DNA of 64,000 bases, from the NCBI GenBank assembly GCA_017311185.1, contig JAESUZ010001730.1, positions 124,001 through 188,000 on the forward strand. The letters run 5' to 3'. The translations under genes and the position numbers were made by a program. The notes below the pieces were generated by a model. That model made no database searches, had not been told where the DNA came from, and saw only the letters and a list, made by a program, of their open reading frames with translations. Source of the DNA: Proteles cristata cristata (Eukaryota; Chordata; Mammalia; Carnivora; Hyaenidae). Each line of letters begins with the position of its first letter. The stretch's first letter is position 1. This document shows positions 1-64,000 of this stretch, one piece after another.

Positions 1-1696
1 CCTTTTCCCTCACCTGCCCTCTTTTCTGGGATTGGATTAAATGTCCTCAGTGTGACACTCAGTGTGGGATAGGACACTGAATACAAAGCTTCCTCTTAAT
101 CTTGTTTTCACATTATTCTGTGATGCTTGCTTTTCCCTGAATTCTTTCATTAATAGTAGTTCATTTCTTGTTACTTGACCTTAATATGTGGTTTTGGTTA
201 AAGATTTCATTTCCAAGGAAAGGCCAGCTTTCCTTTGATTTCGATGGAAGAAAGATCAACCAGAGAAATCTTTTGAAATTAAAGCAACTGAACCAAAACA
301 CAAACAGAAGAGAAGTATCAAATGCTTCTCCGAACTCAAAGGGTTCCCGTTCCAGAACCAGTAAAGTTGGGAGGGCTCTTACTGCTCGACCTTGAAGGAG
401 GTAGCCCGGAAGAAAAGGAAATCAACTGCAGTAGTTAAGAGGAAAGAGGGACAGCCAGTTGGAGAGGAACCAAAGAAAACCCTTGGCGGCAGCTCTTGGC
501 TGGAGGAAGAAAGCAGTCTGATCTCAGTGTGAGGCACACAGGTCTTCCCTGAGCTAGGCAAAGCCAGGCTTGGTTCTTAAGTCTCCTTTGTTAGTCGGAT
601 GTCAGCATGACCAAGGTCAGGGTCAAACAGGAAACTTATAGAATGGGTTAGGTGTTTTAAAAAAAAAAAAAAACACGGGGATGTGCCCAGATAAATTACA
701 GGAAAGAAGCCAGCTCGAATTTATTATGCAGAAGAAAATTTGGCTGTTAATTTCTTTCCGTGAGGATTAAAAATGTGAAGATTAATGCAAGCATAAAATT
801 AGTCAACCGTCAATGGTTCCAGAAAATTTGTCATTCAGTATGTTATATTCTAAAGGGCGAAAGCATTTAAACCGCATAATTTGGGGAATGAGCTTTGTGC
901 CCTGGTGGAACAGTAGATTACCGGATGCAAGTTAGCTTAGCAGTACATCAGTTCTAAACTGAAACGCGTCGTTCTGATTTGGAGCATAGCTTTATCTCCG
1001 TGTTTGTCGAGTCGTAGAAGTTCATGGGTAACTTGCCAGCTAATCTTAGGTAAAGGTCACCACGTCAGTGCATTGTGTCTGTTGGATAGTTTTATTTCCA
1101 GCTCTACTGAGCGGACCAGGGAAGGTGTTCCTTGGTTAATTCTACACCTGTTTTCTGGGGAGACTTCGGAAGGCTGTTCATGCCCATAGAACTCTTCTAG
1201 GGGTTTCCTCCTGCATGGGTTGCCGTGTTCTGTGCAGCGTGACTTTGCTGGCTGGGTCAGGATGGGCACCTGACCCAAGGAGAGCCAGTTTATAAGTTGA
1301 TCTGCGACCTGCCCAAAGTTCTGCTCGAAAGGGTCACTTATGTTGCACGGTGCTTGGCTCCGTCAGTCTGGCCCTCCTGGGGTCTGAATGTACAACATGA
1401 GCAGTTGGCAGTTAGAAGCAGTAGAAGCTGAGAGACCTGCAGGGAGGAAGGGGCCCTAAGCAGCAGCAGGAGGCCCCAGGCAGAGAAGGGCGCAGGTGGG
1501 TGCTGCTGCTGTCCATGGGGCGACAGCTGAACCCGAGTGGGGGTGGCCGCCCTGTGCCAAGGCCAGCTGCACTCTGACAGCTGAGGTTTCTGTCTGCCTC
1601 GCCTTTCAGCACCGCAGCACTAGGGCACCAGCCTGTGGCTCCTTCACAGGACCCAGGACGCACAGGGCTTTGCTTATTTAACTGACCTATTCCCGG
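1..1696. other. Intergenic, nothing recognised
   Basis: There is no exon-like, RNA-like or clearly repetitive structure apart from an A tract at 659-673. A lysine/arginine-rich stretch of open frame near 170-460 has no recognisable domain and no clean splice context. Confidence 0.5.
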
Positions 1697-1698
1697 TA

Positions 1699-3380
1699 CG
1701 GGCACACCTCAGGGACCCCCGTGGGCCGGGCCGGACTCCTGCCATCCAGTGGCCCCCGGGGTCAGGCGAGCGGAAGGGCCGCGCGGGTTTCCGGGGAGTG
1801 GGAGGTGCGTGCGCATGCGCAGGGGGTGGGAGGTGCGCGCCCAGAGACTCGGCTGCTGAAACACGCGGCGCAGCGGCTGAGCTCCCAGCGAGTCCCGGCC
1901 CTGCGGCTGGCGGGGGTCCTGCCCGGGGGTGGCGGCTGCCGACCCGGTGGGGTGGGAGGGGGCGCCGAAGGCCGGGTGGCTGTGCGGCGTCTTAAAAGAA
2001 GGCAGCGGGACGTCGGCCACGCCACGCGGATCGGCTCCTCCCGCCACGAGCCGTTTCCCTGCGGCGGGCGGGGCCGTTGGTAGCACTTTCCCCGGAGGAG
2101 AACTTCTTCCAGAACCCGCGTGTCCTCTCAGGCCTGCCGCCGCTTCAGCGACCAGGCCGATGGAACGTTCCGGATCCTCGGTGAGCCGCTCAGGCGTCTT
2201 CACAGCGTCTCCGCCGGGAGGAGACGCCGTCTCAGGAACCCGCCCTCCTTGCCCCTCCTCGTCCGTCTGTCCGGGCTTCGTCCTGAGGTGCCGGCACCCG
2301 CGTCCCCTCGTCAGGCTCCACTTCCGGGCCGGGTCGTGCTGTTTCCGCCGCGTCCGGCCGCGGTGACCGCGTCCCCCGCGGCCCCGAGCCCTCCCGGCCG
2401 CCCAGGAGGGCCGGGGTCCCCTTCCTCCCGACTCCCGACTGTGTGCTCATTCCGGCCCCTCCCCGTGACCACGGGCGCCCTGGCGGCACCCAGGCCGGTG
2501 AGCCCTCGCCGGGGTTCTGTCGCCCTTGCCCAGACCCATCCGAGGAGCCACCGGGCGCGGCCGCCGTCGCCCGTGGAACGCACGCCGACCCCCCAGACCT
2601 GCCGGTCGGCAGGCGGCCTGGTCCGTGGGCCGCGGGAGGGTGCGGTGGCCGCAGGCGTGAACGGGCCTCGATCCCGCCCGCCTCCGGCCGCGCGCGTGCC
2701 TGTGACCCGGGGCGCTGGCCGCCAGCAGCCTGTGTGGAAAGGAGTCCCTTCCGCTGAGCCGTGGAACTCGGCAGCCGACCTGCACGCTTCGGGAGGCCGT
2801 GGTGTGGACAGGCGCGCGTACGGAGCGCGGGCAGGGCGGACTTCGCACGGGCCTCGGGGGCCCTCGATTTGCAGGACGGTCGCCGAGCACCGGCCTCCGC
2901 CCCAGGTCACCGGCCGCGGTGGCCCCTGCAGGGGAGGCAGCCGGGCCGTTGCAGCGTTGAGGCCAGGCCCGGACGTCTGCTCTCTGGCTGTGACGGTCCC
3001 GGCCCGCCCCTCCCACGGGAGGCTGCCGTGTCCACGCGGTGCGGGCCCGTCGTCGGCGCCCCCGCTGCACCTTCCGGAGAACTTGCCGCTTGGCCGGCAC
3101 CTCTGTGCTGTGGAGACGCCTCCTTTCCCCCGAGCCGAGCCGACCTCCGCCCGCTTCCGGCTTCCCCGCTGCAGCCCCCTCCCCCCTCCGCCTTCACGGA
3201 GAGGGAGAGCGTTGGGGCCCGGCTCTGGCGTCCGGGAACAAGTGGCCGGTGGTGTTTTCTGTCCCGACCCCTGCGATTTTCTCCGGACCATCAGGGGGCC
3301 CGCGCTGCCCTCCTCCATCCGTGTGGGCCCCGGAGGAGCGCTTTCCATTCCTTCGCCAGCGTCTCCTCTGCGTTCACAGC
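1699..3380. repeat. Inverted repeat arm A, CpG-island-like
   Basis: The reverse complement of this arm recurs at 27795-29425. Across about 2343-3133 I find one mismatch (3099 against 28081); three reading frames translate identically apart from it. Toward 3210-3380 about a dozen differences appear in 170 bp, and beyond 3380 similarity falls sharply. In 1699-2340 there are a few substitutions and two 30-bp length differences. Base composition is extreme (49 of 60 bases G or C in 2641-2700) with dense CpG. Confidence 0.95.
1810..1821 (+). promoter_or_regulatory. Perfect NRF1-type palindrome in arm A
   Basis: tgcgcatgcgca matches the NRF1 consensus (YGCGCAYGCGCR) exactly. It lies in a 30-bp segment absent from arm B. 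It is a motif match only; no transcript start is visible. Confidence 0.4.
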
Positions 3381-3661
3381 TTGGCTTATTTGGCAAAAGA
3401 GGTCTAGCTTTTTGGCCTACCCTGGCTTTTGACATGCCTTCCTTACTGACCTTAATCACTCATAGTTTTTGATATAAAGAGACGTGCGGCCCTTTCTTTC
3501 ACTTGAACACATGGAGGCCATTGCAGGGTTATTAGCTGGGTAATTTCAATATTGTTGTGTCTCAGGAAGTAGGGAGACCTGAGGAAAGGGAGGGAGGGGG
3601 GAATGGTTAGTTGGTGGAGTGGTCAGAACACGCGCAACATTTATTTATTAAGTTTGCCATT

Positions 3662-3869
3662 TAAAAAAATTTTTTAAACGTTTTTATTATTGAGAGACAG
3701 AGCATGAGCATGGGAGGGGCAGAGAGAGGGGGAGACACAGAATATGAAGGAGGCTCCAGGCTCTAAGGTGTCAGCACAGAGCCTGACGCGGGGCTCCAAC
3801 TCACAAACCATGAGATCATGACCTGAGCCGAAGTTGGACGCTCAATTGACTGAGCCACCCAAGCACCCC
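3662..3869 (-). mobile_element. Felid tRNA-SINE inside Tigger1 copy 1
   Basis: Complete felid-type SINE: T-rich start (the A tail on the minus strand), purine-rich body, and a head ending gagccacccaagcacccc. It interrupts the unconverted 5' shoulder of Tigger1 copy 1 and has no counterpart in copy 2. Confidence 0.9.
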
Positions 3870-4519
3870 TTAGTTCACCATCTTATATGGGTGTGATTTG
3901 CACATCCACAATTACAGAGTCACACCAAAGGTCACTGATACCCATAGCAGATATAATAGTAATGAAAACAAACATTTGAAATACTTTGGGAATTACCAAA
4001 ACGCAATGCAGAGACACGAAGTGAGCAAACACTATTGAAAAAATGGCGCCAGTAGACTTGCTGGATTCAGGGTTGCCGCAGACCTTCACTTTGTAGAAGA
4101 AAGAGAACGCAGTAACTGTGAAGTGTCACCAAGTGAAGCACAATGAAAGGAAGTAGTTTTATTGCCTATAGTGGCTCTTGGTATCCCTGAGTGAGCTTGC
4201 TACAGTGCTGGCCTTGACTGTGGTCCGTATTTAGCCAGAATACGTACAAAGGGAGCAATGGGAAGATCATTGGGTAATACGGGCAAGAAAAATATTAGGG
4301 GAGCGAGATAACCGAAATCTGTAAAATTGGAGGATTTATCTTAGAATTTATGATACTTGATTGCTGTTCAAATTTTGGATTGTGTAAGGGGCTTTCCATC
4401 CAACAAGAACTGTTGATGACAATAGTCAACATTTCATAATTTTAGTTTTGCAGTTATTTTCACTCATGAGCCCCTTTGCCCATTTAAGTAATTTTGCTGC
4501 AAATAGGGTAAAGAGCAGA

Positions 4520-5046
4520 GGTAGTCACGCTTCCGCACCATTGGAATGGAAACTGATACAGCCAGCATGGAACACAATATGGAGTTTCCTCAAAAACTGA
4601 AATACAGGCATACTGTGTGATTCCATCGTTCCACTACTGGGTATGTTCCCAAGGAAAACGAAAACATAAATTCAAAAAAATAAATGTACCCCTGCGTTTA
4701 ATGCTGCATTATTTACGATAGCAAAGGATGAGATCCTGGCATTAGAGGTGACATGGCTGGACTTCTAATGGTGAAATGAGTCAGACTGAGAAAGACAATT
4801 ACTGAAAGATTCTGCTAATAAGGGGAGAAGGAGACACAGCCTCCAGTTGTGGAATGAATAAGTCTTTGGAAGAAAAGGCCCAGCACAGGGAATACGGTTA
4901 ATGATACTGTATTAGCGACATAACAGGACAGATGGTAACTACTCTTGCGGTGAACACAGCATAATGTATAGATTTGTCAAATCACCGAGTCGTACACCAG
5001 AAACTAATGTAATCTTGTGTGTCAGCCATTCTAAAAAAAAAAAAAA
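4520..5046 (+). mobile_element. LINE-1 3' end fragment, old
   Basis: The sequence resembles the end of L1 ORF2 and the 3' UTR of older mammalian L1s: a block on 'ctactgggtatgttcccaagg', then a tail with cataatgtatagatttgtcaaatc, and an A tract at 5033-5046. It is 5' truncated with no open frame. Confidence 0.75.
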
Positions 5047-5104
5047 TTGCTCACTGTTACTAGCTAGATACATATCACCAAAGGCTCCCCTTAGATTCAG
5101 GTTT

Positions 5105-5290
5105 CTTCTTAAGGCACTGTGTCTTGGGCTCTTTGGGGCTGTCATAACCAAGTGCTGTGGACTGGGTGGCTTTACAAAAACAGAGATTTATATCTTGCAG
5201 TCTGGAGCCTGGAAGTCTGAGATCAGGCTACCAGCATGGTTGGATGAGACCCTCTCTTGATTTGCAGATTTCTTATTGTATACTCACGTG
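5105..5290 (-). mobile_element. Old MaLR-like interspersed repeat fragment
   Basis: Contains the common mammalian motif gactgggtggcttt...acagagatttat, seen in the antisense of an old LTR-like family. The same family in the other orientation seems to be at 60310-60840. The subfamily name is not certain. Confidence 0.5.
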
Positions 5291-5332
5291 GTAGAAGAAA
5301 TAATACTAAAACTCCTGAAAATCCATTATCCA

Positions 5333-5552
5333 AGGGCTCCTGGGTGGCTTAGTTGGTTAAGCATTCGACTTCGGCTCAGGTCATGATCTCACAGTTTTTG
5401 GGTTCAAGCCCCACGTCAGGCTCTGTGCTGACAGCTCAGAGCCTGGAGCCTGCTTTGGATTCTGTGTTTCCCCCTCTTGCCGCCCCTCCCCTGCTCAGGC
5501 TCTGTCTCCCTCTTGCTCAAAAATAAGTAAACATTTAAAAAAATTAAAAAAA
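5333..5552 (+). mobile_element. Felid tRNA-SINE
   Basis: A full SINE with a target-site duplication of aatccattatcca on both sides (about 5320-5332 and 5553-5565), showing a clean retroposition event. Confidence 0.92.
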
Positions 5553-5769
5553 AATCCATTATCCAGAGGTAATCACCATCAGTACTTTGACGTAACGTGT
5601 TTCTAGACTTTTTTCTAACCACATGACTATATATTTATAGCCTAAAAAAGTGCCGTCCATATCATTTATGCCATCTTCCTTTGGCAAATTTGCACCCATC
5701 TACAGCATAGCTCTGTCTGTGTAGTATTCCAGAATGATTGACTATATCATCATCTATGATAATAGCAAT

Positions 5770-5890
5770 TTATGGATCTCTTACTTGTTTTCAGTGGTGT
5801 TATATGATCTCAACTAATTCTCACACCAACTCTGTGAGGACAGGTATGATTTGGTGTCTTTACCTAACAAACAGAAAACTGAGGTGTTGG
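5770..5890 (-). mobile_element. MIR fragment
   Basis: The stretch atgatctcaactaattctca followed by ctctgtgaggacaggtat and gaaaactgaggt matches the core of the ancient MIR SINE, antisense. Confidence 0.6.
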
Positions 5891-6878
5891 GCTGTCGGCC
5901 TGATAGATGGCATGTCCATCAAGTGGAGAGGCTGGAGCGCCAAGAGTCTGCTTCTAACAAATGTGCTCTTTGTGCTTTCTATCTTTGGGCATTTCGGCAG
6001 CTTCCAGAAAGACACATGCCAATAATTATTGTGGTGTAACTATGACTTCTTAGATGAACATTGACATTTCATAGAACAAGGTTTTAAAGTCAAAGCAATA
6101 CAGTTTCATGTCTTTGCCGCTGACATTTAATAAACTCCGGTTACAATGTCGGCTAATTCTATTCTGGGTGAGATAGCCGTGGTAATTCTCTCCATTCCCC
6201 TCCTGTCCAGCCTTCCCAGGTTTGGGAAATCACGTGGTTCTGAGAAAGCTCTGGTCCCCAAAGGCCTCTGGCTGAGTGCTTCAGCTGCTGGCTGTGTTTC
6301 CTCCTCTCCAGGCTTAGCCTAGAGAGGAAGTGCCACCTAGGAGGCGAGGACACAGCACTTTTCCCCTCCAGACCCTCTTCTAGGACCTCGACCCCCCCCC
6401 CACAATGTTCCCGCAGGCCTAGAACTTATACATTGAAGGACATCGCCACGCGTGCCGCGTGAGACCCAGCCCACCTCTCTCTCCTTAGTCGGAAAGTGGA
6501 CATTCCCGCTTGCAGAAGAACACAGCAGCTCCCCTTGCAAAGGTTACTTCTAGCAACTGCTAGCTAGGTGTAACTTGAACCGTACAATACTTACGGAAGC
6601 AGAGTGAACTCACAAGCCGATAAAGCTGACCTCCCACATTGTTAGACTGTGATGCTCAAAGAGGTCGGCATTCTTTTCCACTTTGACTCAGATTCTCTCT
6701 GAGAAATGGCCAATTTAATCCTGATTTCCGAAGATGACGCTCTAACGGCACTCTCATTTAGGCTTCTCAGTGTGTTGTGTCAGCTGGTAGAAACCTAGGA
6801 AATGTACTCAGAAGGGGGACAGATCGATTCTAGTCCGCCCGAGGGGTCAGTATACACTTAAAAATTTCAGGTGTTCTT

Positions 6879-7096
6879 GGGGCGCCTAGGGGGCTCAGTT
6901 GGTTGGGCGCCCGACTTCGGCTCAGGTCATGATCTTGCGGTTCATGGGTTTGAGCCCCACGTCGGGCTCTGTGCTGACAGCTAGCTTGGAGCCTGGAGCC
7001 TGTTTCGGAGTCTGTGTCTCCCTCTCTCTCTGGACCTCCCCTGCTCACACTGTCTCTCTCTCCTAGAAATAAATAAAACAGTAAAAAAAAAAAAAA
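6879..7096 (+). mobile_element. Felid tRNA-SINE
   Basis: Head ggggcgcctagggggctcag, B-box-like ggtttgagccccacg, CT-rich region and a 15-base A tail. Confidence 0.92.
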
Positions 7097-7363
7097 GAAT
7101 ATGTTAAAGAGAATCAAATACAGAGTTCGACTTTAATGTCCACTGTTTCCTAGATTGGCCTGCTGGGGAGTATATCCAAGTTCATGGTGGCTCCTTTCCC
7201 ACTTGATGAAAGTGAGGTGGACTGGCCACCGGCCCTCAGCCTCACCAGGACACACTGTCCCCGGTGTGCACACATTGGATCACTGGGTTTGGGGAAAACT
7301 CCGTAAGCGATTTTGTGGAAACCTCATGAACCCTTAGAACTTTGTAGATTCTGTTTTTCCCTC

Positions 7364-7541
7364 CTTAGTTTACTTATTTTGAGAGAGAGAGTGTGAATGG
7401 GGAAGGGCCAGACAGAGAGAGAGAGAGAGAGAGAGAATCCCAATCAGGCTTCATGTGGGGAGTGATCATGAAACCGTGAGATCATGAGCTGAGCCGAAGC
7501 CAAGACGCTGAAGCTTAGCTGACAGTCACCCCAGTGCCCGT
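7364..7541 (-). mobile_element. Older carnivore tRNA-SINE, diverged
   Basis: A shorter SINE body (GA repeat, then aatcccaatcaggct and a gagatcatgagctgagccg head). Divergence is higher than in neighbouring copies. Confidence 0.8.
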
Positions 7542-7776
7542 GTAGATTCTTTTTTTCTTATACACGTTCATGTTGAGGCTGAAGCCTAGTGCTAGACGTG
7601 AGGTGTTTTGGCCTGAGTTGAGATATTCAGAAAAAATATAGAGAGGGACGATAAGAATGACAATTTTCATTTATTTCCCTTTTCCATCCCTGGACTGTCA
7701 TTAATACATATCAGTTCTGAGGGAGAGATTTATGGGAGCAAAGCAATGAGAGCGTTACTAAGAAATGATGTATACA

Positions 7777-7975
7777 GGGGTGCCTGGGTGGCTTAGTCGG
7801 TTAAGCGTCCGACTTTCGCTTAGGTCATGATCTCGCGGTTGGGTTCGAGCCCCGGTCGTGCTGACTGCCAGTTCAGAGCCTGGAGCCTGTTTCAGTCTGT
7901 GACTCCCTCTCTTTCTGACCCTCCCCTGTTCGCGCTGTCTCTCTCTCTTAGAAATAAATAAAACATTAAAAAAAA
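7777..7975 (+). mobile_element. Felid tRNA-SINE
   Basis: A complete copy flanked by duplicated aaatgatgtRtaca. It faces the next SINE (8000-8221) tail to tail with about 25 bp between them. Confidence 0.92.
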
Positions 7976-7999
7976 AAATGATGTGTACAAAAACCAGCT

Positions 8000-8221
8000 T
8001 TAAAAAAAAACTTTTTTTTTAACATTTGTTTATTTTTGAGAGACAGAGACAGAGCATGAGCAGAGGAGGGGTAGAGAGAGAGGGAGACACAGAATCCAAA
8101 GCAGGCTCCAGGCTCTGAGCTGTCAGCACAGAGCCCCATGCGGGGCTCGAACCCACAAACTGCAAGATCATGACCTGAGCTGAAGTCGGATGCTTAACTG
8201 ACTGGGCCCCCCAGGCGCCCC
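8000..8221 (-). mobile_element. Felid tRNA-SINE
   Basis: A full antisense copy ending ccaggcgcccc. It lies at the 3' truncation point of the large antisense L1. Confidence 0.92.
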
Positions 8222-8774
8222 TTTTTTGAGATTATTTTTGTGTATTCCAGTTTCATTCCTTTTGCATGTAGTTGTGTCCAGTTTTCCAAATACTGTTTAT
8301 TGGAAAGATGATTTTCTTCCCATTCCGTATTCTTTCCCTCCTTTGTTGAAGATTCATTTATTTCTGAGTTTTCTGTTCTTTTGATCTATGCATCTAATTT
8401 TGGGCCAGGATCATACTGTTTTGATTACTATAGCTTTGTAGTGTAACTTGTAATACCTCCAGCTTTGTTTTTCTTTTTCAAGATTGCGTTCACTATTCAG
8501 AGTCTTTTGTGGTTCCATACAGATTTTAGGATTGTCTGTCATAGTTCTGTGAAAAATGCCCTTGATATTTTGATAGGGATTGCATTAAATCTGTAGACTG
8601 CTTTGGGTGGTATGGACTTTTTAATAATATTCTTCCAATTCATGAGCATGGGATAGCTTTCCGTTTATGTTGTCTTCAGTTTTCTTCATCACTGTTTTAT
8701 AGTTTTCAGAGTACAGATCTTTCATCTCCATGGTTAAGTTCATTCCTAGGTATTTTATTCTTTTCGAAGCAATT

Positions 8775-8982
8775 ATAAATTTATTTATTTTTAAGTTTAC
8801 TTATTTTGAGATTTGAGAGAGATAGAGGAAAGGGGCCGAGTAGAGAGGGAGCGGGAGAGAGAAATAATCCTGCACTGTCTGCGCAGAGCCCAATGTAGGG
8901 CTCAGTGTCAGGACTGGTGAGATCAGGACCTGAATCAAAATTAAGAGTTGGACACTTAACCGACTGAGCCACCAAGATGCCC
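8775..8982 (-). mobile_element. Older carnivore tRNA-SINE nested in L1
   Basis: Antisense diverged copy with the body taatcctgcactgtctgcgc and a head ending gactgagccaccaagatgcc. It interrupts L1 ORF2. Confidence 0.82.
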
Positions 8983-9196
8983 TGGAATTGTTTTCTTAAT
9001 TCTCTTTCTGCTGCTTCATTATTAATGTATAGAAATGCAACAGATTTCTGTACATTGATTTTGTATCCTGTGGCCTTGCTGAATTCTAGTAGCTCTTTGG
9101 TGGTGGCTTGAGAGTATTTTCTATATATTGAATCATGTCATTAGCAAATAGCGAAAGTTTTACTTCTTCCTTCCAATTTGGATGCCTTTTTTTTCT

Positions 9197-9409
9197 TTCT
9201 TGTTTTAAGTTTATTTATTTATTTTGGGAGAGAGTGTGTGGGTGCACGTGCGTGCATGTGAGCAGGGGAGGGGCAGAGAGAGAACCCCAAGTAGGCTTGG
9301 TGCTAACAGTGTAGAGCCTGATGTGGAGCTTGATCTCATGAACCTTGAGATGATGATCTGAGTCAAAATCAAGAGTCGGGTATACTGACTGAGCCACCCA
9401 GATGCCCCC
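9197..9409 (-). mobile_element. tRNA-SINE nested in L1
   Basis: Antisense copy flanked by a 15-bp duplication of atttggatgcctttt (about 9175-9189 and 9411-9425). Confidence 0.88.
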
Positions 9410-9999
9410 CATTTGGATGCCTTTTATTCCTTTTTCTCGTCTAATAGCTGTGGCTGGGACTTCTAGTACTATGTGGAATAAAAGTGGTGAGAGTGGACAT
9501 CTTTGTCTTGTTCCTGACCTTAGGGGAAAGGCTTTTCACTTTTTCCCGCGGAGTATGATGTTAGCTGTGGGGTTTTCATATATGGCCTTTATTATGTTGA
9601 GGTTTGTTCTCTCTAAACCTACTTTGTTGAAGGTTTTCATCATGAATGGGTGTTGTACTTTGTTAAGTGCTTTTCCTGCATCTATCTAAATGATCACATG
9701 ATTTGTATCCCTTTCCTTTCTTATTGATGTGTTGTACTATGATGATTGATTTGCGAGTATTGAACCACCCTTGTGTCCTGGGAATAAATGATTATGGTGA
9801 ATAATTTTGGATTTGATTTGGTAATATTTTCTTGAAGATTTTTGCATCTCATTCATCGGAGGTATTGACTGGTCATTCCCTTTTTTCCTAGTGTCTTTAT
9901 CTGGTTTTGGCATCAGGGTAATGGTGGCTTCATAGAATGACTTTGGAAGTTTTTTTCGTCTTCAATTTTTGGAAATGTTTGAGAAGAATATGTATAAAC

Positions 10000-10220
10000 T
10001 CTTTTTTTTTTTTAAATATTTTTATTTATTTCTAGGAGAGAGAGAGACAGCGTGAGCAGGGGAGGGTCAGAGAGAGAGGAAGATACAGACTCTGAAATAG
10101 GCTCCAGGCTCCGAGCTGGCAGTCAGCACAGAGCCTGATGCGGGGCTTGAACCCACGAACTGCGAGATCATGACCTAAGCGAAAGTCGGACGCTTAACCG
10201 ACTAAGGCACCCAGGCGCCT
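10000..10220 (-). mobile_element. Felid tRNA-SINE nested in L1
   Basis: Antisense full copy of the ctaggagagag/cctaagcgaaagtcggacg subtype, flanked by similar tgtataaactctt and tgtataatctctt. Confidence 0.9.
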
Positions 10221-10518
10221 CTGTATAATCTCTTCTTTAAATGTGTGGTAGAATTCACCTGTGAAGCCATCTGGTCCTGGATTTTTGTTTGTTGGGAGTT
10301 TTTTTGATTTCTGATTCAATTTCATTGCTGGTAACTGATCTGTTCAAAATTTCTGTTTCTTCCTGATTCAGTTTTGGGAGGTCATATGTTTCCAGGAATT
10401 TACCCTTTTCTTCTAGGTTGCCCAGTTTGTTGGCATATAATTTTTTGTAATATTCTCTTAAATTCTTTTGTGGTTCTGAGGTGCTGGTTGTTATATCTCC
10501 TCCTTGTTTTTCTTTCTT

Positions 10519-10720
10519 TTTAAAAATTTTTAGAATTCATTTTTTTCTGGGGGGGACAAACTAGGGAGGAGCAGAGAGAGAGGAGGAGACACAGAATCTG
10601 ATGCAGGCTCCAGGCTCTGAGCTGTCAGCATACACCCTGATGCAGGGCTCAAACTCATGAGCTGTGAGATTATGACCTGAGCTGACATTGAATGCTCGAC
10701 CGATAGCCACCCAGGCCCCC
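10519..10720 (-). mobile_element. Felid tRNA-SINE nested in L1
   Basis: Antisense copy with a decayed head (cgatagccacccaggccccc) and a disturbed start. It lies within L1 ORF2. Confidence 0.85.
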
Positions 10721-11106
10721 TGTTCCTCTTTTATTTCTGATTTTGTTTGAGTTCTTTCTGTCTCTTTTTCTTTTTTTTCCCTTATGAGTCTTGCTAAAGG
10801 TTTATTAATGTTGTTTTCAAAGAACCAGTTCCTGATTTCATTGATCTCTTCTATATTTTTAAAATTTTTTAAAGTTTCTATTTCATTTATTTCTGATGTA
10901 ATCTTTATTTCCTTCATTCTATTGGTTTGGGGTTTTGTTTGTTCCTTTTCATGCTTTTTTAGGTGTAAGGGTGGGTTGTTTATTTGATATTTTTCTTCTG
11001 GAGGTAGGCCTGTTGATATAAACTTCCTCTTAGAACAGCTTTTGCTGCATCTCAAAGATTTTGGACTATTGTGTTTTCATGTTCATTTGTCTCCATGTAT
11101 TTTTTA

Positions 11107-11318
11107 ACCATTTTTTAATAGTTTTTATTTATTTTTGAGACAGAGACAGGGCATGAGTGGGGGAGGGCAGAGAGAGAAGGAGACACAGAATCTGACACAG
11201 GCTTCAGGCTCTGAGCTGCCAGCACAGAACCCAACGTGGGGCTCGAACCCACAAACTGAGAGGTCATGACCTGAGCTGAAGTTGGACACTTAACTGACTG
11301 AGCCACCCAGGCACCCCT
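11107..11318 (-). mobile_element. Felid tRNA-SINE nested in L1
   Basis: Antisense full copy flanked by a duplicated tcYtcatgtattttt-type target in L1 ORF2. Confidence 0.9.
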
Positions 11319-12144
11319 GTCTTCATGTATTTTTAAATTTCCTCTTTGATTTCTTGGTTAACTCATTTATTGTTTAGTTACTTAACCTCCATCTATTTGT
11401 GCTCTTTCCAGATTTTTTCCTGTGGTTGATTTCTAGTTACACAGCATTGTGGTCAGAAAGATGCCTGGCATGACTTCAGTCTTTCTGAATGTGTTGAGAT
11501 TTGTTTTGTGACCTAATATGTGGTTTGTTCTGGAGAATGTTCCATGCACACTTGAAAAGAATGTGTATTCTGCTGTTTTAGGATGGAATGTTCTGAATCT
11601 ATCTGTTAGATCCATCTGGTCCAATATGTCATTCAAAGCCAGTGTTTCCTTGTTGATTTTCCATTTGGATGATCTTTCCATGATGTAAGAGGAGTGTTAA
11701 AGTTCCCTACTATTATTGTGTTACTATCGATTATTTTCTTATGTTTGTTATTAACTGCTTATGTATTTGGTGTTTCATGTTGGGTGCATAAATATTTACA
11801 ATTGTTATATCTTCTTGTTGATTGATTATATAGTGTCCTTTGTTTCTTTTTTTGTTTTAAAGTCTATTTTGTCCTATACAAGTATTGCTACCCTGGCTAT
11901 CTTTTCACATCTCTTTGCGTGCTAAATGCTTCTCCATTGCCTCATTTTCTATCTTCATGTGTTTTTAGTTCTGATATGAGTCTTGTAGGCAGCATATAAA
12001 TAGGTCTTGGTTTTTTATCTATTCTGTCACCCTATGTCTTTTGATTGGAACATTTCATCCAAATACATTCAAAGTAGCTATTGATAGATATGTATTTATT
12101 GCTATTCTGTTACTTATTTTATTGTTTTTATAGTTCTCTGTTCC

Positions 12145-12162
12145 TTTTTTTTAAATGTTTGT

Positions 12163-12203
<41 letters not shown>

Positions 12204-12390
12204 AGAGAAAGAGAGAGACAGAATGTGAGCAGGGGAAGGGCAGAGAGAGAGGGAGACACAGAATCCAAAGCAGGCTCTAGGCTCTGAGCTGTCAGCACAG
12301 AGTCCAGTGTGGGACTTGAACTCATGAACTGTGAGATCATGACCTGAGCTGAAGTTGGATGCTCAACTGACTGAGCCACTCAGGTGCCCC
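12145..12390 (-). mobile_element. Felid tRNA-SINE nested in L1, expanded tail
   Basis: Antisense copy flanked by duplicated tctgttcctttctt-like target. Its A-rich tail has become a TTTA tetranucleotide microsatellite (12161-12200). Confidence 0.9.
12161..12200. repeat. TTTA microsatellite
   Basis: About ten uninterrupted TTTA units derived from the SINE tail. Confidence 0.9.
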
Positions 12391-14688
12391 TCTGTTCCTT
12401 TCTTTCCTTGTTTTTTTCCCCTCATGATTAGTTGGCTTTCTTTAGTGATATACTTGGATTCCTTTCTCTTTACTTTTGCATGTCTATTGCTGCTTTTTGA
12501 TTTGTGGTTACCATTAGGTTTGTATATAACATCTTCTCCATATAGCAGTCTATATTAAGTTAATGGTTGCTTCAGCTTGAACCCATTCTTTACTCCTCTC
12601 CCCATCATGTTTTAGGTATACGGTGTCATAGTTTACATCCTATTATTTTGTGAGTCCCTTGACTGATTTTTACAGATATACTTATTTTTACTGCTTTCTT
12701 CAGTCTTTCTTATGGTCTTTCCACTCAAAGAGAGCCCTTAAACATTTCTTGTAAGGCTGGTTCTGTAGTCATGAACATTTTTAACTTTTGTTTGCTGGGG
12801 AAACTATCTCTTCTTCTATTCTAAATGATAGACTTGCTGGATAAGTATTATTGACTATAGTTTTTTCCTTTCAGCACTTTGAATATATCATTTCACTCTC
12901 TTCTGGCCTGCAAAGTTTCTGCTGAAAAATCAGCTGCTAGCCTTATGAGGTTGCCCCTTGTATGTAACTGTGGTCTTTTGCTGCTTTAAAAATTATCTCT
13001 TTATTACTACTTTTTGCCATTTTAATTACTAGGTGTCTTGGTGTGGGCCATCTTGGGTTGATTTCGTTGCAGGATCTCTGTGCTTCCTGGATCTGGACTT
13101 CTGTTTACTTCTCCAGATTCAAGAAATTTTCAGTTACTATTTTTCAGGTGAATTTTCTGCCCCCTTTTGTCTCTCTTTTCCTTTGAGGATCCAAATAATG
13201 CCAATGTTATTATGCTTGATGATGTCACTGAGTTTCTTGAGCCTTTCTCATTTTGCATAATTTTTTTGTCTCACCTGCTTAGCTTGATTACTTTCCATTA
13301 CTCTGTCCTTCAGGTTGCTGATTCGTTCTTCTACTTCCTCTAGTCTACTATTTGTTTCATCTAGTGTATTTTTGATTTCATTGTGTTCTTCATCTCTGAT
13401 TGGTTCTTTCTTACCTTTTTGTTAAGGATCTCACTGAACTCCTTTGAGAAAAGAGTTTCTTAAGTCTAGGAGTATCTTTATGATCATTATGTTAAATTCT
13501 TTATCAGGCATATTACTTATCTCCATTTCAATTTGGTCTCTTGCTGTGATTTTGTCCTGTTCTTTCATTTGGGACATTTTCTTCTGTCTCCTCATTTTAT
13601 CTACCTCCCTGTGTCTGTTTCTGTGTATTATGATGACAGTCAACGACATTTCTTGCTCTTAAAAGTAGTGGACTTCTGAAGAAGTCCTGTAGTTCAGTGC
13701 AACCTGGTACTTCAGGGTGTCTCCTGTGTGTGTTGTGTGCACTCTGCTCTTTGGTTTATCTGCTCTTTCCTTTAGTCCAGTTGTCTGCTGTGGTTCACTT
13801 TTCCTGTTGAGGGCAGGGTTTGGTCCCGTGGTGTTAGTGGGCCATTCTGGGGCCACTGTAGGCTTGAATTGAGTCACATCAGACATTTGCAAGATGCAGT
13901 AGCATCAAAGTGTGGAGTGCTTTCTCTGTGTTGCCCCCTGAGCAGCTTTCCTTGCTGAGCAGGGCCTGTAGTCAGACCAGCTGTGAACCCCCACGCTCAC
14001 TGCTGGGGCTGCAGTCTGACTGATGTGGGTGGTTATCTTTCCCTCTCCCTGGGGCAGGACTCACGTTGGAGCAGTGCTGGCCTCTGTTGGAGCTGCTTGC
14101 GCACTACCAGGCTTGGGTACCACTTTTCGTGGGCTCCGGCCAAGAGCATGTTGGAGGAGGTGGATCTGCAACATCCACAGGAGTGAGATGCACAGTGTTT
14201 GCAAGGTTTGTGTGCAGGTCCTCTGTGAGAGGGGACCTGTCGCTGGTGGAATGGAGGCCAGCCGGGTTGGGGGGGAGCAGCTCCACATGTGACTTGGGGC
14301 AGGCAGTGCTGTGTTAGCAAGGTTGGCCAGGCACTGGTCTTCTGTGGGGGGGACCCGTTGCACCAGGATGGCTGGAGGGGGTGGATCTGCTGAAGCGTGG
14401 GCGGGGTATGGGTCTGGGGGTGCAGGGTGTGCTGTTAGCAAGTTAGGTATCAAGTATTGGCTCTCTGCTTGTTCCTGCAGGTGGCCATGTGGTTATACTG
14501 GGGGGTGGGGAGGGAAATGGTGTCTGCCAGCTCCTTTGTTCCTGGTGGGGCCCCCCAGTGATCGCTGAGGTAAGTAAACAGCCCTCCCTCCTATATGCCC
14601 TGGGCGTTTTTTAAACTGCTGCTTCTGTGCTGTATCTCCACAGGTTGGTTGTTGTGCAGTCTCTTTAAGGGCAGGGGCTCAGTTTCTT

Positions 14689-14903
14689 TTTTTTAATGTT
14701 TTTTTTTATTTCTGAGAGAGAGAGAGAGGCAGCGTGAGCAGGGAAGGGTCAGAGATAGAGGAAGACACAGAATCTGAAGCAGGCTCCAGGCTCTGAGCTG
14801 TCAGTCAGCACAGAGCCCGATGCGGGGCTCGAACCCACGAATCACGGGATCATGACCCGAGCCAAAGTCGGACGCCCAACTGACTAAGCCACCCAGGCGC
14901 CTC
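14689..14903 (-). mobile_element. Felid tRNA-SINE in L1 5' UTR
   Basis: Antisense full copy flanked by cactcagtttctg-like duplications, inside the 5' UTR of the large L1. Confidence 0.9.
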
Positions 14904-15357
14904 AGGAACTCAGTTTCTGTTGGCCTCCTGACTCAGAGCTGAGCCTGCTTCCTTTTAAGCTTCTAGGTGTTAAGTCCCCTGGTTGTAAGAACTCAGGAAA
15001 TTTCACCGCTCTGGTTTTCAAAGCCAAACGTTGTGGGGATTTGTTTTCCCCGTGCAGGCTTCACGGTGTGACAGTCCGTGTCTTTCCCTTCTCTGTGTCA
15101 ATGGGTCCTCATACCTGTGGACAGTCCTGCAGGTCTGGTCAGCTCCCCACTGCGTCTCCGCCCTTCCTCCCCTCTTCCATGAGGCCTCTTCTCTACATTT
15201 AGTGCGGGGTATGTTCTGCCAACCGTTGTGTCATTTTCTGGGTTGTTTATAAGATGTGAGTGTCTCCAGTTGTGTCCATGGGGGCAGGTGAGCTCAGGGT
15301 CCTCCTCTGTCTGCCATCTTTACATCTCTCAGCTGTCTAATTCTTATCTAGTTATTT

Positions 15358-15595
15358 TTTATTATTATTATTTTTTTAAAAAATGTTTTTTATTTATTTT
15401 TAGGAGAGAGAGAGAGAGAGACAGGATGAGCAGGGGAGGGCCAGAGAGAGAGGGAGTGACAGACTCTGAAACAGGCTCCAGGCTCTGAGCTGGCAGTCAG
15501 CACAGAGCCTGACGCAGGGCTCGAACCCACGAACCGCGAGTACATGACCTAAGCGAAAGTCGGACGCTTAACCGACTAAGCCACCCAGGTGCCCC
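15358..15595 (-). mobile_element. Felid tRNA-SINE at L1 5' boundary
   Basis: Antisense full copy with a clear duplication of ttatctagttattttt on both sides (about 15342-15357 and 15596-15611). Confidence 0.92.
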
Positions 15596-15863
15596 TTATC
15601 TAGTTATTTTTAAACTAATTGAAGTACAAGCCCCATTTCACCTATGAAATGTTTACGCCATAAAATTAAACGTGCATCTGATCAATCCCTCGGTCTAATG
15701 GGATAGAGGAACATGCTAAGTGATACCCTGTGGAAACCTCAGCAAGTCTGGAATGTGGGAGTATCTATAAGGTAAGTGTCCTCAAAGATTTCCTCAAAAA
15801 TAAGTGACATGGAAAAAGAGGGAGGGGAGAGAGAACTCTTATAGATTAAAAGAGCTCTGAGAG

Positions 15864-16077
15864 GGGCACCTGGGTGGCTCAGGCGCTTAAGTGTCCGACA
15901 TCAGCTCAGGTCATGATCTCACGGTTCGTGAATTTGAGCCCCGTGTTGGGCTCTGTGCTGACAACTCAGAGCCTGGAGCCTGCTTCAGATTCTGTGTCTC
16001 CCTTTCTGTTCCTCCCCCATGCATGCTCTGTTTCTCTCTGTCTCTCAAAAATAAATAAATGTTGGGAAAAAAAAAAA
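15864..16077 (+). mobile_element. Felid tRNA-SINE
   Basis: Full copy flanked by agagctctgagag and agagccctgagag. Confidence 0.92.
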
Positions 16078-16251
16078 GAGCCCTGAGAGATAAATCAACC
16101 ACATCAAACCTATGGATCATGTTTGGATCCTGCTTTGAACACAGAAAATGTGTGTTACATAGGGGATGTTTGAAATTGGAGGGTATTACAAATGGGGGAT
16201 ACTAAGGGAATTTTGTTAATTTTCAGTAGGGTAACGGCATGATAAATTAAA

Positions 16252-16447
16252 AATTTTTTAAATTAGATTAAAATTTTTAATTGTGGGAGAGACAGAGAGT
16301 GGGTGTGGGGAAGGGGCAGACAGAGAATCCAAAGCAGGCTCCACACTGTCAGCACAGAGCCCCACACAGGGCTCGAAGCCATGAACCGTGATATCACGAC
16401 CTGAGCCGAAGTCAGCCACCCAACTGATTGAGCTACCCAGGTGCCCC
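16252..16447 (-). mobile_element. Older tRNA-SINE, diverged
   Basis: Short antisense copy with a decayed tail. The head ends tgagctacccaggtgcccc. Confidence 0.85.
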
Positions 16448-16884
16448 AATAGTTAAATTTTTAAAAAGTTATTCTGTGTTTGAGACAGTGCTGAAATACG
16501 CAAAAACTTCAAATAGTAGAATGGGCAAATGGAATAAGAAGTGGAGGGGGATAAGGAAAAAATAATCAAAAGGGGGGAAAAAGAAACAAAATAAAGACAT
16601 ATAAATAGAAAACCCAAAATAAATCCAGAATACGAATATATCAATAATTATAACAAATGGACCAAAATGGTTTAGTCTAAAGACAAAAATTGACAGAATG
16701 GACTTTTTAAAAAAAATCCCACCATGTGATGATTACAAGAGACGTGTCTAAAACATAATCATACAGACAAATTGAAAGTAAAGGCTATTTGGAATGGCTA
16801 ATGAAATAGGCTATCCCAAATACTGACCAAAAGAAAACTTTGATGCTGCATTGATATAAAACAAAATAGATTTTATTTTATTAT

Positions 16885-17107
16885 TAATTGCTTCTTTTTT
16901 TTTTTAAATGTTTTATTTATTTCTGAGAGAGAGCGTGAGCAGGGGACAGTCAGAGAGAGAGGGAGACACAGAATCCAAAGCAGGCTCCAGGCTCTGAGCT
17001 AGCTGTCATCACAGAGCCCGACACAGGGCTCGAACCCATGAACCGCAGGATCATGACCTGAGCCGAAATTGAACGCTTAACCACCGACAGAGCCACCCAG
17101 GTGCCCC
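16885..17107 (-). mobile_element. Felid tRNA-SINE nested in old L1
   Basis: Antisense full copy with aaaacaaaatagatttta duplicated on both sides. Confidence 0.9.
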
Positions 17108-17667
17108 AAAACAAAATAGATTTTAAAGCTAACCATCGCTATGGTTAAAGAGTCTCTAAATAATTATGAAAGGTTTCATTCACTGGGAACATGTTACAGT
17201 TCAAAACTTTCATGTAGCTAATAACATTCTGTTTATGCAAAATATGTTAAGCAAAACTTGACTGAATTATGAGGAGAAGTTGAAATCATACAGGAGAATT
17301 TAATACCTTCTAATAATTGATAGGCAAAGTAGGTTTTAAAAATCAGTAAAGACAGGAAAGATTTGAGTGGTAGAATTAGCAAAGTTGTTTCACGGCCACC
17401 TATAGCACGTTCTCAACAGATGAAAAGAAATACACATTCTTCTCAGACTTTATAATCCATCTATGAAAATTGACCGTGGAGAGTGTCATAAAACAAGGCT
17501 CGACACATTTCCAAGAATTTCTCATATCAACCACATTCTCCAACCACAATGCAATAAAGTTAGAAATCAGTAACAAAACATAGAAAGAGAGCCCCATACA
17601 TTTGGAAAGTAGGAAATACACTCCTGCATCACTCATGGGTCAAAATAATAATCATGCTACAAATCTG

Positions 17668-17815
17668 GGTGCCTGGTTGGCTCAGTCACCAGAATTAGAA
17701 TTAAGCGCGTCCAATTCTTGATCTTAGCTCAGGGCTTAGTCTCAGGTCATGAGCTCAAGCCCCAAGTTGGGCTCCGCACTGTAAGCCTACATAAAAAAAG
17801 AAAAAAGAAAAAAAG
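17668..17815 (+). mobile_element. Short carnivore tRNA-SINE
   Basis: A tRNA-like head followed directly by an A-rich tail without the long felid body. Flanked by gctacaaatc duplications. Confidence 0.8.
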
Positions 17816-17990
17816 CTACAAATCAAAGCATATGGGATGCCATGAAAGGGAAAAAGTGGCCTTCAATGCTTACATTAGAATAAAAAACAAAAGGCTAAAC
17901 GTTAATGAGCTTAGTGACTTATTTAAGAGGTTAGGAGAACATATAAACTTAAGGAAAGCAGAAGGAAGGAAGTTAAAGATCTAAAAACCA

Positions 17991-18104
17991 GGGGTGCCTG
18001 GCTGGCTCAGTGGGAAGACCATGAGATTCTTGATCTTGAGGTCGTGAGTTTGAGCCCCACGTGGGATATAGAGATTCCTTACATAAATAAAACTTAAAAA
18101 AAAG
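17991..18104 (+). mobile_element. Short carnivore tRNA-SINE
   Basis: Head gggtgcctggctggctcag, B-box-like gtttgagccccacg, then ttacataaataaaactt and an A tail. Confidence 0.85.
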
Positions 18105-18259
18105 ACAACAGAGTTAAATATTATTAATGAAGTAAAATGTTAGTATTGGAAAGAATAACACTGACAAACATCTGGCGGTGCAGCACGTCTAGAAAGTCAT
18201 TAGTCCAGGCAGAGGGAGGAGGAGGGCAGGGCCTGGGAGTGAGGTTTCTAAGAAAAAGA

Positions 18260-18840
18260 AAACAGGGGTGGGGTGGGGTGGGTTAACTCATGCCTTTGTG
18301 AGGAGACTAGTGTTTGTTGCAGAGTTTGGAGGTGAATTAATGGTAGATGATGGAAAACTAAGCACATGAAGGAATGACAGCTAGGGGCCAGCGAAGGCCG
18401 GAGGGGGCAGGTTGGGGTCAGCCAGGACCCTGTGCTTGTGTGTGTGTTGGGGGCCAGATGGGGGCAGGGTGGGGCTGCGCAGGGGGCAAGGTGGGAGTCT
18501 GCTGGGGCCGTGCATGGAGGGGGTTCTGGCTAGGGTGTGGGGGTGGGCTGGGAGGGGGGAAGGAGTGGAGGGCAGAGGGGGCCTTGAGGGGTAGTGTGGG
18601 GGTAGGGGGCAAGGGTCTGGCCGGGGCGGGGCTTTTGCAGGAGGACAGGGGCGGGGGTAGGTGGTGTCCGGCATGGACAGTCGAGTCAGGCTCGACGAGG
18701 AGTCAGGGTCGCAAGGGGTAGACGGTGAGGGCCGGCCGGGTTGGGGGCTCACAGGGACCTGAGCCAGAGGCTCAGCGGAAGTGGTGGTGGCTGGGGAAGG
18801 ACTGGCCCCCCCCCCGCCCCTGTCACTGTTCAATGACTCG
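18260..18840. repeat. G-rich, G-quadruplex-prone stretch
   Basis: The plus strand carries many runs of three or more G separated by short loops, starting with a TGGGG tandem (18266-18285). A long open frame on the C-rich strand (18911-18381, proline/serine-rich) is a composition effect. Confidence 0.6.
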
Positions 18841-19706
18841 GTGACCCTCACGTGAACTGGCGGTGGGTGGGCAGGAGGGCTCCGCACTGTGGGGGACGCC
18901 GGTGCCGTCATCTCCCTGCCCAGCAGGCCGCTCCCGCTGGCTCTTTAGTTTCACCAACCGAGTGGGGAGCGGTCCTTCTCCAGCCGATTTGCAAATAATA
19001 GAAGTACACACTGTGTTCTTTTAAAAAACTGTTTACAGTTCTTAAAAAAGCCTATTTCAGAAAATAGCATTTGGGTCAACTAATTTATGGTATAATAAAT
19101 AGAACCATCAGGTACGCCAGTATAATGAACAAATCTCAGTTATTCATCCCTAAGTGTTGTGTCAAGGCGTCTGAAATCTCTCATACGGTTACTTTGGAAG
19201 ACAAGTTGCCTCTCGGCGCGCTAATAATAGTAGCTGCCCTATTTCCCACCAGTGCATTTCAAGAGCTCCTGAAAACGGACCTCGGTCGCCAGTTGAAAAC
19301 CTCCTGTGGGCTTTTTTATTCTCAGCTCTGTCTTTCCGTCCGTGTATTTCAATTCTAATGTGCTAAGATAAGTTACTTTTAAAAGGGAAGCAAATGGCTT
19401 TACTTTGATAACATTTTTTTTGGTAGAGTTTTTAAAATAACTGTTTGTGCTCTAGCACCTTCTCAGCACCTAGCTTTGTCACGTGGCCTTCTCTGTGTCC
19501 TGTTCCCAGGGCTGCAGGCACCGGGGGAGGGCCCGCCCTCCTCTGGTGTGACCTCGCTTAACTTGATCATGTCTGCAAAGACCCTATTTCCAAATGAGGT
19601 CACGTGCACAGGGACTGGGCGGGGGAGACTTCAGCAGATCTTTGCGGGGGACACAGCTGAGCCCGTGCTGGCTGTTTAGAACTGGGATTAAGAGCACAGG
19701 AGTTGA
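18841..19706. other. Intergenic; one old repeat trace
   Basis: Nothing gene-like. The part at 19520-19680 (ctgcaaagaccctatttcca and nearby) resembles an old mammalian interspersed repeat of the same MaLR-like family as 5105-5290. The rest is unique-looking. Confidence 0.45.
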
Positions 19707-19929
19707 GGGGCGCCTGGGCGGCTCAGTCAGTTAAGCATCCGACTCTTGGTTTTGGCTCAGGTCAAGATCTCACGGTCTGTGAGTTCAAGCCCCACGTCGG
19801 GCTCTGCGCTGGCAGCATGGAGCCTGCTTGTGATTCTCCTGCTTCCTTTGTCTCCCTCTGCCCCTTCCCCACTCACACTATCTCTGTCTCTCTCCGAATA
19901 AATAAACAATCTTAAAAAAAAAAAAAAAA
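19707..19929 (+). mobile_element. Felid tRNA-SINE
   Basis: Full copy with head ggggcgcctgggcggctcag and an A tail at 19914-19929. Confidence 0.92.
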
Positions 19930-21649
19930 GAGCTTGGGCTTTGGAATTAGGCCTGTTATCAAGTCCCACAGCCCTTGAATTGGAAGCGGTACCAGCCCGG
20001 CCAGGTTATGGCTTCCATGCTGGTGCCGTCCACCTCGGATGTCGTGTGAGAGCGAGACAGACCACGTGCGCAGGCCCTCTCGAGCGCCTGGCAGGAAAGG
20101 CACTCGGTGGTCGGTGGCTTCTCCTCTCCCCGCCTTTCCTCTGCATTGTCCTTGTTTGTAGCTCTAGTAATTATTAATAGAAGGGGGCCAAAACGGGCCT
20201 CATCCAGAAGTGAGATCTTAGCAAGACCTGCAGGTTGTGAGGGAGGTGGCTGAGCGGGAATCGGGGGTGGGGCGGGAGGCTGGGGGTGTGGGGGGCGTGC
20301 GTTCCAGGGAGAGAAAAACCATAACGTGCAAGGATGACGTTCTCCTTTCAAAATGTTCTCGCCGCACACTGGAATGTGAGCTCCTGAGGCCAGAGGTCTG
20401 CCGTGTTCACGGACGTGACCCTGACCCTCAAACGGTGCCTGGCTGGCAGTGGGTGCTTTGTGCGCAGCTAAATAGTTGCTACAGAAATTAATACCGAAGC
20501 CTAATTGATCAGGACTGAGCAACCCTTCTCTTTGATGTGGCTCTGAAGAGTAACAGGGACCGTGGGGGCCGCCCAGGTTTGCTCGCCCCAGCCTGGTTTG
20601 CTGGAAACCTCCCCCCAAGGACCACCCACCTGTCCCCTCCCACCTGACGCTTATAATTAGGAATTAGCCCAGGGCCCGTTCCTCAAACAGCACTTTTTTT
20701 TTGGTGGTGGGGGAAGGTGTTTCTGGAAATGGTTTCAGCTGTCAAAAAGAATACATGGGGCAAAGAAAGATGGTACCTGGGAATTCTCACAATATCATGG
20801 AATGACTGCTTCTGGATTTGAAGAGGCTCAGGAGTGAATTGATCGAACCCTCCGTTCCTTCTGTGCAAGCGTGAGGGGCTGGCTTGGTGCTCGCGTTTCT
20901 GGTGTGTTCCGCTCCCCGCTCCAGAAGCCGGCCTCGTTTTTCTCTCTGAGCAGGTGTTGTCTTATTCCTCCATTGTGCTCCCAAGAGAAGGGAGCTTGTC
21001 CCGTGTGCTCTGCCAGGCCTCTGGTGTCCCGGCTAACAAGGGCAGCCCTCTCCGATGGCCACCCGGGCACCGTGGGGGTCTGCGGGCCTCCGTGTCTGCT
21101 CCTCTGAGAAGGCAGTGCCCTTTGTGTTAGGAAGCGAGCAGGGCTCACGCTCTTTAGGGACCTGCCCCCAGCGTCCTCTTCCGGGCTCCCTGGGTAGGAA
21201 CCCAAGGGTTCAGGCAGAGAAGAAGGCTGCCTCCGAATCCATAGATGGTACCCCGTGCTCTGTGGAGTCTCTCTACCTTTATCAGGTAGCCTGGCAATGT
21301 AGGGAACAGCTTCCCGCGGTGGAAGCATGTCCCCCGCCCCGAGATCCTACTGGATGTGCTGGCCTTTCCCAGCCACTCGTCCCAGCCAACGTTGGACACA
21401 CATCCCTGAAGCACCTCTCCGGTCCAGAGGCGCACCGGCGTGGGGGGGAGAGGAGCAGGGACTCGGGGACATCACCTGCCGCTAGCATGCGCGAGCCCTT
21501 TAGCGTTCGGGGAGCCCACTGACGCGTAACCGTGTGTTGTGTGCATGTCTCGGTCTCGGTAACTGCACAAGGACCAGCCAAGCCAAGAAGGTGAAGGATT
21601 TTACAACCATTTTCTGGTGCGCACGGCATTACTGAGAAGCATATCTTCT
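19930..21649. other. Intergenic, nothing recognised
   Basis: Moderately GC-rich. Several open frames up to 219 codons (20618-19959 minus) lack domains or splice context and overlap each other on both strands, so I do not call genes. Confidence 0.45.
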
Positions 21650-21826
21650 TTAAAAAAAAATTTTTTTTAATGTTTACTTGAGAGAGAGAAATAGAGAGAG
21701 GGAGACACAACTCAAGGCAGGCCCTGAGCTGTCAGCACAGAGCCCGATGTGGGGCTTGAACTCACGAACCGTGAGATCATGACCTGAGCCGAGGTCTGAT
21801 CCTCAACTGAGCCACCCAGGGGCCCC
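21650..21826 (-). mobile_element. tRNA-SINE, internally shortened
   Basis: Antisense copy with gagaagcat(a/c)tctt at both flanks. Part of the body is deleted. Confidence 0.87.
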
Positions 21827-24800
21827 TGAGAAGCATCTCTTCGGACCTGAGATGCGGGGGGGCGGGGAGAGGGAGGCTTAAGCACCGTCCGCTGTCCAGG
21901 AAGGAGGCAGGGTGGAACAGGCCCGCAGAAACAGCCTGTGTTGTCAGAGGAGGGAAGCGTCCATCCGCGGGCTGCGGAGAGTCCTGGGGAAGTCCAGGTG
22001 GAGGCCATGAAGGTAGCATTCGACTTGGCCCTTGAGAGAGCAGTTGAGTATCTGCAGGTGAGAAGCGCGGTGAGGACCAGCTCAAGGCCGGTGGGCAGGT
22101 GTGGGAGGACGGGGAGCCTGCAGGTGGGAGGCTCAGCGTGAGGGGAGGGCTTCGGGGTCCCGGTCCCCACTGCCGGGGCCTGTGATTCTTTCTGAGCAGT
22201 GAAATGAACGGATGAGATTTTTGGTTTAAAAACGCGGCTTAAAGGCTGTGACGTTGGAAGGGTCAGCTTTTCGGGCTTCTCAATCCGAATGCATCCGGAG
22301 GCCGTCAGAAACGCGGCCTCTTGAGGAGGTCTTTTCAAGGGGAGGGGTGGAGAGGAGGAGGGGTCAACAGCCCCGGGAAGATTCAGAGGCTGCGGAAGAC
22401 GGTGAGTCCCACCGGAGGCGCCTGCGGCAGGGGAGGGCTTGGCGGAGGTGTTGGCTGGACAGGAGCTGGGGGGCTGGGCTGTGGGTAGACGTTAGGGTTC
22501 CCTGAGTGTGACCTGCTCCCCTTCCCCTGCGCCAGGCAGTGGGGAGGACTTGCGGCCAGATGGGAGGTGACCCCACGGCTGGGGTGCCTTGCGGGCCAGG
22601 AAGTGTCTTCAAAGGTTTGCAAGGGGGCCCTCGGGCGTGCACGTGCCACGAGGCGGGTGGGGGGGGGGAACCCCCACCCTCTCCAGATCTTGGCCCGCCA
22701 GGAAGCGGCCAGGCCTCATGGGCAGCAGTTTGAGGTTCGCACTTGGTCTTTGCAGCTGAGGTTGTGGCCGTGGCCGTAAGCAGCCCGGGGCTTGGCTTTG
22801 GGCCAGTGCGTATTTCTCCCAGGTGAGAACGTGCGGGAGGGAGAGTTCTGCACCTAGAGGAGGGTCAGAAGCTTCTCTCCTGTGGGCTGTGTCGGTGGCC
22901 GGAATGGGTGAGGCAAATGGCCTGTGGCAAATGAGCGCCCGTGGCCCCTGGCAGTGTTCACCTGCGTTCTCTGATTCGTTGCAATGGTGGGTGGTGGTCG
23001 CTCTCTCATCTGCTGGAGCAGCAGGAGGGGGCGAGATGCTCCTGACCTTGGCGAGTTGGGGCAGGTGGGAGACTAAGCCTGCGTCCCCTACTTCTGGGCA
23101 GTAGGCTCCTGTTAGGCTCTGGTCCCCAGGGAGACCAGGTGATTGTGATGCAGGCCTTCCAGAGAGGGGAATGCACAGTTGAAGTCAGAGCAGCGTTTTC
23201 TCGTCTTCAGATTCTGACCTGCAAGTTCCTTGGAGGTGGAGGTCAAGCAGCACAAGCACAGAGGGTTCTAGAGGGAACTAGTATCTGGCTTTTTGCCGAT
23301 CTCCCCGCAGGAAGGATCCTCAGTACCTTTGAGAGCCAAGTGGTAATTTCATGCCCTTGTGTAGGCTGGCATCTGAAGGTAAATTTTGGGTAGTGTGGGA
23401 AGTCCAAGAAAGAAACTGGGGCTATATCCACAATGTGAGGGAACTTTAGGGGTTTCCTTTGAATGTGTTTGAAGCATGCTCTTTATGTAGCCTTACAACT
23501 CTGTCAGTTTCACAGGGAATTTTAGGTGAAAAACCCATTTTGGAACCTGTTCTAGATTTCTTAAAAGAAAATAACAGTGAAACTTCCCTTCCATGTATTT
23601 CCCTGCGGTTGGAGTTTTCTCCTGAAAATGCTATTATGCAAAACAAAATTCTCTTTTTGGGGAAAGTGCCTTGGAAGTAAACGCTATGAAATAAATCTAC
23701 CTGTGGATTATTTTGGTCATCCCCTTTCCCAGAAAGGCTGCCTGCTCAGGTTTTTCTCTCCCCCAAACACAGATGGATTCAGTTAGGAAGTAACAAGGGT
23801 AACTGACACCCAAAGATCGTTGATTGTTCGGGGCAGTTTCTAACCTCCTCACTTGCTGACACCTTGGGCTGGACCTCGTGTGCCAGGGGCTTGTGCGCAG
23901 CGTCTGTGCCCTCTGCCCACCCGGGCGGGGCCAGCGGCACATCCCCATCCTGACAAGCAAAAGGGTCTCCACTTTGCCAAATGTGTCTCCCCCTCCCCCC
24001 CCGGTGGTCCCAAATCTCTCCTGGCTGAGAACCAGCTGGTTTAAGAGGATTGTCTGCTCACGCAAATGTTTCTCTAGGAAAATACAAGAAATGTTAGCAG
24101 TTCACTAAATCTGTTCAGTTTTCCTTAGAGATTAGAATATGAAGTGGGACGGATGCCTCCCCCACTTCGGGAGCAGAGGTGGGGTTTGTGATACACTCTT
24201 GCTTTCACATTCATCACGCATCAGTTGTTCCCAAGCCTCTGGGGGCTGCGGGCTCCTTGTTGGTGCGAGGGTGTTGGGGCCTCCATGGGTACTGGTGGCG
24301 CAGTGAGCCTGCCACACGAAGGGGAGCCTGGCGGGGACGGGATGCTGTGAATGCGTGGGGCGCGCCCAGCAAGGGTTCCGAGGTGGATTTTCTCTGGGCG
24401 TCTAGGCTTTTCCCCTAGAATCCCGCCTTCATCAGGATTCTTCAAGTGCCCCTTTCCTTTATTTCTAGAAGGGCACCGAGAGGCACACTTCCTAGAATCC
24501 AGTCTTTATTACTTGGCGGAGACAAAATGCTTAGGTAACAGCCCTGCGTCTGAGAAGTGGTCGCCCCACACACGCCGGCGCCTGGCGAGGGCAGGTGCAC
24601 TAACTGCGGCCAGGCGTTTGCCCACCCCACCCCAGCCCTGCCTTGCTGGAGGGCCGGAGGCCTGCTGGTCTGAGCGTGCCTCGTGGGAAGAGAGAAGGGG
24701 AGCACGTTTCTTTGTAAATGGCCCTGCGCTGTTTTCTGAATGGGAATGCACACGGAAAATTCCATATGCAGTGTAGTCTGAGCAGCCTCGTGGGTGCGTC

Positions 24801-24930
24801 ACAAACCCGGGCCGACTGAAAGCAGATGTTTTGAGTGTTAAGACTGTGGTTCTACCAGCTTCGTGACTGTTTTCCTTTCTCCCGAATATTTCCATTGACC
24901 TAAGTCACAACCCCAATTGTTGCTATGGGG
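21827..24930. other. Intergenic, partly GC-rich, nothing recognised
   Basis: Around 22040-22780 the plus strand is G-rich. No recognisable protein domain, RNA gene or repeat was found by eye. Open frames here are short and overlap on both strands. Confidence 0.4.
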
Positions 24931-24931
24931 A

Positions 24932-25012
24932 AGCACATATATTAATATATGTATACATTGTATAGTATATATAATATGTACACATTATATATATTATATA
25001 ATGTATATATGT
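24932..25012. repeat. AT-rich, self-complementary tract
   Basis: Alternating TA/TG/CA sequence (atatattaatatatgtatac and similar) that can form cruciform or hairpin structures. Confidence 0.8.
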
Positions 25013-25157
25013 TCTCACAGTTGGCCTAACTGGGAACTGAAAAGTGACAACAGAAGAAAATCTGTGGGTCGATTTTTGATCGAATATAGTCTGTTTAAAA
25101 ATGGAGAGATATTTTGTGAGTCATTAAGGTTTCTTTTTCTTTTTTAAAGAATTTTTT

Positions 25158-25360
25158 AATTTAAAAATGCTTTAGTTTTTTGAGAAAGTGTGTGTGTGGG
25201 GGGGAGGGGCAGAGAGCGAGGGAGACACAGAATCTGAAGTGGGCTCCAGGCTCTGAGCTGTCAGCAGAGGCCAGTGGGGGAGGGCTCGAATCCACAGACC
25301 ACGGGGTCATGACCTGAGCTTTGGTCAGATACTTAACTGACTGAGCCACCCAGGTGCCCC
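25158..25360 (-). mobile_element. tRNA-SINE, diverged
   Basis: Antisense copy ending tgagccacccaggtgcccc, with a G-rich interruption in the body. Confidence 0.87.
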
Positions 25361-25385
25361 AAGATTTCATTTTATTATTTATTAT

Positions 25386-25579
25386 TTTTTAATTTTTTTT
25401 TAAATTTATTTTTGAGAGCGCACAAGCAGGGAAGGGGCAGAGAGAGGGGGACAGAGGATCTGAAGTGGGCTCTGCACTGATAGCACAGAGCCCGACGCGG
25501 GGCTTAAACTCATGAACTCTGAGATCGTGACCTGAGCTGATGTCGGATGCTCATCTGACTGAGCCACCCAGGCGCCCCA
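25386..25579 (-). mobile_element. tRNA-SINE, diverged
   Basis: Antisense copy directly following the previous one. Both end in caagatttt-like sequence. Confidence 0.87.
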
Positions 25580-25582
25580 AGA

Positions 25583-25672
25583 TTTTAATCTGCACCCCCA
25601 ACGTGGGGCTCGAACTCAACCCCAAGATCAAGAGTCACATGTTCCTCTGATCAATTGAGCCGGGCTCCCCAG
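25583..25672 (-). mobile_element. Short carnivore tRNA-SINE
   Basis: Antisense head-only copy (acgtggggctcgaactcaac followed by gagccgggctccccagg). It is the third SINE of a tandem cluster. Confidence 0.8.
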
Positions 25673-26242
25673 GTTTTTTTCTTCTCTGATGATGGAAAAA
25701 GGGATATGAGAATTCATGTTCTCCTTCACTTGGCGAGGAACATCTAAGTGGGAAACTTCATGAAGATTTTTAATTAACATATGCTGAAACACATGGTATT
25801 TTAAAGGACTTCTGGAACAAAGTGGTTGATAGTAAGATTTATTTTAATCTTTCAATCTGCCAAAAAAAAAAAACCACCCCGAAAACAGAAAAGATCAAAC
25901 TATACTCCTATATATACAGTGCGGACATTTTCAGAGCACTTACATTAGGAATCATGGTTTCCCTTCAACCACGTGATGTACTGCATGTGTCAGGACAGAA
26001 CTGACACGGACAATTGCGCGGCAACCACACAGACGTGAGTCCACGTTCAGTACACAAGACCTCTTCCTGGTGCTCTGTGTGCCCCTGACCGCCGCCGGAC
26101 CCCCGCCTCCCAGAGCACCCTCTCACACGTGCTGTTAGAACCTTCGGCCTTTCCCTTCCAACAGCGGCTATTTTAGAAGCCCCAGGCTTTCCAGATCCAA
26201 ATCTAAGGGAGACGCTGGCCATTTAAAAATAACTGCCGGTGG
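25673..26242. other. Downstream flank of PRKAG2
   Basis: Nothing recognised. This is sequence beyond the inferred PRKAG2 polyadenylation site. Confidence 0.4.
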
Positions 26243-26248
26243 TTTATT
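26243..26248 (-). terminator. Polyadenylation signal AATAAA, PRKAG2
   Basis: A canonical hexamer on the minus strand about 700 bp after the PRKAG2 stop codon. It is the first perfect AATAAA on that strand that I see downstream of the stop. Confidence 0.55.
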
Positions 26249-26285
26249 AACGGGCAGGGGGAGGCTTAGCCACCAAGATGTGTAA

Positions 26286-26316
<31 letters not shown>

Positions 26317-26946
26317 AAAAAAAAACTGCATGAGAATAAAAATAAATAAAGCTGTCGTCAAGCGGTTTTGTTTACACTGTAGTTGGGAACAGACACTTGA
26401 ACAGAAAACTGCCGTTAAAAGTTTTATAAAGTAATTATTTATATCCAAATCATAGCGGTTTGACAAATCTAAGGAAAACAGAACTGATTTGGTGAAGGTC
26501 CAGAGACTGTCGCGCCCCAGCACCGTGTAGCTCCAGCTGTCCTGGGCCGCAGTGATGACAGATCACATGTCCTGACATAAGGCACTAGGTCTGAGAGGCC
26601 CTGCACTCGCCTTATGTCTGATTCCCTGTTCCAGAGTGGTGAGTTCTTTGAAATGAAAAATAAAAACTTCAGGACACAGTGCACTTTAATAACATACAGC
26701 GTTTGAAATTGCTCAGACGAGGGTCTGAGAGCAGTCTTTTAATGCAAGCCCGAATCTTCACACACACAAAATCGGTTTCTTATGCTCCGTTTTCAACACC
26801 ACTGGAAAAAAAAATACCCATCACTAAACCCTGATATACGTCCTCAGCCATCTGACGGTCTCGGTCACGGTCTGTGTGCATGAGGCAAAGCGTGATCCGG
26901 AATCTTTGCTCAAGTTCTCCCACGAGGGCTTCTCCGCTCAGAGCGG
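26243..26946 (-). other. PRKAG2: PRKAG2 3' UTR (inferred end)
   Basis: This is the sequence after the PRKAG2 stop on the minus strand. The best polyadenylation signal is an AATAAA at 26248-26243, predicting cleavage near 26220-26235. Internally the mRNA strand has an AU-rich stretch (26332-26352, overlapping AUUUA-type pentamers) and two long U tracts interrupted by single G residues (26283-26325). The end is inferred from the signal only; longer or shorter isoforms cannot be excluded. Confidence 0.6.
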
Positions 26947-26978
26947 TCATTCTGTTTCTGTCTCCTTTTGTTTGGCAC
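26947..26978 (-). CDS. PRKAG2: PRKAG2 exon 16, coding end (residues 560-569, stop)
   Basis: The final coding piece completes glycine 560 and encodes AKQKETETE, then TGA at 26947-26949. The acceptor is cccgacag. This acidic tail is diagnostic of gamma-2. Exon 16 is separated from exon 15 by a 5.2 kb intron, of which 27339-29425 is a GC-rich Tigger1 element. Confidence 0.97.
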
Positions 26979-27338
26979 CTGTCGGGAGATGGAAAACAAA
27001 AGCTTCAGACCACGTAAAACACGCTGCAGCGGGCCAGCCTGCCCCCAGCAGCGGCGGCCCCACCCCGGGGTGGTTCTCACCCGTGCCTGGCCGTGCCTGG
27101 CCCTGCCTCAGGAGAACGTTCCAGACCCTAGAGGCGGGGGAGGAGCAGGTGGCTCCAAGCTCCTCACCACCTCCCTCCCCCCGCCCCCCAAAACAGCAGC
27201 TCACTTCTAGTCCGTGTTCGGCGGCCCAAGTGTTAAATATGCAAGATTTAATTTGGAAAAGAAGAGGGTTCTGGTGCGGACGTTTGTAGAAGAAAGCGCA
27301 CAGTGTGTCTGCGTGAAGGTGCGGGCGTTGGTGTCCCA

Positions 27339-29425
27339 CAGCCGGACCTGGCTCACTGCACTGTGTGGACGACCTGGTTCTTACAGACTGAGGGGCTGTG
27401 GCCACCTGCATCCGGCACGTCTACTGGGACCATTTTCCAAACAGCATTTGTTCTGCGTGCCTGTCCCGTTTTGGAAATTCTCCCCGTGTTTCAAACCTTT
27501 TCACGATGATACCTGTTACGGTGAGCGGGGACCTGTCACTATTGTAATTGTTGGCTGGCGCCCTGAGCCACGCCCATGCGGTGTGTTCCCACCACTCCGC
27601 TGGCCCGTCCCCCACCTCTCCCTCTCCTCGGGCCTCCCTAGTCCCTGAGATGCAACAATACTGAGATGAAGCCAAGGGAACAACCCTGCTGTGGCCCCGA
27701 GGTGTTCGGGTGAAAGGAAGAGTCGCCCATCTTTCAGTTTGTATCCGCCCAGTGACGTCCAAAGCTGGGCCTCTTTCACCCAACAGCCATCCCCGCTGTG
27801 AACGCCGAGGAGACGCTGGTGAAGGAACGGAAAGCGCTTCTCCGGGGCCCACACGGATGGACGAGGGCAGCGCGGGCCCCCTGCTGGTCCGGAGAAAGTC
27901 GCAGGGGTCGGCACAGAAGACACCACCGGCCACTCGTTCCCGGACGCCAGAGCCGGGGCCCAACGCTCTCCCTCTCCGTGAAGGCGGAGGGGGGAGGGGG
28001 CTGCAGCGGGGAAGCCGGAAGCGGGCGGAGGTCGGCTCGGCTCGGCTCGGGGGAAAGGAGGCGTCTCCACAGCACAGAGGCGCCGGCCAAGCGGCAAGTT
28101 CTCCGGAAGGTGCAGCGGGGGCGCCGACGACGGGCCCGCACCGCGTGGACACGGCAGCCTCCCGTGGGAGGGGCGGGCCGGGACCGTCACAGCCAGAGAG
28201 CAGACGTCCGGGCCTGGCCTCAACGCTGCAACGGCCCGGCTGCCTCCCCTGCAGGGGCCACCGCGGCCGGTGACCTGGGGCGGAGGCCGGTGCTCGGCGA
28301 CCGTCCTGCAAATCGAGGGCCCCCGAGGCCCGTGCGAAGTCCGCCCTGCCCGCGCTCCGTACGCGCGCCTGTCCACACCACGGCCTCCCGAAGCGTGCAG
28401 GTCGGCTGCCGAGTTCCACGGCTCAGCGGAAGGGACTCCTTTCCACACAGGCTGCTGGCGGCCAGCGCCCCGGGTCACAGGCACGCGCGCGGCCGGAGGC
28501 GGGCGGGATCGAGGCCCGTTCACGCCTGCGGCCACCGCACCCTCCCGCGGCCCACGGACCAGGCCGCCTGCCGACCGGCAGGTCTGGGGGGTCGGCGTGC
28601 GTTCCACGGGCGACGGCGGCCGCGCCCGGTGGCTCCTCGGATGGGTCTGGGCAAGGGCGACAGAACCCCGGCGAGGGCTCACCGGCCTGGGTGCCGCCAG
28701 GGCGCCCGTGGTCACGGGGAGGGGCCGGAATGAGCACACAGTCGGGAGTCGGGAGGAAGGGGACCCCGGCCCTCCTGGGCGGCCGGGAGGGCTCGGGGCC
28801 GCGGGGGACGCGGTCACCGCGGCCGGACGCGGCGGAAACAGCACGAGACCCGGCCCGGAAGTGGAGCCTGACGAGGGGACGCGGGTGCCGGCACCTCAGG
28901 ACGAAGCCCGGACAGACGGACGAGGAGGGGCAAGGAGGGCGGGTTCCTGAGACGGCGTCTCCTCCCGGCGGAGACGCTGTGAAGACGCCTGAGCGGCTCA
29001 CCGAGGATCCGGAACGTTCCATCGGCCTGGTCGCCGAAGCGGCGGCAGGCCTGAGAGGACACGCGGGTTCTGGAAGAAGTTCTCCTCCGGGGAAAGTGCT
29101 ACCAACGGCCCCGCCCGCCGCAGGGAAACGGCTCGTGGCGGGAGGAGCCGATCCGCGTGGCGTGGCCGACGTCCCGCTGCCTTCTTTTAAGACGCCGCAC
29201 AGCCACCCGGCCTTCGGCGCCCCCTCCCACCCCACCCGGTCGGCAGCCGCCACCCCCGGGCAGGACCCCCGCCAGCCGCAGGGCCGCGTGTTTCAGCAGC
29301 CGAGTCTCTGGGCGCGCACCTCCCACGCCCCGGAAACCCGCGCGGCCCTTCCGCTCGCCTGACCCCGAGGGCCACTGGATCGCCAGGGTCCGGCCCTGGC
29401 CCACGGGATCCCTGAGGTGTGCCCG
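27339..29425 (+). mobile_element. Tigger1-type DNA transposon, copy 2 (in PRKAG2 last intron, antisense)
   Basis: A second Tigger1, plus strand, between PRKAG2 exons 16 and 15. The 5' terminal repeat is blurred at about 27339, and the 3' end at 29425 matches the terminal repeat (ctgaggtgtgcccg). Transposase similarity survives in patches: a TDEE motif near 28918, SPPGGDAVK near 28963, AAAGL near 29038, LPSFKTP near 29178 and a proline-rich tail to about 29285. An APGH segment near 28470 matches the DDE catalytic region, but the preceding aspartate position is alanine, so it is not an active enzyme. The whole element, including the 5' shoulder, is GC-rich. Two 30-bp segments present in copy 1 are missing here. 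Confidence 0.85.
27795..29425. repeat. Inverted repeat arm B, CpG-island-like
   Basis: Partner of 1699-3380 in opposite orientation, with 24.4 kb of spacer. Small differences from arm A include one extra 5-bp unit of a gagcc repeat (near 28036), a 2-bp insertion near 28852 and two 30-bp deletions near 29290 and 29325. The arm lies inside the last PRKAG2 intron. By composition it would be called a CpG island, but it is made of transposon sequence. Confidence 0.95.
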
Positions 29426-30354
29426 TGCATACTCCCAAAAGGGTTTAACACACACACTAACACGCTCACGGGTACCTGCCCGCATCTGGCTAGCATATTT
29501 CCAAGCGGGCTGGCGGAGCGCTACTGATTTTCTCAGCAGCCTCTCTCATTCTCTCTTCAGGTGCAAGACAACTTTTGAAAGAGATGAACAACCTATCAAA
29601 AATAAGGGCCTAGAAACCTGTAGAAACACTTAAGCGATCATTTGTTCACTGGCGGTGTGCGCGCACGCTTGGGTTTGCCTGACAGTCCATGTTTTACAAG
29701 GAGCTGCCGCTAGAGAGAAAACGGTAAGTCAAATCCGTTGAATCCATCTCCTTGACAGAGGACCGTGTCCGCTAGCTGGCGACCAACTATTGGTGGCTTT
29801 TATTCACGCAGCAGCGGACGCTTTCTCAAAGCGCCTCCTGCCAGCGAGTCCCACCAGGCAGCGCAGCCCGGGCTCTGGGGCCTTGTCGCCCGCAGACAGC
29901 TTCACCTAGGGGTTTGGTTTCAATCAGAGTGAGTTGGAAGGACGTGTGTCAGCCTGCTGGCTCGCCGGCTCACTGGACCAGGGCTCCGTCAGCTCCTGGG
30001 GACACGGGGGTTGGGCCAGATCCTGTCCTCAAGTATGGCAGCATCCAAAGGGCTGCTGGTCGGAGGCGGGCAGGGCCCGTGTTCCAGGGTCTCGGAATGT
30101 CCCGGGATGCAGTTTTTAGGGCCACGGAGCCTTTTTCCTAAATAGGTTCTACACACGACACACCACACCACGGAGAAGTCTAACTCAGCTACTATCTTTA
30201 GAACGTTATTTCTATGGCAACGCACACACCAGTTCCGGCTGTAGAACACGGTTCCTCCCCACAGAGGAGTATTAATGACTCGGAATTTAAAAAATCTCCG
30301 ATGTGGATGGAAATGTCTCCAGTCCAATATCCTCCTCCGTTTTTTTAATTAAAC

Positions 30355-30460
30355 ATTTTCACTTACTATTTAAAAGTAATCTATCTCTGCGCCCAACGTG
30401 GGGCTCGAGCTCCCAACCCTGAGGTCAGGAGTTACACGCTCTACTGATGTAGGCACCGTG
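30355..30460 (-). mobile_element. Short carnivore tRNA-SINE, diverged
   Basis: Antisense fragment with gcgcccaacgtggggctcga and a degraded head. PRKAG2 intron 15. Confidence 0.75.
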
Positions 30461-30901
30461 GCCACCACTCTCGTCCTTAGGGTCTGTGACACTATGTGCT
30501 GAGAGGCTAAAGGCCGTGATCAGTTTACTCTGGAGTTTGTGATGTGCAAAGAGTGGGCCACCGGAGCCAGGGGTGGGGGGGGAGAGGCGGCCGAGATGGG
30601 ACTCTGCTGGGCAAACATGTGCCCTGGGCCCGGCCAGCTGCCCGGGAGAGGGGGCCTCTTCCTGATGGTGCTAAGTTACATGCCTGCAAGGCTGAGCCTG
30701 TCCTTGACGAGGCCCTAACCAGCGTGCACAGGAGCTCGGTCACACTCTCGGTAGGTCTCGCCCACCTGACGCTGTGTGTGAGGCCGAGCAGGGCTGCGTA
30801 GGCGCGCTGCTAGCGGGGAGCGTCCCACGGCATGGGGGTGGCGCATCTGCCGGCCTTCCGCTAGTGGTCTGGGTTTATTTCCAGTCCGCGCCTAGTACTG
30901 A

Positions 30902-30961
30902 TAATGGGGTCGTTCAGAGTCATTTGCCTAATACAGGTAATGGGGTCATTCAGAGTCATTT
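30902..30961. repeat. 36-bp tandem duplication
   Basis: taatggggtcRttcagagtc followed by attt occurs twice with a 36-bp period (30902-30925 and 30938-30961) and one difference. PRKAG2 intron 15. Confidence 0.85.
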
Positions 30962-31175
30962 CAGGGCCGTTCCATGATGACGAAGGCTATCAAGAGTTTT
31001 AGGTTCCCTAACACCGGCCACCGGAAGTGACTGCACGAGGCCGTCTCCAGGGTTTCTGAGTCCGCGGACCCCCTCCTGGTGCTGCTTCCCTGCCGGAGTC
31101 CTGCCCTTGGCGTCCGCACAAAGAGGAGGTGATGTTTCTCGCTGGTGGCAGGGACTCCTTTAAGATGGGCATCTG

Positions 31176-31369
31176 GGGGCACTTGGGTGGCTCAGTTGGT
31201 TGAGTGTCTGACTTGGGCTCAGGTCATGATCGAAGGGTTCAGGAGCTCAAGCCCTGCGTCGGGCTCTGTGCTGACAGCTCAGAGCCTGGAGCCTGCTTCC
31301 GATTCCGTGTCTCCCTCTCTCTCTGCCCCTCCCCTGCTCACACGGTCTCTCTCTCAGAAATAAAACATT
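31176..31369 (+). mobile_element. Felid tRNA-SINE (PRKAG2 intron 15)
   Basis: Complete copy flanked by a 14-bp duplication aagatgggcatctg. Confidence 0.92.
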
Positions 31370-32153
31370 AAGATGGGCATCTGTAGGTTAGAAACCACCT
31401 GGAAATTAGGTGTGGTTTGACCTCTGACCCAAAGAAACATCGATACCGTAGTGCACGTCTTGGCACAGGTCAGTCTGGCCCAAGGCTGGAGGCTTTGTAC
31501 TTCATGGGGTGGGAAGGGGAGGCGCAGGCCGGGGGTGGGGGGCGCTGGTGCCTTTAAGACCCCTAAGCCCACCTCTCACTACTCAACACGGCACACGGGA
31601 GACAGCACCCCTCTCTTCCTGAACCCCCTCCTCCCCTCTCCCTGCATGCTCTGGCCCGAGCGCTTGCTCAGAGCTTGTCTGGCACAAAATGAGGTTAAGC
31701 TACCAACGCTGTTTGGGAGGTAATGCGATTTCCATACACTGTTAATGGAAGAAAGTTTGTTTAGGTCTTCTGTTTTATACTCAAAATACCAGTAAGCTTT
31801 TAAGGAGGAGAGCAAAGAGTGTCCCTCCTATCTTTCCAGGTAGTCGTCCTAAAAATAAAGCAGAACTGAAGCGATCTTCGCTTCTGCATGGGAAGGGTTA
31901 GGACAGGCAACAGGCCCTTGATTATGCAGGCGCTGCTGGTCCTTGACAGGAGGCGCCTCAGGCTCCTTTCTGTGGGCACCTCTCTCCCCCAAGCAGAGCA
32001 GGACAACAAAGACGAACCACACAAAAGTGAAGATGCTTTACAGAGGAGCGCACGAGAAGCCGAGCTCTGTGCGTGGCGGTGAGGTAGCAGCAACCCTCCC
32101 CCCCGCCCCCTGCCTCACACACCAAGGGCAAGGCCAGCAGCGGGCACTTGTAC

Positions 32154-32247
32154 CTGCCGGCGTGAGTATCAGGGCCTGCAGGATGTCCGACAGGGAAATA
32201 ATACCCACGATGCTATCTGCTTCGTTGACTACCACCAGCCGATGCAC
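32154..32247 (-). CDS. PRKAG2: PRKAG2 exon 15 (residues 529-560, CBS4)
   Basis: A 94-nt exon encoding [19 protein letters not shown] followed by [12 protein letters not shown], plus one base of a split glycine. The acceptor is tttgcag and the donor is GCAG/gtacaa. It forms the core of CBS4. H530 and R531 (AMP-phosphate contacts) and S548 are wild type. The conserved SLSDI aspartate is present; in the family it belongs to the site that holds AMP tightly. Confidence 0.98.
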
Positions 32248-32909
32248 CTGCAAACAAGAGGGAAGTGGGTCGCGGGTCAGAGTTCACAGTTTTGTAATGC
32301 GCGTTAGGGAAACCGTACGCGACACGATGAACACCTCCCACAGACGGGAGATGGGAACAGTGCACGGAAGCAAGGTCTTCGGCTCTAAGGCAAAATGCCG
32401 GCTTCCTTGTGGGAACAGTGGCCGTGTCCTGCCGTTTTCAGGTTTCAGCCAATTAACTAATGTGTGAGCGACGCAACCCAGAACGTGGAACACAACGTAG
32501 CCGTAATCTCTTAAACTGAAGTTCTCCGTTTTTTGAGGTTGGATCTCAGTTTGTAGTAACGCTCAGATACTGATGTACGTGGGCGAGACGTCCAACCAAA
32601 TGAGAGTACAACAAAACGGGTCACAGCTCTTCATTTTTCTATGGTCTTTTCTCTCTGAAATTCCTATGTAATATGCTCAGTCCAGAGGATAAGTGAACTA
32701 TGATTAAGTGAAATGGGTTATATGTGGGCTTCGCACCTCTCTGACATCAGCGCTTTGGGGGGGCACAGGAAGGAGATGGAAAGGGAAGGAAATTCTGTAT
32801 CTTTGTCTCTGATACTGTGTTGGTGATGCTTTTCACGTACAGCTTACTTTGGGTTAAAAAAATCACTTTTGTCCTCTTTTGCATGACAACGTAACTTTTA
32901 TAAGTCTTT

Positions 32910-33006
32910 TAGAGCATGTGATTCTTATCTCACGGTCGTGAGTTTGAGCCCCATGGCGGGTGTAGAGATGACTTAAATAAACTTTAAAAGTTTCTCAAAA
33001 AAAAAC
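32910..33006 (+). mobile_element. Short tRNA-SINE fragment
   Basis: Only the second half of the head (cacggtcgtgagtttgagcc) and the A-rich tail remain. PRKAG2 intron 14. Confidence 0.65.
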
Positions 33007-35099
<2,093 letters not shown>

Positions 35100-35175
35100 T
35101 CAAGGGACAGTGAATTTTATCCGTTTATTTCAGCTCCCCTTAATAACCTAAATTAGTATGTTTACACTGACCTGA

Positions 35176-35394
35176 TTTTTTTTTTTTTTAATACCTTTAT
35201 TTCTAGGAGAGAGAGAGAGACAGTGTGAGCAGGGGAGGGTCAGAGAGAGAGGGAGACACAGACTCTGAAACAGGCTCCAGGCTCTGAGCCGGCAGTCAGC
35301 ACAGAGCCCGACGTGGGGCTCGAACTCACGAACCGCGAGATCATGACCTAAACGAAAGTCGGATGCTTAACCGACTAAGCCACCCAGGCGCCCC
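35176..35394 (-). mobile_element. Young felid tRNA-SINE (intron 13)
   Basis: Full copy, close to the felid consensus, with a long exact duplication tacactgacctgattttt on both sides. Confidence 0.93.
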
Positions 35395-36095
35395 TACACT
35401 GACCTGATTTTTAAAAACCCCGTTTACCTTAATTTAGTACTACCATGCGGATTTATCACACACCGTCAGTACTGTCACCTCACTGTTAATTGTCCTCGAA
35501 GCTTACGAGACATTCCTTAATTATGAAGCGCCCTATTAAATTCTGACTGCATGTCCTAGAGAAGATTCCCCCCGCCTCCCATCCTTAGACTAATATCTGT
35601 AAAGGGTGAGAAGCGCCCTGGGGTGCCTGTGACAATGCGCTCTCCCTGTGAGCCCCTGTCCAGGGAGCAAATGTGTCACTGGGAAGGCAGAGGCACCGGC
35701 CAGGATCAAGCCCATGGAGGAAGTACAGGCCAGATGAGCCCCTGCAGATCCATATGGCTTCAACCTCAGAGGGTCCTACCCAAATTCTCACTGGCACATT
35801 TTTTGATGTCCTGGTCAGCAGAATAAACGAAACGAGAGAGAGGGAGTGAGCGAGCTGCAAAGTTATATTTAACGCTGGGATCAATGTTGGGCTCGTCAAA
35901 TGATGAGCATGTTTGGGGCGACTAGAATTTCAGGTCCCTTTCTTAGAGATACTAGAAAACTCTAAGGAAGTGGATTTAAAATGAATGGGGGTGGGGTGGG
36001 GAAAGCACTGAGTAGAAAGACGCAACATTACATCTAGCGGATTTAAACCAGGGATTCAAAAACAGGCCCCTTAAAAACAAAACCTAAATAATATA

Positions 36096-36282
36096 GGGGC
36101 GGCTGGGTTGGCTGAGCATCCGACTTCCACTCATGTCATGATCTCGCAGTCTGTGAGCTCGAGCCCTGCGTGGGTCTCTGTGCCGACAGCTCAGAGACCA
36201 GAGCCTGCTTTGGATTCCGTGCCTCCCTCTCTGCGTGCATGCGCACGCGCTCTCTCTCAAAAATAAACATTAAAACTTTTAA
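36096..36282 (+). mobile_element. tRNA-SINE, diverged (PRKAG2 intron 13)
   Basis: Sense copy with a shortened head (ggggcggctgggttggctga) and a tail aaaaataaacattaaaac. Confidence 0.87.
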
Positions 36283-36680
36283 ATAACCCTAATATATTTG
36301 CCGTTTTCTTTAGAAAATTGTTCCCAACCAGCAATGAGATGATTTTAACCCCTGAAGGGAGCCCCAAATTACTGTGCGCACCAAGCACATGCCTGCTAGG
36401 GGAATAAATGACGTGTCACACATGGAAACAGGACCATCTAGAATATTTACCCGCGCTGTAGTAATGGGTAAACTACACATGGACTGGAAAAACCCTAACT
36501 GCTCATACGTTATTCACTGCTGACCCAGGCAATGTTAGCACCGCGGCTCTGCACAGTCTACAGAATCCTCCAGGCCTCACATTCAAAAAGCTCGTAAATT
36601 AGGGAAAATCGTACACAGATGCATGAACCAGTTTTAAATGCACTCTAGCTTACAGGTGTAACAAAATGAAAAATACTTAC

Positions 36681-36718
36681 AATGACATCAAATTTGGAAT
36701 AAATATCTACAACTTTTC
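36681..36718 (-). CDS. PRKAG2: PRKAG2 exon 13 (residues 467-479)
   Basis: A 38-nt microexon-sized segment encoding (G)KVVDIYSKFDVI. The acceptor is ttttag and the donor is ATT/gtaagt. It lies in CBS3. The phase fits exon 12 (one base of glycine) and exon 14 (a whole codon start). Confidence 0.96.
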
Positions 36719-37046
36719 CTAAAAATGAAAACAGACACAAATGTTAGAAAAAAACCAGGTCTTAGGGATAAGAAGTAACATTTAAAATCAGCATTAGCCA
36801 GACGCTTACTAGCAGCTGAGCACTCTGCCAAATCAACAAACTTATCTAACTTTAAACGGACACGAAATCCCGTCTTAACAGAATGTGTGAAAATAAGCCG
36901 GGTTAAAGTCCTTACTTACCCGAGTGCCTCCGGCGCTGACTCGATCCTCCACGTTTGAAACTGTCAGCCCCGCGAGCCGCTGCCCCTCCCTTCCCCCCAG
37001 CCCCCTGCAATCTGACCTGTCGGTTTGCCCTGAGTGACCCAACTCA

Positions 37047-37217
<171 letters not shown>

Positions 37218-38529
37218 CTAAGCGGGAAGATGGACACATGTGCTCTAGAGCCCAAGCAGGCCTTTGCGGTGTTCACAAGTCCACGCGGCCAACAAAACAC
37301 GTGTCACAGACAGATTAAAGTTCGTTTTTTCTAACCATCTACCCGGCTGTACGAACGAACACGGAACTGTGACCCACACGAATCGCAGTCTGCGTTCAAA
37401 CCGGTTTACGGGTCTAAGCTGTTTAGCGGCTTAGGAAAATACCGCGAGGCACTCACGCGGTGTCCCGTTCCCCTTCTCTTCACCCACTGAAACGTGGACA
37501 GGAGAGGGAACGAGAGGTCTCTTTGGAATTTAAGACCCACGGCCACCAAGAATCCCATATTCTTAGATATTTATCCTAAACTCCTGGTCCTGCTGCTGGC
37601 ATTAAGGAATACCTATTAAGAACCCTCGCGTTTCCAAACCCAGAGCATCTGAGGGGGGCTGCTGAGCTACGCTGGTCCTCACCCCGGCCCCCACCCCCGC
37701 ATCCTGAGGGCTTCACCTTGTGATTACGAGGGGCACAGGACAAGCCAACCAAACCGAATCACAAGAACCTTTAAGAGTTTGCTTTTCTTTTCATGGGCTG
37801 TTTTGGAGGAGGAGGGAGAAGTCAGAAGAGAGAAGTCTAGGGTCATGTTTGACTAAGACAAAAATAAGGTCTACGGGTTCAGAAATCCACCTTGTGTCAA
37901 GGGTATGGTTGGTTCCGTCCTCCTGCTGTACCTTATAATTATCAGGAAAAGATGAACAATTAGAAGAAACAAAATGTTCAAGTCAAAGAGTTCATCAATA
38001 TTCAAATCATGAGAATCCTAGAAATTTAGAGAAAAAAAAGAAAGACCTATTAGGTCATCTAGCCCGTCCTGACGCAGGCACCCCCTGATCCATCCTGTAC
38101 GCTCAGGCCAATGTCAACGGTCTCCAGGGGAAAGGCCACTATATCAGACAGTGATCTCGATGCAGTACAAATCAGGGTCTGAAGTTTTATTTGAGGGTCT
38201 GTGCTTTAATCCGGAAAGCTCCAGGTGAATATTCTAAGGGCATGATGTAATTACCATATTGGCCCAAATAGAAGGCAGGACTGGCGGCGGGGCCCTCCTC
38301 TACCTTTTATGGGTCACAAGGACACCAGGCCCGGCGCCGCTGTACAACGGAGCAGCCGTGAAAATGGGCTGGGCTCGGCCGGCGACCTCCGCGAGACCCG
38401 GGGCAGGCTGCGCCCCCCGAGCCAGGTGCCTCCGTGTGGAGGAGCCACAGCACCGCCTGCTGAGGGGGCCGTGGAGGCAGGGAGGCAGAGGGAGGCCGCA
38501 CGTCAGCAGTGAGCTGGCACCGTCGCTCC
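37218..38529. other. PRKAG2 intron 11, 3' part
   Basis: No gene or clear repeat seen. The GC-rich stretch 38280-38530 gives overlapping open frames on both strands that I treat as chance. Confidence 0.45.
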
Positions 38530-38685
38530 CCCTCACAGGGTTTCGCCGCCTGGAAGATGGGGATTCACAGAAATACCTACCTGAGGGGGCTGAGGCGAGG
38601 CCTGGGTGTCGTGTGAAGTGCTCAGGACGGTGCCTGCCACGTCACAAATGCTTCAGAGCACTCAGCTCTGACAGTTACTATACTT
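38530..38685 (+). mobile_element. MIR element, GC-enriched
   Basis: Follows the MIR core: gcctggaagatggggatt, acctacctgagggg, gtgaagtgctcaggacggtg, cctgcca and a tail with acagttactat. Many positions are G or C where MIR has A or T. Confidence 0.7.
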
Positions 38686-40050
<1,365 letters not shown>

Positions 40051-40980
40051 TCAACAAAAATGTAAAACGCTCTGGACCACCCCTGCTTTCGAAGCATTTT
40101 CAGTGTTTTCACATCACAGCAATAAAAGGTTGATTTGACTCAAAGCAGTGTTTGGGGGAAGTTTTAAATTGGGGTATCTCGGCAGATGTCTTGATTTTTC
40201 CCAGTCTGTGTTAGTCTCAGATGCAAGTGCGAGCTACCGATCTCCAGGAGACCCGTTTCTAAGCGTGTGTTTAACGCTGCTGCTTGAGAAACGACAGGGG
40301 CGAACCCGCAGGACTCCAAGCGACACCACCAGCCCCCTTCTGGGCTGCTCTGGTCCCTCCTGGGACGGCCGACCGGGAGGCAGGTGGGTCTATTTTTTTT
40401 TTTTTTAAGGACTTGGAAATAATACAAAATTAGTATTCCATTATTTCTCGCTAGTGCTTCAAGTTTTAAGAATGTTTGCATTCAATGTGGAAATGTACCA
40501 GAGCCGTCCCTGAAGGCCGGGATCAAAACCTATGTGCTAGAGGGCTCCCGAGGGGCAGCGTGTTCTTCTGACGGCCTCAACCTTCACACCCATGTCTTAA
40601 CAGAGACTGACCTTCAACTTCAGGGCACGTGCGAGCCCCTGGGGGAGCTGCCAGAATGCACGTTCCTGGCACCACCCTGCAAAGGCTAGGATCTGACAGG
40701 TGGGAGGTAGAGCCCGGAATGGGGCGTGTTATCAAGTTCCCCACAAGGGTTTCTGCTGCAGGTGATCGGGGTTTTAAAAACTGCTTCATATGATCATCTT
40801 CCCGGCCCGTTATCAATCCTCTGGGCAAACAACGGCTGGTTTTATTGTCTCTAAATGTACTGAATTTAGTATTTGACATGAGGGAGACAGGCCCCAACTA
40901 GGTGAAAAACCCAGCAATCAGGGAAACAAAACAAGAATCTGAAGGAATGTTTTCAAAGGAGAAAAACTTTACAAGTTTAC

Positions 40981-41035
40981 CTTGCATCTGGAGATATATT
41001 CACTAAAGGCTTAAATGTTTCTTGTAAATAAAGCT
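40981..41035 (-). CDS. PRKAG2: PRKAG2 exon 10 (residues 351-369, start of CBS2)
   Basis: A 55-nt exon encoding (E)LYLQETFKPLVNISPDA(S), with both terminal codons split by introns. The acceptor is aaacag and the donor is CAAG/gtaaac. It begins the second CBS motif of the first Bateman module. Confidence 0.96.
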
Positions 41036-42632
41036 CTGTTTTTATAGAAAGAAAATATGCAATTAGTAACAACGCACTTGCTGTTTGTAATTATTACATA
41101 AACAGCTCTTCAATTTACAGATAACAATTAGAAGAATTAAAATCAAACAAATGTAATGTATTGAACACTATGAGATACGTTATAGTTAGGACTATTTGAA
41201 ACAACTTCTAAGCTGCTTTTAGGACGTTGCCTCTCTGGAAAGATTATCTAAAAACAGTATTACAATAGATGTAAAAATGAGAAGAATATTCAAGCAATCT
41301 GATGTAAAACATCAAAACCAGCAGAGGTCACTAGAATGCTACCCAATTATTATCACCCTGAAGAGATGAAGGGTTCATAAAATATTTAAAAAGAATTTTC
41401 ATCAGTTAAAATAGAAGTTCTACGAAACTTTGTTCTTTAAATGTTCTTGAGTTTGATTTTCCCAAAGGAATGCTCAAAACCTGCATCTTGGAGATCCTTG
41501 GAGTCTGTAATGAAATTTGCCTCGCTCAAGTTTGCCTCGCTCAAAGCATGAAAACATACCTTGACATAACCATTATTATTACCAAATACCATTGGACGTC
41601 CACCCGTAAATATACTTAAATCCTGGTCAAATGGTTACTTATAATATAGCAGAATTCGATAAGAAATACATGTCTTGGTGTTAAGTTATCCATTCACTTC
41701 CTAACAGGCTGCGCTAAGATACACATCCCACATTTGACTTTGTTTCCTTTGACTTGACAAAGTCATCACAAGTCAGATATATGGCTTAGTGAAACTTCCA
41801 CGTCAAATGGAATTAAACAGCCCTCAGCCCTTTATAGAGAATTCTGATGGCTGTTCAGATTTTGCAGCTTCTGGTCACAAAGGCTGCTTATCTTTCCAAG
41901 CAGATTTTCAATTATTAATTAAAAAATTTTTGTCTACTGGTCCCTCTGCTTCTATCCAGGCTCTTCTCTGAACACCTTCCAAAGGCCCCTCCTCAATGTC
42001 AGTCCGACTGCCTTCCTGAGTCCTGTCCTGTCTTACTAACGGGCCCTTTGCCCCCCTCCGTCACCCAAGCGTGACGGGGCTCATGAAGGCAGAACAATTT
42101 CACAATAATCGTGAGACCAGAATTTAAAAACATGGCCCCATTTCAGAAAGGGTTTACTGTGACTTAAAAGGCTTCACTTTTCATGTTCTTTTATTCAAAT
42201 CTTCTAACTTAAGGTTCATTTGCTCTGTGTGTCTCCATTATAAAGAAGTGCTTATTAAACTGAAGAACAGATCCTTGCTTTTGTTCATCTGAAGCACTCG
42301 CCCGGCGCATGGCCTCCAGAGAGAGAAATCTGTGGGTGAGGAGGGTAATCCTCAGTGGCGAGTGGGGATTCGCTGGGGCCAGCGGCTGGGGCACGGGCTA
42401 GTTCACGGTCTCCCCATCCCAGCCTCAGTGAGCACTAGCTACAGCACCCCCTATTCAACAGAGTGGGTGGTGTTTACAGCAGTCATAGCACACAATTCAA
42501 GATTAAAATAGAAATAAACGTTTTTTAACTACATAATTAAGCAAAGAGAAAAGGATGCACGAAGATAAGATGTATTTTACACACATTTTTTTCCCCTGAT
42601 CTTAAAACATTTTAAATACCCGACATGCTTAC
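41036..42632. other. PRKAG2 intron 9, no feature seen
   Basis: AT-rich unique-looking intron. A short direct repeat tttgcctcgctcaa occurs twice at about 41515-41545. Confidence 0.4.
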
Positions 42633-42678
42633 CCCTCCATGTTTCAATCTTATGTTCCTCTAATTCATAAATCTGTAC
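42633..42678 (-). CDS. PRKAG2: PRKAG2 exon 9 (residues 336-351)
   Basis: A 46-nt exon encoding VQIYELEEHKIETWR plus the first base of the next glutamate codon. The acceptor is tttgcag and the donor is AGGG/gtaagc. It encodes the linker between CBS1 and CBS2. It is too short to be seen as an ORF and is supported by exact phase continuity with the exons on both sides. Confidence 0.96.
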
Positions 42679-42878
42679 CTGCAAATGAGAAAAATTCTTA
42701 TTTACAAATGTTAACAGAGACAACATAAGAAAAAAACTATTTTGTTACTACTGTGGAGCCCTGTAATTCAGTAGCTGGTAACAATCAGGATAATTGAGAA
42801 ATACTGGGAATAGAATTTAGAAACACAGAATGCTCTACGTTTCTTTAAAGATAAAGGTTTTCTATACTTAAAACACAC

Positions 42879-42974
42879 AGGGGTGCCTGGCTGGCTCAGT
42901 GAGGAGACTCTCGATCTTGGGGTTGTGAGTTTGAGCCTCACACTCAGTGTAGAGATGAGTTAAAAAATAGAAAG
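42879..42974 (+). mobile_element. Short carnivore tRNA-SINE (PRKAG2 intron 8)
   Basis: Head ggggtgcctggctggctcag, B-box-like gtttgagcctcac and a short tail. Confidence 0.82.
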
Positions 42975-44469
42975 TGTTTATATTTAAAACATAGGAAACT
43001 AGAGTAGTATTTTCATTAATCTAATAGAAACATTTCTGATATGCTTAAATTTTAAAACATATATGGACCTCTATGCCCAATTCCTTCTTTTTGAGGATAC
43101 TGCAACTTTTTCACATCTCTAAACAGGACAAATGGTTACATCGTACTAAAATAAAGCTGTCAGGTCAGTTCAGGCCTGGACTGTATCAGCCTGTCCCCCA
43201 GGGTAGGAAGGGCATAAAACGCCCAGAGGGTCACACAGCGTGGTGTCCTACAGTCACTTTGGAGTTGTTCACTTTGTTTCAAATCTCGACGCCAGCCCTG
43301 CTGCTGCTTAGCTGCTATTCTTGGCTGAGTTATTTAACCTCTCCATCTGTTTCCCTCCTGAAACAACTGCACGAAAAGGCCCTCCAGATCCGGCTTCTGT
43401 GAGCATCCCAGGAGAGAACAGGCAGTGAGTGCCAGGCGGAGACGGTGCTTCTCCACGGCGCCCCCCTGTGGCTCCCCTCCCAGCTCGGCGTTTCGGTCCC
43501 TACGCCTTATAGCGGCTTGTGCTGGGGCTCGGGGGTACCTGAAATAAGGAAACCTGGCCTTCTTGGAGCTGGAAAGCCAGATGGCAGCAGCACGAAGGGA
43601 GTCCCGTATGAAAATGCCACTGACCCTACGACGACGTGGGGTCGGGGTGCCGACCCCAGTGCGTGGCTTCCCCAAAGTTAACTGCCGCTGTGGACTGGAA
43701 GCCTTACTGACGACAGTCCATCGACACATATTTCCACGTTCTATTTACTACATACTGTGTTCTCACAGTCAAACAGGCTGGTAAAAAGGGTATTAAGAAG
43801 CCGTGAGGAAAACACATTTGGGCACTGTGTTAAATGAAAGACATCTGCGTGTGGGTGGACCCGCGCAGTTCACGGCATCTGTTCAAGAGTCAACGGTATG
43901 AGGTCACCCTCTAAAAGGCGGAGTACAGGGACACACACAAGGTAGAGATGAGCAAGAGTCAGGCTAGGAAGGTGTTGAGGAGGCAGAGTGGGCTTTACAA
44001 AAGGCAGAAAAACCGAGTAAAGACCTGGAGAGGAAAGAATCGATCCTGCTCAAGGAACACGGAGGACACAGAGGGCTGGAGTGAGGGCTGGGGACCAATG
44101 TGGCCTCATGCTCACTCGGCCACCCCATGGCCAACGGCCCCCTGGCCTGGAAGACGAGGCCGGGTTGGCCCTGATGGGTTTAAGTAGCAGAATGATGTGA
44201 TAATAAGGCTCAAAGACGGCGGCTTTCACAGCACCAGCACCAGATGGGGAAACTGAGTCTCGGGTGGGAAGTGAGGTCTAGAACTGTGATCGGGGTGATA
44301 CGGGGCCACAGGAAGGAAGGACAGAAAGGTGCGGGGAGACAGAGATGGATGAATACAGGAAAAGCCCCCCACCCCTGCCCAGTTTTGATGCTAGGTGAGG
44401 GAGGAATGCGATCGTGATCCACGACAGAGAGGAAAGCCCAGATGAAGGTAAAGGGAAGGTGGGGACGTG
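42975..44469. other. PRKAG2 intron 8, no gene seen
   Basis: Unremarkable sequence. Open frames of up to 131 codons at 43334-43729 overlap on both strands without recognisable content. Confidence 0.4.
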
Positions 44470-45060
44470 GGTTTGTTTCGCTTCAAGTTTTTATAGAAGT
44501 TCCAGTTAACATACAGTGTAACATTGGTTTCAGGAGTAGAATTTGGTGATTTATCACCTCCATACAATTCCCAGTGTGCATCACCACAAGTGCCCTCCTC
44601 AGTGCCTGTCCCCCATCTAGCCCGTCCCTCTGCCCACCCCCCTCCAGCAGTCTTCGGTTTGTTCTCGATCCTTAAGAGTCTGCTTTATGTTTTGCCTCTT
44701 TCTGTTTTTCCCTTACGTTCATCTGTTTTGTTTCTTAAATTCCACACGAGTGAAATCAAATGGTGTTTGTCTTTCTCTGACTGACTTAGCACAATACCTT
44801 CTAGAGCCATCCATGTTATAAATGGCAAGATTCTGTTATTGATTGATTGATTTTTGAGAGAGAGACTGAGAGAGCAGGGGAGGGGCAGAGAGAGAGAGGG
44901 AGAGAATCCCAAGCAGGCTCCGCTATCGGCACGGAGCCCGATGTGGGGCCCAAACTTACAAACCGTGAGATTGTGACCTGAGCTGAAATCAAGAGGCGGA
45001 CGCTTAACTGACAGAACCACCGGGTGCCCCAAGGTTTTGTTCTTCAAGAATATGGTTTAG
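44470..45060 (-). mobile_element. LINE-1 3' fragment (antisense), with SINE
   Basis: Antisense L1 3' region: tagaagttccagttaacata, cattggtttcaggagtagaa and tttctctgactgacttagca are typical of carnivore/mammalian L1 3' ends. A SINE is inserted at 44838. Confidence 0.75.
44838..45030 (-). mobile_element. Older carnivore tRNA-SINE in L1
   Basis: Antisense copy with the body gagaatcccaagcaggctcc and a decayed head ending gaaccaccgggtgcccc. Confidence 0.85.
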
Positions 45061-45240
45061 CAGAGTTTACAGACAGAACCTACAGGTTTCGGCCTCACTC
45101 GGAAGTTTTGAGATGATACCCATGCTCAGTGGAGCAGAGACCCCCCTGCGTCCTGCCTGCCCGGCCCTGACGCTCACCAGCATGGACATGACTGAAGGAA
45201 CACGAGCATCTCTTATGCACCAGGTTTGTTTGGCTCTAGC

Positions 45241-45252
45241 ATGATGGGAAGG

Positions 45253-45297
<45 letters not shown>

Positions 45298-45313
45298 TCT
45301 CTGGCATGATGGG

Positions 45314-45350
<37 letters not shown>
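45241..45350. repeat. Two GT microsatellites with duplicated flank
   Basis: GT tracts at 45254-45296 and 45318-45350, each preceded by gcatgatgggaaggg. The unit of flank plus microsatellite appears duplicated. Confidence 0.92.
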
Positions 45351-45357
<7 letters not shown>

Positions 45358-45372
45358 GATACAAAGATGAGT

Positions 45373-45585
45373 GGGGAGCCTGGGTGGCTCAGGCAGTTAA
45401 ATGTCCAACTTCAGCTCAGGTCATGACCTCATGGTTCATGAGTTCGAGCCCCGCGTCGGGCTCGGTGCTGGCAGCTCGGAGCCTGAAACCTGCTTCGGAT
45501 TCTGTGTCTCCTCCTCCTCTGCTCCTCCCCCGCTCACACTTTGTCTCTCTCAAAAATAAACATTACAAAAAATTAAAAGAGCAGG
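45373..45585 (+). mobile_element. Felid tRNA-SINE (PRKAG2 intron 8)
   Basis: Sense copy. A block aaaaagatacaaagatgag occurs before it (45354-45372) and again at 45606-45624, a long duplication bracketing the element and its A-rich 3' sequence. Confidence 0.9.
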
Positions 45586-45819
45586 AAAAAAATCAGTTCA
45601 CATTAAAAAAAAGATACAAAGATGAGGGAGATACAGTCTCCACCTTCTACCTCAGAGAACTCAACGTCCAGCAAGAAATTCAGATGCCCTGTAACAGCGC
45701 CCTCAGCCGGGCACTCCTGGCACCGTGGGCTCGGCGCTTTGTTGTAGGCACTGCCCTGCACGCTGTAGGCTCTAATCCCCGGCCTCTGCCCGCCAGACAC
45801 TAGTAGAATCACCTGTCCT

Positions 45820-45916
45820 TGCAGCTATGACCAAAAATATCTCCAGATGTTGTCCAAAACATCTGGGCTGGGGAGGGGAGAAGGGGGCAAAATTGCCCCC
45901 AGTTGAGAAACGCTGC
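45820..45916 (+). mobile_element. hAT-Charlie (MER5-like) fragment
   Basis: atctccagatgttgtccaaa, then gcaaaattgcccccagttga and gaaacgctg, resembles the common end of MER5-type non-autonomous hAT elements. Confidence 0.5.
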
Positions 45917-46400
45917 CATACGGGCGTTAACGGGAGCGCGGAAATAGTGCCTGATTCCGTCAGAGGGAGACTAACGCGGGGAACCCTCCATCGCTACGGT
46001 GACCCGGGGGTAGGATTCTGAAAGCCTAGAATTTCAACTGGCAGGGACCAAGGATGAGGAGGGCGGGAGGGAGAGTGAGGGCGGGAAGTTCAGGAGGGGC
46101 AGCCACGCAGAGGAGAAGACGGCCAAAGGCTCAGCTTTAGAAAATACCCACAATTAGGAATTACAAGGAGGAAGAAAGAGAAGGAACCTCGCGGGTCGGC
46201 TCGGAGGGGAGAAGGGAGACGTGTCACCAAGTGTGAGTAACACTGCACAAGGCACTACAGAAAGCTCGGGAAGCAGGGGCCATCGGTCTCGAGCACAAAA
46301 TTTAACCGTTAAAGAAAGGTATCTAGTACCTATGCTTGTGTAAATACAGGGGTTGAGACAAGCAGCAGCGGCCTTGGCTCTCGCTAGAAGGAAAATTCTT

Positions 46401-46624
46401 GGGGCGCCTGGAGGGCTCAGTCGGTTAAGCGTCTGACTTTGGCTCAGGTCATGATCTTGTGGTTCATGGGTTTGAGTCTCATGCTGGGTTCCGTGCTCAT
46501 AGCTCAGAGCCAGGAGCCTGCGCTCGATTCTGTGTCTCCCTCTCTCTCTGCCCCTCTCCGACTCCTGCTCTCTCGTGCGCAGGCTCGCTCCCTCTCAACA
46601 ATAAATAAATGTTAAAAAAAAAAA
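46401..46624 (+). mobile_element. Felid tRNA-SINE (PRKAG2 intron 8)
   Basis: Full copy with head ggggcgcctggagggctcag and a 12-base A tail. Confidence 0.92.
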
Positions 46625-47533
46625 GTTCTTTCCAACATATACATGAAAATTATGGTTTAAAAGTTCCGTTTCCATTTTGTGGAAAATCAGCCACAGAAAA
46701 CATTACAAAGACACTACAAAATCTTCCAGGTTTAAGCTCCCCAGCTCACTGAAAATTCAATAGGAATAAGGTAGGAAAACTACCTAGAAAACTGCTAGAA
46801 GCAGACATGTGACCATTATAAAGAAAACCAAGACTCGCCTGCATTGGTAGTATTTAAGAAATCAGACACGTCACGTGAAATGAATATGGGTTACTTACAA
46901 AACCTTTGGCAACACTTAGTTCTAAGAGGATGCCTTACGTCTTTATTGTGTTTTATACAGGAATTCAGTTATTGGGCAATACTAACCATGTGAAAAGAAT
47001 GTTAACTGGGTTGCCTTTTTACCTTTTAGATACCCATAATCGTATTAAAGAAAAAAAAAATGACACAATTCTGTCCTTGCCCACCCTTGCCAACCAACCA
47101 AACACAAACTACCCTCCCTCACCCCCCGACCCCCCGCAAAGCAGTCAACCCCCCAAAGTACCAAAAACCAAATAGGCTGGTACAATCACAGAAATCGTAG
47201 TGTTAGATAAAGGCCTTATGCGGCGCTCAAACGATGCTCTTAGGAAACAGCTGGACCAGGGACCAGGGATTTCTCCCACTAAAATGAACCAGTCGTGGCA
47301 GAAAAATGTCAAAACTGAGTTTCTCCAATTTTAAGTTTTAACTTCTGAGTCCACAGAGTACAATATCGTTCTCGTTAGAAGGATTTAGGGGGTGACTGCA
47401 CTAGGCTGCACTCGCCTCGAGAGGCCTGAGAGGCTACGCTCAGTGGCACTGTCGTCTCCAGAGTGAAGCCGCCACAGATTGCCGCCCGTGCCAGGCTGTG
47501 CGAGGGGCCGCACGGTCATGCCGTTAAAGGTCA

Positions 47534-47752
<219 letters not shown>

Positions 47753-48839
47753 CTATAGGTTAAATACAGAACTACGAAAAAGTTCAAATGATAAGCAAAC
47801 CTAAAAGATCTACTAGAAAAGCTTCTAACGTATAATTTAAAGGGGTCAAGCACAGTTTAATATATGATGTAGGATGATTAACCTGTTAATTATCTACAGC
47901 AAACCAAGATAAATGTAGCTGAAAATACACCTGACAGTAAGTACGATGCAAACGACAACGGTGTTTGGCAATTCAGCGACAGAAAACGTGCTGATTATTA
48001 GAAAATGTCACAAAAGACTTGCGGCTTCGTGTAAATAATTTAAAATACTTTAAGATAAAATATTCCATAAGCTCTAGACACAGGACATTTCTGGGGGCGG
48101 GTGGACTGTTTCCGGAGAAGCATTCTATAAACACTGTTTAAGTGTTTATTTAGTGCCTATTAGTGCCGTGAAGCGCCTGCTATGTACCAGGCACCAGGAC
48201 CACAAAGATGAAGAAGGTAAAAAACTTCTCCTTGAGGAAACTGTAACCTGGGGGTGGGGTGGAGGGACACTATAAACTGGCGATTTCAAAATAATGTGAT
48301 GCCCACAAGGAGAATGGCAATGTTCACGGTCTTCCAGGAGCTGTAAGATGGGAAATGGTGGATTCAGATGCAGCTTAGGGGATGTTTCTAACAGCGCAGC
48401 AGCGACGTGGCCCAGGCGTCAGGTGTGTCTGTGCTGCCTCGTGTGCACCATCAATAAGGTGTCTGTGGAGAAGCAGGGACCGACCACAGGCACGTGCACA
48501 CGAGCCAAGTCAGGGGTCTGGGCACGGCGTCACCCGTGGACCCTACTCCCTGGGCTCAGAGAAACAGAAGGTGCTGGGAGCCCACAGGGAACAGGATCAA
48601 AAGAAACCGGATGAATAAATAAATACGAGGAGGAAACTCACTAGGGGTACGTAAGTGTTCTGAATTTCCCGGTGGCCCCACCTCAGCCGGGACATAAAAG
48701 CCAGGAAGTTCTTTAACTTGGCAGCAACTTTTCTAGGCTGAATTCCAGACGGGCGCCTGTTCCAGTTCCTCAGGCTTTCGGCTTCGGAGGTTGCCGCTTA
48801 GGACCACCCCCAGCCCCCGCCCCGGGCCACACTGCTTAC

Positions 48840-48921
48840 CTACGAAACTCTGCTTCTTACTCTCCCACAGCGGCGCTGCGCGCACACCATTGGCCACTAA
48901 GGCAAAGAAGGCCTTTTTCAC
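48840..48921 (-). CDS. PRKAG2: PRKAG2 exon 7 (residues 289-316, CBS1)
   Basis: An 82-nt exon encoding [13 protein letters not shown] followed by [14 protein letters not shown] and one base of a split glycine codon. It is bounded by a pyrimidine-rich tract ending in cag on the 5' side and GTAG/gtaagc at the donor. It forms part of the first CBS motif. The arginine in GVRAAP corresponds to R302, a nucleotide-phosphate contact mutated (R302Q) in human PRKAG2 cardiomyopathy, and it is wild type here. This is the most 5' PRKAG2 exon in the window. The next exon downstream is about 1.1 kb away. Confidence 0.97.
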
Positions 48922-49560
48922 CTGCAGACACACAGGAGAAACAAAACGGGCTTTAGAGTCCACGCATCGGGGGGAGAAATACCTTCCACGCGCAGAGCCA
49001 AGCCGATCTCACCGGCTGTCTTCAGTGGGAGCTTCTGTACGGGTGACAGGCCGAAGAGAGCGGAGTGGATTACCGGCAGCAAAGATGCCCGTGTTCTACT
49101 GTAAGGCATACAGGGACTGGGGAGTTTTTGAAATTGAAATAATCCAAGTAGCTTCAAAAAGGTTTTTTTTTTCCCATCCTATCTAAAGACTTTGGCACAC
49201 GTGGAGACTTTACGTTATTTAAACCATACAGAAGAATTAAATGTCCACACAATTTCTCCTCGAGGTGGTTGGCAGTTCGTTTGAAAACACTGGAGCTATA
49301 CGGAATGACTGGAAATGAAAAGCTGTCTGTCGTATGGTCAATAACAAAGCAAACGAGTACACGTCCTCATTTCCCGGAGGCTGAGAAAGAAGAGTGTGAT
49401 GAGACACATAATATACGGGTACTTTTATTGTGGCGTGTGCCTGGCACAGGCCGGGCCCCGTTCACATCTGGCGTCTCTGTGAATCACCCCGACAGCCCCT
49501 CTGGATCCCAAGCCAGGTACGGGCACCAGAGCGGCTGGTTCATTAAAAGCCGAAAGCTCA

Positions 49561-49767
49561 GGGGCACCTGGGTGGCTCCGTCCATTAAGTGTCCTACTTT
49601 GGTCACGGTCTTGTGGTTTGGGGGTTCGAGCCCTGCGCTGGGCTCTGTGCTGACAGCTCGGAGCCTGGAGCCTGCTTCAGATTCTGTGTCTCCCTCTCTC
49701 TCTGCCCTTCCCTTGCTTGGGCTCTGTCTCTCTGTCTCTTTCAAAACAATAAACGTTAAAAATAAAA
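49561..49767 (+). mobile_element. Felid tRNA-SINE (PRKAG2 intron 6)
   Basis: Full copy flanked by aaagccgaaagctca and aaagccaaaagctca. Confidence 0.92.
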
Positions 49768-50379
49768 AAGCCAAAAGCTCAGTGCTGAAAAGGACTATCT
49801 AAATACTGAGGGCAGATAAACACAGGGAAAACAGCTCACCTTTATTAACAACCAAAGGAGTGAAGATTGAAGCAAACTTATTATTTAGAGCTGCTAAATC
49901 GGCCAGTATTTTTCAGCGACAGGACCTAAAGCAAGTGCTGTTGTAAAATCGCGTGGGGCCCCGTAAATTGTGTTTCTGAGCTTCAGCTTGTATGAAGAAT
50001 CACAAAAATATTCATACTGTTCGTGTGCTAGCTTTTACTGTTGAAGTCTGGAGTCACCCTAGATTTTAGGAGGAGGATTCAGAGATGTTTAATGTCGTGT
50101 TATTCTGATACTGAAAGTAGAAAAGAAATCTCTGCCCCCAACAAAAGAAAACGTATGAAGTACTGGCATACCAAAATGAGAAAAAAAGCACCAAATAGAA
50201 AAATTAGGAAGACCATGTTGAAGTAAAAAAAGAAAAAAGGTTTATGGTGGCAAAAAATATAGACTATAAAACTATGCACTGTAATTGTATAAAATATGTG
50301 TTTACGTGGAAAAGATCAAAGAGAAATAAGCAGAAAATTAAGCTATTATTAAGGAGCTGGGACAGTGATGCTGTTGTTT

Positions 50380-50605
50380 CTTTTTTATTTTTTTAAAAAA
50401 TTTTTTAACGTTTATTTATTTTTGAGAGGGGGGGGCAAGCATGAGCAGGGGAGGGTCAGAGAGAGAGGGAGACACAGAATCAGAAGCAGCTCCAGGCTCT
50501 GAGCTGTCAGCACAGAGCCCGACGCGGGGCTCGAACCCACGAACCGTGAGATCATGACCTGAGTTGAAGTCGGACGCTTAACCGACTGAGCCGCCCAGAC
50601 ACCCC
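50380..50605 (-). mobile_element. Felid tRNA-SINE (intron 6)
   Basis: Antisense copy, close to consensus, ending gagccgcccagacacccc. It has a G8 run in the body. Confidence 0.9.
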
Positions 50606-51249
50606 ACTGTTAACTAAGAAAGAAAAAAGTTCTTCCCCCACCCGGTGTATTCCAAGCCCCAGCTTCCCAGTGGAAACAAATGAGAGAATTACAGGGACCC
50701 AGGGTTCTCTACCAGACTGGGGTTGAGAATCTAGCACCTGTTTGTGCCTCTATGGTGACACGTCTCGCCTCTGGCATGACCTACATGGGTGCTCGGCTCC
50801 CTTACGTGAGAACAGGGACGGCTGGGGGCTGAGGGAATCTCATTCATTACTCCCTAGGCTCCTCTCAGCCCTGCCCAGGACCGCGTCCTGACGGTCTACT
50901 CAACTGTCGGGGTTTCTGTCTGTCGGCAGAGGACAGGGAAGAGGAGGTGGAGGTGCCGAGGGCCAATCAGACGACATGGACAGAAGTAGCAACGAAGCGG
51001 CATCTGTAAGCTGATCAAGTATTTTCTGAACCAGAGCTTGTATCAAGAATCCCGACGACATTCACGCTGTTTACGTATCTGCACGGCGCCAGGGGTTGTG
51101 AGCCGACCTACATGGTCTGCTAGCTCTACCCAGATGATTCTCTGGGGTCCCAGAGTGTGGTCCCAGAAGATACTATCAAAGACTATGGGGGCGAAGTCAC
51201 AGATAAACATTTTAAAACATTAAATTATCAGTTCATCTTGTTTTTCTCA
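50606..51249. other. PRKAG2 intron 6, no feature seen
   Basis: Nothing recognised. One segment (51030-51110) resembles 49985-50060 weakly (gcttgtat.aagaatc), too short to name. Confidence 0.35.
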
Positions 51250-51359
51250 ACAGCTCAGAGCCCGCCACGCAGGGCTCGATCTCATGAACCGTGAGACCAT
51301 GTCCTGAGCCGAGATCCTGAGTCGGAAGCTCAACCCACTGAGCCCCCACAGGTGCCCCA
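51250..51359 (-). mobile_element. tRNA-SINE fragment, head end only
   Basis: Antisense copy that lacks its tail and body start. It ends cccacaggtgcccc. Confidence 0.8.
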
Positions 51360-53185
51360 GGAAAACCAATTTTAAAATCATTTCTCAACATCATTCATGA
51401 AACCCTAAGTGGCCACAGCTGTTGCAAACCCATTCCAGAAGGTTCCGAGTTTGGCCATGATGAAATAACTGTACAGGCCAGACAAAACACACAAAGCACT
51501 GAAAGCACCAGCGTGCACCACACAGGCAAGGTTCGAGAAGCCATGATTCCCGAGAGAAAGGCGCATGTGACGTGAGCTCCACAGTCATTCTGGAGATTTT
51601 CTGCGATGTTTTCCGAACCCTCTTCAAATAGGTGCATCTCAACAGAAAGCCGGATTCTTGCAAAAAGAATCCAACCCCAGGCAGGTTAAACACAAACAAA
51701 ACCAGACCTCAGCACACATCAGACAAGATGCTGAGAATCAAAGGACAGGAGAAAATCAGCTGGAGGAAAAAGACACAACTGCTCTTAAAGAGGCTACAAG
51801 GCACTGACAGCCCAGCAGGGAGTCTGTTTTTCTCTCAAATGTAAAGACTCTTCCTTCAGAAACACAAAATGTCGCTTCCCTGACTAATCTGCTACCTAAA
51901 AGCTCTTAGCCAGCCCTGTAACTGCTGTGAAGTTGCCACGTGCGTCTAAAGGCCAGCACCTGACTCTGCATGTTGGCTGGTCCACCCGTGGGGGCACACA
52001 GGCCGTGATATGGAAGTTAGGCACTGACAAGTTGTGCGGACTTCAGTGAACGCTGGTGCTGTGTGTCAGTGGCGAGGAAGATGGTGAGAAGAACCCCCAG
52101 GCAAAGAGGAGGTTAAGAAGTTAACGTGAAAAGTGCCATCGCTTCTGCAAGAGGAGGCAGAACCACCAGAAAATAAGGAAAAGAAATAAAACACCTCCTT
52201 CCCCTTCTTTTCAATGGATGAAACCAGCTAGAGTCCCACCTCCACTGCTCAGGTCCTCGACCTTCTCTGAACCTGCGACGGACTAAGATGGTGTTTTCCT
52301 CACAGGGGACAACGGGGACCGACTGGGCTCGTACGTGAAGATGCTCGGCATGATGTCGGCGCCGAGAGCCCATCAGAATAAATGCTTTAACTGTCCGCCC
52401 TACAGGGATCCAGCCAGAAGCAGACAGAGAAACAGCCACTATTCTAATTCCACCCATGTCATGCACCCATGTCATGGGACGGACGAGTCCCAGCCTCTGA
52501 AGACCCAGGACAACGCTGTGAGGTGGAAGAGCCACCCTCACGCTCGCACGGATGGCTTCATGGGTCCCCCAGGGGGACAGGCCTGCCTGGGGCTCCTGCG
52601 CTCTGGCCACACCTCCCTGTGAACCTTGGCTTTCACGACACCGCGTGCACAGAGCTGAGGAGCAACTGAAAACCTGACTTAGAAGGTTCTTAGCAATTAC
52701 AGAAGGGGTGTTACCAGTTAACCAATAAACAGGATGAAAAGCAGATGCACAATCTGGCTCCAATTTGCAGGAAAAAACTCTTGGGGGGTCTTGAGTACCC
52801 CTGAAAGTTTCTCTTCAACGGCTATGCAATTTGCTCAAAGTGTCATCGGTTTTGAACTGTACTTTTAATAGGATTTTCAAGCGACCAAATGTTGATAATT
52901 TGGCAAGATGGAAAATAAAATTTTAATTAAGAAATGATTTCTTAAAATAGTAACAAGCCCCAAGAGATCTGGGCAGTCTAATGTCAAGTGGCACATCTGT
53001 GTTCCCCCCAATGTGAATCTGGTTCCTTCGATGTCTCTCTGTTCTCTATATGGTTTTACCTCAATTTTCAGTAACAAAGCTGATTGTGGGGCTTTTAAAA
53101 TTAACGCTGATGAACAGCTAAAGCTCTTTAAAACTGTCCAATCTGGTTTCGTACTAAATTTTTACATCAGGACTTGACCAGTGGA
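51360..53185. other. PRKAG2 intron 6, no gene seen
   Basis: An open frame of 216 codons at 52763-52113 (minus) has no recognised domain and lies in intron sequence. I do not call it a gene. Confidence 0.4.
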
Positions 53186-53388
53186 TTTTTTAATGAATGT
53201 TTATTTTTTGAGAGGGAGAACGAGCGAGTGGGGGAGGGGCAGAGAGAGAGGGAGACACAAAATCCGAAGCAGCTCCAGGCTCCGAGCTGTCAGCACAGAG
53301 CCTGATGTGGGGGCTTGAACTCACAAACTGTGAGATCATGATCAGAGACGAAGTCGGACGCTCAACCGACCGAGCCCCCGGAGTGCCC
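53186..53388 (-). mobile_element. Felid tRNA-SINE (intron 6)
   Basis: Antisense copy flanked by aggacttgaccagtgg and aggacttgtccagtgg. Confidence 0.92.
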
Positions 53389-54339
53389 CAGGACTTGTCC
53401 AGTGGCTTCAACACCACCCGGTGGCGACTCTCCGGTCTCTGATAGCGCTCCGCTGTGTAAGGAAGGGTCCAGCTTCTCTGGGGTGAGGTACCCGAGCCCT
53501 TCCACAACCCAGCCCCAGCCAACAGGCTGAACTTTCTTTTTTCCTCCTGTGTCTCAGTGTCCCTTCTCCTTCAAGTGCACTTACTTACCTTCAACTCTAC
53601 CTGTTAAAACCCGGATGACCTTTGACTTCTAATTCCACAACAAAACCTCCCCGTGTCACTGCAGTCAAAGGCGGTGTCCCTTTGCTCTGCTCCCACAGCA
53701 CCTAATTCGTATCCTTTCTGTGACTCCTTTCTGGAGTTCCCGAGTCTCCTTAAGCTTAAAAATGGCAGAGTAGAAACATTCCTGACGTTTCCTCCTGAAA
53801 GCCACCCCCTAGCTACAGGGACTAGGAACTGGGAAAGGGATGAGCCCAGAGGTCTGCAGGCCGGAAAGCAGATGGACGGCGTTAATGAGTCACAGGGACG
53901 AAGGGTGGCGATGAGAAGGGGCTGGGTGGAGCCCGGGGGGCGGGCGGCACACTGACCTCGGCCTGGACAGAGGGCCCGAGACGGGAGGCCCTGGTGGGGG
54001 TGGGCACAGAGCCACAGAAGCACACGGGGAGCCTGTTTCCGATCAGGGAAGAAAGAGCCACCTGCTGTTGCCATCAAAGGACCATTTTCCGGGGAAACGG
54101 CTGCACACGTGCAACAGTCGGATCAGACCGTTTGGGGACGGACAAGATGAGTGCAGCTCCCCTAGGAGCCCACCTGTGCACACGACGGGAACTCACTCAG
54201 ATTTCTGGTGTTGGCTCTTAGTTACGAACCGATGGCCAAGACTCGCCGGCCACCTGACAAAACTGCGGAAGGTCCAGCTTTGGCTGCATCTTACCTGACG
54301 GGGCAGGAAAACAAAACTTCCAAGAAGTAGGACAAAAAG
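53389..54339. other. PRKAG2 intron 6, no feature seen
   Basis: Nothing recognised. The open frame at 54077-53604 (minus) lacks any identifiable feature. Confidence 0.35.
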
Positions 54340-54539
54340 GCCGAGAGAGAAAGAGAGAGAGAGACAGCATGAGCAGGGGAGGGCCAGAGAGGCAGGGAGA
54401 TACAGAATCTGAAACAGGCTCCAGGCTCTGAGCTGGCTGTCAGCACAGAGCCCGACATGAGGCTCGAACCCACGATCCAAGAGATCATGACCTGAGCTGA
54501 AGTCGGACGCTTAACTGACTGAGCCACCCAGGTGCCCCA
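54340..54539 (-). mobile_element. Felid tRNA-SINE lacking its tail, next to L1
   Basis: Antisense copy without the A-rich tail. The head ends tgagccacccaggtgcccc. Confidence 0.88.
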
Positions 54540-54589
54540 TCAAAGAGCTTTCTTTAATATAGTGTTACTCGCAGGTGCAGTGTGCATAA

Positions 54590-57500
54590 CAAGCTTTTAA
54601 AACTAACAAGAGACAGAAAGCTAGCCAAAATGATGAAACGGAAGAACTCTCCTCCAAAGAAATTCCAGGACGAAATGACAGCTAAAGAACTGCTCAAAAC
54701 AGATATAAGCAACATAACTGAACAAAAATTTAGAACAATAGTCATAAAATTAATCGCTGGGTTTGAAAAAGGCATGGAAGACATCAGAGAAACTATTGCT
54801 ACAAAGACTATGAAGCTTAAAAATAGTTATGAATTTAAAAATGCTATAAATGAGATGCATAATAAAATGGAGGCGTCCAACGCATGGATTGAAGAGGCAG
54901 AGAAGAGAATAGGTGAATTAGAAGACACAATTATAGAAAAAGAGGAAGCCAAGAAAAAGAGATAAACTGATCCAGGAACATGAAAGGAGAGTTCGAGAGC
55001 TGAGTGATACAATGAAACAGAACAATACCTGTATCACAGGAATTCCAGAAGAGGAAGAGAGAGGGAAAGGCGCTGAAGGAATCCTTGAACAAATAATAGC
55101 AGAGAACTTCCCCAATCTAGGGAGGGAAACAGACACTGAGATCCAAGAGGCACAGAGAACTCCCCTCAGCTGTAACTTGAGTTGATCTTCTGCACGACAT
55201 CATAGTGAAACTGGCAAAATAAGAAGGACAAAGAGAGAATTCTGAAAGCAGCTAGGGAGAAAAGGGCCCTAACACACAAAGGGAAACCTATCAGAGTGGT
55301 GACAGACCACTGAAACGTGGCAGGCCAGAAAGGAATGGCAGGAGATCTTCAATGTGATGAACGGAAAAAATATGCAGCCAAGAATCATCTATCCAGCAAG
55401 CCTGTCATTCAGAACAGAAGGAGAGATAAAAGTCTTTCCAAATAAACAAAAATGGTAAGAATTCGTCACCACTAAACCATCCCTACAAGAAATCCTGAGG
55501 GAGACTCTCTGAGGGAAATGTTGCAAGGAACACAAGGTACCAGAGACACCACCACAAGCATAAATCCCACAAAGGACACAATGACTCTCAACCCATATTT
55601 TTCAATAATAACACTGAATGTAACTGGACTAAATGCTCCAATCAAAAGACATAGGGTAGCAGAATGGATAAAAAAACAAAATGCATCTATTTGCTGTCTA
55701 TAAGGAACTCATTTTAGACCTGAGGACACCTTCAGATTGAAAGTAAGAGGCTGGAGAAATATTTATCATGCTACTGGAAGTCATAAGAAAGGTGGAGTAG
55801 CTATACTTATATCAGACAAACTGGACTTTAAAGTAAAGGCAGTAACAAGGGATGAAGAAGGGCATTAGGGTCTATCCATCAGGAAGAACTAGCAATTATA
55901 AATGTCTACACACCGAATACAGAAGCACCCAAATACAAAACAATTAATCACAAACATAAGCTTATTGATAAGAATGTGCTAATAGCAGGGGACTTTAATA
56001 CTCCACTTACAGCAATGGATAGATCAACTAGACAGAAAATCACTAAAGAAACAATGGAATTGAATGACACATTGGACCAGATGGATCTGACAGATATATT
56101 AAGAACTCTACATCCTGAGGCCATGGAATTCACTTTCTTCTCAAGTGCGCATGGCACATGCTCCAAGACAGATCACATACTGGGACATAAAGCAGCCTTC
56201 AATACATATAAAAGAATTGAGATCCTACCATGCACACTTTCAGGTCACAATGCTATGATATTTGAAATCAACCACAGGAAGAAGTCTGGAAGACCTCCAA
56301 AAACATGGAGGTTAAAGAACACCCTACTAAAGAACGAATGGGCCAATCAGGCGATTAGAGAAGAAATTTAAAAATATATGGAAACAAATGAAAATAAAAA
56401 TACAACAATTCAAACTCTATGTGATGCAGCAAAGGCAGCCCTAAGAGGAAAGTAAAGTACATTGCACTCCAGGCCTGTTTCAAGAAATTAGAAAAAGTAC
56501 AAGTACAAAAATCTAACAGCTCACCTAAAGGAACTAGAAGGAGAGCAACAAGAGCACCCCAAACCTAGTAGAAGAGAAATAATAAAAATCAGAGAAGAAA
56601 TAAATATAGAATCCAAAAAAAACCCCCCAAAAAACCCAAAACCCAAAACCCAAAAACAACAACAACCAGTTGAACAGATCAATGAAACCAACAGTTGTTT
56701 TTTTGAAAACATAAACAAAACTGACAAACTTCTAGCCAGGCTTCTCCAAAAGAAAAGAGAGAGCACCCAAATAGACAAAATCATGAATGAAAATGGACTT
56801 ATTACAACCAACCCCTCAGAAATACAAGCAATTATCAGGGAATGCTATGAAAAATTATATGCCAACAAACTGGACAATTTAGAAGAAACAGACAAATTCC
56901 TAACCACACACTACCAAAATTTACATGGGAAGAGATAGAAAATCTGAACAGACCTATAACTAGTGAAGAAATCAAATCAGTTATCAAAAATCTCCCAACA
57001 AATAAGAGCCCTGGGCCAGATGGCTTCCCTGGGAAATTCTACCAGACATTTAAAACAGAGTTAATACCCATTCTTCTCAAGCTATTCCAAAAGAAAGAAA
57101 AAAAAAGAAAAGAAATGGAAGGAAAACTTCTGAACTCATTCTTCAAAGCCAGCATCACTTTGATTCCCAAGGCAGACAGAGACCCAGCAAAAAAAAGGGA
57201 ACTACAGGCCAATATCTTTGATGAATAGGGATGCAAAAATCCTCAACAAGATATTTGCAAATTGAATGCAACAGCACATAAAAGAATTATCCACCATGAT
57301 CAAGTGGGATTCACTCCTGGGTTACAGGGCTAGTTCAATATTTGCAAATCAATTAATGGGATACATCACATTAACAAAAGAAAAGATAAAAACCATATGA
57401 TTCTGTCGATAGATGCAGAAAAAGCATTTGACAAAATACAGCATCCCTTCTTAATAAAGACCTCGAGAAAGTTGGGATAGAAGGAACTTACTTAAACATC

Positions 57501-59640
57501 ATAAAAGCCACCTATGAGAAGACCTCAGCTAACATCATCCTCAATGGGGAAAAACTGAGAGCTTTCCCCCTGAGATCAGGAACAGGACAGGGATGTCCAC
57601 TCTCACCACTGCTGTTTAACATAGTGCTGGAAGTCCTAGCCTCAGCCATCAGAAAACAAAAGGAAATCAAAGGCATCAGAATAGGCAAAGAAGAAGTCAA
57701 ACTTTCACTTTTCTCAGACGACATGATACTCTACAAAGAAAACCCGACAGACTTCACCAGAAGCCTACTAGAACTGATCCAAGAATTCAGCAAAGTTGCA
57801 GGGTACAAAATCAACATACAGAAATCGGTTGCATTTTTATACACCAACAATGAAGCAACAGAAAGAGAAATCAAGAAACCAATCCCATTTACAATTGCAC
57901 AAAAAACCATAAAATACCTAGGAATAGACCTAACCAAAGACATACGTGATCTGTATGATGAAATTTATAGAAAACTTATGAAGGAAACTGAAGACGACAC
58001 AAAGAAATGGAAAAACATTCCATGCTCATGGATTGGAAGAATAAATATAGTTAAAATGTCCTTACTACCCAAAGCAATCTACACTCAATGCAATCCCCAT
58101 CAAAACTGCACTGGCATTCTTCTCAAAACTAGAACTATCCTAAAATTTGTATGGAACCACAAATAGCCAAAGTAATATTGAAGAAGAAAACCAAAACGGA
58201 AGGCATCACCATCCCAGACTTTAGCCTCTACTACAAAGCTGTAATCATCAAGACAGTATGGTATTGGCACAAAAACAGACACACAGACCAATGGAATAAA
58301 ACAGAGAACTCAGAATTGGACCCACAAATGTATGGCCAACTAATCTTTGACCAAATGGGAAAAGGTATCCAATGGAAAAAAGACAGCCTCTTTAACAGAT
58401 GGTGCTGGGAGAACTGGACAGCAACATGCAGAAGAATGAAACTAGATCATTTTCTCACACCGTACACAAAAATAAAGTCAAAATGGATTAAGAACCTGAA
58501 TGTGAGATAGGAAATCATCAAAACCCTAGAGGAGAAAGCAGTAAACAACCTCCTTGACTTCAACCGCAGCAACTTCTTGACACATCCCCAAAGGCAAGGG
58601 AATTAAGAGCAAAAATGAACTACTGGGACCTCATCAAGATTAAAAGCTTCTGCACGGCAAAGGAAACAATCCATGAAAGTAATAGGCAACTGATGGAATG
58701 GGAAAAGATAGTTGCAAATGATATATCAGATAAAGGGCTAGTATCCAAAATCTGAAAGAAACTCATCAAACTCCACACCTGAAAAACAAATATTCCAGTA
58801 AAGATATGGGCAGAAGACATGAATAGGGACTACTCCAAACAGGACATCCAGATGGCCAACAGACACATGAAATGATGCTCAGCGTCCCTCATCATTAGGG
58901 AAATGCAGATGAAAACCACACTGAGATACCACCTCACGCCGGTCAGAGTGGCTAAAATGAAGAAGTCAGGAGACTCTAGGTGCTGGGGAGGATGTGGAGA
59001 AACGGGCACCCTCCTACACTGTTGGTGGGAATGTAAACTGGTGCAGCCCCTCTGGAAAACAGTGTGGAGGTTCCTCAGGAAACTAACACTAGAACTCCCC
59101 TAGGACCCAGCAATAGCACTGCTAGGAATTTACCCAAGGGATCCAGAAGTGCTGATGCATAGGGGCACATGGACCCCAGTGTTCACAGCAGCACTCTCCA
59201 CAATAGCTAAAACATGGAAAGAGCCTAAGTGTCCACCAACGGACGAATGGATCAGGAAGATGTGGTTCATCTATACCATGGAATACTACATGGCAATGAG
59301 AAACAATGAAATCTGGCCATGTGTAGCAACATGGATGGACCTTGAGGGTGTTATGCTGAGCGAAATAAGTCAGGCAGAGAAGGACAAATACCATATGTGT
59401 GCACGTATAGGAGGATTAGGAGGAACTTAACGGAGGACCATGGGGGAGAAGAAGTGGGGAAATAGTGGGGGAGAGGGAAAGAGGCAAACCATGAGAGACT
59501 CTTGAATACTGAGAACAAACTGAGGACTGATGGGGGTGGAGGGGAGGGGGGAGATGGGCATGGAGGAGGGCACTTGGGATGAGCACTGGGTGTTATATGG
59601 AAACCAACTTGAGAACAAACTATTTAAGAAAAAAAAAGAA
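54590..59640 (+). mobile_element. LINE-1, 5' truncated, sense, relatively young
   Basis: Carnivore L1 without a 5' UTR. ORF1 starts near 54630 and is open to 54965 (ends EEAKKKR), with a basic start and a heptad-rich coiled coil, then is broken to about 55500. ORF2 runs from about 55580 to 59430 in several frames. The endonuclease is readable (55976-56371, with LDQMDLTDILRTLHP and GHNAMIFEIN) and the reverse transcriptase is open at 57624-58166, with FSDDMI at the catalytic position (the SDD or ADD box typical of L1). The C-terminal part is readable near 58903-59430. A G-rich 3' UTR and an A-rich end follow at 59630-59640. Stops and frameshifts show it is inactive. It lies antisense to PRKAG2 in intron 6. 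Confidence 0.93.
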
Positions 59641-59933
59641 TATTAAAGGACCAATTCAGGGGGGCCCAAGACTTGCTAATCGAGGTTCCAGGGAAAGAAA
59701 ACAGCTGGAAGGAAATTACTGAGGACACAACCCACGGAATAGAGACCTGAGGGACACGCACGTCGGGTTCCAGAGGCACACCAGGCGCGCAGCCCAGTGA
59801 ACGAAAACACCACGACGAGGCACAGCTGTATGGAATCCTGGAGTACCGCATGTAAAGAGAAAACCCCGGAAGTTTCAAAGGGGAAAAAAATCATATATAA
59901 ACGGTAGAGAATAATTTAAAGAAATCCCAACAG

Positions 59934-60140
59934 GGGCGCCTGGGTGGCTTAGTCGGTTAAGCGTCCGACTTTCGCTTGGGTCATGATCTCGCGGTTCGTG
60001 GGTTCGAGCCCCGCGTCGAGCTCTGTGCTGACTACCAGCTCAGAGCCTGGAGCCTGTTTCAGTCTGTGACTCCCTCTCTCTCTGACCCTCCCCTGCTCAT
60101 GCTGTCTCTTTCTCTCCTAGAAAAAAAAAAAAAAAAAAAA
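59934..60140 (+). mobile_element. Young felid tRNA-SINE
   Basis: Close to consensus with a 20-base uninterrupted A tail. Flanked by aaagaaatcccaacag duplications. Confidence 0.94.
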
Positions 60141-60309
60141 GAAATCCCAACAGATTTCTAATATAGCCAGCTACAATGAAATAACGCCTTCAAATTCTGA
60201 ATAAAAGTTATTTTCATTATGGAATTCTATACCCAGCTGTCTATAAGGTGAGCATGAGACACAGATATTTAAACTTTCATGTAATTATCTCCCGTGCGTC
60301 CTTACACGG

Positions 60310-60840
60310 GAGTGTTAGGGACCGAATGTGTCCCCGCAGATTTCCTACGTTGGAGCCGTCACTGCCAATATTGATAGTATGTGGAGGCAGGACCTTTAAA
60401 TTTTTTTTTTTTTTTATGTTTTATTTATTTCTAGGGGAGAGAGAGAGAGACAGCGTGAGCAGGGGAGGGTCAGAGAGAGAGGGAGTCACAGACTGAAACA
60501 GGCTCCAGGCTCTGAGCTGGCAGTCAGCACAGAGCCCGACGCGGGGCTCGAACCCACGAACCGCGAGATCATGACCTAAGCGAAAGTCGGACGCTTAACC
60601 GACTAAGCCACCCAGGCGCCCCATGTGGAGGCAGGACCTTTAGGAGGTGATCAGGTTTAGATGATGTCACGGGGGTGGGGACCCCACGACGGGATTAGTG
60701 GCAGAGCTCTGTGCTATGAGGACACAGGGAGAAGGCAGCCGTCTGCAAGCCAGGAAAAGAGCCCTCATTGTGGAGGTGACCTGACCGTCACCTCCATGTC
60801 ACCTCCATCTTGGCCCTACAGCCTCGGTAACTGAGAAGCA
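60310..60840 (+). mobile_element. Old MaLR-like repeat split by a SINE
   Basis: gttagggaccgaatgtgtcc, then atgtggaggcaggacctttagg, gtttagatgatgtcac and a tail with gtctgcaagccaggaaaaga match a common old mammalian LTR-like repeat. The exact family is not certain. Confidence 0.5.
60400..60622 (-). mobile_element. Young felid tRNA-SINE in old repeat
   Basis: Antisense copy, near consensus, with a 20-bp exact duplication of atgtggaggcaggaccttta on both sides. Confidence 0.94.
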
Positions 60841-63800
60841 AACTCCTACTGTTTAAGCTCCCGGGCTGTGCCGGGTTTGTGCAGCCCGAGGGGGCGAAGA
60901 CGGAAGCTACTGAAAAATGTACTATGCTCCCCCAAGCCCCCCAAAGGGGAATGAATCAAGGAAGCAGAAAGCACATGTTCAATGGACAGGTGTTCCCAGG
61001 AGAAGAAGTGCTCCCGGGAGGACAGAAGGGCGCGAAGGCTCAGGAGGCGGCCGTGAGCAGTTTGGCGGTGACGCCGGGATGCCGGAGCAGGGGACAATGG
61101 ACCCACGAGGAGGGGCTCCAAACGGAGCTGAAAACATGTCTGACCGGTCTGACCACACAGCAAATTCCGTCAAGAAGTCAGAAGGTGTGAAAGGAGGCAG
61201 AGGGTCAGGGTAGAGAACAGGAGCGTCTACACTCCAGGAAGGACACTGCACTGTACACAAAGGGAGACTAAGTGGAGTTTGCCCTGGGCTCAGCAGTGAC
61301 TCTAACGGACAGAGTGGTGCCAGCAGGCTGGGCGGGACTTCGCCGTCACCGAGGCACTGGGCGTGCTGGGAGGAAGGGCGCCGGAGGAGCACCGCGGGCA
61401 GCGGGCGCCAGGCTGCCAGACCCGGGCGTAAAACACGCCGGACCTTCCCGAACTGCGGGAGCGCGGCCGTCAGGTCGAGAGTTCACAGCTCAACTGGCGG
61501 CTGCCGGGCAGCGTGACAAAGGCATAAGGAACAGGGGCAGAGGCGGCTGCTCTTCTATTGTAAGCTTTTTTGTCCTAGTTGACACCAAAAACGATTTCCT
61601 GACACTTTGAAACCTCCCCACTGGTCCCCAGCGCACGCTTGTGGGCTCAGCATGCCCCCCAGCCACCCAGTTAGGGTCAGCCTGCGGGGACAGGGCCACG
61701 GTCCCCCTCCCCCCCCTGCTTCAAGCAAAGCGCTTTGCCCTGTTTTATTCTTTCCGGGCATACCGATGCTAGAACTTTGTTCTGGACGCCGTCTGCTTAT
61801 TTGCTGGTCCTAAGAATTACTCAGCTTCTTGAGGAATCTTTCTATATTTTATTATTTGCTCTCCTACCGGGTTTCGAGTCCTCTGTACATTAGATGATGT
61901 CGTCGGCAAGTCAGCAGTCAAGTCCCTGTCTCAAATGTTGATGGGCTTCGAGTAAAAGAATCCTAGGTTTCTTAGCTCGGGTTCCCCGGAAAGCAGAGCC
62001 CGACTTGCAGTCACTGATCTGGGAACTGTGACCCCGCGAGCGGGCGTGGAGGACGGGGCTGAAACGGGCCAGCAGGTGAGCCAGTATATTGATGGGTGGC
62101 TGAGGCGGCCGCAAGGCCAGGCAGACTGACTCCGTTCCACTTAGTTCCATTGGGATCTTCTGAGGACCATCCGCCCTGGGGTGCAAGGTGGAGGCCATGA
62201 TCCACTGGCTTCTATCCTGTTGGTGAAGCGGGCTGGAGGTACGCTGGCGGGGATGGGGTCAACAGGGGGCATGAGAGGATTTTAAACTGGTGCACGAGAG
62301 GCACCGGATGGGACTGGGAACCGTGCTCCAGGCGGGGATTTAACGGGTGTTCTTTGGAGGGGAGGTCCACTGCGAGCCATCGAGTCGCTCACTGAGCTGA
62401 CCGCACCTGTGCGTCCCGTCCATCAGACACCATGCCAGGCTCTGTCAGCTGTCAGCTGAAGCCGAGATATGCCTGTCCTGGTATTACTACCCTGATGGAA
62501 CAGTCCAGAAAGGAAATGGGGCTCAACCTCTGTGGCCTTTTTGGTCAATGCATAGAGTAATCCTAGAGATTACTATTCTTTTCCTATTATGAATACTTTG
62601 TTGACACACCTTACCCGGGATTGGGGCCACGTGCCTTACCCACAGGCTTTTCTTGCTTCTGCTTCTTGATTTATGAGGAATCTTGTTTTCTTTCATCTCT
62701 AGCCAAAGTTCCACTGAGGTCACCGACAGCTGGGCAGTCTGCTCTCTACACCCCCTTATTACACAAGAACGTGACTTGCCCGGATCAGAAAGCACACTGG
62801 CTTAGTACAGGCAGGCAGGCACCCTCTCGTAATCTCCACACCCGTCTCAGGGTTCAGCTTCCTCCAACCACCACTTACTGCACTTTCCCCATTTCTGAAG
62901 ATCATTGTCCTTGACACGGAAAGAGTTCAAAAAGAGATGAAGAGTTCTACTTTCCCTTTAGTAGCACCTGCAGCGTGAACCCTGAGCAACAGGCTGGCCT
63001 TCTCGTTCCTTCTGGCTGTTTACATAAGCCAGCCCTGTGCCCTTTCCACTTCTGGATCTCAATCCTGGTCCCAGTTAAGGAGACTGTGGGTGGCCCCCCC
63101 TCCTCGGCCTGCTCTTCCCTGAGCTTGCTTTTGATCATATGCTCTTCGTTTTTAATTCTACATGTTCTATAAACTCGTGCTTAGCAAACAGTTATTTGGA
63201 TGCCTGCTGTTTGCACTTTCCCTGGCCTTATTAGTAATGACACTGATTGAAATAGTTTGAACAAGAAAACGAAGTAGTGATGAATCATAATAGAATGGAA
63301 CACATACATTTACAAATCTATGTTGACATATAGGATTGAATAAAGAAATGGGATGTTAATAAGTTACTGATATCAATCAGCTTATTGATTGTACGTAAGG
63401 TAACTTACGTAGCTCCTGCGTCCCCAAGGAAGTGGAACAGAGCTCCTCACCCTGTACGTGTGGGCTGTGCCCAGCGACCTCCTCCTCAGAGGACAGCAGG
63501 GAAGTGCTGGAACCTGACGCAGACCACCTGAGCCAGGTGACCACGGTTAAGGTCAAGGGTGATAACATGTGCTACCAGTACACACCCCTGGGACCATGGG
63601 TACGAACGGCACCGTAGCCCCGTGGTCTTCCTTCCTAGGCTCCCAGTCCCAGTCTGACCACGAGGAAAACATCAGGACAGTGTCAACAGAATTATCTGCC
63701 CAGTGCTCCTCAAAACCATTAAGGCCACAGAAGCAAGGCAAGTCTGGAAAAGCTGCCGTGGCCGCGGGGAGCCAAAGGAGACGCGATGACCAAATCTCCC

Positions 63801-64000
63801 CGAACCACCTCGGTGGGATCCACGGACAGAAAAATGATGTTAGACTTTAAAAGTCAGGTGATGATTATGCGCCAACTCGTGACCTGTGCCAAGTGATTGC
63901 CACACAGATGGAACATGGCAGAAACGTGGGAACCTGTCTGGAACTCCGTATTCCCTTCATAGCTCTCTGCGAATCCCAAACTACTCTAAGATAAACAAGT
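60841..64000. other. PRKAG2 intron 6, 5' part in window
   Basis: No exon, RNA gene or clear repeat recognised. 60880-61520 and 62000-62300 are GC-rich with overlapping open frames on both strands. PRKAG2 exon 6 was specifically looked for and not found. Confidence 0.4.

Follow-up and report, generated by a model that had tools for sequence, protein, structure and literature searches.

How two stretches of GC-rich DNA, lying 24.4 kb apart in inverted orientation, came to be nearly identical is the question raised by a 64,000-nt window of the Proteles cristata cristata genome (assembly GCA_017311185.1, contig JAESUZ010001730.1, positions 124,001-188,000 of the forward strand; coordinates below are those of the window, and the analysis covers this one assembly). 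The initial annotation had described the two arms as reverse complements of each other, and inverted-repeat matches bore this out. Arm A (1699-3380) and arm B (27795-29425) are 100% identical over 440 nt (1896-2335/28847-29286) and over 810 nt (2334-3143/28037-28846), 96% identical in the pair 3130-3380/27795-28045 and 88% identical in the pair 1698-1815/29309-29426. The core of arm A (1896-3143), which is nearly the same in arm B, has a GC content of 74.9% and an observed/expected CpG ratio of 0.93; the values for the whole window are 48.7% and 0.55. Windows of 500 bases with GC above 0.6 and a CpG ratio above 0.65 were found at 1501-3500 and 27501-29700, and by base composition the arms would be classed as CpG-island-like.

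Both arms derive from Tigger1, a pogo-like Tc1/mariner DNA transposon. Alignments to Tigger1 and the counts of change used a 2418-bp sequence that we take to be the Tigger1 consensus, whose open reading frame encodes DDE_1, CENP-B_N and HTH_Tnp_Tc5 domains. BLAST matched copy A to consensus positions 201-2412 (E 2e-140 and 5e-47) and copy B to positions 253-2363 (E 2e-106); the outermost 200-250 consensus bases aligned in the multiple alignment only, at about 50% identity. Core A scored 189 against the consensus and 18 at most after shuffling, and the reversed and reverse-complemented consensus scored at shuffle level. The match is thus significant, and the outcome in which the arms failed to align to Tigger1 did not arise. 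As the initial annotation had supposed, the outer arm ends are the Tigger1 3' terminus in both copies and the inner neighbours of both arms are diverged Tigger1 5' parts. The outer ends of A and B (CGGGCACACCTC) and the ends of two further copies described below, C and D (GAGGGGTACCTC and CAGGCCTGCCTC), are like the Tigger1 terminal repeats, which presumably resemble CAGGCATACCTC; the 5' ends of the copies are more decayed. The peptides first taken for transposase traces (SPPGGDAVK, AAAGL and LPSFKTP) were all found in a single minus-strand frame of arm A (1709-2446), where they align beside TPGEDAVN and AAAGF of the consensus frame. Relative to the consensus A and B each carry 35 frame-breaking indels, and the three codon positions have changed about equally (152/413, 160/416 and 163/413), giving no sign of protein constraint. 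Six-frame translations of the arms had no match in Pfam, as expected for wrecked copies, and neither had four other open reading frames of the window. On the indels, the even change across codon positions and the lack of a Pfam match in the arms we rejected exaptation of the transposase; such long open frames as the arms have would be a by-product of the scarcity of A/T-rich stop codons.

Copy A (1699-4168, transposase sense on the minus strand) is full length and consists of the homogenised arm and an unconverted, AT-rich 5' shoulder (3381-4168, minus strand) that is about 80% identical to the consensus. This shoulder is interrupted by a carnivore SINE, which we take to be SINEC (3659-3871, minus strand, edges approximate), and comparison of the two copies shows that it is absent from copy B. 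Copy B (27322-29425, plus strand), also full length and opposite in orientation to A, has a diverged 5' shoulder of 58% GC (27322-27794, plus strand). Over the homogenised part (consensus 1-1850) A and B differ by 28 substitutions in 1627 columns with a base in both, besides several indels, and their core (Tigger1 positions 251-1610) differs by 3 substitutions in 1257 aligned sites. Identity weakens toward either end of the homogenised part and is 67% between the 5' shoulders. Copy A is intergenic, with RHEB on one side and PRKAG2 on the other, and copy B lies in the last intron of PRKAG2. The PRKAG2 exons were located with a sequence that we take to be the PRKAG2 protein: a piece of the last coding exon lies at 26950-26985 on the minus strand (in isolation a weak match, of 12 residues), the next exon to match is at 32140-32250, and another exon matches AMPK gamma chains. 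Copy A is bounded by TA at 1697-1698 and 4169-4170, allowing a 7-base insert near its 5' end, and copy B by TG (CA in the orientation of the element) at 27320-27321 and 29426-29427, which we read as decayed TA. For C and D the bordering dinucleotide is TA on the 3' side and TG on the 5' side.

The initial annotation had presented the arms as a pair. Both are indeed homogenised Tigger1, but they are not the only two, as a search of the same genome found at least two more copies that carry all or part of the core in different surroundings: C is next to AOC1, and D is within the final intron of EZH2. The inverted geometry of A and B is therefore not required. Among the matches listed, core A and C, used as queries, had long matches of at least 85% identity only at A, B, C and D, and D as query gave the same four loci and at least 37 further matches from other copies at 73-80%; as these searches skip common words, the count of members is at least four and more may exist. 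RHEB, PRKAG2, AOC1 and EZH2 presumably sit in human 7q36.1, and from gene content and this human synteny we tentatively place the four copies in a single region of one chromosome, at distances that would be of the order of megabases.

Comparison of the four copies revealed a mosaic. In consensus 381-1493 (1034-1036 columns) A and B differ by 1 substitution, A and C by 4 and B and C by 3, which indicates that the latest exchanges were recent. In D the derived core is 80-98% identical to that of A across the bins spanning 861 to 1848 and carries changes of its own, indicating an older exchange. In its core copy C resembles A, but in its 5' part it resembles D (43:1 versus 9:95; Fisher P = 4e-27, for blocks picked after viewing the alignment). 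The 3' ends of C and D are near-consensus, and the block boundaries differ from copy to copy. Mosaic paralogous sites within unrelated flanks are the pattern expected of non-allelic gene conversion.

The changes in the shared blocks are strongly biased. Relative to the consensus, A/T to G/C changes (W>S) in core A affect 428 of 727 sites and the reverse changes (S>W) 14 of 515; the corresponding counts in shoulder A are 46/306 and 52/239. The ratio of W>S to S>W rates in converted and unconverted blocks, respectively, is 15.2 and 0.7 in A, 20.4 and 2.6 in B, 12.3 and 0.8 in C and 6.7 and 1.9 in D, so that every copy shows its greater GC gain in the shared blocks. An excess tied to exchanging sequence is what GC-biased gene conversion predicts; there is also a milder shift in the unconverted B shoulder and D ends that would come from regional GC or older exchange. 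The 5' block shared by C and D but not by A or B (1849-2200) is biased as well (W>S 53/165 and S>W 13/132 in C; 59/164 and 14/130 in D). Arm A shows no increase in W>W changes (0.012 versus 0.016 in its shoulder); S>S changes are higher in the arm than in the shoulder in one alignment (0.056 versus 0.017) and in another (27/515 versus 8/239), perhaps through double hits. The equilibrium GC is about 0.96, and the scaled conversion coefficient is about 3-5 relative to shoulder A and 1.5-2.7 relative to shoulder B. Out of five ordinary Tigger1 copies measured (L010, L011, L019, L020 and L043), four had no GC drift. The exception, L010 (W>S 107/455, S>W 15/330), was considered as a fifth member and rejected, given its GC-rich neighbourhood and small excess of shared derived states (48 versus 36.3 expected).

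We consider that these patterns most probably reflect, with a probability of about 0.84, prolonged non-allelic gene conversion, biased toward GC, between dead Tigger1 copies at dispersed sites. The GC shift of the B shoulder and D ends, the raised S>S changes in arm A, the GC-shifted copy L010 and the derived states shared by the A and B shoulders count against it. At least four transposons would have inserted independently at separate sites in one region, the equivalent of human 7q36.1, and after the death of their transposase genes the copies would have templated one another repeatedly by conversion in overlapping patches. Repair of heteroduplex mismatches would have favoured G/C, so that over consensus 1-1850 the exchanged patches would have risen from 41% GC to about 67-75% and turned CpG-island-like, with non-exchanging patches staying nearer to the ordinary state. 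A, B and C would have exchanged the core recently, and the 5' block would have passed between C and D. We infer that the exchange was meiotic gene conversion and that biased repair drove the GC rise, and we infer likewise the megabase distances and the age of the process. We give even odds to the broader proposal of a persistent, self-reinforcing network. In it, dead transposons of independent origin, scattered through introns and intergenic DNA across megabases of a single chromosome, would have become recombination partners of one another, biased repair would have built new CpG islands from AT-rich transposon DNA at these sites, and exchange would have continued until recently. It is unlikely, though the best of the alternatives, that a single copy owes its GC-richness to some other cause, such as an allelic recombination hotspot or a selected CpG island, and that its core was then pasted into the others by a few conversions. 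The nearly identical cores of A, B and C, with their recent exchanges, and the CpG ratio of 0.93 would suit such a source, but the D core with its own changes, the GC-biased block common to C and D alone and the fading of A-B identity at either end of the homogenised part do not.

A Tigger1-bearing segment might also have been copied in inverted orientation 24 kb away, its flanks diverging afterwards, which would account for arms that are nearly identical and inverted. However, no homology was detected between the flanks of A and B in 570 and 1500 bp tested on either side, whereas the A and B shoulders (577 and 474 bp), a control of similar length and age, scored 91.5, with shuffled sequences reaching 21 at most. 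A/B homology moreover stops at the 3' terminus, and two more copies have different flanks. In pairwise flank comparisons of A to D, 10 out of 12 were below the shuffle maximum; the B-D and C-D pairs were slightly over it, and as their matched positions are not colinear we rejected them as homology. Opposite orientation and unrelated flanks indicate independent insertions. Duplication is thereby refuted for A and B unless it ended exactly at both transposon ends, and we regard it as very improbable; the arms also depart from segmental-duplication palindromes, whose arms are duplicated with their flanks. The earlier proposal that an ordinary segmental duplication does not fit, and that two separate Tigger1 insertions were later homogenised, gains support from the Tigger1 identity, the diverged shoulders and the unrelated flanks. 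The A and B shoulders have 31 derived states in common where 15.5 are expected, and in the same region the sharing of ordinary copies with A, C or D, or among themselves, is 0.9-1.7 times a simpler expectation. As the A/B excess is only somewhat above that of ordinary pairs, we rejected it as proof of common origin; older exchange or an error in the consensus may possibly lie behind it. Finally, a GC-rich Tigger1 subfamily, transposed or amplified with its copies GC-rich from birth, would explain the derived core states common to the four copies, but we rejected it as close to negligible in view of the near-consensus C and D 3' ends, the differently diverged A and B shoulders, the varying block boundaries, the four of five other copies without GC drift, the wrecked transposase and the high-identity loci, which number four among the matches listed.

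Under GC-biased conversion among the dispersed copies, the locus would be a natural experiment with internal controls, since every copy has more- and less-exchanged parts and the kind of ancestor is known, which gives a direction of change and allows the long-term strength of GC-biased conversion to be measured. It would also reveal how a transposon can turn into CpG-island-like DNA with no sign of protein selection, and it suggests that non-allelic conversion between small dispersed elements can persist, perhaps over megabases. Because the last coding exon of PRKAG2 lies between A and B, a crossover between the two copies would cut it off, making inversion a hazard.

Among known systems, the FLNA/EMD inverted repeats of the mammalian X, reportedly described as recurrently inverting by Caceres et al. 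in 2007, are likewise old inverted repeats homogenised by gene conversion, but they are a single duplication-born pair rather than transposon insertions. An X palindrome of Caceres et al. is cited as having GC-rich arms in 16 species (PMC8981503). Dispersed Alu and LTR neighbours also exchange by non-allelic gene conversion (PMC6598467, PMC8230782); here, in contrast, the partners are ancient DNA transposons, exchanging repeatedly over 24 kb and between contigs with extreme GC enrichment, and the main text of those two papers has no mention of the term "DNA transposon". In the cited account Alu pairs exchange mainly within about 10 kb (PMC8230782), a range that megabase exchange would exceed, which counts against our preferred explanation. 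The Y palindrome P6 is described as having GC-biased arm-to-arm conversion, as proposed here, and rare inversions, but it is large and sex-linked (Hallast et al. 2013, PMC3723533). The X-chromosome palindromes share with this locus near-identical inverted arms, arm-to-arm conversion and an arm GC above that of the flanks, with reported human medians of 46.3% in arms and 41.2% in flanks and an equilibrium GC of 60.9% (Jackson et al. 2021, PMC8981503). In contrast to the palindromes of that report (PMC8981503), the arms described here are separate transposon insertions with more than two sites involved, their core GC is 75% and the equilibrium GC is about 0.96.

The two GC-rich arms were compared with a provisional 2418-base Tigger1 consensus, and all counts against the consensus rest on this provisional sequence. 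It is credible because a single frame of 593 residues in it carries DDE_1, CENP-B_N and HTH_Tnp_Tc5 domains and because it matches five other Tigger1 copies of the same genome at 79-90% over the parts measured. BLAST aligned copy A (1699-4168, minus strand) with consensus positions 201-2412 (E 2e-140, plus 5e-47 past a SINE) and copy B (27322-29425, plus strand) with positions 253-2363 (E 2e-106), and the alignment ran through both arms with numerous replacements of A/T by G/C. The core of arm A (1896-3143) scored 189 where shuffles reached at most 18, and when reversed or reverse-complemented the consensus did no better than shuffles against this core. These alignments indicate that the arms are indeed Tigger1, as the initial annotation had proposed. 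The outer ends also fall on the Tigger terminal repeat as it had suggested, the outer 200-250 consensus bases being aligned in the multiple alignment only, at about 50% identity, and ending on that repeat.

The arms (1699-3380 and 27795-29425) are inverted and separated by a spacer of 24,414 bases, and the near-identity and GC-richness ascribed to them were borne out. We counted 3 substitutions in 1257 aligned sites over consensus 251-1610 and 28 in 1627 over the entire homogenised part (consensus 1-1850), indels being treated separately. Identity falls off at either end, to 84% in the outermost 70 consensus bases and to 94% at the inner edge (consensus 1611-1850). The arm core has 75% GC and a CpG observed/expected ratio of 0.93, and the stretch between the two elements has 46% and 0.43.

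A single duplication giving rise to both copies was rejected, because their flanks (570 and 1500 bases on either side) have no similarity, with scores reached by 47-200 of 200 shuffles. The diverged 5' shoulders (3381-4168 in A, 27322-27794 in B) are still alike (score 91.5, shuffle maximum 21). TA lies at both boundaries of A and CA, in element orientation, at both boundaries of B, which we read as a decayed TA. A and B are therefore independent insertions, in agreement with the initial annotation.

We then searched the genome (2.39 Gb in 5412 contigs, a single assembly). Core A as the query, with all 6 first-look candidates scored, gave 7 matches; those of at least 85% came from A, from B and from a further two contigs, and the two remaining were ordinary Tigger1 copies at 72% and 68%. 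The third GC-rich copy, C (L008:3642-5704, minus strand), lies near AOC1 and the fourth, D (L009:3994-5340, minus strand), in the last EZH2 intron. Query C gave 14 matches (all 8 first-look candidates scored), in the same four loci and, as short or weak matches, at four ordinary sites, where one stretch of some 50 bases reached 86%. Among the 40 of 303 candidates scored for query D, 8 of the 45 matches lay in the four loci and 37 were other copies at 73-80%, 36 of these in the 5' part. The search skips common words and the count is therefore at least four. In 10 of 12 pairwise comparisons the flanks of A-D stayed under the maximum of 60 shuffles; the other two were slightly over it, yet non-colinear. 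The homogenised set is larger than the two-member system originally described: A and B are homogenised as claimed, but are only part of a set whose core C shares fully and D partly.

Over consensus 381-1493 (1034-1036 columns) A and B differ by 1 substitution, A and C by 4, and B and C by 3. In D most of the core before consensus 861 is absent or unshared (53% to A in 601-860), and D then matches A at 80-98% in bins spanning 861-1848. C matches D at 94-100% in consensus 1741-2200, where it matches A at 64-94%, and C and D have in common a 5' block absent from A and B. Sites at which C has the base of A or of D, but not of both, favour A by 43:1 in consensus 861-1500 and D by 95:9 in 1741-2200 (Fisher 4e-27, with block limits picked after the alignment was seen). 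No single tree can account for both counts.

Against the provisional consensus, core A changed from A/T to G/C at 428 of 727 sites and in reverse at 14 of 515, versus 46 of 306 and 52 of 239 in its shoulder. Equilibrium GC for the core was 0.956 (0.933-0.978), compared with 0.409 (0.331-0.503) for shoulder A and 0.690 (0.606-0.774) for shoulder B. The ratio of the two rates in converted and unconverted parts was 15.2 and 0.7 for A, 20.4 and 2.6 for B, 12.3 and 0.8 for C, and 6.7 and 1.9 for D. In arm A, changes between A and T did not rise (0.012 versus 0.016 in the shoulder) and those between G and C did (0.056 versus 0.017); codon positions changed at about equal rates. GC drift was absent from four of the five ordinary copies measured (L011, L019, L020 and L043); the fifth (L010:1781-3300) has mild drift in a GC-rich neighbourhood and does not clearly share derived states with any of A, C and D. 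GC-biased gene conversion is expected to leave such a pattern, and the base changes seen here are what it would give. This pattern of change is treated in PMC8981503.

The window's contig carries RHEB and PRKAG2, along with exons that we take to be NUB1-like and gamma-N-crystallin-like. One PRKAG2-region exon finds AMPK gamma chains that the PDB lists as gamma-1, and is presumably gamma-2 (PRKAG2). A lies between RHEB and PRKAG2 and B within the last PRKAG2 intron; AOC1 exons lie about 7 kb from C (diamine oxidase match, E 4e-48). In human, RHEB, PRKAG2, AOC1 and EZH2 share a stretch of about 3 Mb of 7q36.1, and the three contigs with A-D would be physically linked if this synteny holds here. 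In window 26950-32250, which takes in the last PRKAG2 intron with copy B, the last PRKAG2 coding exon sits inside the A-B interval, and an arm-to-arm crossover would invert it away from its gene. Another inverted pair lies outside the window on the RHEB-carrying contig C1653 (24218-25227 and 220948-221963; L025 and L039; 1018 bp, 94% identity, about 196 kb apart). Runs of N, either gaps or stretches withheld, adjoin an EZH2 exon (L009:3062-3349) and the last RHEB exon found (C1653 69141-69391), and one (C1653 111473-111556) falls in a CpG island that lies upstream of RHEB. Presumably LINE-1-like open frames occupy window 54558-58166 on the plus strand, including a reverse-transcriptase-like frame (57432-58166, plus strand).

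A break in one Tigger1 copy is probably repaired with a copy at another site as template, heteroduplex mismatches being resolved in favour of G/C. Patches that exchange would remain similar and turn GC-rich, and those whose identity is lost through indels or a SINE would leave the exchange. The small number of differences among the cores of these three copies (A, B and C) points to exchange during approximately the past million years, provided that a usual mammalian rate applies. We found no description of homogenised Tigger1 copies among the titles and abstract starts of the open-library papers listed. For orphan CpG islands, biased conversion is one possible source according to PMC11170920.
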